The notes below the pieces were generated by a model, which ran no database searches, was not told the DNA's origin, and saw only the letters and a list, made by a program, of their open reading frames with translations. Source: an uncultured Pelagibacteraceae bacterium (GTDB taxonomy: Bacteria > Pseudomonadota > Alphaproteobacteria > Pelagibacterales > Pelagibacteraceae). Taken from it: 37,541 bases of DNA. Below, one piece after another: positions 1 through 37,541 of the stretch (within the stretch, counting starts at the first letter, position 1; each line of letters opens with the position of its first letter). The DNA lies in the NCBI GenBank assembly GCA_902545635.1, contig CACCGT010000012.1, positions 1-37,541 on the forward strand. The letters are read 5' to 3'. The position numbers were made by a program, and so were the translations under genes.

Positions 1-356
1 TACTTGATATATATGATTTTTTTGAAACAAAATTAAAATATATAAGAAAAAAAGGAATTAATCATAATAATATTATATTAGATCCAGGAATTGGATTTGG
101 AAAAAATTTGAAACATAATATTACTCTTTTAAAAAATATTTCTATTTTTCATTCGTTAGGACTTCCTGTAATGTTGGGTTTATCGAGAAAAAGATTTATA
201 AAGGATATTTCAAAAGAGAATGATACTAGAGAAAGACTTGGAGGCACAATATCGTCCTGTATTCAATCATATTTGCAAGGAGTTCAAATTTTAAGGATTC
301 ATGATGTTAAAGAAATTAATCAAGCATTTAAAGTATTTAAAGAATTACAATATTAA
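1..356 (+). CDS. folP: Dihydropteroate synthase, C-terminal part (5' end cut by window)
   Basis: FolP joins p-aminobenzoate to the pterin pyrophosphate to make dihydropteroate in folate synthesis. The reading frame is open from base 3, giving about 117 residues of an enzyme usually near 270. The fragment carries the pterin-binding DPGIGFGKN motif (fragment residues 27-35), then GLSRKRF with the conserved Ser-Arg-Lys, RLGGT, and the C-terminal LRIHDV motif with its conserved Arg and His. A TTG at 108 could be read as a start, but the DPGIGFG motif lies before it in the same frame, so it is internal. The stop is 2 bp before glmM; folP-glmM is a common alphaproteobacterial pair, usually behind ftsH. 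Confidence 0.93.
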   Translation, partial: LDIYDFFETKLKYIRKKGINHNNIILDPGIGFGKNLKHNITLLKNISIFHSLGLPVMLGLSRKRFIKDISKENDTRERLGGTISSCIQSYLQGVQILRIHDVKEINQAFKVFKELQY

Positions 357-358
357 AT

Positions 359-1690
359 ATGTTTAAAAAATATTTTGGCACGGATGGAATAAGAGGAAGA
401 GTTAATGGCTCAAAAATTAATGGTGAAATGTTTTTTAAATTTGGATTAGCAGCAGGGACATATTTTAAAAATTTAAAAAAAAGTAAGCAGACAGCAATTA
501 TTGCTAAGGACACAAGGTTATCTGGCTACACACTTGAGCCAGCTTTGGTATCTGGATTGGCCTCAGCAGGTATGCATATTTATACACTAGGACCACTACC
601 AACCAATGGTCTAGCAATGTTAACAAAAAAAATGAGAGCAAATATGGGGATAATGATTACAGCATCTCATAATCCATACTATGACAATGGTTTAAAGCTG
701 TTTGGACCAGATGGGCTTAAACTATCTGATAGAATTGAAAAAAAAATTGAAAAGTTAATTGACTCAAAAATTGCTAAAAATCTCTCAAGACCAATTGAAT
801 TAGGAAGAGTTAAAAGATTAGAAGATGCAACCAGTAACTACATAAAAATTTTAAAACAAAATTTTCCTCCTTCATTTAGTTTAAAAGGTATCAAAATAGC
901 TTTAGATTGTGCCAATGGTGCAAGTTATAAAGCCGGTCCTAAACTGTTTACATCTTTAGGAGCCAAAGTTTTTAAATCTGGCACTTCTCCAAATGGATTA
1001 AATATAAATCTTAAATCTGGATCAACTTATCCAAAAAAAATTTGTCAAATGACTATAAAAAAAAAGGCTCATATAGGTATAGCTCTTGATGGTGACGCAG
1101 ATAGAATTATTGTATGTGATGAAAAAGGTAGAATTATTGATGGAGATAAAATTCTTGCAATGTTAGGCGAGAGATGGAAAAGAAAAAAAATTTTAAAAGG
1201 TGGAGTTATTGGAACATTAATGTCAAATTATGGTTTAGAGGAATTTTTTAAAAAAAATAGGATAAAATTCTTCAGATCAAATGTAGGAGATCGATATGTT
1301 AAAGAAAAAATGAAAAAAAATAGATTTAATTTAGGAGGAGAACAATCAGGCCATATAATTCTTGGTAAGTTCGCAACCACGGGAGATGGATTATTGGTTG
1401 CCTTAGAAATCCTTTTTTCTCTAAGAAAAAGAAAAAAAGCAAGTGAACTTTTTAATAAATTTAATCCCACTCCTCAAATATTAGAAAATGTGGTTGTAAA
1501 AGATAAATCAATCATTGATAGTCCAAAATGTAAAAAAGCGATTTCAGTTGCAAATAAAATTATAAAAAATAAAGGTAGAATACTTGTTAGAAAGTCTGGT
1601 ACCGAACCAAAAATTAGAATTATGAGCGAATCGAAAGATTCAAGTTTAAATAAATTATGTATTAATATAATTAAAAAATCTATTCAGTAA
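359..1690 (+). CDS. glmM: Phosphoglucosamine mutase
   Basis: This 443-residue protein converts glucosamine-6-phosphate to glucosamine-1-phosphate, feeding UDP-GlcNAc for peptidoglycan and lipid A in the cytoplasm. The alpha-D-phosphohexomutase features are all present: GTDGIRG near the N-terminus (7-13), the phosphoserine loop TASHNP with Ser103, the Mg-binding DGDADR (244-249), the sugar-specificity loop GGEQSGH (326-332) and the phosphate-binding RKSGTEPKIR (411-420). TASHNP with GGEQSGH, together with the length, favours GlmM over phosphomannomutase or phosphoglucomutase. The ATG lies 2 bp after the folP stop and the TTG of thiD follows directly, so folP-glmM-thiD-purA look like one transcript. 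An identical mirrored copy sits at 35852-37183. Confidence 0.95.
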   Translation: MFKKYFGTDGIRGRVNGSKINGEMFFKFGLAAGTYFKNLKKSKQTAIIAKDTRLSGYTLEPALVSGLASAGMHIYTLGPLPTNGLAMLTKKMRANMGIMITASHNPYYDNGLKLFGPDGLKLSDRIEKKIEKLIDSKIAKNLSRPIELGRVKRLEDATSNYIKILKQNFPPSFSLKGIKIALDCANGASYKAGPKLFTSLGAKVFKSGTSPNGLNINLKSGSTYPKKICQMTIKKKAHIGIALDGDADRIIVCDEKGRIIDGDKILAMLGERWKRKKILKGGVIGTLMSNYGLEEFFKKNRIKFFRSNVGDRYVKEKMKKNRFNLGGEQSGHIILGKFATTGDGLLVALEILFSLRKRKKASELFNKFNPTPQILENVVVKDKSIIDSPKCKKAISVANKIIKNKGRILVRKSGTEPKIRIMSESKDSSLNKLCINIIKKSIQ

Positions 1691-1691
1691 A

Positions 1692-2504
1692 TTGAAAATA
1701 AATTCTAAAATATTAATTATTGCAGGGTCAGACTCTTCTGGTGGAGCAGGTATTCAAGCAGATATCAAATCTGTTACATCTCTTGGTTCTTATGCAATGA
1801 CAGCAATTACAGCGGTTACAGCACAAAATACCAAAGGTGTAAAATCAATAATACCAATACCAATTAAAGAGATTTCAAACCAGATTGAATTTACCTCTAA
1901 AGATATAAAACCAGATTCAGTAAAGATTGGAATGTTATATTCCACACAAGTAATTGAATCAGTATTAAAATCAATAAAAAAATTAAAATTAAAAAAAATA
2001 ATATTAGATCCTGTAATGGTGGCTAAAGGCGGAACTAAGCTTATAGATGATAAAGCGGTTTTAGATTTAAAAAAAAAACTAATTAATAAAGTGGATTTAA
2101 TTACACCAAATATTCCTGAAGCAGAAATATTAACTGCAATGAAGATCAAATCTATGCATGATATGAAAAACGCTGCTTATAGAATATTAGATTTAGGTGT
2201 AAAAAATGTTTTAATTAAAGGTGGTCATTTACAGTCTAAAATTTTGAAAGATGTTTTTGTAAACAAGAAAGAAATTGCAATATTTACTAATAAAAAAATT
2301 AAAACAAAAAATACTCATGGAACTGGATGCACATTATCAAGTGCAATTGCAACATATTATGGATGTGGAAAAACATTAAAGAAATCTTGTGAGTTAGGCA
2401 TTAGGTATGTAAATAATGCTATAAAGACAAGGCCAAACTTTGGAAAAGGAAATGGACCAATTAACCATTTAAATAGTTTTATTATAGAAAAGAAATTTAG
2501 ATGA
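1692..2504 (+). CDS. thiD: Hydroxymethylpyrimidine (phosphate) kinase
   Basis: ThiD phosphorylates the pyrimidine precursor HMP(-P) to HMP-PP for thiamine synthesis. The 270-residue protein has the ribokinase-fold signature [14 protein letters not shown] (11-24), DPVMVAKGG (106-114), TPNIPEAE (138-145) and the anion-hole/catalytic loop HGTGCT (209-214). The start is a TTG one base after the glmM stop; the signature motif begins ten residues later, so no later start is possible. No TPP riboswitch or other thi gene is nearby. SAR11 cells are known to need an HMP-type thiamine precursor, so in this background ThiD would serve salvage; that is inference from the taxon. The last 4 bp (ATGA) overlap the start of purA. 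Confidence 0.93.
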
Positions 2505-3790
2505 AAAATGTAGTTGTTGTCGGTTCTCAATGGGGAGATGAAGGAAAAGGAAAAATAGTTGACTGGTTGTCTAGTGAAGCTGATGTGGTTGTTAGATTTC
2601 AAGGTGGCCATAATGCAGGTCATACATTAGTCATAGATGGAGTTACTTATAAATTAAGACTATTACCATCTGGCATTGTGAGAAAAAATAAAATTTCTAT
2701 TATAGGAAACGGAGTTGTTGTCGACCCATGGGCTTTGCTTGACGAAATTAAAGAAGCCAAATCTAAAGGTGTACAAATAAATGATAGTAATTTGATATTA
2801 TCTGAAGCGGCAACTTTAATTTTACCATTTCACAGAGAGATGGATGAAATTAGAGAGGACTCTGCAGGTAATTCTAAAATTGGAACTACAAGAAGAGGAA
2901 TTGGACCAGCTTATGAAGATAAAGTAGGAAGAAGATCTATACGAGTAATGGATCTAGCATCAAAAAAAAATCTTGAAAAAAGATTAACCGTAGTACTTGA
3001 ACATCATAACGCAATACGCAAGGGATTAGGTAAATCTCTATATGAGAAAAAAAAATTAGTTGAAGAATTAGTAAAAATAGCACCAAATATTTTAAAGTAT
3101 TCGGCACCTGTTTGGAGAAAAATAGATCAATTTAAATCAGAAAATAAGAAAATTTTATTCGAGGGTGCTCAAGGTATATTACTTGATGTTGACCACGGAA
3201 CTTACCCATATGTAACTTCATCAAATACAGTTGCAGCTTCTGCAGCAACAGGATCTGGATGTGGCCCCAATTCGATAAATTTTGTTTTAGGTATAACAAA
3301 GGCATATACAACAAGAGTAGGTGAAGGGCCTTTCCCAACTGAACTTACTGATGATGTTGGCAATCATTTAGGAGAAAAGGGACATGAATTTGGAACAGTA
3401 ACTAGCAGAAAAAGAAGGTGCGGCTGGTTTGATGGAGTTTTAGTAAGGCAAACCATAAAGATTTCAGGCATTGATGGTATAGCGCTAACTAAGTTAGATG
3501 TTTTAGATGAACTTGATGAAATTAATGTTTGTGTGGCCTACGATCTTAACGGAAAAGAAATAGATTATTTTCCAGCCGCAGTAGAGGATCAATTAAATGT
3601 TAAACCAGTTTATAAAAAATTTAAAGGTTGGAAATCTAAAACCCAGGGAATTAAAAAATTTGAAAATTTACCTAAGAATGCCAAGATTTATATAAAAGCA
3701 ATTGAGGAGTTTATTGAAACAAAAATATCAAGTATTTCAACGAGTCCTGAGCGAGAAGATACTATTCTTTTAATAGATCCGTTTAATTAG
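2501..3790 (+). CDS. purA: Adenylosuccinate synthetase
   Basis: PurA makes adenylosuccinate from IMP, aspartate and GTP, the first committed step to AMP. The 429-residue length is standard. The P-loop-like [11 protein letters not shown] (8-18) and GGHNAGHT (36-43) place the catalytic Asp13 and His41 at the numbering of the E. coli enzyme; the IMP-binding [14 protein letters not shown] follows at 128-141. The gene begins inside the last codons of thiD, and its last 8 bp overlap the convergent rpoH. No terminator fits between them, so both transcripts must run into each other's coding sequence. The mirrored copy is at 33752-35041. Confidence 0.97.
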
Positions 3791-4673
3791 CAGGTAATAA
3801 ATTTTTTGATTTAGCAGAGTTCAGCATATGCTTCTGTAATTTTTCAAATGCCTTATTTTCAATTTGTCTAACTCTTTCTCTGCTTATTTTATATTTTTTA
3901 CTAAGCTCATCTAAAGTTGTTGGTTCATCAGTTAGCCTTCTTGAATATAGGATTTTTTTTTCTCTGTCATTTAATACTTTAATTGAGTCTTGAAGTAAGT
4001 CTTTTCTCTGCTCCATTTCATCATTTTGAGCAATTTTTAATTCATGATCCATATCATTATCTACCACCCAGTCTTGCCACTCATCACCATCCTCACCAAT
4101 GGGTGCATTTAAAGATTGTTCTTTACCCGAAAGTCTTCTATTCATGGAAATTACTTCATCTTCACTTACTGAGAGTCTTTTTGCAATATCCTCAACATGT
4201 TCTTTTTTAAGATCTCCCTCTGATCTAGGGGCTATTTGGTTTTTAATTTTTTTTAAATTAAAGAATAGTTTTTTTTGAGCAGTTGTTGTACCTATTTTAA
4301 CTAAACTCCATGATCTTAAAATATATTCTTGTATTGAAGCTTTTATCCACCACATTGCATACGTAGCAAGTCTGAAGCCTTTCTCTGGCTCAAATTTCTT
4401 TACTGCTTGCATTAGTCCCACATTTCCTTCAGATATCATTTCATTTAGAGGCAAACCATAGCCTTTGTAACCCATAGCAATCTTTGCAACCAATCTAAGA
4501 TGGCTAGTTACTAACTTTTCGGCTGATTTCACATTTCCTGTTGACTGCCAATTTTTGGCTAACATATACTCTTCCTCAGCTGCAAGCATAGGAAATTTCT
4601 TTATCTGTGAAAGGTATGCAGCTAACCCACCTTCATTTGAAAGTGCAGGTAAATTGTAGTTATTGTTATTCAT
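3783..4673 (-). CDS. rpoH: RNA polymerase heat-shock sigma factor (sigma-32)
   Basis: This 296-residue sigma-70-family protein directs RNA polymerase to heat-shock promoters. Region 2 is clear ([20 protein letters not shown] at 59-78, then [15 protein letters not shown]). It is followed by the RpoH box [10 protein letters not shown] (133-142), which separates RpoH from the housekeeping RpoD. Region 4.2 has a helix-turn-helix ending in [14 protein letters not shown]. Region 1.1 is absent, as expected. The ATG is followed by an Asn run (MNNNNYN). No Shine-Dalgarno is visible; an AT-only palindrome occupies the place where one would be. Identical copy at 32869-33759. Confidence 0.95.
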
Positions 4674-4679
4674 TCGAAG

Positions 4680-4700
4680 TATTTATTTAATAAATAAATA
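4680..4700 (-). promoter_or_regulatory. AU-only hairpin directly upstream of rpoH start
   Basis: A 21-bp palindrome with two 10-base arms around one central base lies 7-27 bases before the rpoH ATG, in the 43-bp gap after rluD. As RNA it would form an A-U-only stem over the ribosome-binding region. A weak heat-labile hairpin at this place could act as a thermosensor, as the rpoH leader does in E. coli by a different structure. In so AT-rich a genome it may equally be chance or part of the promoter. The structure is seen; the function is speculation. Confidence 0.3.
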
Positions 4701-4716
4701 AAATTTTACAATGTTT

Positions 4717-5697
4717 TTATTTATTGATTTTTCTTAGTTTTTTAAGAATTTTTTCCAAATCACCAGGTAATTTTGATGAAAATTCTAGCCATCGATTATT
4801 TTTTGGATGATTAAAACCGAGTGTTTTAGCGTGTAGAAATTGTCTATCAAGAGAAACTAGGCACTTCTCGAGTTCAGGATTTATATTAATGAATTTTTTA
4901 AATTTTTTCTTATATTTTTTATCACCTAAAATATTATTCCCTTTGTTAGACAAGTGAACTCTTATCTGATGAGTTCTACCTGTTTCTAATTTACACTCAA
5001 TAAGACTTAATGTTGGTACATCATCATTTTCAAATATTTCTAAAGTTTTGTAGTTCGTTATAGCTTTTTTACCTTTATTTAAAGAGACCTCCATCATTTG
5101 TCTGTTCTTTGAGCTTCTTGTAATAAATGTTTCAATTTTTCCATTTTGGGGTCTTATTTTGCCCCAGACCAAAGCCTGGTAAACTCTTGTAATAGAATGC
5201 TCAGAAAACTGATTAGATAAATTTTCATGGGATACATTATTTTTGGCAATTACAATTAATCCAGATGTCTCTTTATCTATCCTATGAACAATGCCTGGTC
5301 TTAATTCGTTTCCAATATTTGATAAATTATTACCAGTATAATTAATTAGGGCATTTACAATTGTATTGTCATAATTTCCTGGTCCAGGATGTATTGAAAT
5401 TCCAGCTGATTTATTTAATACAATCAAATCTTCATCCTCATGAATTATTTCAAGAGGATAATTAAATGGTGTAAGACTTTCTTTTTTTGGTTCTACAATT
5501 TCAAAAAATATTTCATCATCTAATTTAACTTTTCTAGATGGATCAGTAACAATTATATTGTTTATTTTTAAGTTATTTTCTAAAATTAAAACTTTTACTC
5601 TCGATCTACTTAATTTATTGTTCTGATTTGACAACAAAACGTCAATTCTTAAATTATTTTCTTTATTTTTAACTTTTATATTTATATTACTTTTCAT
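4717..5697 (-). CDS. rluD: 23S rRNA pseudouridine synthase, RluD type
   Basis: A member of the RluA/RluD family, which converts uridines to pseudouridine in 23S rRNA. An S4-like RNA-binding domain (about 15-65, with RIDVLL and SRSRVKVLI) precedes the catalytic domain. That domain contains HRIDKETSG (138-146) with the catalytic Asp141, and RTHQIRVH further on. The S4 domain and 326 residues favour RluD (helix 69 sites) over RluA, but RluC is not excluded. I chose the ATG at 5697: an upstream ATG at 5733 would extend the gene 15 bp into tRNA-Arg. The gene precedes rpoH on the same strand after a 43-bp gap. Mirror copy at 31845-32825. Confidence 0.88.
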   Translation of the reverse strand: MKSNINIKVKNKENNLRIDVLLSNQNNKLSRSRVKVLILENNLKINNIIVTDPSRKVKLDDEIFFEIVEPKKESLTPFNYPLEIIHEDEDLIVLNKSAGISIHPGPGNYDNTIVNALINYTGNNLSNIGNELRPGIVHRIDKETSGLIVIAKNNVSHENLSNQFSEHSITRVYQALVWGKIRPQNGKIETFITRSSKNRQMMEVSLNKGKKAITNYKTLEIFENDDVPTLSLIECKLETGRTHQIRVHLSNKGNNILGDKKYKKKFKKFININPELEKCLVSLDRQFLHAKTLGFNHPKNNRWLEFSSKLPGDLEKILKKLRKINK

Positions 5698-5718
5698 GTT
5701 ATTATAATTATACAATAT

Positions 5719-5795
5719 GCGCTTGTAGCTCAACTGGATAGAGCGCCAGATTTCGGCTCTGGAGGTTCAGGGTTCGACTCCTTGCGGGCGCACCA
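5719..5795 (+). tRNA. tRNA-Arg (anticodon UCG)
   Basis: A 77-nt cloverleaf with genomically encoded CCA. The acceptor stem GCGCTTG pairs with CGGGCGC (two G-U pairs). The anticodon stem CCAGA/TCTGG encloses the loop TTTCGGC, so the anticodon is UCG, reading CGA/CGN arginine codons. The T-arm CAGGG-TTCGACT-CCTTG is standard. A TATAAT at 5703-5708 is suitably placed as its -10 box, within the start region of the divergent rluD. The 3' CCA ends one base before the stop codon of the convergent ABC permease, leaving no spacer. A mirrored copy is at 31747-31823. Confidence 0.95.
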
Positions 5796-6587
5796 TTACT
5801 CTCCCATGTTAATTAATGTACCCCTATTTTTTGCAGCATTAAATGAATAATAAAATAAAATTATTGAAAGTGTAAAATATAAAGCATTCCAAATGAAAGC
5901 ATTATAAATATTTTCAATATCCACAGTTTGATTAATCAAGATGTTTCTAGCTTCCTCAAATATATATACTAACGGTAAGATATAAGCTATTTTTTGAAAT
6001 ACTTCTGGAAGAGTTTCTATAGGGTAATAAATACATCCAAATGGTGCAAGTAAAAACATTGTCGACCATGCTATATTCTCAAATGATGGGCCAAATCTAA
6101 GTAATCCTGAAGAAACCAAAATTCCTAGCGTAATCCCAAAAATATAAAGACTCAGAAATAGAAAAAACAAAAATATTCCCAACTCTAAGATTGAAATTCC
6201 AAATAATGGGGAAGTTAGTAAGACTGCTGGAACTAGACCAATTAAAGATCTTATTAATGCTGTTATAACAAGTGAAGTTAGAATTTCACCAATTTTCATA
6301 GGCGCTATAAAAAGATTAGTAAAATTTCTACTCCAAATCTCCTCTAAAAAAAGCATATTAAAACCAATACTTGTTCTGAACAAAAAATCGTAGAGTATTG
6401 CACAAGTCAAAATGACACCAACTGCATTGTTGTAATAAGTTGTGTGTGTAGCAAAAAAATTTGAGATAAATCCCCAAAGAGTAATTTGAATAGTTGGCCA
6501 GTATACTAAATCTAAGATTCTAGGAAATGATCTAGTTATAAGATAAAAATGTCTTAAAAATAAACCATATATTCTAGTTAAACTCAC
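5796..6587 (-). CDS. ABC-2 type exporter permease
   Basis: A 263-residue integral membrane protein with about six hydrophobic segments, near residues 25-50, 55-75, 105-125, 135-165, 170-195 and 235-255. The layout, length and the late GPSFENIAW...FLLAPFGCIYYP stretch fit the ABC-2 permease family (NodJ-like drug, polysaccharide or lipid exporters). The substrate cannot be told. The start is a GTG at 6587 inside the last codons of the ATPase gene (14-bp overlap), which suggests translational coupling of the two transporter subunits. The stop codon touches the CCA of tRNA-Arg. An orphan mirrored copy without a full ATPase is at 30955-31746. Confidence 0.85.
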   Translation of the reverse strand: MSLTRIYGLFLRHFYLITRSFPRILDLVYWPTIQITLWGFISNFFATHTTYYNNAVGVILTCAILYDFLFRTSIGFNMLFLEEIWSRNFTNLFIAPMKIGEILTSLVITALIRSLIGLVPAVLLTSPLFGISILELGIFLFFLFLSLYIFGITLGILVSSGLLRFGPSFENIAWSTMFLLAPFGCIYYPIETLPEVFQKIAYILPLVYIFEEARNILINQTVDIENIYNAFIWNALYFTLSIILFYYSFNAAKNRGTLINMGE

Positions 6588-7311
6588 TTTTGCTCCTTGA
6601 AAGTTTTAAGAAAACTTCTTCTAGATTTGTTCTTCCGTGCTTAGTAATCAAATCATCAGGCGTACCTTGGTCTATAATCTCTCCATTTTTCATCATTAGC
6701 ACTGATTTGCACAATCGTGTGACTTCGCTCATATTATGAGAGGCTAAAAGTACCGAGATTTTTTTTTCTTTTTTATATTCTTCTAAAAAAGTTCTAACAA
6801 AATCACCTACTTCCGGGTCTAAAGATGCTGTTGGCTCGTCAAGCAAAAGTACCCTTGGTTCATTAATTAATGCTTTTGCTAAACTTACTCTATTTTTTTG
6901 ACCAGAGGATAATTCACCAGTAATACTATCCAATAATTCTTTTATTCTCAATTTTTCTGAAAGATATTCAATTCTCTCCTCAATATTTTGGACTTTATAA
7001 AGTTTAGCATAAACATTTAGATTTTGCTTTACAGTCAGCTTTTTTGGTAATTCAATATATGGAGATATAAAATTAATCATTTCGAGTATTTCAATTCTAT
7101 GATTTTCAAGTTTAAGATTATTAATCAATATTTGTCCACTTGTTGGCTTTAGCAAACCAAGTAACATTCCAATAGTTGTAGTTTTACCTGAGCCATTTGG
7201 TCCAAGCAAACCTAGAATTTCATTTTCTTGAACATTAAAAGAAATACCTTTCACAGCTTCTTTTTTCCCATAATTTTTTTTTATATTTTTTACTTCAATT
7301 AAATTTTTCAT
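6574..7311 (-). CDS. ABC transporter ATP-binding protein (partner of ABC-2 permease)
   Basis: This 245-residue ATPase would energise export through the adjacent permease. Walker A GPNGSGKTT (37-45), signature LSSGQ (134-138), Walker B LLLDEP (155-160), D-loop SLD and the switch His192 (ASHNMSE) are all intact. The best-fitting group is the ATPases paired with ABC-2 permeases, such as NodI-like and drug exporters; no substrate is indicated. Its ATG overlaps the stop of tsaC by 4 bp, so tsaC and the two transporter genes probably share a transcript. The left repeat arm ends within this gene: the last 20 codons lie in the arm and are duplicated at the end of ilvB at 30906-30968. Confidence 0.93.
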   Translation of the reverse strand: MKNLIEVKNIKKNYGKKEAVKGISFNVQENEILGLLGPNGSGKTTTIGMLLGLLKPTSGQILINNLKLENHRIEILEMINFISPYIELPKKLTVKQNLNVYAKLYKVQNIEERIEYLSEKLRIKELLDSITGELSSGQKNRVSLAKALINEPRVLLLDEPTASLDPEVGDFVRTFLEEYKKEKKISVLLASHNMSEVTRLCKSVLMMKNGEIIDQGTPDDLITKHGRTNLEEVFLKLSRSKSEFN

Positions 7312-8240
7312 TTTTTTGATGCCCTCAAAAGTCTATCGTTAATTGCCTCACCAATTTGAACATTTGGTATTTTCTCAACCGCAATTTTTTTATATCCATT
7401 TTTTTTTATTTTTCTTAATGTTTTGTATAAATTTTTTGCTGCCTCATTTAAATTTTTAGTTTTACTTAAATAAAAATAATTTTTATTTTTTTTTTTCCTT
7501 TTTTTTATCAAAATAAAAGCCTCATCATCATTATTTTTTTTGACATTTAGTCTCATAGGGATTCCAGGAGAATAATGCAATTTACTGCTACCTGGCATTT
7601 TTACATTTATTTCTCTTTTTTGATTATTTTTTGATGATTTGATAAATTTATAAATTGTTTTACTATCTATACCTCCCAATCTAAGAATATTAGGCTTACC
7701 GACAAGATTTATTATAGTAGACTCCAAACCTACCTTTGAAGAGCCTCCTTCTAAAACAAATTTAATTTTATTCCCAAATTCATCAATTACGTCTTGTTTT
7801 GAAACTGGACTAATACTTGATGAAATATTTGCACTCGGAGCTGCGAGAGGATAATCAATTTCTTTTAATATCTTTCTGGTTAAATGATGACTTGGAAATC
7901 TTACTGCTACCAAATTTGAGTTATTTGTGACTATTTTTGAAATTTTACTAGTCTTTTTAAGTTTTAAAACAAACGAAATTGCTCCTGGGCAAAATTTTTT
8001 GTAAAGCCTCTTGAAAACACTATTTAATTCACAATCCTTTTTTAATTGATTGATATCATTATAGTGAACAATTAAAGGATTACTACTAGGTCTTTTTTTT
8101 AACTTAAATATTTTTGATACAGCCTTTTTTGAGTAGGCATTTGCAGCCAACCCATAAACAGTTTCGGTTGGGATTGCTACACATTCATCATTATTCAAAT
8201 ATTTTATTGTTTTTTTGATATTTGAATCGTCAATTTTCAT
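7308..8240 (-). CDS. tsaC: L-threonylcarbamoyladenylate synthase (Sua5/YrdC type)
   Basis: This enzyme makes threonylcarbamoyl-AMP from threonine, bicarbonate and ATP, the first step of the t6A37 modification of ANN-decoding tRNAs. The YrdC core occupies about residues 8-205 with PTETVYGLA (24-32), KRPSSNPLIVH (49-59) and APSAN (134-138). The HYSPGIP linker (about 222-228) leads into a shorter C-terminal Sua5-like domain, so at 310 residues this is the longer Sua5 form, not the short YrdC. The tail is very Lys-rich with poly-Lys stretches. It is divergent from xseB with only about 20 bp between the two starts, so both promoters must overlap coding sequence. Confidence 0.9.
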   Translation of the reverse strand: MKIDDSNIKKTIKYLNNDECVAIPTETVYGLAANAYSKKAVSKIFKLKKRPSSNPLIVHYNDINQLKKDCELNSVFKRLYKKFCPGAISFVLKLKKTSKISKIVTNNSNLVAVRFPSHHLTRKILKEIDYPLAAPSANISSSISPVSKQDVIDEFGNKIKFVLEGGSSKVGLESTIINLVGKPNILRLGGIDSKTIYKFIKSSKNNQKREINVKMPGSSKLHYSPGIPMRLNVKKNNDDEAFILIKKRKKKNKNYFYLSKTKNLNEAAKNLYKTLRKIKKNGYKKIAVEKIPNVQIGEAINDRLLRASKK

Positions 8241-8260
8241 ATAATATTACCAACTAATAT

Positions 8261-8515
8261 ATGAATGAAAAAAATTTGCTAGATGATATTACATCAAAAT
8301 CTTTAAATGAGCTTACGGATTTAGCTGATAAAATTATTAAAAATTTGGAAAATGAAATAAATTTAGAAAATAAATCAGAGGACTATGCAAATTTGATTAA
8401 AATAAATAAACTTATAGAAAAAAAATTTCAAAAAAACTTTAAAGAAATATCAGAAAAATCAAATTCAAAAATCAAAGAAATAAAATCAAAGAAAGATGGA
8501 AAAAAAACTAAATAG
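8261..8515 (+). CDS. xseB: Exodeoxyribonuclease VII small subunit
   Basis: An 84-residue, highly charged, all-helical protein. Exo VII degrades single-stranded DNA, and several XseB chains bind one XseA. The match rests on the family pattern: an LNEL...DKIIKNLENEINLE helix (compare the usual LEEIVxxLExGxLxLE), followed by a second helix with KKFQKNFKEISEKSN. It also rests on position: xseB-ispA-dxs is a widely conserved gene order. Sequence alone would be weak because the protein is short and Lys/Asn-biased. The 3' end overlaps ispA by 20 bp. The large subunit gene xseA is not in the window. Confidence 0.8.
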   Translation: MNEKNLLDDITSKSLNELTDLADKIIKNLENEINLENKSEDYANLIKINKLIEKKFQKNFKEISEKSNSKIKEIKSKKDGKKTK

Positions 8516-9365
8516 AATTGTTAAAAAAACTAACGATTATCTTTATCGATATTTTTCTAAAGAAAAAAATACAGATCTAATCAAACCAATGTTGTATGGA
8601 CTTCTTCCTGGAGGAAAAAAAATAAGATCAAAAATATTATTTGATGTTGGTTCAATATTTAAAATAAATAAAAAAAATATCTTGCAAGTAGCTGCTGCAG
8701 TAGAGTGCATTCATGCTTACTCACTTATTCATGATGATTTACCCTGTATGGATAACGATAATTTAAGGAGAGGAAAGTTGACGACTCATAAGAAATTTAG
8801 TGAGTCCACAGCAATACTCGCTGGTAATTCTTTACTTACAATAGCTTTCCAAATTTTGAGCCAGAAAAAATTAAATTTAAGTGAAAAGAAGAAAATAAAA
8901 TTAATAAACTTACTATCAGAGAGTTCTGGTCATTCTGGTATAGCAGGAGGTCAATATCTTGATTTAAGTTATGAAAAAATAAAAAAAAATAAAAGACAAA
9001 TTATTGATATGCAAATTAAGAAAACTGGTAAGCTTTTTAGTTTTTGTTGTGTGGCACCAATTATTATGTCAGGTAAAATAAAATATTTACGAATGTTTAA
9101 TAAAATTGGTAATGAAATAGGCCTATTGTTCCAAATTGCTGATGATTTAATAGATTTAAAGGGAAAAACATCAAGCGTTGGAAAAAAAACTAGAAAAGAT
9201 TTAAAAATGGGAAAAGCTACTTTAATAAGTTTACTAGGTACAAAAAATACTATTAAATATGCAAATAAACTGAAATTAAATATATTCAAAAGTTTAAATA
9301 AATTTGGAAAAAAAAGTAGAGATCTAAAAGAAACCATAAATTATATTTTAAGTAGGACAAAATGA
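8496..9365 (+). CDS. ispA: Farnesyl (short-chain polyprenyl) diphosphate synthase
   Basis: This enzyme condenses IPP with DMAPP/GPP to short-chain prenyl diphosphates, the precursors for quinone tails and undecaprenyl phosphate. The 289-residue protein has the first Asp-rich motif DDLPCMD (80-86), followed by [12 protein letters not shown], and a second motif ADDLID (215-220), typical of bacterial FPP/GGPP synthases with a two-residue insertion in the first motif. The chosen ATG lies in the 3' end of xseB; the [11 protein letters not shown] motif follows at 39. The stop overlaps the dxs start by 4 bp (ATGA). FPP against GGPP as main product cannot be decided here. Confidence 0.92.
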
Positions 9366-11275
9366 GCAGTAATTACAAATTTTTAAACAATGTCAATTTT
9401 CCAAGTGATATCAGAAAATTATCTCAATCTGAGATAAAAGTTTTGGCTGAAGAGGTCAGGCAAGAATTAATTGACGTTGTTTCAGAAACTGGTGGACACC
9501 TAGGAGCTGGTCTTGGAGTTGTAGAGCTCACCGTGGTTTTGCATTATATATTTAATACTCCACATGATAAATTAATTTGGGATGTTGGGCACCAAACTTA
9601 TCCTCATAAAATATTAACTGGTAGGAAAAATAAAATTAGAACACTAAGAAAAGGGAGGGGATTATCTGGTTTTACAAAAAGATCAGAAAGCGAGTATGAT
9701 CCTTTCGGCGCTGCTCATAGTTCAACTTCTATATCTTCAGCACTAGGAATGGCTGTTGCTAATAAATTATCAAATAAATCTGATAATGTAATTGCAGTCA
9801 TAGGTGATGGAGCGATAAGTGCTGGTATGGCATATGAGGCAATGAACAACGCAGGAGAAAGTAAGACAAAAATGATAGTCGTTTTAAACGATAATGACAT
9901 GTCAATTGCAAAACCTGTTGGAGCTATGAGAAAGTATCTCGCAAAAATTTTGTCTGGTAAGATTTATTTTAGTTTTAGAGAGACATTAAAATTAATCATA
10001 TCTGCCTTCTCGAAAAGATTTAAGAACAAAGCAGGAAAAGCAGAGGATTTTTTAAGATCTGCAGTTACTGGTGGTACTTTATTTAATTCCATGGGATTTT
10101 ATTACATTGGGCCAATAGATGGACATGATATTGATACAATGGTTTCTGTATTTAAAAATGCAAAAGAAATTAATTATGATGGTCCAATTTTAGTTCATGT
10201 AAAAACTGAAAAAGGAAAAGGTTATAAATTCGCAGAAAAATCAGAAGATAAATTCCACGGCGTTTCAAAATTTAATGTAAAAACAGGAGAACAGATAAAG
10301 TCCTCATCAAATGCACCATCATATACAAAAGTATTTGCTAATACCTTAATCAAGCATGCTGAAAAGGATAGTAAAGTTGTTGGTATAACAGCAGCGATGC
10401 CATCGGGAACAGGTATGGATTTATTTGGAAAAAAATTTCCAAACAGAATGTTTGATGTTGGAATAGCAGAACAGCACGCAGTAACTTTTGCCGCTGGAAT
10501 GGCTACAGAGGGATTTAAACCATATGCAGCAATATACTCAACTTTTCTTCAAAGAGCTTATGATCAAGTTGTTCATGATGTTGCAATTCAATCCTTACCA
10601 GTAAGATTTGCAATTGATAGAGCTGGACTAGTTGGCGCTGATGGACCAACACATGCAGGCTCGTTTGATATAACGTACTTATCAACACTACCAAATTTTG
10701 TAGTAATGGCGGCTAGCGATGAAGCCGAACTTGTAAGAATGATCAATACCTCAATAGATATTAATGATAGACCTTCAGCTTTTAGATATCCAAGAGGAAA
10801 TGGTTTAGGGATTGAATTACCAGAAATAAATGAAAAAATTGAGTTGGGTAAAGGAAAAATTATTAAAACCGGAAAAAAAGTTGTAATTTTAAATTTTGGT
10901 GCAAGACTTCATGAGTGTATTTTAGCATCTGAAAATTTATCTAAAAAAGGAATTAATATTTCTATAATTGATGCAAGATTTGCAAAACCTTTAGATGAAA
11001 ATTTAATCTGGCAAATTGCAACAGAGCATGAGGTTTTAATCACAATAGAGGAGGGCTCTATTGGTGGATTTGGATCTCATGTTAGTCAGTTTCTCAGTGA
11101 AAAAAATCTTCTAGATAGCAATTTAAAATTCAGATCAATGATATTACCTGACAGATTTATAGATCATGATAAACCAGAGTTAATGTATAAATTTGCAAAT
11201 CTTGACTCAATTGGAATTGAAAATAAGATTTTAGATACATTAAATTCAAAAGTTTTAATAAAAAAATCTAATTAA
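9362..11275 (+). CDS. dxs: 1-deoxy-D-xylulose-5-phosphate synthase
   Basis: Dxs is the thiamine-diphosphate enzyme that joins pyruvate and glyceraldehyde-3-phosphate at the entry to the MEP isoprenoid pathway. The 637-residue length is normal. Visible motifs are GGHLGAGLG with the active-site His (44-52), the TPP/Mg motif [18 protein letters not shown] (148-165), GPIDGHD, the central catalytic-Glu motif [16 protein letters not shown], and [15 protein letters not shown]. It is translationally coupled to ispA, so xseB-ispA-dxs form one unit supplying prenyl diphosphates. The stop shares the four bases TTAA with the convergent aroC stop. Confidence 0.97.
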
Positions 11276-12357
11276 ATTTTGTTTTGAGCAGTGTTCATTA
11301 AATAGTGATCAAGTATTACACAATGCATCATAGCTTCTCCTATTGGAACCGCTCTGATTCCTACACAAGGATCATGTCTACCTTTAACAGATATTGTTGT
11401 ATTTTTACCAAATTTATCTATTGTTTTTCTAGATGATAAGATCGATGATGTTGGTTTAACAGCAAATGAAATTTTTATTTCTTGCCCTGTTGAAATACCT
11501 CCCAAAATTCCACCAGCATTATTTGATTTAAAACTAGTTTTACCTTTTCTTTGTAAAATCTCATCAGAGTTTTCTTCCCCAGTTAGCATAGCTGAATCCA
11601 TTCCTGATCCAATATTTACCCCCTTTACAGCATTAATGCTCATCATCGCAGCTGCTAAATCCATATCTAATTTGGAATATATTGGCGCTCCAAGTCCTAA
11701 AGGTACTCCTCTTGCTCTTATCTCAATTATTGCTCCACAAGATGAACCAGCTTTTCTTATGCCGAGTAAATATTTTTCCCAGAGCTTAATTACAGATTTG
11801 TCAGGACAAAAAAATGGATTTGTGGATATAGTTTTGTCTTTCCATTTGTTTATATCACACCCTAAAATTCCTAATTGTATAACTGCACCGACTGCTTGAT
11901 ATTTAGCACCAATCTTATTTTTCAAAACTACTTTTGCAATTGCCCCTGCTGCAACTCTTGCTGCAGTCTCACGGGCTGATTGTCTTCCACCTCCCCTATA
12001 ATCCCGAATTCCATACTTTTTAAAATAAGTGTAATCTGCATGTCCTGGTCGAAATTTGTTCTTTATTGTCTCATAATCTCTAGATCTCATGTCTTTGTTA
12101 TAAATTATTAAAGATATTGGAGTTCCAGTAGTTTTTCCCTCAAAAACACCAGATAAAATATTAATTTTGTCATCCTCTTTTCTTTGTGTTGTGAATTTAG
12201 ATTGACCTGGTTTTCGTTTATTAAGTTCTTTTTGAATATCACTTTCCTTTATTGGAATATTTGGTGGGCATCCGTCTACAACACACCCAATTGCAGGACC
12301 ATGAGACTCTCCCCAAGTAGTAAATCTAAATAACTTTCCAAAAGTATTAAATGACAT
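11272..12357 (-). CDS. aroC: Chorismate synthase
   Basis: AroC uses reduced FMN to turn EPSP into chorismate, the last shikimate step, feeding aromatic amino acids, folate and quinones. The 361-residue protein opens with the family signature [20 protein letters not shown] (13-32). It also shows RPGHADYTY, the FMN-binding [18 protein letters not shown], and a C-terminal [17 protein letters not shown] block. All conserved blocks are intact. It is divergent from pdxH. The convergent 3' end overlaps dxs by 4 bp, so no separate terminator exists. Confidence 0.97.
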
Positions 12358-12389
12358 TATCTTACTGTATAAATTATTTTTTTAAAATT

Positions 12390-13013
12390 ATGAACGAAAA
12401 AAACTCACTTGGATTAAATCTTTGCTTTAAAGATCATAATAACCCAATAAAACTTTTTGAAGAATGGTTCAATAAAGCAAAAAAAACCGAAATTAATGAC
12501 CCAAATGCGTTTGCTGTAGGCACTGTTAATAAAAAAGGATTTCCAACAGTCAGAATGGTTCTTCTTAAAGATTTTGATAAAAATGGTTTTGTTTTTTATA
12601 CAAATTTAAAAAGTGATAAAAGTAAAGCCATTAAAAATTCTTCAAAAATTTCTATGTGTTTTCATTGGAAAAGCTTACAAAGACAAATTAGGGTAATTGG
12701 CATTGCATCTAAAGTTTCAAAAAAAGAAGCTGATGATTATTATAAATCAAGAGCATATGGAAGTAGAATTGGCGCTTGGGCTTCACAGCAGAGCAGCATT
12801 TTAAAAAAAAGAGATGATTTGTATAAATCTATAAAAGAATTTAAAAAAAAATTCCCAAATCAAAAAAAAGTACCACGACCAGAATACTGGTCAGGCTGGA
12901 GAATAAAACCTAAAGAAATAGAATTCTGGCTTGATGGTCAAAATCGAATTCATGAAAGATTAAAATACATTAAAAAAACTAAAAGTTGGAAAAAAATATT
13001 GCTAAGCCCTTAG
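12390..13013 (+). CDS. pdxH: Pyridoxine/pyridoxamine 5'-phosphate oxidase
   Basis: PdxH is the FMN enzyme that oxidises PNP or PMP to pyridoxal phosphate. I chose the ATG at 12390 (207 residues, the family's usual size). An in-frame ATG at 12351 would add 13 residues and overlap the start of divergent aroC. Seen are RMVLLKDFDKNGFVFYTN with the FMN-contacting Arg, KSKAIKNS, HWKSLQRQIRVIG, EYWSGWRIKPKEIEFW and the closing RIHERLKY...SP, all characteristic of PdxH. The stop TAG overlaps the stop of convergent ispB by 4 bp. Confidence 0.93.
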   Translation: MNEKNSLGLNLCFKDHNNPIKLFEEWFNKAKKTEINDPNAFAVGTVNKKGFPTVRMVLLKDFDKNGFVFYTNLKSDKSKAIKNSSKISMCFHWKSLQRQIRVIGIASKVSKKEADDYYKSRAYGSRIGAWASQQSSILKKRDDLYKSIKEFKKKFPNQKKVPRPEYWSGWRIKPKEIEFWLDGQNRIHERLKYIKKTKSWKKILLSP

Positions 13014-14023
13014 AAATTTCTCTCTATACTAAAAGATGTTAAATTCTTAAGCACATTTTTTTCATCAGTTTCCTCAAATACACTTAAAGAATTAGAAGCT
13101 AAATTTATATAATGCTCTGCTTTTTTATAACACTCTTTAATTATGTTATTTTTTTTTATTAGATTTAGAACATATTCTAAATCTTTCTTTTCACGAATTT
13201 GTTTTTCAAATAAGGATTTTAATTTTTCTTTTTCAACATCATCTAATTTTTGATAAAGTAGAATTATAGGTAAAGTTACTTTTCCCTCATAAAAATCATT
13301 ACCAATGTTTTTTCCAAATAATTTTAATTCAGAATTATAATCTAATGTGTCATCTGCAATTTGAAATGTGAGACCTAGGTTTTTTCCATAAAATTCTAAA
13401 GCATTTTTAAATTTTAAATCTTTTTCTGAAATAATTGCGCCAACTTTAGTAGCTGCTGCAAATAAAGATGCAGTCTTTGAGGAAATAATATTAAGATATG
13501 TCTCCTCTAACATGTCTATTTCTTTATTGTGTTGCAATTGCAGAACTTCACCTTGAGCAATTTCTGATGATGTGTTGGCCAAAAGTTTAAGTAATTCTAA
13601 ATTTCCATCTTCAACCATCATTTCAAAACATTTGCTTAAGAGATAATCGCCTACTAAAATTGATGAGTGATTTCCCCAGATCTTATTTAAGGTCTTTTTT
13701 CCTCTTCTAATTTTAGAGTTATCAATTACATCATCGTGCATTAAAGTTGCTGCATGGATTAATTCAACACATGCAGCCAGATTAACATCTCTTAATCCTT
13801 TTTCGTATCCACAAATTTTTGAGCACTGCAATGTTAATAGAGCTCTAAGTCTTTTACCTCCAGTACTTAAATGATACTTTGTCATCTTTTGAACTAACTC
13901 AACTTTACTTGCTAATCTGGAATTAATTTTTTCTTCAACTAGAATCAGTTTATCTTCAACTGAGTTTTTTAAGTCAGTATAAGAATTATTAATTTGTTTT
14001 TTAAGCTGTATTACAGTTCCCAT
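13010..14023 (-). CDS. ispB: Long-chain (octaprenyl-type) polyprenyl diphosphate synthase
   Basis: IspB extends FPP with further IPP units to the long prenyl tail of ubiquinone. The 337-residue protein has GGKRLRALL (55-63), a first Asp-rich motif MHDDVIDNSKIRRG (95-108) and a second QIADDTLDY (221-229). The direct DDxxD spacing without insertion, and the LTLQCSK...CVELIHAATL context, separate this long-chain type from the ispA gene upstream in the window. The chain length (8, 9 or 10 units) cannot be read from sequence; alphaproteobacteria often make Q-10. It is divergent from sppA with a 110-bp spacer. Confidence 0.92.
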   Translation of the reverse strand: MGTVIQLKKQINNSYTDLKNSVEDKLILVEEKINSRLASKVELVQKMTKYHLSTGGKRLRALLTLQCSKICGYEKGLRDVNLAACVELIHAATLMHDDVIDNSKIRRGKKTLNKIWGNHSSILVGDYLLSKCFEMMVEDGNLELLKLLANTSSEIAQGEVLQLQHNKEIDMLEETYLNIISSKTASLFAAATKVGAIISEKDLKFKNALEFYGKNLGLTFQIADDTLDYNSELKLFGKNIGNDFYEGKVTLPIILLYQKLDDVEKEKLKSLFEKQIREKKDLEYVLNLIKKNNIIKECYKKAEHYINLASNSLSVFEETDEKNVLKNLTSFSIERNF

Positions 14024-14065
14024 GTTTTAAAACTATTATATACAAATTATTAATATACTTATCAA

Positions 14066-14093
14066 TTGACGCACCTTATTCTTTAATTATAAC
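14066..14093 (+). promoter_or_regulatory. Candidate sigma-70 promoter for the sppA-glyQ-glyS-ppdK operon
   Basis: TTGACG (14066-14071), a 16-bp spacer and TATAAC (14088-14093) lie in the 110-bp divergent gap between ispB and sppA. The predicted start near 14100 leaves about 34 nt of leader before the sppA ATG at 14134. This is the largest spacer among the protein genes of the unique segment, and the -35 is close to consensus, unusual in this AT-rich background. Confidence 0.5.
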
Positions 14094-14133
14094 TAGGGTT
14101 TATAATATATTTAAAAAACTTATAAAAATTTTA

Positions 14134-14943
14134 ATGTTTTCATTTTTAAAAAAAAAAAAAGTAATTAGCCATCTTAAACTATCTGGCGTTATAGGAAATG
14201 TTGGAAAATTTAGACAAGGAATAGATTATTCAAGCCAGGAAGAAATAATTAAAAAAGCTTTCTCACTAAAAAAAGCATTAGTAGTAGCAATTACAATAAA
14301 CTCACCAGGAGGATCTCCAGTTCAATCACATCTGATATATAAACTTATTAAGGAACAATCAAAAAAAACAAAAAAAAAAGTGATTGTCTTTGCTGAAGAT
14401 GTGGCTGCATCCGGTGGATACCTGATTGCTTGTGCTGGTGATGAGATATATGCAAACTCAAGTTCGATAATAGGATCAATTGGCGTTATATCTGCATCAT
14501 TCGGATTTAAAAACTTAATAGAAAAAATTGGAGTTCAAAGAAGAGTATATACAGCAGGAAAGAATAAAAGTACTTTAGACCCTTTTCTTGATGAAAAAGA
14601 AGATGATATAAATCGGTTAAAAAATATTCAATTAGAAATTCATCAGGACTTTATTGATGTCGTTGAGGAGAGTAGAAAAGAAAAACTAAACAAAAACTCT
14701 GGTATTGAACTTTTTTCAGGTGAGTTTTGGGCTGGAAAAAAAGCAAAAGAATTAGGTTTAATAGATGGTTTGGGTAATGCAGAGCAAATATTAAGAGAAA
14801 AATTTGGAGATCAAATCGAGATTAAGAAGTTTGAAAAATCTAAGGGATGGTTGTCAAAAAAATTATCATCCTCAGAAAATTATGCTGAGAAGATTTTAAG
14901 TGTGTTAGAGGAGAGATCAATCTGGCAAAGATATGGCCTCTAA
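14134..14943 (+). CDS. sppA: S49 family (SppA/SohB-like) serine peptidase
   Basis: A signal-peptide-peptidase-family protease that clears cleaved signal peptides or membrane fragments. In this 269-residue protein the S49 core is clear: [11 protein letters not shown] (55-65), the nucleophile Ser93 in AASGGYLIA, the [10 protein letters not shown] helix start (110-119), and the general base Lys145 in [10 protein letters not shown]. It lacks an N-terminal membrane helix, so it is probably a short cytoplasmic or peripheral form. Codons 5-9 contain a run of 13 A (14148-14160) encoding part of FLKKKKV, a possible slippage site. It overlaps glyQ by 11 bp and leads the glyQ-glyS-ppdK operon, a known alphaproteobacterial order. 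Confidence 0.88.
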
Positions 14944-15805
14944 AATAAAAAAAAATAATTTTTCTTTTCAAGATACAATTTTTAATTTGCAAAAATTTTG
15001 GGCAAAAAAAGGTTGTGTAATATTACAACCGTACGACCTAGAGGTAGGAGCTGGAACATTTCATCCTGCAACCACTCTTAGATCTCTAGGACCAAAACCA
15101 TGGAAAACTGCTTATGTCCAACCATCACGTAGACCTACTGATGGACGATATGGAGACAATCCAAATAGATTACAACATTATTATCAATTTCAAGTTTTAA
15201 TAAAACCTTCTCCAAAAGATATTAAAAAAATGTATTTAAATAGTTTAAATTCGATTGGAATTAATCATGAAGATCATGATATTAGATTTGTAGAAGATGA
15301 CTGGGAAAGCCCTACTTTAGGAGCAGCAGGCCTTGGATGGGAAGTTTGGTGTGATGGAATGGAAGTTACACAATTTACTTATTTCCAACAAATGGCTGGT
15401 ATTGAATGTAATCCTGTGTCTGTAGAAATTACTTATGGTTTGGAAAGATTGTGTATGTTTATTCAAAATAAAAAAAACGTTTTTGATTTGAATTGGAATA
15501 ATGAGGGCATCTTATACAAAGATGTTTTCCATCAATCAGAAAAAGAATTTTCAGCTTATAATTTTGAATATGCCAATACTGATAATTTATTTAAAATATT
15601 TGATATGCTTGAAGAAGAAACAAAATTATTAGTTGAAAAAAAGATTTCACTTCCAGCATACGATCAATGTTTAAAATGTAGCCATGTATTTAATATTCTA
15701 GATGCGAGAGGGGTAATTAGTGTAGCACAAAGGGCTGAATATATTGCAAGGATAAGGGAACTAACTAAATCAATTGGGAAAGTTTGGATTGAAAGCCAAA
15801 GTTAA
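14933..15805 (+). CDS. glyQ: Glycyl-tRNA synthetase alpha subunit
   Basis: This is the catalytic class II subunit of the bacterial alpha2-beta2 glycyl-tRNA synthetase. The 290-residue protein shows the near-invariant family block from [23 protein letters not shown] through [16 protein letters not shown] to [20 protein letters not shown], then [25 protein letters not shown] and [10 protein letters not shown] (motif 3). Translation starts inside the 3' end of sppA. The stop overlaps the glyS start as TAATG (1 bp), so the two subunits are translationally coupled. Confidence 0.97.
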
Positions 15806-17868
15806 TGTCAGAATTATTTGTAGAGCTATTTAGTGAGGAAATTCCTGCAAAGCTTCAAATTAATGCGAGGAATGATTTAAAAAAAAATATTAAAAATTTT
15901 TTTATCGACAACCAAATTAAATTTAACGAAAATTTCAACGTTTATTCAACGCCAAATAGATTAGTTCTCCATATTGATAAAATCCCTAATGAAATTAAAC
16001 TTAACTCGCAAGAAATAAGAGGTCCAAATGTTAATGCCCCTGAAAAAGCTTTAGAAGGATTTATTAGATCAAACAATACAACATTAGAAAAAATCTTTAA
16101 AAAAAGTACTGAGAAAGGTGAATTCTATTTTTTTAAAAAAGAGACTAGAAAAATAAAAGTTTCAGATTTATTAGAAAAAAATTTAAGTGAAATCTTAACA
16201 AAGATAACTTGGAAAAAATCAATGAAATGGGCAAATTATGATCTTTACTGGGGAAGACCTCTTAAATCCATTTTAGCAATATTTAATAAAAAACCTCTTA
16301 ATTTTGTTTTTAATCATATAAATAGCTCTAACAAAACTTTTATAGATAAATCACTAGAAGAAGGTTTAAAAATTTTTAATGACTTTAATTCGTATTTAAA
16401 ATTTTTTAAACAAAAAGGTATTTTAATTGACCAAGATTTAAGAAAAAAAATAATACAGAATAAGATTAATGAAATAATTAATAAAAAAAAATTAAAAATC
16501 GAACAGAACGATAGGCTTATAGATGAAATAGTAAATATAGTTGAAAAACCAGCAGTAATTGTTTGTGATTTTGACAAAAAATTTTTGAATGTGCCTAGTG
16601 AAATATTGATTACGACTATGCAGAGTCATCAAAAATATTTACCAATTTTTGACAAAAAAAATAATCTTACAAATAATTTTTTTGTAGTTTCAGATATAAA
16701 AGACAATAAAGGGTTTGTTAAATTAGGAAATGAGAGAGTGATCGAGGCAAGATTAAGCGATGCCGAGTTCTTTTGGGAAAAAAATAAAACTCAAAATTTA
16801 GTTAAACAAGTAGATAAATTAAAAAATATAAATTATTTTAAAGGATTAGGATCCTACTTTGATAAAATTCAAAGAATGAGAAAATTATCATCATTAATTT
16901 CTGATGATTTTTTAATTAGTAAAGATAAAATTGAAATAGCCTCATCAATTTGTAAAGTTGATTTAATGTCCGATCTTGTTGGAGAGTTTCCAGAACTCCA
17001 AGGTATTGTTGGTGGTCACTTTGCAAAGTTTCAAGGGTTTGATAAAGAAGTTTGTCTTGCTGTATCTGAACAATATTTGCCTAACGGGATGGAAAGCAAA
17101 CTACCAAAAAAAATGTACAGTGTTGCTTTATCTTTAAGTGATAAACTAGATTCATTAGTAGGTTTTTTCGGAATAAATCTTAAACCTACTAGTTCAAAAG
17201 ACCCATATGCCGTAAGAAGAATGGCTATAAGTCTTGTCAGATTAATTGTTGAAAATGAAATAAAAATCAAACTAAAAGATTTAATCGTTTACACCTGTTC
17301 AGCATATAGAGATCAGGGCTATGATTTTGACACCAAAAAGATACAAAATGAATTAAGTGATTTCATAATTGAAAGATTAAAAAATTATTTAAGAGAAAAA
17401 AAAATAAGACAAGATATAATTGAAAGCTCAACATTTTTGCTTGGATTGGATGATTTATTAAAGGCTTATAAAAAATCTTTATGTTTAAATAAAAATATTA
17501 AAAAAGAAATCGGTTTTGAAACTATTGCAGTATACAAAAGATCTTCAAATATATTAAATACTGAAAAAAAAATATCTATTGAAAGTCTTGGTTTTGCAGA
17601 TCCAGGTTTATTTAAAAATGATTATGAGAAAAAATTATATAAAAAAATAAATGATATTAGAAAATATTTTTTGAGCATTGGAAAAGATGAAAATTACGAA
17701 GAAAGCCTAAAAATTTTATCAGGTATTAAGAATGAGGTAAACGATTTTTTCGATAATGTTATTGTAAATGATGAAGATATAATAATTAAAAAAAATAGAT
17801 TAGAATTATTAAATATGTTGTGTAAAACTTTTGATAACTATTTTAACTTTTCAAAAATAGAAGCTTAG
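15805..17868 (+). CDS. glyS: Glycyl-tRNA synthetase beta subunit
   Basis: The beta subunit recognises tRNA-Gly and is needed for aminoacylation by GlyQ. The 687-residue protein begins with the family's typical [18 protein letters not shown]. It also carries FSTPNRL-like YSTPNRLVLHI, the strong central VPSEILITTMQSHQKYLPIFD, VIEARLSDAEFFWEKN, and CKVDLMSDLVGEFPELQG followed by KPTSSKDPYAVRRMA. The C-terminal third is the less conserved anticodon-binding part and is very Lys/Asn-rich. Length and motifs are complete. A 1-bp gap separates it from ppdK. Confidence 0.96.
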   Translation: MSELFVELFSEEIPAKLQINARNDLKKNIKNFFIDNQIKFNENFNVYSTPNRLVLHIDKIPNEIKLNSQEIRGPNVNAPEKALEGFIRSNNTTLEKIFKKSTEKGEFYFFKKETRKIKVSDLLEKNLSEILTKITWKKSMKWANYDLYWGRPLKSILAIFNKKPLNFVFNHINSSNKTFIDKSLEEGLKIFNDFNSYLKFFKQKGILIDQDLRKKIIQNKINEIINKKKLKIEQNDRLIDEIVNIVEKPAVIVCDFDKKFLNVPSEILITTMQSHQKYLPIFDKKNNLTNNFFVVSDIKDNKGFVKLGNERVIEARLSDAEFFWEKNKTQNLVKQVDKLKNINYFKGLGSYFDKIQRMRKLSSLISDDFLISKDKIEIASSICKVDLMSDLVGEFPELQGIVGGHFAKFQGFDKEVCLAVSEQYLPNGMESKLPKKMYSVALSLSDKLDSLVGFFGINLKPTSSKDPYAVRRMAISLVRLIVENEIKIKLKDLIVYTCSAYRDQGYDFDTKKIQNELSDFIIERLKNYLREKKIRQDIIESSTFLLGLDDLLKAYKKSLCLNKNIKKEIGFETIAVYKRSSNILNTEKKISIESLGFADPGLFKNDYEKKLYKKINDIRKYFLSIGKDENYEESLKILSGIKNEVNDFFDNVIVNDEDIIIKKNRLELLNMLCKTFDNYFNFSKIEA

Positions 17869-17869
17869 T

Positions 17870-20530
17870 ATGAAAAAAATTATATTTAATTTTAAATCAA
17901 ATGAAATAAAAAAAATTAAACTACCAAAAAATATTCTTGGTGGCAAAGGTGCAAATCTTTCTGAAATGGGAAGAATGGGTCTACCTGTACCCCCTGGTTT
18001 TACAATATCTACTGAGGTATGTAATTTGTTTTATAAGAATAAAAAAAAATTAAATAAAAAAATACTTAATGAAATAAATAAAGAACTAAAATTTATTGAA
18101 AAAGACTCAGGAAAAAAATTTGGAGATATAAAAAATCCTCTCCTAGTTTCTGTAAGATCTGGAGCTAGGGTTTCTATGCCTGGTATGATGGATACAATTT
18201 TAAATTTAGGTTTAAATGATAATACAGTAATAGCACTTGCAAAAAAAACTTCAAATTTAAGGTTTGCAAATGATAGTTATAGGCGTTTTATTCAAATGTA
18301 TTCCAATGTTGTGTTAGGTATCGAAGCCTATCACTTTGAGGATATAATCGAGAACTATAAGTTAACAAAAGGAGTATTACTAGACACAGAATTAGACGAG
18401 TATGACTGGGAAGCTTTAATAAAAGATTTTAAAAATATAGTTAAAGAAAAAACAAAAAAAGATTTTCCTCAAAGTGTCAAAGAACAACTTGTAGGAGCCA
18501 TAAGTGCTGTTTTTTTATCTTGGGAAAGTCACAGAGCAAAAGTCTATAGAAAATTAAATCAAATACCGTCTAATTGGGGTACAGCAGTTAATGTACAGTC
18601 AATGGTTTTTGGAAATATGGGAAATGATTGTGCAACTGGTGTAGTGTTTACTAGAAATCCTTCAGATGGATCAAAAAATATATATGGAGAGTATTTAATA
18701 AATGCGCAAGGAGAGGATGTTGTTGCTGGAACTAGAACACCACAACATATTACAAAAAAAGCTAGAGTTAAATCAAAAGAAAATCTTAAGTCAATGGAAG
18801 AGGTAATGCCAGCGACTTACAAGCAACTAAAAAATATTTTAACTAAATTAGAAGAACATTATAAAGATATGCAGGATGTCGAGTTTACTGTTGAAAATAA
18901 AAAACTTTGGATGCTACAAACACGCTCTGGAAAACGAACAGCCAAGTCTGCTGTAAAAATAGCTGTAGATATGGTTAAAGAAAAATTGATAACTAAAAAA
19001 GAAGCAATATTGCGAATAGAACCAAGTTCTCTAGACACTTTACTTCATCCAACTTTAGATGAGAAAGCGAACTTGGAAGTAATTGGGTCAGGCTTACCCG
19101 CATCACCTGGTGCTGCAAGTGGAAAAGTTGTTTTCACATCTGAAGAGGCTGAAAGACTAAATAGTATGATGCAAAGTACAATATTAGTTCGTGTAGAAAC
19201 TTCACCAGAAGATATACATGGTATGCATGCAGCAAAAGGCATACTTACATCAAGAGGAGGTATGACAAGTCATGCTGCAGTAGTTGCTAGAGGGATGGGA
19301 AGACCATGTGTTTCTGGATCTAGCGAAATAGAAATTGATTATGAAAATAAATTATTCAAAACAAATAACAGAATAATCAAAGAGGGAGAAATAATTACAA
19401 TTGATGGCTCAACAGGAAGAATAATTATTGGCGAGGTAAAAACAGTAAAACCAGAAATCTCAGGTGATTTCTCAAAAATAATGAGTTGGTCTGATGATTT
19501 TAGAAAATTAAAAATTAGAACTAATTCGGAGACGCCATTAGATAGTAAAACTGCTAGAGAATTCGGTGCAGAAGGTATTGGTTTGTGTAGAACTGAACAT
19601 ATGTTTTTTGAAGAAGAAAGAATTTTATCAGTAAGAGAAATGATATTATCAAAAACAATTGAAGACCGATCTAATGCACTCAAAAAGCTATTACCACATC
19701 AAAAAAAGGATTTTATTGAAATATTTAAGATAATGAAAGGTTTACCAGTAACAGTAAGGTTGCTTGATCCACCTCTACATGAATTCTTGCCAAAAAATAA
19801 TAATGAAATTAATGATGTTGCAGTTTCACTAAATATTCCTGTTAATGAACTAAAAGTTAGAATTTCAGAACTTCATGAGCAAAATCCTATGCTAGGTCAT
19901 AGAGGTTGCAGATTAGCAATCTCATTCCCTGAAATTTATGAGATGCAATGCACAGCAATATTTGAAGCTTTAGTAGAATGTAAAAAACAAAAAATTCAAT
20001 CTACTATGCCAGAAATTATGATACCTTTAGTTTCAACAGAGGCAGAAATAAAAATCATGAAAGATTTAGTCATCAGGGTTGCAAAAAAAGTTCAAGATGA
20101 GAATAAAATTAAAATTGATTTTTTAGTTGGAACAATGATTGAATTGCCAAGAGCAGCAATAAAGGCAAAAGATATCGCTAAACATGCTGAATTTTTTAGT
20201 TTTGGAACTAATGATTTAACTCAAACAACATTTGGAATTAGCAGAGACGATAGTGGTAAATTTCTTAACGACTATATTGAGAACAAAATTTTTGACATTG
20301 ATCCTTTTGTATCAATTGATGATGGAGTTGGAGACTTAATAAAAATTGCAACTGATAAAGGCAGAAAACAAAACAAAAAAATTAAACTTGGAATTTGTGG
20401 TGAGCATGGTGGAGATCCAAAAAGTATAGAATTTTGTGCAAAAACTGGATTAGATTATGTGTCTTGTTCTCCCTACAGAGTTCCAGTTGCAAGATTAGCG
20501 GCAGCTCAAGCTCAAATAAAAAAAAATTAA
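17870..20530 (+). CDS. ppdK: Pyruvate, phosphate dikinase
   Basis: PpdK interconverts pyruvate + ATP + Pi and PEP + AMP + PPi, linking glycolysis with gluconeogenesis. The 886 residues match the family length. The N-terminal nucleotide-binding domain opens with GGKGANLSEMGRMGLPVPPG. The swivelling phosphohistidine domain has GGMTSHAAVVARGMG with His468. The C-terminal TIM barrel has GAEGIGLCRTEHMFF and the catalytic Cys843 in GICGEHGGD. PPDK, not PEP synthase, is indicated by length and domain motifs. In this order behind glyQ-glyS the gene is widely kept in alphaproteobacteria. The TAA shares TTAA with the stop of convergent nadC. Confidence 0.96.
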   Translation: MKKIIFNFKSNEIKKIKLPKNILGGKGANLSEMGRMGLPVPPGFTISTEVCNLFYKNKKKLNKKILNEINKELKFIEKDSGKKFGDIKNPLLVSVRSGARVSMPGMMDTILNLGLNDNTVIALAKKTSNLRFANDSYRRFIQMYSNVVLGIEAYHFEDIIENYKLTKGVLLDTELDEYDWEALIKDFKNIVKEKTKKDFPQSVKEQLVGAISAVFLSWESHRAKVYRKLNQIPSNWGTAVNVQSMVFGNMGNDCATGVVFTRNPSDGSKNIYGEYLINAQGEDVVAGTRTPQHITKKARVKSKENLKSMEEVMPATYKQLKNILTKLEEHYKDMQDVEFTVENKKLWMLQTRSGKRTAKSAVKIAVDMVKEKLITKKEAILRIEPSSLDTLLHPTLDEKANLEVIGSGLPASPGAASGKVVFTSEEAERLNSMMQSTILVRVETSPEDIHGMHAAKGILTSRGGMTSHAAVVARGMGRPCVSGSSEIEIDYENKLFKTNNRIIKEGEIITIDGSTGRIIIGEVKTVKPEISGDFSKIMSWSDDFRKLKIRTNSETPLDSKTAREFGAEGIGLCRTEHMFFEEERILSVREMILSKTIEDRSNALKKLLPHQKKDFIEIFKIMKGLPVTVRLLDPPLHEFLPKNNNEINDVAVSLNIPVNELKVRISELHEQNPMLGHRGCRLAISFPEIYEMQCTAIFEALVECKKQKIQSTMPEIMIPLVSTEAEIKIMKDLVIRVAKKVQDENKIKIDFLVGTMIELPRAAIKAKDIAKHAEFFSFGTNDLTQTTFGISRDDSGKFLNDYIENKIFDIDPFVSIDDGVGDLIKIATDKGRKQNKKIKLGICGEHGGDPKSIEFCAKTGLDYVSCSPYRVPVARLAAAQAQIKKN

Positions 20531-21363
20531 ATCTCTAATTTTAAATCCAAAGCTTGAATACTATGTGTTAATTCTCCAATCGATATTCTATCAACGTTTG
20601 TTGCAGCTATTTTTTTTATATTTTTTAAAGTTATTCCTCCAGAGGCTTCAGTCTCGTATTTCCCTTTTGCATATTTAATAGCAACTTTAACATTTTTTGG
20701 GCTCATATTATCAAATAGAACTGTATTAAAATTAAGTCCATTAATTTTCTTAAATTGTTTCAAAGTATCAACTTCGACAGTAATTTTTCTTTTTTTTTTA
20801 TTTTTAATTGCTTTTTTCACTATTTCTTCGAATTTCTTTGATGATGCTAGATGATTGTCTTTAATTAAAAATTCATCACTTAAATTAAATCTGTGGTTTG
20901 TGCCACCTCCTAGTTTTACAGCATATTTTTGAATAACTCTTAGATTGGGAATTGTTTTTCTAGTGCAACAAATTTTTGCTTTCTTACCAACCTTTTTTAC
21001 AAATTTATTTGTTTTAGTTGCAATACCTGAGATATGTGAGAGAAAATTTAGAGCAACTCTCTCCCCGACTAAAATACTTTTAATTTTACCTTCAATTACA
21101 GCAATTATAGAACCTTTATTAACTTTAGATCCTTCTTTTTTTTTTATATGAAATTTAATATTTCGATCTAATAAATTAAAAGTTTGTTTAGCAAATTCTA
21201 ATCCACCTATAATACCTTTTTCATTGCTAATTAGTTTAACTTTTGAAATTAAATTATTATTTAAAAGATTGGTTGTAATATCTCCTGAAGGATATAGGTC
21301 TTCGTTAAGAGCTAGCTTACAGGTTGATCGGATAAAATTTTTACTTAATTGTATTTTTGGCAC
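20527..21363 (-). CDS. nadC: Nicotinate-nucleotide pyrophosphorylase (quinolinate phosphoribosyltransferase)
   Basis: NadC converts quinolinate and PRPP to nicotinate mononucleotide in de novo NAD synthesis. The 278-residue protein has the family motif CTRKTIPNLR followed by QKYAVKLGGGTNHRFNLSDE, with the substrate-binding Arg and His residues. Later come VEVDTLKQ, LFDNMSP, EASGGITLKNI and ISIGELTHS, closing the TIM barrel. The start is a GTG at 21363, 5 bp after the nadA stop, so nadA-nadC form an operon. Confidence 0.95.
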   Translation of the reverse strand: MPKIQLSKNFIRSTCKLALNEDLYPSGDITTNLLNNNLISKVKLISNEKGIIGGLEFAKQTFNLLDRNIKFHIKKKEGSKVNKGSIIAVIEGKIKSILVGERVALNFLSHISGIATKTNKFVKKVGKKAKICCTRKTIPNLRVIQKYAVKLGGGTNHRFNLSDEFLIKDNHLASSKKFEEIVKKAIKNKKKRKITVEVDTLKQFKKINGLNFNTVLFDNMSPKNVKVAIKYAKGKYETEASGGITLKNIKKIAATNVDRISIGELTHSIQALDLKLEI

Positions 21364-21368
21364 AGAAT

Positions 21369-22358
21369 TTATCTGCCTATTTCAGCCATTCTCTCTACTG
21401 ATTTCCTAGCTTTCTCAATTGTTTCGTGGTCCATTATTAATTCATTTGTTTCATTTTCTAAGCAATCAAGTATTTTTGGCAGTGTAATCCTTTTCATATG
21501 AGGACATAAGTTACAAGGTCTAATAAATTCTACATTAGGATTGTCGATTTGAACATTATCACTCATTGAGCATTCAGTGACCATCATAACCTTTTCAGGT
21601 TGATTATCTTTTACATATTTAATCATCCCACTTGTTGATCCTGCAAAATCACTTGCTTGTATTACATCTGGAGGACACTCTGGATGAGCAATAATTTTAA
21701 TTCCAGGATTATTTTTTCTTATTTCATTTATCTCCTCATCATTAAACTGTTCATGAACCTCGCATGTGCCTTTCCATGAAATAATTTCCACATCTGTTTG
21801 TGAGGCAACATATTTGGCTAAATAATCATCTGGTAAGAATATTACTTTTTTAACTCCTAAAGAATTTACAATTTTTAAAGCATTTGCAGACGTACAGCAA
21901 ACATCAGTTTCAGCCTTAACATCTGCTGAAGTATTTACATATGACACTACTGGAACTCCAGGATATTTTTTTTTTAATTTTCTTACATCCTCCCCTGTTA
22001 TTGAGGACGACAATGAGCATCCAGCTTTCATGTCTGGTAATAAAACTTTTTTATTAGGGCTCATTAATTTAGCAGTCTCTGCCATAAAATGTACTCCACA
22101 CATCACAATAATATCCGCATCTGTTTTTGCAGCTTCAATTGCCAAAGCTAATGAGTCTGCGGAAAAATCAGAAACACCATGATATATTTCTGGAGTTTGA
22201 TAATTATGTGCAAGAATAACTGCATTCTTTTCTTTTTTTAATTTATTGATTTTATATATATATGGAGCATAGGTTGCCCATTCTATCTCAGGAATAGATT
22301 TAGAAACCTTCTGGTAAATTGGATCAGTTGCTATTTTAACCTCACTTGTGAATTCCAT
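21369..22358 (-). CDS. nadA: Quinolinate synthase A
   Basis: NadA is the [4Fe-4S] enzyme that condenses iminoaspartate with dihydroxyacetone phosphate to quinolinate. In 329 residues it shows [10 protein letters not shown] (50-59), [10 protein letters not shown] (Cys87), [19 protein letters not shown] (Cys199), HPECPP, and [11 protein letters not shown] (Cys282/Cys285), consistent with the three cluster ligands. The other half of the pathway, L-aspartate oxidase (nadB) or aspartate dehydrogenase, is not beside it. tRNA-Leu is divergent from its start with about 58 bp between. Confidence 0.96.
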
Positions 22359-22416
22359 AATAAAAACTTATCAACTTGAAATAGAATTGTCATTCATTTA
22401 ATCTGACGCATTATTT

Positions 22417-22502
22417 GCGGCCATGCTGAAATTGGTAGACAGGCACGGTTGAGGGCCGTGTGAGCCTAGCTCATGAGAGTTCAATTCTCTCTGGCCGCAC
22501 CA
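22417..22502 (+). tRNA. tRNA-Leu (anticodon GAG)
   Basis: An 86-nt class II tRNA with encoded CCA. The acceptor stem GCGGCCA pairs with TGGCCGC. The anticodon stem CACGG/CCGTG encloses TTGAGGG, giving anticodon GAG (CUC/CUU leucine codons). A long variable arm (TGAGCCTAGCTCA) and the T-loop GTTCAATTC support Leu. It is divergent from nadA and faces the tmRNA gene, whose terminator starts 19 bp downstream. Confidence 0.95.
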
Positions 22503-22520
22503 TAAATTATAATATTATTG

Positions 22521-22550
22521 AAAAAGGGGCGTTCTGTTGCCAGGTGCCCC
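22521..22550 (-). terminator. Rho-independent terminator of the tmRNA gene
   Basis: On the minus strand GGGGC and GCCCC form a G/C stem (with CTG-GCAA-CAG inside) followed by five T. Such a GC-rich hairpin stands out in this AT-rich region, and the T run lies only on the minus-strand side, so it ends ssrA, not the facing tRNA-Leu. Confidence 0.75.
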
Positions 22551-22782
22551 AAACCCCGTAACTTAATTAATAAATTAATTAAGCTGCAAGTGCATAACTT
22601 TCGTTAGCATTTATAAATTAGCCCGTTACGGCGGAACAATACCGAACGAAAGAACAACTTTTAGACACCCGTCGATCCTAATTCACCCCCTTAAGTTGTA
22701 AATGGTGGAGGTGGTGGGTACTGCCCCCACGTCCGTAATGGTTATTACGAAATTCGTTTATCGTCATAGTTGGAAAACCAAC
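22526..22782 (-). ncRNA. ssrA: tmRNA, circularly permuted two-piece type
   Basis: tmRNA frees stalled ribosomes and tags the unfinished protein for proteolysis. Read on the minus strand, the acceptor piece comes first (about 22782-22703) and ends in CACCTCC-A-CCA. A 12-nt intervening segment (22702-22691) follows, then the coding piece from 22690, opening GGGGGTG, which pairs with CACCTCC to form the acceptor stem. The coding piece goes on with the conserved GGATCGACG-type sequence. The tag frame (22608-22579) reads ANESYALAA then TAA. It is enclosed by a 7-bp helix (22631-22625 with 22562-22556), and a 9-bp hairpin covers the stop codon (22583-22562). The acceptor piece also has hairpins at 22782-22769 and 22749-22734. 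Permuted two-piece tmRNA is the known alphaproteobacterial form. The exact mature ends are inferred. Confidence 0.92.
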
Positions 22783-22788
22783 ACTATT

Positions 22789-22816
22789 AATATAAAACCA
22801 AATAATAGAGATTCAA
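22789..22816 (-). promoter_or_regulatory. Promoter of the tmRNA gene
   Basis: On the minus strand TTGAAT (22816-22811), a 16-bp spacer and TATATT (22794-22789) predict a start at about 22782, which is a G at the foot of the first tmRNA hairpin. The boxes lie wholly in the short leader of the divergent thyX, whose ATG is at 22827, so the two genes' control regions must overlap. Confidence 0.6.
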
Positions 22817-22826
22817 TAATTTATTC

Positions 22827-23774
22827 ATGAAACTTACAAAAGATCAAATAAACGATATAAAAGAACAACAATCTCAAGATAACAAAACTAAAAGAGTTAC
22901 AGCTCCTGAATTAGAAAAAATTTTATATGAGGCTTTACCAGCTTTAGATCATGGCTTTATTAGAGTTATTGATTATATGGGGGATGATAGTTCAATTGTT
23001 CAGTCTGCAAGAGTTTCATATGGTAAGGGGACTAAACAAGTTTCAACAGATAGTGGATTAATTAAATATCTGATGCGTCATTGGCATAGCACTCCATTTG
23101 AAATGTGTGAGATTAAATATCATGTCAAATTACCAATATTTATAGCTAGACAATGGATTAGACATCGTACAGCAAATGTAAATGAATACTCTGCAAGATA
23201 TTCAATTTTAGATAAAGAATTTTATTTACCTGATCCAGAAAATTTAGCTGCGCAATCAATAGCAAACAGACAAGGTCGAGGTGATGTTATTAAAGGAGAA
23301 CAAGCAAAAGAAGTTTTAGAACTTTTAAAAAATGATGCAGAGAGAACATATCATAACTACGAGACTATGCTAAATCAAAAATATGATGGAACTACAATAG
23401 ATGAAAATAAAAAAGGACTGGCTAGGGAGTTAGCGAGAATGAACTTAACTCTTAATACATATACACAGTGGTATTGGAAAACAGATTTGCTTAACTTAAT
23501 GAATTTTTTAAGGTTACGTGCAGATCATCATGCGCAATACGAAATAAGAATTTATGCAGATATTATGTTAGATACATTAAAGAGGTGGGTTCCAATTACT
23601 TATGATGCTTTTATGGATTATAGAGTAGGTGGCACTGAAGTTTCAGCTAAAGGTAAAATTATTATTCAAAAGTTATTAAAAGGTGAAGATGTTAAAATAG
23701 ATAACTCTGGGCTTTCAAAAAGAGAATGGAATGAACTAATGGAGGCTTTTGAAATTAAAGATAAGATTGTTTAA
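22827..23774 (+). CDS. thyX: Flavin-dependent thymidylate synthase
   Basis: ThyX methylates dUMP to dTMP with methylene-THF and FAD/NADPH, returning THF directly, so no dihydrofolate reductase is needed for the cycle. The 315-residue protein has the ThyX signature [15 protein letters not shown] (112-126), preceded by [19 protein letters not shown] and followed by [20 protein letters not shown] and [12 protein letters not shown] (substrate-binding Arg). It is longer than compact ThyX enzymes (about 220-250) owing to a roughly 40-residue N-terminal stretch and an insertion after the motif. The 3' end overlaps convergent mrp by 20 bp. Confidence 0.95.
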
Positions 23775-24579
23775 TTTTTTTAGCAAATTCTAAATAAACC
23801 TTTGTTATTTCGTGATCTGGATCTTTTTCAACAATAGGAATGCCCATATCCCCATACTTTCCTACATCTGAGTTAATAGGAATTTGACCTAAAAATTCTT
23901 TTTCAAATTCTTTAGCTGTTCTTTCAACACCATTCTCACCGAAAATTGTATATTTTTTACCATCGTCTCCAAAGAAATGACTCATATTATCAATTAAACC
24001 AATGATATTTACTTTTAATTTATCAAACATTCTTATTCCTCTTTTAACATCTTGGAGAGCTATCTCTTGTGGTGTTGACACAATAATTGCACCATCAACT
24101 TTAATTTCTTGAGCAAAAGTTAATTGAGTGTCACCTGTGCCAGGAGGCATATCCACAATTATAAAATCTAAGTCTTTCCATCCAACTTTTTGAGTGAAAG
24201 TTTTAATGGCACTAGTTACCATAGGCCCCCTCCATATCATTGGCGTTTGTTCATCAGTTAGGAAACCAATCGACATGCACTGAATATCATATTTTATAAT
24301 TGGTTTTAAGATTTGACCATCACTTTCAGGTTTTTCATTTATTGAGAATAATTTTGGTAAAGAAGGGCCATAAATATCAGCATCCAAGATGCCAACTTTG
24401 CAGCCAACTTTTTTTAAAGCTAATGCTAAATTTGTTGCAAAAGTTGATTTTCCGACACCACCTTTAGCGCTTGAAATAGCAATTGTAAATTTAGTACCTG
24501 GAATAGGGTTTCTTTTGAAGGTTTTTGGCTCTGTTTTTGCCTTCATTGTGTCACTAAGACCTACTTTTTTATCGTTCAT
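23755..24579 (-). CDS. mrp: Mrp/ApbC-type P-loop ATPase (iron-sulfur carrier family) without CxxC
   Basis: A MinD/Mrp-family ATPase expected to help deliver Fe-S clusters to apoproteins. The deviant Walker A KGGVGKST (39-46), [13 protein letters not shown] (66-78) and [12 protein letters not shown] (144-155) define the Mrp branch. At the place where ApbC/Nbp35 proteins carry the cluster-binding CPxC after ENMS, this protein reads [18 protein letters not shown] (197-214) with no cysteine, and no other CxxC occurs. The N-terminal DUF59 (MIP18-like) domain common in other Mrp proteins is missing too; only about 30 residues precede the P-loop. It is divergent from hflK with a 53-bp gap. Confidence 0.88.
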
Positions 24580-24594
24580 AAAAATACACTTACC

Positions 24595-24622
24595 TTGTTT
24601 TTAACCATAAAGACACTATATA
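24595..24622 (+). promoter_or_regulatory. Candidate promoter for hflK-hflC-DUF2065-degP-miaA
   Basis: TTGTTT (24595-24600), 16 bp and TATATA (24617-24622) lie in the 53-bp divergent gap between mrp and hflK. The predicted start near 24629 would leave an almost leaderless hflK mRNA, with the ATG at 24633. Only the box similarity and position support it. Confidence 0.35.
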
Positions 24623-24632
24623 GAATGTCATT

Positions 24633-25733
24633 ATGACGATTTATAAAAATCAAAGCCCATGGGGTACACCGCCAGGAAGCGGTGGAAGTGGCGGAAACGG
24701 TGGAGGTTTCAGAAGAGGCCCAACTCCCCCCAATTTAGATGAGGCAATTAAAAAATTACAGGACACCATAAATAAATTTACAGGAAGTAGCACAGGTGGA
24801 AAAAAGCCAATTATATTTGGATTGATAATATTAGTTATTATTTGGGCATTAAGTGGATTGTATCGGGTTTTACCTGATGAGCAAGGTGTAGTCTTAAGAT
24901 TTGGAAAATTTGTTAACACTACGCAACCAGGATTAAATTATCATTTTCCATTCCCAATTGAGAGCGTGTTAACTCCAAAAGTTACGAAAGTAAACAGAAT
25001 GGACATCGGTTTTAGATCAGAAAGAGACAGTGGATTTGGTCAAGGTGGTGGAGTTGCAGATGTACCAGAGGAAAGTCTAATGTTAACTGGTGATGAAAAT
25101 ATTGTTAATATAGATTTTTCAGTATTTTGGGTAATTAAAGATGCAGGTAACTTTTTATTTAAAATTCAGGACCCAGAGGGTACGGTTAAAGCTGCAGCTG
25201 AAACTGCGATGAGAGAAGTAATAGCAAGATCAGATATTCAACCAATTCTTACAGAAGGTAGAGCAGTTATTGAAAGAGATACACAAGATATTATTCAGGG
25301 TATACTTGATGAATATGAAAGTGGAGTACAAATAACGCAAGTTCAAACTCAGAAAGCTGACCCACCTGATCAGGTAATTGATGCTTTTAGAGATGTCCAA
25401 GCCGCTAGAGCAGATATGGAAAGATCTAAAAACGAGGCAGAAGCATATGCTAATGATGTAATACCAAGAGCTCGAGGGGAAGCTGCAAAAATTTTACAAG
25501 CCGCAGAGGCTTACAAAAAAGAAGTTGTTGCAAAAGCAGAGGGTGAAGCAAGCAGGTTTTTATCTATTTATGCAGAGTATGCGAAAGCAAAAGATGTTAC
25601 TCAAGAGAGAATGTATTTAGAAACAATGGAACAAGTTCTTGCAGATATTAACAAGATTATTATCGACAAAGACTCAGGATCTGGTGTAGTTCCTTATCTT
25701 CCATTACAAGAATTAAAATCGGGGACAAATTAA
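24633..25733 (+). CDS. hflK: HflK, FtsH protease modulator subunit
   Basis: HflK forms with HflC a large membrane cage that encloses and restrains the FtsH protease. The 366-residue protein has the typical Gly/Pro-rich cytoplasmic N-terminus (SPWGTPPGSGGSGGNGGG, 8-25), one membrane helix at about 59-79, a SPFH/prohibitin domain (YRVLPDEQGVVLRFGKF onward), and a long Ala/Glu-rich coiled coil (about 265-325). It ends one base into hflC (TAATG overlap). FtsH itself is not in the window; in relatives it lies upstream of folP, outside the left edge. Confidence 0.95.
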   Translation: MTIYKNQSPWGTPPGSGGSGGNGGGFRRGPTPPNLDEAIKKLQDTINKFTGSSTGGKKPIIFGLIILVIIWALSGLYRVLPDEQGVVLRFGKFVNTTQPGLNYHFPFPIESVLTPKVTKVNRMDIGFRSERDSGFGQGGGVADVPEESLMLTGDENIVNIDFSVFWVIKDAGNFLFKIQDPEGTVKAAAETAMREVIARSDIQPILTEGRAVIERDTQDIIQGILDEYESGVQITQVQTQKADPPDQVIDAFRDVQAARADMERSKNEAEAYANDVIPRARGEAAKILQAAEAYKKEVVAKAEGEASRFLSIYAEYAKAKDVTQERMYLETMEQVLADINKIIIDKDSGSGVVPYLPLQELKSGTN

Positions 25734-26593
25734 TGAAAGCTGGAAAATTTATATTACCAATAGTTATTTTGATAGCAGCAACGCTATTTTTCTCAATATT
25801 TATTGTTAAAGAAGTAAATCAAGCAATAGTTCTTCAATTTGGTGATCCAAAAAGAATTATATTAAAGCCAGGGTTAAACTTCAAACTGCCATTTATTCAA
25901 AATGTGGTATTTTTAGATAAAAGAGTTTTAAACTTGGATACCCCACCTGAAGAGGTTATTGCCTCAGATCAAAAACGATTGATAGTTGATGCATTTGCAA
26001 GATTTCAAATTATTGATCCTCTAAAATTCTATATTTCAGTTGGAAATGAGAGAGTTGCTAGATCAAGATTGGCAACAATTATAAATTCTAGAATAAGAAA
26101 TGTATTAGGGCAACAAAAACTACAAACATTATTATCAGAAGATAGATCGAAGCAAATGGCCTTGATTCAACAAGGTGTAAATAATGAAGCTGAAAACTTT
26201 GGTATTAAAATAGTCGATGTTAGAATAAAAAGAGCTGATTTACCTCAAGCAAATAGTGATGCAATTTTTAGAAGAATGCAAACTGAAAGGGAGAGAGAAG
26301 CAAAAGAATTTAGAGCAAAAGGAGCAGAAATGGCTGTAACAATTACGTCTACTGCAGATAAAGAAGTCACAGTTATTCTTGCAGATGCTCAAAAAAAATC
26401 TGAGATAATGAAAGGGGAAGGAGACGGTCTAAAGAATAAAATTTTTGCAGATGCATTTGGACAAGACCCAGAATTTTTTGGATTTTATAGAGCGATGCAA
26501 GCCTATCAAAAAGCTCTGATTGGTGGAGAAACATCTATGATTTTATCACCTGATAGTGAGTTTTTTAAATTTTTTGGAAATAAAGAAAATTAA
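25733..26593 (+). CDS. hflC: HflC, FtsH protease modulator subunit
   Basis: The partner of HflK in the periplasm-facing SPFH cage around FtsH. In 286 residues there is one N-terminal signal-anchor helix (about 5-25, ILPIVILIAATLFFSIFIV). The SPFH domain starts with VNQAIVLQFGDPKRIILKPG. A charged helix follows (TEREREAKEFRAKGAEMA), and the protein ends with the YRAMQAYQKAL...ILSPDSEFFKFF block typical of HflC. It is translationally coupled to hflK, with an 17-bp gap to the DUF2065 gene. Confidence 0.95.
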   Translation: MKAGKFILPIVILIAATLFFSIFIVKEVNQAIVLQFGDPKRIILKPGLNFKLPFIQNVVFLDKRVLNLDTPPEEVIASDQKRLIVDAFARFQIIDPLKFYISVGNERVARSRLATIINSRIRNVLGQQKLQTLLSEDRSKQMALIQQGVNNEAENFGIKIVDVRIKRADLPQANSDAIFRRMQTEREREAKEFRAKGAEMAVTITSTADKEVTVILADAQKKSEIMKGEGDGLKNKIFADAFGQDPEFFGFYRAMQAYQKALIGGETSMILSPDSEFFKFFGNKEN

Positions 26594-26610
26594 ACTAAAA
26601 ATAATTTAAA

Positions 26611-26796
26611 ATGAGAGAATTGATCATAGCTTTTGGTCTTTTCTTATTTATTGAGGGTGTTTTGTATGCCTTATTTCCATCAAAAATGAAAAATATGTTA
26701 AAAAAATTGGATTTGGTTGCAGATAGACAATTAAGAATAGGTGGTTTAATTTTTGCTTTAATTGGTTTTGCAATAATTCGTTATTTAAAAGTATGA
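26611..26796 (+). CDS. DUF2065 (YjeT-like) small inner-membrane protein
   Basis: A 61-residue protein of unknown function made of two membrane helices (about 3-22 and 42-58) around a short basic loop (FPSKMKNMLKKLDLVADRQLR). The pattern, with G near the centre of helix 2 and a short charged tail, matches the DUF2065/YjeT family. Members are regularly found next to hflK-hflC, in alphaproteobacteria between hflC and degP exactly as here. A link to membrane-protein quality control is inferred from that position only. The stop overlaps degP by 4 bp (ATGA). Confidence 0.85.
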   Translation: MRELIIAFGLFLFIEGVLYALFPSKMKNMLKKLDLVADRQLRIGGLIFALIGFAIIRYLKV

Positions 26797-28190
26797 AAAG
26801 TTTTGTAAAAATTTTTGCTGTTTTTTTAGTTTCAATAAATTTTTTTTCTATCTCATTTGCAAATTCAATCCCTTCGTCTTTTGCTGATCTTGCAGAGAGA
26901 TTAATGCCCTCAGTCGTGAATATCTCAACAAGAACAACAGTTACTACAAGATCAAATCCTCTTCCATTTGAATTTCCTCCTGGGTCGCCTTTTGAGGATA
27001 TGTTTGGTACACCACAACAAAGACAGACAAGTGCATTGGGATCTGGCTTTATAATTGACGAAGAAGGTATAGTAATTACAAATAATCATGTTATCCAAGG
27101 AGCACAAGATATAGTAGTAAGAGTTAACGGTGATAAAGATTATAAAGCAAAAGTTCTTGGTGCTGATGCAGGAATGGATTTAGCAGTATTAAAAATAGAG
27201 GCAGATGAAAAATTTCAACCAGTTAGATTTGGAAATTCTGACAGGGCAAGAATCGGTGATTGGGTTATTGCTATTGGTAATCCATTTGGTTTAGGGGGCA
27301 CAGTTACTGCAGGAATTATCTCAGCTAGGAATAGAAGTATTGGATTATCGAGATATGAGGATTATATTCAAACTGACGCCTCAATAAATCAAGGAAACTC
27401 TGGTGGTCCTTTATTCAATATGAATGGAGATGTAATAGGAATTAATACAGCAATACTTGGACAGTCAGGCTCAATAGGTATTGGTTTTGCAATTCCCTCA
27501 AATAGTGCGCAGAAAGTAATTAAACAACTTATAGAATTTGGAGAAACTAAAAGAGGTTGGCTAGGAGTTAGAATCCAAGTTGTTGATCAAGGAATTGCTG
27601 ATGCAGAAAATTTAGATAAACCAAGAGGAGCACTTGTTGCAAGTGTTGCAGAAGACAGTCCTTCAGACAGAGGTGGTATTAAACCAGGTGATATAATTTT
27701 AGAGTTTGATGGGAAACCTATAAATGAAATGAAAGAATTACCAAAGATTGTGGCAGAGACAGATGTTGGAAAAAAAGTTATGGTGAAAGTTTGGAGAAAT
27801 AAAAGAGAGATAACTAAAGAAATAATTCTTGGAAGATTAGAAACATCTGAAGATTTCAAAGCACAAAAACCAGTAACAGAAAAACCTAAAGTATCAAGAA
27901 TTGATGGTTTAAAAATAGAAGTTCGTTTATTGAATAAAGATGATATTGAGTCAAGGAAGTTGCCAAAAGGAACAAGTGGCGTAGTAATAACAAAAATAGA
28001 CAAAGAAAGTCCAATTAATTATTTGCAGGTAGACAATATAATAGTTGAAGCTAATAGAAAAAAAATTAACACTATTGGTGATCTTGATAACGTAGTTAAG
28101 TTGAAGCTAAGAAGTGATGAAAAAAATTTATTGATTGCAATATACAATAATCAAAATCAAAGAACATACGTAGGCGTTAAGCTTAAATAA
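26793..28190 (+). CDS. degP: Periplasmic Do-family serine protease/chaperone
   Basis: A HtrA/DegP-type protease that degrades or refolds damaged envelope proteins. The 465-residue precursor has a signal peptide (1 to about 23, ending ISFANS). The trypsin-like domain carries the triad His99 (TNNHVI), Asp129 (GMDLAVLK) and Ser203 (QGNSGGPLF). Two PDZ domains follow (about 265-350, GWLGVRIQVV onward, and 370-465). The loop before the His is shorter than the Q-linker loop of E. coli DegP, so DegQ-like function is possible. It shares a transcript with hflKC, placing membrane and periplasmic quality control together. Confidence 0.95.
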   Translation: MKSFVKIFAVFLVSINFFSISFANSIPSSFADLAERLMPSVVNISTRTTVTTRSNPLPFEFPPGSPFEDMFGTPQQRQTSALGSGFIIDEEGIVITNNHVIQGAQDIVVRVNGDKDYKAKVLGADAGMDLAVLKIEADEKFQPVRFGNSDRARIGDWVIAIGNPFGLGGTVTAGIISARNRSIGLSRYEDYIQTDASINQGNSGGPLFNMNGDVIGINTAILGQSGSIGIGFAIPSNSAQKVIKQLIEFGETKRGWLGVRIQVVDQGIADAENLDKPRGALVASVAEDSPSDRGGIKPGDIILEFDGKPINEMKELPKIVAETDVGKKVMVKVWRNKREITKEIILGRLETSEDFKAQKPVTEKPKVSRIDGLKIEVRLLNKDDIESRKLPKGTSGVVITKIDKESPINYLQVDNIIVEANRKKINTIGDLDNVVKLKLRSDEKNLLIAIYNNQNQRTYVGVKLK

Positions 28191-28194
28191 TCAA

Positions 28195-29103
28195 ATGGAC
28201 CTAAAGTCCAAAATAATTTTAATATCAGGACCCACTGCATCAGGAAAATCTAAATTAGCAATTGATTTTGCTAAAAAAGTGAATGGAGAAATAATTAATG
28301 CAGATAGTATGCAGGTCTACAAAGAATTAAAAATATTAACAGCTAGACCCATAAAAGAAAATATCAATAAAATTAAACATCATTTATATGGCTTTCAAAG
28401 TGTTAAAAATGAATTTTCTACTGGTCAATGGTTAAAATTAGTTAAAAAAAAAATAAAAGAAATAAGAAATAAAAATAAAATACCTATTCTGGTTGGTGGC
28501 ACTGGTCTTTACTTTAAAGCACTAACAGATGGTTTAGTTAAGATACCGAAAATTCCTAACACTATTAGAAATAAAATAAGATCTAAGCAAAAACAAATGG
28601 GTCAAAAGAAATTTTATTCTAAGCTTTTGAAACTAGATAAATTTGTAAAAAATAAAATAGTCTCTACTGATATCCAAAGATCTTTAAGGGCCTATGAAGT
28701 GATTTACTTTACAAAAAAATCAATTTTTGAGTGGTATAAAAAAACAAAATCACAATATAAAATAGATGAATTTCTAAAAATTTATATTGATTATCCTAAA
28801 GAGATATTGGTCAATAAAATTTCAAAAAGGGTAGATCAAATGATAAAAGATGGGGCAGTCGAAGAGGTACAAAACTTTGAAAAGTTGAATTTAAAGAGTG
28901 ATAATAATCTTTATAAAGTTATTGGCATCAGAGAGATAAAAGATTTTATTGATAAAAAAACTTCATTGAAAGAAATGAAACTAAATATTGTAATAAAAAC
29001 AAGACAATACGCTAAAAGACAGAGAACTTGGTCTAGAGGTCAAATGAATGATTGGCAAAAATTTGATCCTAAAGAGCTCTCAAAATTTATAAAAAAATTA
29101 TAA
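28195..29103 (+). CDS. miaA: tRNA dimethylallyltransferase
   Basis: MiaA adds the dimethylallyl group of DMAPP to A37 of tRNAs reading UNN codons, the base for ms2i6A. Seen in 302 residues are the P-loop GPTASGKS (12-19), NADSMQVYKEL, the substrate block LTARP...HHLYGF, ILVGGTGLYFKAL, and a C-terminal KTRQYAKRQRTWSRGQ, all family signatures. It starts 4 bp after degP, so it is probably cotranscribed. Its substrate DMAPP comes from the MEP pathway whose first enzyme (dxs) is also in this window. Confidence 0.95.
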   Translation: MDLKSKIILISGPTASGKSKLAIDFAKKVNGEIINADSMQVYKELKILTARPIKENINKIKHHLYGFQSVKNEFSTGQWLKLVKKKIKEIRNKNKIPILVGGTGLYFKALTDGLVKIPKIPNTIRNKIRSKQKQMGQKKFYSKLLKLDKFVKNKIVSTDIQRSLRAYEVIYFTKKSIFEWYKKTKSQYKIDEFLKIYIDYPKEILVNKISKRVDQMIKDGAVEEVQNFEKLNLKSDNNLYKVIGIREIKDFIDKKTSLKEMKLNIVIKTRQYAKRQRTWSRGQMNDWQKFDPKELSKFIKKL

Positions 29104-29156
29104 TTTATCTCTACTATAACTTGACCAATGAGCACAACTTCAGCTAGATTGTCTGA

Positions 29157-30968
29157 ATGCCAAAATTATATTCGGGAGCTGAAATTGTATTTAAATGTTT
29201 AGAAGATCAAAACGTTAGTCATATTTTTGGGTATCCAGGAGGAGCAGTACTTCCAATTTATGATGAGTTAAAAAATTTTAATTCTATAAAACATATTTTA
29301 GTAAGACATGAGCAAGGTGCAGGACATGCTGCGGAAGGTTATGCAAGATCAACAGGTAAACCTGGAGTACTATTAGTAACATCAGGACCTGGGGCTACAA
29401 ATGCAGTTACTGCTCTAACAGATGCTTACATGGACTCAGTCCCATTAGTTTGTATTACAGGACAAGTTCCAACTCATCTAATCGGAACTGATGCATTTCA
29501 AGAGTGTGACACAACTGGAATTACTAGACCTTGCACTAAACATAATTGGTTAGTTAAAGATATAAATGATCTAGCAGAGATAATGCACAAAGCTTTTGAA
29601 GTAGCAACTACGGGAAGACCAGGGCCAGTGCTAGTTGATATTCCAAAGGACATACAATTCCTAAAGACAAAATATAAAAATTATCAAAAAGTTAAAAAAT
29701 TAAATGGCAAATCTCATGATAATTTTTCTCAAAAAAATATTGATGACTTAATTGGATTAATTAGTAAGGCAAAAAAACCGATATTTTATACAGGGGGTGG
29801 AGTAGTTAATTCAGGACCAAAGGCTAGTGAACTTTTAAGAGAGCTTGTGTACGCAACTGGATTTCCTATAACCTCAACTTTACAGGGTCTGGGTTGTTTT
29901 CCTGCTGATGATAATCAGTTTTTAGGAATGTTAGGAATGCATGGTACCTATGAAGCTAACAATGCAATGTACAGTTGTGATCTTATGATAAATATTGGAG
30001 CAAGATTTGATGATAGGATAACTGGTAAGATTGATGAGTTCTCACCTAAATCTAAAAAAGTTCATATTGATATTGATCCATCGTCTATAAACAAAAATGT
30101 TAAGGTGGACTTACCAATAGTTGGAGATATTAAATCAGTTTTAACATCTACACTAAAAACTTTAAAAAAATCAAAAAAGAATTTTTCTAAATCAAATAAA
30201 TATCAAATATCAAATTGGTGGGAAAAAATTCAAAAGTGGAGATCTAAACGTTCTTTAGATTATATTGGTAGCGAAGAGACAATTAAACCACAATATGCCA
30301 TTGAAAGATTATATGAACTTACAAAAGATAGAGATGCCTATATTACAACTGAGGTTGGCCAACATCAAATGTGGGCTGCCCAACATTATAAATTTAATAA
30401 ACCAAATAGATGGATGACATCAGGTGGTCTTGGAACCATGGGATATGGTTTGCCGGCTGCAGTTGGAGTTCAGATAGCGCATCCTAAAAAATTAGTTATT
30501 GATATTGCTGGTGAAGCCTCAGTTTTAATGACTATGCAGGAAATGTCTACTGCTGTTCAGTATAATTTACCAATAAAAATATTTATCTTAAATAATGAGT
30601 ACATGGGTATGGTAAGACAGTGGCAGGAGTTATTGCATGATAAAAATTATTCTGAGAGTTATACTGCTGCGTTACCAGATTTTGTTAAAATGGCTGAAGC
30701 TTATGGATGTGTTGGCATAAGAGCAAAAACACCTGAAGAGTTAGATGACAAGATTATTGAAATGTTAAATACTGATCGACCTGTAATATTTGACTGTCTT
30801 GTAGACAAACAAGAAAATTGTTTTCCAATGATTCCTTCAGGAAAACCACATAATCAAATGTTACTAGGTCCAAAAGATCAAAAAGAGAAAAAAATTACAG
30901 GAAAAGGAAGAACAAATCTAGAAGAAGTTTTCTTAAAACTTTCAAGGAGCAAAAGTGAGTTTAACTAG
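29157..30968 (+). CDS. ilvB: Acetolactate synthase large subunit, 3' end replaced by ABC ATPase tail
   Basis: IlvB is the TPP/FAD enzyme making acetolactate or acetohydroxybutyrate for Val, Leu and Ile. Residues 1-583 are normal IlvB: GYPGGAVLPIYD, the cofactor-activating Glu52 in RHEQGAGHAAEGYA, FAD-binding region, then DIAGEASVLMTMQEMS and NNEYMGMVRQW. The metal-binding GDG/GDAS position holds Glu453 instead of Asp. The last 20 codons (30906-30968) are identical to the end of the ABC ATPase gene at 6636-6574, in the same frame, so the native final residues are missing and the reading frame closes on the ATPase stop. The expected ilvN partner is absent. The native part is certain; the fused end is probably a fold-back artefact. 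Confidence 0.9.
   Translation: MPKLYSGAEIVFKCLEDQNVSHIFGYPGGAVLPIYDELKNFNSIKHILVRHEQGAGHAAEGYARSTGKPGVLLVTSGPGATNAVTALTDAYMDSVPLVCITGQVPTHLIGTDAFQECDTTGITRPCTKHNWLVKDINDLAEIMHKAFEVATTGRPGPVLVDIPKDIQFLKTKYKNYQKVKKLNGKSHDNFSQKNIDDLIGLISKAKKPIFYTGGGVVNSGPKASELLRELVYATGFPITSTLQGLGCFPADDNQFLGMLGMHGTYEANNAMYSCDLMINIGARFDDRITGKIDEFSPKSKKVHIDIDPSSINKNVKVDLPIVGDIKSVLTSTLKTLKKSKKNFSKSNKYQISNWWEKIQKWRSKRSLDYIGSEETIKPQYAIERLYELTKDRDAYITTEVGQHQMWAAQHYKFNKPNRWMTSGGLGTMGYGLPAAVGVQIAHPKKLVIDIAGEASVLMTMQEMSTAVQYNLPIKIFILNNEYMGMVRQWQELLHDKNYSESYTAALPDFVKMAEAYGCVGIRAKTPEELDDKIIEMLNTDRPVIFDCLVDKQENCFPMIPSGKPHNQMLLGPKDQKEKKITGKGRTNLEEVFLKLSRSKSEFN
30898..30916. other. Fold-back junction between ilvB and the inverted arm
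   Basis: To the left the sequence is ilvB (...ITGKG); from 30906 it equals the complement of 6636 downward. The first shared bases are GGAAGAAC. A short match of this kind between ilvB and the ATPase end is what a fold-back priming event needs, though its true length cannot be seen because the native ilvB end is not here. The join happens to keep the frame, so it produces no visible frameshift. Confidence 0.9.
30906..30968 (+). pseudogene. 3' fragment of the ABC ATPase gene (last 20 codons)
   Basis: This stretch is the mirror of 6574-6636 and encodes only the ATPase C-terminus (GRTNLEEVFLKLSRSKSEFN) plus stop. All nucleotide-binding motifs are missing, so it has no ATPase function. It is read as the tail of the ilvB frame. 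Its last 14 bases hold the GTG start of the copied permease. Confidence 0.9.
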
Positions 30969-31746
30969 AATATATGGTTTATTTTTAAGACATTTTTATC
31001 TTATAACTAGATCATTTCCTAGAATCTTAGATTTAGTATACTGGCCAACTATTCAAATTACTCTTTGGGGATTTATCTCAAATTTTTTTGCTACACACAC
31101 AACTTATTACAACAATGCAGTTGGTGTCATTTTGACTTGTGCAATACTCTACGATTTTTTGTTCAGAACAAGTATTGGTTTTAATATGCTTTTTTTAGAG
31201 GAGATTTGGAGTAGAAATTTTACTAATCTTTTTATAGCGCCTATGAAAATTGGTGAAATTCTAACTTCACTTGTTATAACAGCATTAATAAGATCTTTAA
31301 TTGGTCTAGTTCCAGCAGTCTTACTAACTTCCCCATTATTTGGAATTTCAATCTTAGAGTTGGGAATATTTTTGTTTTTTCTATTTCTGAGTCTTTATAT
31401 TTTTGGGATTACGCTAGGAATTTTGGTTTCTTCAGGATTACTTAGATTTGGCCCATCATTTGAGAATATAGCATGGTCGACAATGTTTTTACTTGCACCA
31501 TTTGGATGTATTTATTACCCTATAGAAACTCTTCCAGAAGTATTTCAAAAAATAGCTTATATCTTACCGTTAGTATATATATTTGAGGAAGCTAGAAACA
31601 TCTTGATTAATCAAACTGTGGATATTGAAAATATTTATAATGCTTTCATTTGGAATGCTTTATATTTTACACTTTCAATAATTTTATTTTATTATTCATT
31701 TAATGCTGCAAAAAATAGGGGTACATTAATTAACATGGGAGAGTAA
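30955..31746 (+). CDS. ABC-2 type exporter permease, mirrored copy
   Basis: Identical to the 263-residue, six-helix permease at 5796-6587. Here the gene follows ilvB and lacks its own ATPase, of which only 20 codons remain, so as placed it would be an orphan half-transporter driven from the ilvB promoter. This loss of a coupled partner argues that this is the derived copy. Its stop codon touches the copied tRNA-Arg. Confidence 0.85.
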   Translation: MSLTRIYGLFLRHFYLITRSFPRILDLVYWPTIQITLWGFISNFFATHTTYYNNAVGVILTCAILYDFLFRTSIGFNMLFLEEIWSRNFTNLFIAPMKIGEILTSLVITALIRSLIGLVPAVLLTSPLFGISILELGIFLFFLFLSLYIFGITLGILVSSGLLRFGPSFENIAWSTMFLLAPFGCIYYPIETLPEVFQKIAYILPLVYIFEEARNILINQTVDIENIYNAFIWNALYFTLSIILFYYSFNAAKNRGTLINMGE

Positions 31747-31823
31747 TGGTGCGCCCGCAAGGAGTCGAACCCTGAACCTCCAGAGCCGAAATCTGGCGCT
31801 CTATCCAGTTGAGCTACAAGCGC
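31747..31823 (-). tRNA. tRNA-Arg (anticodon UCG), mirrored copy
   Basis: Exact reverse complement of the tRNA at 5719-5795, with the same CCAGA/TCTGG anticodon stem, UCG anticodon and encoded CCA. The TATAAT at 31834-31839 (minus strand) is kept, so the copy would be expressible if real. Two identical copies of a CGN-reading tRNA would be unusual in a streamlined genome. Confidence 0.93.
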
Positions 31824-31844
31824 ATATTGTATAATTATAATAAC

Positions 31845-32825
31845 ATGAAAAGTAATATAAATATAAAAGTTAAAAATAAAGAAAATAATTTAAGAATTGA
31901 CGTTTTGTTGTCAAATCAGAACAATAAATTAAGTAGATCGAGAGTAAAAGTTTTAATTTTAGAAAATAACTTAAAAATAAACAATATAATTGTTACTGAT
32001 CCATCTAGAAAAGTTAAATTAGATGATGAAATATTTTTTGAAATTGTAGAACCAAAAAAAGAAAGTCTTACACCATTTAATTATCCTCTTGAAATAATTC
32101 ATGAGGATGAAGATTTGATTGTATTAAATAAATCAGCTGGAATTTCAATACATCCTGGACCAGGAAATTATGACAATACAATTGTAAATGCCCTAATTAA
32201 TTATACTGGTAATAATTTATCAAATATTGGAAACGAATTAAGACCAGGCATTGTTCATAGGATAGATAAAGAGACATCTGGATTAATTGTAATTGCCAAA
32301 AATAATGTATCCCATGAAAATTTATCTAATCAGTTTTCTGAGCATTCTATTACAAGAGTTTACCAGGCTTTGGTCTGGGGCAAAATAAGACCCCAAAATG
32401 GAAAAATTGAAACATTTATTACAAGAAGCTCAAAGAACAGACAAATGATGGAGGTCTCTTTAAATAAAGGTAAAAAAGCTATAACGAACTACAAAACTTT
32501 AGAAATATTTGAAAATGATGATGTACCAACATTAAGTCTTATTGAGTGTAAATTAGAAACAGGTAGAACTCATCAGATAAGAGTTCACTTGTCTAACAAA
32601 GGGAATAATATTTTAGGTGATAAAAAATATAAGAAAAAATTTAAAAAATTCATTAATATAAATCCTGAACTCGAGAAGTGCCTAGTTTCTCTTGATAGAC
32701 AATTTCTACACGCTAAAACACTCGGTTTTAATCATCCAAAAAATAATCGATGGCTAGAATTTTCATCAAAATTACCTGGTGATTTGGAAAAAATTCTTAA
32801 AAAACTAAGAAAAATCAATAAATAA
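31845..32825 (+). CDS. rluD: 23S rRNA pseudouridine synthase, RluD type, mirrored copy
   Basis: Same 326-residue protein as at 4717-5697, with S4-like domain and catalytic Asp141 in HRIDKETSG; it would isomerise uridines in 23S rRNA. The ATG at 31845 is chosen for the same reason: the upstream in-frame ATG at 31809 lies within the tRNA-Arg sequence. There is not one amino-acid difference from the other copy, which two functional copies of any age would be expected to show. Confidence 0.86.
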   Translation: MKSNINIKVKNKENNLRIDVLLSNQNNKLSRSRVKVLILENNLKINNIIVTDPSRKVKLDDEIFFEIVEPKKESLTPFNYPLEIIHEDEDLIVLNKSAGISIHPGPGNYDNTIVNALINYTGNNLSNIGNELRPGIVHRIDKETSGLIVIAKNNVSHENLSNQFSEHSITRVYQALVWGKIRPQNGKIETFITRSSKNRQMMEVSLNKGKKAITNYKTLEIFENDDVPTLSLIECKLETGRTHQIRVHLSNKGNNILGDKKYKKKFKKFININPELEKCLVSLDRQFLHAKTLGFNHPKNNRWLEFSSKLPGDLEKILKKLRKINK

Positions 32826-32841
32826 AAACATTGTAAAATTT

Positions 32842-32862
32842 TATTTATTTATTAAATAAATA
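32842..32862 (+). promoter_or_regulatory. AU-only hairpin upstream of the copied rpoH
   Basis: Mirror of the 21-bp palindrome at 4680-4700, ending 6 bases before the rpoH ATG at 32869. The two 10-base arms around one central base are unchanged. It gives no independent support for function because the whole arm is a copy. Confidence 0.3.
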
Positions 32863-32868
32863 CTTCGA

Positions 32869-33759
32869 ATGAATAACAATAACTACAATTTACCTGCACT
32901 TTCAAATGAAGGTGGGTTAGCTGCATACCTTTCACAGATAAAGAAATTTCCTATGCTTGCAGCTGAGGAAGAGTATATGTTAGCCAAAAATTGGCAGTCA
33001 ACAGGAAATGTGAAATCAGCCGAAAAGTTAGTAACTAGCCATCTTAGATTGGTTGCAAAGATTGCTATGGGTTACAAAGGCTATGGTTTGCCTCTAAATG
33101 AAATGATATCTGAAGGAAATGTGGGACTAATGCAAGCAGTAAAGAAATTTGAGCCAGAGAAAGGCTTCAGACTTGCTACGTATGCAATGTGGTGGATAAA
33201 AGCTTCAATACAAGAATATATTTTAAGATCATGGAGTTTAGTTAAAATAGGTACAACAACTGCTCAAAAAAAACTATTCTTTAATTTAAAAAAAATTAAA
33301 AACCAAATAGCCCCTAGATCAGAGGGAGATCTTAAAAAAGAACATGTTGAGGATATTGCAAAAAGACTCTCAGTAAGTGAAGATGAAGTAATTTCCATGA
33401 ATAGAAGACTTTCGGGTAAAGAACAATCTTTAAATGCACCCATTGGTGAGGATGGTGATGAGTGGCAAGACTGGGTGGTAGATAATGATATGGATCATGA
33501 ATTAAAAATTGCTCAAAATGATGAAATGGAGCAGAGAAAAGACTTACTTCAAGACTCAATTAAAGTATTAAATGACAGAGAAAAAAAAATCCTATATTCA
33601 AGAAGGCTAACTGATGAACCAACAACTTTAGATGAGCTTAGTAAAAAATATAAAATAAGCAGAGAAAGAGTTAGACAAATTGAAAATAAGGCATTTGAAA
33701 AATTACAGAAGCATATGCTGAACTCTGCTAAATCAAAAAATTTATTACCTGCTAATTAA
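32869..33759 (+). CDS. rpoH: Heat-shock sigma factor RpoH, mirrored copy
   Basis: Identical to the 296-residue sigma-32 at 3783-4673, including the RpoH box [10 protein letters not shown] and the region 4.2 helix-turn-helix. Many alphaproteobacteria do carry two rpoH paralogues, but those differ in sequence; perfect identity together with identical flanks shows this is the same gene copied, not a paralogue. The 8-bp convergent overlap with purA is also preserved. Confidence 0.93.
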
Positions 33760-35041
33760 ACGGATCTATTAAAAGAATAGTATCTTCTCGCTCAGGACTC
33801 GTTGAAATACTTGATATTTTTGTTTCAATAAACTCCTCAATTGCTTTTATATAAATCTTGGCATTCTTAGGTAAATTTTCAAATTTTTTAATTCCCTGGG
33901 TTTTAGATTTCCAACCTTTAAATTTTTTATAAACTGGTTTAACATTTAATTGATCCTCTACTGCGGCTGGAAAATAATCTATTTCTTTTCCGTTAAGATC
34001 GTAGGCCACACAAACATTAATTTCATCAAGTTCATCTAAAACATCTAACTTAGTTAGCGCTATACCATCAATGCCTGAAATCTTTATGGTTTGCCTTACT
34101 AAAACTCCATCAAACCAGCCGCACCTTCTTTTTCTGCTAGTTACTGTTCCAAATTCATGTCCCTTTTCTCCTAAATGATTGCCAACATCATCAGTAAGTT
34201 CAGTTGGGAAAGGCCCTTCACCTACTCTTGTTGTATATGCCTTTGTTATACCTAAAACAAAATTTATCGAATTGGGGCCACATCCAGATCCTGTTGCTGC
34301 AGAAGCTGCAACTGTATTTGATGAAGTTACATATGGGTAAGTTCCGTGGTCAACATCAAGTAATATACCTTGAGCACCCTCGAATAAAATTTTCTTATTT
34401 TCTGATTTAAATTGATCTATTTTTCTCCAAACAGGTGCCGAATACTTTAAAATATTTGGTGCTATTTTTACTAATTCTTCAACTAATTTTTTTTTCTCAT
34501 ATAGAGATTTACCTAATCCCTTGCGTATTGCGTTATGATGTTCAAGTACTACGGTTAATCTTTTTTCAAGATTTTTTTTTGATGCTAGATCCATTACTCG
34601 TATAGATCTTCTTCCTACTTTATCTTCATAAGCTGGTCCAATTCCTCTTCTTGTAGTTCCAATTTTAGAATTACCTGCAGAGTCCTCTCTAATTTCATCC
34701 ATCTCTCTGTGAAATGGTAAAATTAAAGTTGCCGCTTCAGATAATATCAAATTACTATCATTTATTTGTACACCTTTAGATTTGGCTTCTTTAATTTCGT
34801 CAAGCAAAGCCCATGGGTCGACAACAACTCCGTTTCCTATAATAGAAATTTTATTTTTTCTCACAATGCCAGATGGTAATAGTCTTAATTTATAAGTAAC
34901 TCCATCTATGACTAATGTATGACCTGCATTATGGCCACCTTGAAATCTAACAACCACATCAGCTTCACTAGACAACCAGTCAACTATTTTTCCTTTTCCT
35001 TCATCTCCCCATTGAGAACCGACAACAACTACATTTTTCAT
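33752..35041 (-). CDS. purA: Adenylosuccinate synthetase, mirrored copy
   Basis: Identical to the 429-residue enzyme at 2501-3790 (IMP + Asp + GTP to adenylosuccinate), with Asp13 and His41 in place. A second purA in a cell with so compact a genome has no evident purpose. Start and stop overlaps with thiD and rpoH are the same as in the left arm. Confidence 0.95.
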
Positions 35042-35850
35042 CTAAATTTCTTTTCTATAATAAAACTATTTAAATGGTTAATTGGTCCATTTCCTTTTCC
35101 AAAGTTTGGCCTTGTCTTTATAGCATTATTTACATACCTAATGCCTAACTCACAAGATTTCTTTAATGTTTTTCCACATCCATAATATGTTGCAATTGCA
35201 CTTGATAATGTGCATCCAGTTCCATGAGTATTTTTTGTTTTAATTTTTTTATTAGTAAATATTGCAATTTCTTTCTTGTTTACAAAAACATCTTTCAAAA
35301 TTTTAGACTGTAAATGACCACCTTTAATTAAAACATTTTTTACACCTAAATCTAATATTCTATAAGCAGCGTTTTTCATATCATGCATAGATTTGATCTT
35401 CATTGCAGTTAATATTTCTGCTTCAGGAATATTTGGTGTAATTAAATCCACTTTATTAATTAGTTTTTTTTTTAAATCTAAAACCGCTTTATCATCTATA
35501 AGCTTAGTTCCGCCTTTAGCCACCATTACAGGATCTAATATTATTTTTTTTAATTTTAATTTTTTTATTGATTTTAATACTGATTCAATTACTTGTGTGG
35601 AATATAACATTCCAATCTTTACTGAATCTGGTTTTATATCTTTAGAGGTAAATTCAATCTGGTTTGAAATCTCTTTAATTGGTATTGGTATTATTGATTT
35701 TACACCTTTGGTATTTTGTGCTGTAACCGCTGTAATTGCTGTCATTGCATAAGAACCAAGAGATGTAACAGATTTGATATCTGCTTGAATACCTGCTCCA
35801 CCAGAAGAGTCTGACCCTGCAATAATTAATATTTTAGAATTTATTTTCAA
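35038..35850 (-). CDS. thiD: Hydroxymethylpyrimidine (phosphate) kinase, mirrored copy
   Basis: The same 270-residue ribokinase-fold enzyme as at 1692-2504, again from a TTG start (read on the minus strand at 35850) one base after the glmM stop. [14 protein letters not shown] and HGTGCT are intact, so the copy would be active in thiamine-precursor phosphorylation if the duplication were real. Confidence 0.91.
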
Positions 35851-35851
35851 T

Positions 35852-37183
35852 TTACTGAATAGATTTTTTAATTATATTAATACATAATTTATTTAAACTT
35901 GAATCTTTCGATTCGCTCATAATTCTAATTTTTGGTTCGGTACCAGACTTTCTAACAAGTATTCTACCTTTATTTTTTATAATTTTATTTGCAACTGAAA
36001 TCGCTTTTTTACATTTTGGACTATCAATGATTGATTTATCTTTTACAACCACATTTTCTAATATTTGAGGAGTGGGATTAAATTTATTAAAAAGTTCACT
36101 TGCTTTTTTTCTTTTTCTTAGAGAAAAAAGGATTTCTAAGGCAACCAATAATCCATCTCCCGTGGTTGCGAACTTACCAAGAATTATATGGCCTGATTGT
36201 TCTCCTCCTAAATTAAATCTATTTTTTTTCATTTTTTCTTTAACATATCGATCTCCTACATTTGATCTGAAGAATTTTATCCTATTTTTTTTAAAAAATT
36301 CCTCTAAACCATAATTTGACATTAATGTTCCAATAACTCCACCTTTTAAAATTTTTTTTCTTTTCCATCTCTCGCCTAACATTGCAAGAATTTTATCTCC
36401 ATCAATAATTCTACCTTTTTCATCACATACAATAATTCTATCTGCGTCACCATCAAGAGCTATACCTATATGAGCCTTTTTTTTTATAGTCATTTGACAA
36501 ATTTTTTTTGGATAAGTTGATCCAGATTTAAGATTTATATTTAATCCATTTGGAGAAGTGCCAGATTTAAAAACTTTGGCTCCTAAAGATGTAAACAGTT
36601 TAGGACCGGCTTTATAACTTGCACCATTGGCACAATCTAAAGCTATTTTGATACCTTTTAAACTAAATGAAGGAGGAAAATTTTGTTTTAAAATTTTTAT
36701 GTAGTTACTGGTTGCATCTTCTAATCTTTTAACTCTTCCTAATTCAATTGGTCTTGAGAGATTTTTAGCAATTTTTGAGTCAATTAACTTTTCAATTTTT
36801 TTTTCAATTCTATCAGATAGTTTAAGCCCATCTGGTCCAAACAGCTTTAAACCATTGTCATAGTATGGATTATGAGATGCTGTAATCATTATCCCCATAT
36901 TTGCTCTCATTTTTTTTGTTAACATTGCTAGACCATTGGTTGGTAGTGGTCCTAGTGTATAAATATGCATACCTGCTGAGGCCAATCCAGATACCAAAGC
37001 TGGCTCAAGTGTGTAGCCAGATAACCTTGTGTCCTTAGCAATAATTGCTGTCTGCTTACTTTTTTTTAAATTTTTAAAATATGTCCCTGCTGCTAATCCA
37101 AATTTAAAAAACATTTCACCATTAATTTTTGAGCCATTAACTCTTCCTCTTATTCCATCCGTGCCAAAATATTTTTTAAACAT
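35852..37183 (-). CDS. glmM: Phosphoglucosamine mutase, mirrored copy
   Basis: Identical to the 443-residue GlmM at 359-1690, including the phosphoserine loop TASHNP and the Mg site DGDADR. It lies 2 bp after the copied folP fragment on the minus strand. Like its left-arm twin it belongs to the folP-glmM-thiD-purA run, which in this arm has no promoter inside the window because the run enters from the right edge. Confidence 0.93.
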   Translation of the reverse strand: MFKKYFGTDGIRGRVNGSKINGEMFFKFGLAAGTYFKNLKKSKQTAIIAKDTRLSGYTLEPALVSGLASAGMHIYTLGPLPTNGLAMLTKKMRANMGIMITASHNPYYDNGLKLFGPDGLKLSDRIEKKIEKLIDSKIAKNLSRPIELGRVKRLEDATSNYIKILKQNFPPSFSLKGIKIALDCANGASYKAGPKLFTSLGAKVFKSGTSPNGLNINLKSGSTYPKKICQMTIKKKAHIGIALDGDADRIIVCDEKGRIIDGDKILAMLGERWKRKKILKGGVIGTLMSNYGLEEFFKKNRIKFFRSNVGDRYVKEKMKKNRFNLGGEQSGHIILGKFATTGDGLLVALEILFSLRKRKKASELFNKFNPTPQILENVVVKDKSIIDSPKCKKAISVANKIIKNKGRILVRKSGTEPKIRIMSESKDSSLNKLCINIIKKSIQ

Positions 37184-37185
37184 AT

Positions 37186-37541
37186 TTAATATTGTAATTC
37201 TTTAAATACTTTAAATGCTTGATTAATTTCTTTAACATCATGAATCCTTAAAATTTGAACTCCTTGCAAATATGATTGAATACAGGACGATATTGTGCCT
37301 CCAAGTCTTTCTCTAGTATCATTCTCTTTTGAAATATCCTTTATAAATCTTTTTCTCGATAAACCCAACATTACAGGAAGTCCTAACGAATGAAAAATAG
37401 AAATATTTTTTAAAAGAGTAATATTATGTTTCAAATTTTTTCCAAATCCAATTCCTGGATCTAATATAATATTATTATGATTAATTCCTTTTTTTCTTAT
37501 ATATTTTAATTTTGTTTCAAAAAAATCATATATATCAAGTA
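37186..37541 (-). CDS. folP: Dihydropteroate synthase fragment, mirrored copy (cut by window end)
   Basis: The C-terminal 117 residues of FolP (folate synthesis), with DPGIGFGKN, SRK and LRIHDV, on the minus strand. It is cut at exactly the same base as the left-arm fragment: base 37541 is the complement of base 1. Two independent genomic copies would not be expected to be cut at the same nucleotide, unless the window ends were set by the repeat itself. Confidence 0.9.
   Translation of the reverse strand, partial: LDIYDFFETKLKYIRKKGINHNNIILDPGIGFGKNLKHNITLLKNISIFHSLGLPVMLGLSRKRFIKDISKENDTRERLGGTISSCIQSYLQGVQILRIHDVKEINQAFKVFKELQY

Follow-up and report, generated by a model that had tools for sequence, protein, structure and literature searches.

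When 475 MDA chimeras obtained from a single amplified E. coli cell were analysed, 85% proved to be inverted, and complementarity of at least 2 nt was found in 76.8% (PMC1855051). The partners of the inverted chimeras lay less than 10 kb apart in 337 of 406 cases, and those lying more than 10 kb apart showed complementarity in only 34.8%; in the same account, Lasken and Stockwell (2007) argue against hairpin self-priming as a major source of chimeras, and an average product length of 12 kb is cited (PMC1855051). For phi29 chimeras, overlaps have been reported to peak at 6 nt and to measure mostly 5-8 nt, with distances mainly from 0 to 5,000 nt and a peak at 250-300 nt (PMC4595205). In addition, palindromic long reads after whole-genome amplification have been documented (Pacasus, PMC6218980), and the procedure described for a marine single-cell genome compendium comprises phi29-type amplification and assembly with SPAdes, contigs shorter than 2,000 bp being dropped (PMC10224968). 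Among the papers listed on inverted chimeric contigs in single amplified genomes, none described, in its title or the opening of its abstract, the case reported below.

The window analysed here is an entire contig (C12) of 37,541 bp, taken from a SAR11-type assembly of 30 contigs and 1,147,963 bases with a completeness of 82.29%. When it was compared with its own reverse complement, bases 1-6636 matched 30906-37541 with 0 mismatches, and the first mismatch occurred at position 6637 (Table 1). The perfect arms of 6,636 bp each and the enclosed centre of 24,269 bp that a preliminary description had claimed were thus borne out, with zero differences over the full arms, and a chance origin of so exact a mirror is out of the question. 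Since the window is the whole contig, both arms finish precisely at contig ends; a real duplication would be expected to join its duplicate arm to further unique sequence, whereas here the arm stops where the contig stops.

Table 1. Features of the window, with coordinates, strand and the evidence for each
Feature	Position	Strand	Evidence
Native arm	1..6636	+	exact self-inversion, Pfam, tRNA; collinear with G012, G004 (from window position 42) and G036
Native unique centre, ABC ATPase gene to ilvB codon 583	6637..30905	+	one-orientation alignments to 30,907-30,914
Second arm, very probably false, reverse complement of 1-6636	30906..37541	-	self-inversion; relatives without it after ilvB; toy graph
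Fusion ORF, 603 aa: ilvB codons 1-583 + last 20 codons of ABC ATPase	29157..30968	+	
Junction overlap GGAAGAAC	30906..30913	+	also in ABC ATPase gene, 6629-6636 reverse; ilvB end as judged from relatives

Each arm contains six whole protein genes (glmM-like, thiD-like, purA, rpoH-like sigma factor, pseudouridine synthase and ABC-2 permease), named here after what we take their Pfam families to indicate, together with tRNA-Arg(TCG) and, from a folP-like gene of the pterin-binding family, the terminal 117 codons. The earlier count of seven duplicated genes and one tRNA agrees with this inventory, provided that the folP-like fragment is counted among the seven. In the native arm, the rpoH-like, pseudouridine synthase and ABC-2 permease genes lie on the minus strand, as does the end of an ABC ATPase gene, whose last 63 nt occupy the inner end of the arm (6574-6636) and whose last 20 codons and stop are included, as a copy of this segment, in the right arm. 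A mobile element or phage end was considered and rejected, as Pfam scans of 27 ORFs of the window pointed to ordinary chromosomal functions such as housekeeping and transport and revealed no integrase or transposase. Among other features of the window, a tmRNA gene (22488-22799, minus strand; tag ANESYALAA) bears the ARAGORN asterisk mark, which we take to mean the permuted type, and overlaps the end of an opposite-strand tRNA-Leu(GAG) by 15 bases. Two polyprenyl synthetase genes (8496-9365 and 13010-14023) are located within 6 kb of sequence on opposite strands, the former adjoining a DXP synthase gene.

A comparison of gene order with complete SAR11 genomes, which the preliminary description had proposed as a check, was made with G012 (a single contig of 1,343,202 bp); this genome proved collinear with the window up to about 30,910 and, in the stretch compared, carried a single copy of the arm. 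With stretches of 60 kb from G012, 40 kb from G004 and 68 kb from G036, alignments in one orientation were obtained to window 6-30907 in three consecutive pieces (G012, 74-88% identity), to 42-30914 in a single piece (G004, 85.4%) and to 1-30912, again in a single piece (G036, 94.1%). Within these stretches of all three relatives, the right arm aligned only back, in reverse, to their left arm. According to these alignments, the window joins segments of one genome region in opposite polarity, as an inverted chimera does. Similarly, window 1-8240 had exactly one full-length match in each of the six near genomes searched, which were reached via named loci. Identity along the native segment was uneven in 2-kb steps: to G036 it was 97.6-98.4% over 1-16,000, 96.6% at 16,001-18,000 and 82-94% from 18,001, and to G004 it was 75-77% over 1-4,000 and 93-94% over 16,001-22,000. 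This variation over 1-30905 looks like a recombination mosaic.

A wider set of 80 loci comprised 49 of SAR11 type, which were aligned, and 31 from other groups, which were left unused. In the 49 aligned loci, which reach at most 10 kb beyond ilvB and in some cases far less (22 bp in L077), no match of more than 400 bp extended beyond window position 30,914. The end of ilvB was examined in 24 of the 49; in every one the gene finishes with five native codons before the stop, and in none is it followed by the ABC tail. In the window, ilvB codon 583 passes directly into the ABC ATPase end at 30905/30906, and the 603-aa ORF spanning this point is most likely artificial and should be disregarded. 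Independent genomes with the same mirrored arrangement, which according to the preliminary description would show the duplication to be real, did not come to light: a degenerate join pattern allowing up to 3 mismatches was detected in only one of 399 genomes of the genus, namely this one, and was absent from the 398 others. As a control, the ABC half-site alone was detected in 40 of 61 genomes, twice in the present genome and once in every other; roughly one genome in three might thus escape the join pattern.

Past ilvB, the window continues with GGAAGAACAAATC, the same sequence as in the native ABC ATPase gene, and the nearest relatives at this locus (L060 and L074, about 93% identical) continue with GGAAGAACTTTAG. 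Because searches of the assembly with ilvB, with G004 DNA and with G036 DNA did not recover this genome's native ilvB end, the overlap at the join has to be judged from these two relatives, according to which the native ilvB end would carry GGAAGAAC and hence share 8 nt with the join. For an inverted MDA chimera, complementarity of 2-21 nt at the join would be expected. The stretch common to the join and the relatives' ilvB end measures 8 nt in L060, L074 and L065 and 9 nt in L064; in the other 20 of the 24 loci, including four of the six near relatives compared, just 2-4 nt are common. When sites of this DNA were paired at random, at least 8 shared bases were observed at a frequency of 0.0005. 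In addition, the top strand of 1-30905 contains GTTCTTCC a single time, and its position is precisely 6629-6636.

At both of its native ends, the segment 1-30905 seems to border on DNA that escaped recovery, because the long flanks as well as FtsH and IlvC lack proper counterparts in this assembly. On the left side, G036 has 19.9 kb before the segment, of which the first 2.1 kb alone has a long counterpart (on contig C21, 79% identity), the remaining 17.8 kb giving three matches of at most 56 bases; on the right side, G036 has 17.6 kb after ilvB, for which the matches measured at most about 280 bp, both searches having scored 40 candidate places, so that weak similarity could escape. A search for the left flank with G012 DNA returned two short matches and nothing more, and the outer 1,500 bp of the arm had no match longer than 52 bases anywhere else in the assembly. 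In G012, a 629-aa ORF lies to the left of the segment, which we take from its sequence to be FtsH. The best FtsH score in this genome was 28.4 bits against a family cut-off of 600, all 14 control genomes giving a match but only 10 of the 14 scoring above the cut-off. For the IlvC family, the best score was 120.7 bits against a cut-off of 226.15, which all 14 controls passed; this partial match, on contig C15, is taken for a paralogue. It was also observed that a contig of G004 (C5) has its start some 35 bp away from window position 1, and that the G036 DNA around this position contains 16-31% G+C per 100-base step over several hundred bases. The low G+C content is possibly a weak spot for coverage, or it may be a coincidence.

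With regard to the origin of the assembly, 44 of the 49 SAR11-type loci have AG- or AH- isolate names (such as AG-903-L07, AG-912-M06, and AG-916-O20), which we take to be single-cell plate names, and some relatives with names of this style are labelled 'MAG' in their titles. The smallest contig of the present assembly is 2,353 bp long, which is consistent with the 2,000-bp limit of the marine compendium and is no proof. This genome is probably a single-cell product amplified with phi29. Further mirrored pairs (at least 60 bp, at least 95% identity) were sought in 46 pieces amounting to 468,615 of the 1,147,963 bases, window included, and none was found apart from that of the window; internal chimeras may still exist in the interiors of the larger contigs. 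Similarly, self-inverted matches (at least 150 bp, at least 97% identity) were absent from the 172 loci scanned out of 179, which include pieces of this genome and relatives. The seven loci outside the main scan were five covering the window itself and two short loci on other contigs of this genome (L003 and L004), in which a separate scan detected no self-inverted match.

How little false sequence is needed for such a mirror was indicated by a toy de Bruijn graph, which was given the native sequence 1-30905 and 400 bp around the join (200 bp on each side). At each k (55, 77, 99, and 127), the graph consisted of two unitigs, of 6,636 bp and 24,377-24,521 bp, and the centre unitig, when extended through its only neighbours, reproduced the window base for base at all four k. 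In this graph, 200 bp of chimeric sequence beyond the join thus suffices for both arms. In this model, the arm length, the perfect identity and the mirrored ends can all be derived from one short false junction. If so, the length of the arm would reflect how far the partner site lies from the end of the covered island, rather than the extent of copying by the polymerase. The graph is a toy and not a real assembler, whose behaviour we infer from it.

Taken together, we consider it very probable that the mirror goes back to an inverted chimera which arose during amplification, borders on a gap in coverage and was turned into two perfect arms by the assembler. Window 1-30905 would then be a covered island, about 30.9 kb long, of an assembly that is of SAR11 type and probably derived from a single cell. 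In the course of the phi29 reaction, a newly made strand whose 3' end (...GGAAGAAC) lay at the ilvB terminus may have detached, and the loose strand would have primed on a displaced strand of the same polarity at the complementary GTTCTTCC (6629-6636) within the ABC ATPase gene; copying would then have proceeded leftwards from this site, yielding the inverted chimera. With the native DNA to the right of ilvB unrecovered, nothing would outvote the false join. The inner end of the segment 1-6636 would thereby offer the assembler two exits, one to the native centre and the other to the chimeric ilvB end, and by extending the centre through both of them the assembler would write 1-6636 twice and halt at the same dead end. 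We infer both the priming step itself and the path of the real assembler. The idea of an inverted MDA chimera, already put forward in the preliminary description, is well supported by the 8-nt overlap judged from relatives, by the single collinear copy in relatives and by the flanks missing on both sides. Counting against this reading are the partner distance of 24.3 kb, a range in which complementarity is less frequent among inverted chimeras, the overlap of 2-4 nt in 20 of the 24 loci, the lack of a second mirrored pair in the pieces scanned, the 'MAG' label of some relatives with single-cell style names, and the FtsH control, in which only 10 of 14 genomes passed the cut-off.

The preliminary description had gone further, proposing that a whole molecule folded back and that its 3' end copied its own 5' end over 6.6 kb, which would generate a physical chimera of 37.5 kb. 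This is a sub-case of an amplification artefact, and its probability, which lies inside that assigned to the artefact class, is low. The direction proposed there, with the partner upstream of the 3' end, fits the window, the product would look identical and no conflict with the data emerged; palindromic long reads after whole-genome amplification are also on record (PMC6218980). What did not stand is the need for such a molecule, as the toy graph suffices. Moreover, hairpin self-priming has been argued not to be a major route, and a loop of 24 kb is long against the average product length of 12 kb cited in that account (PMC1855051).

A real inverted duplication in the chromosome of the cell, in which a template switch at a short inverted match led to at least 6.6 kb being copied backwards and to the displacement of ilvN, appears very improbable. 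Template switching in living cells can also be guided by short inverted matches, and an exact mirror is what a very recent event would be expected to leave; however, such an event would leave ilvB with a foreign tail, its join pattern occurs in a single genome among the 399 of the genus, it does not require both arms to end at contig ends by long missing stretches, and the toy graph reproduces the window without it. A misjoin in library preparation or of purely computational origin, with no amplification chimera involved, is scarcely credible: although a few hundred bases of junction sequence were enough in the toy graph, an overlap of 8 nt is far below the k-mers tested (55-127), so that such an assembler would presumably not join the ends without chimeric molecules, and both the putative overlap length and the inverted polarity fit phi29 chimeras as described (PMC1855051, PMC4595205).

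On the preferred reading of an amplification chimera expanded during assembly, the gene duplications in this contig are very unlikely to be real and should be disregarded. If the duplication were true, rpoH, purA, glmM and tRNA-Arg would be doubled in the streamlined genome of one SAR11 cell. The value of the finding is for quality control only, in that over-counting or error affects six genes, one tRNA and one fused ORF of this genome. According to the toy graph, a few hundred chimeric bases next to a gap in coverage can yield long perfect terminal inverted repeats. In single-cell assemblies, any contig that forms an end-to-end mirror should be cut back to the join prior to counting gene copies.

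Compared with the chimeras of Lasken and Stockwell, as far as that account describes them (PMC1855051), the present case shares an inverted join within one region and, as far as they can be judged from relatives, a putative short complementarity and a probable single-cell amplification; unlike most of them, its partners lie 24.3 kb apart, and it is known from an assembled contig rather than from reads. A partner distance of less than 10 kb, which is a frequent trait of inverted chimeras and not a requirement, is exceeded here (24,269 bp). The putative 8-nt overlap falls within the common range of 5-8 nt given for phi29 chimeras, whereas the separation of 24.3 kb contrasts with the distances of mainly 0 to 5,000 nt given in the same source (PMC4595205). 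As in the Pacasus case, inverted duplications appear in an assembly of amplified DNA; in the Pacasus case they were reported to be gone after palindrome correction, and those data are from long reads of a eukaryote, whereas the present mirror is most likely an effect of a short-read graph (PMC6218980). In general, the polarity and the putative overlap of the join fit known chimeras well, and its separation places it in a minority class among them.
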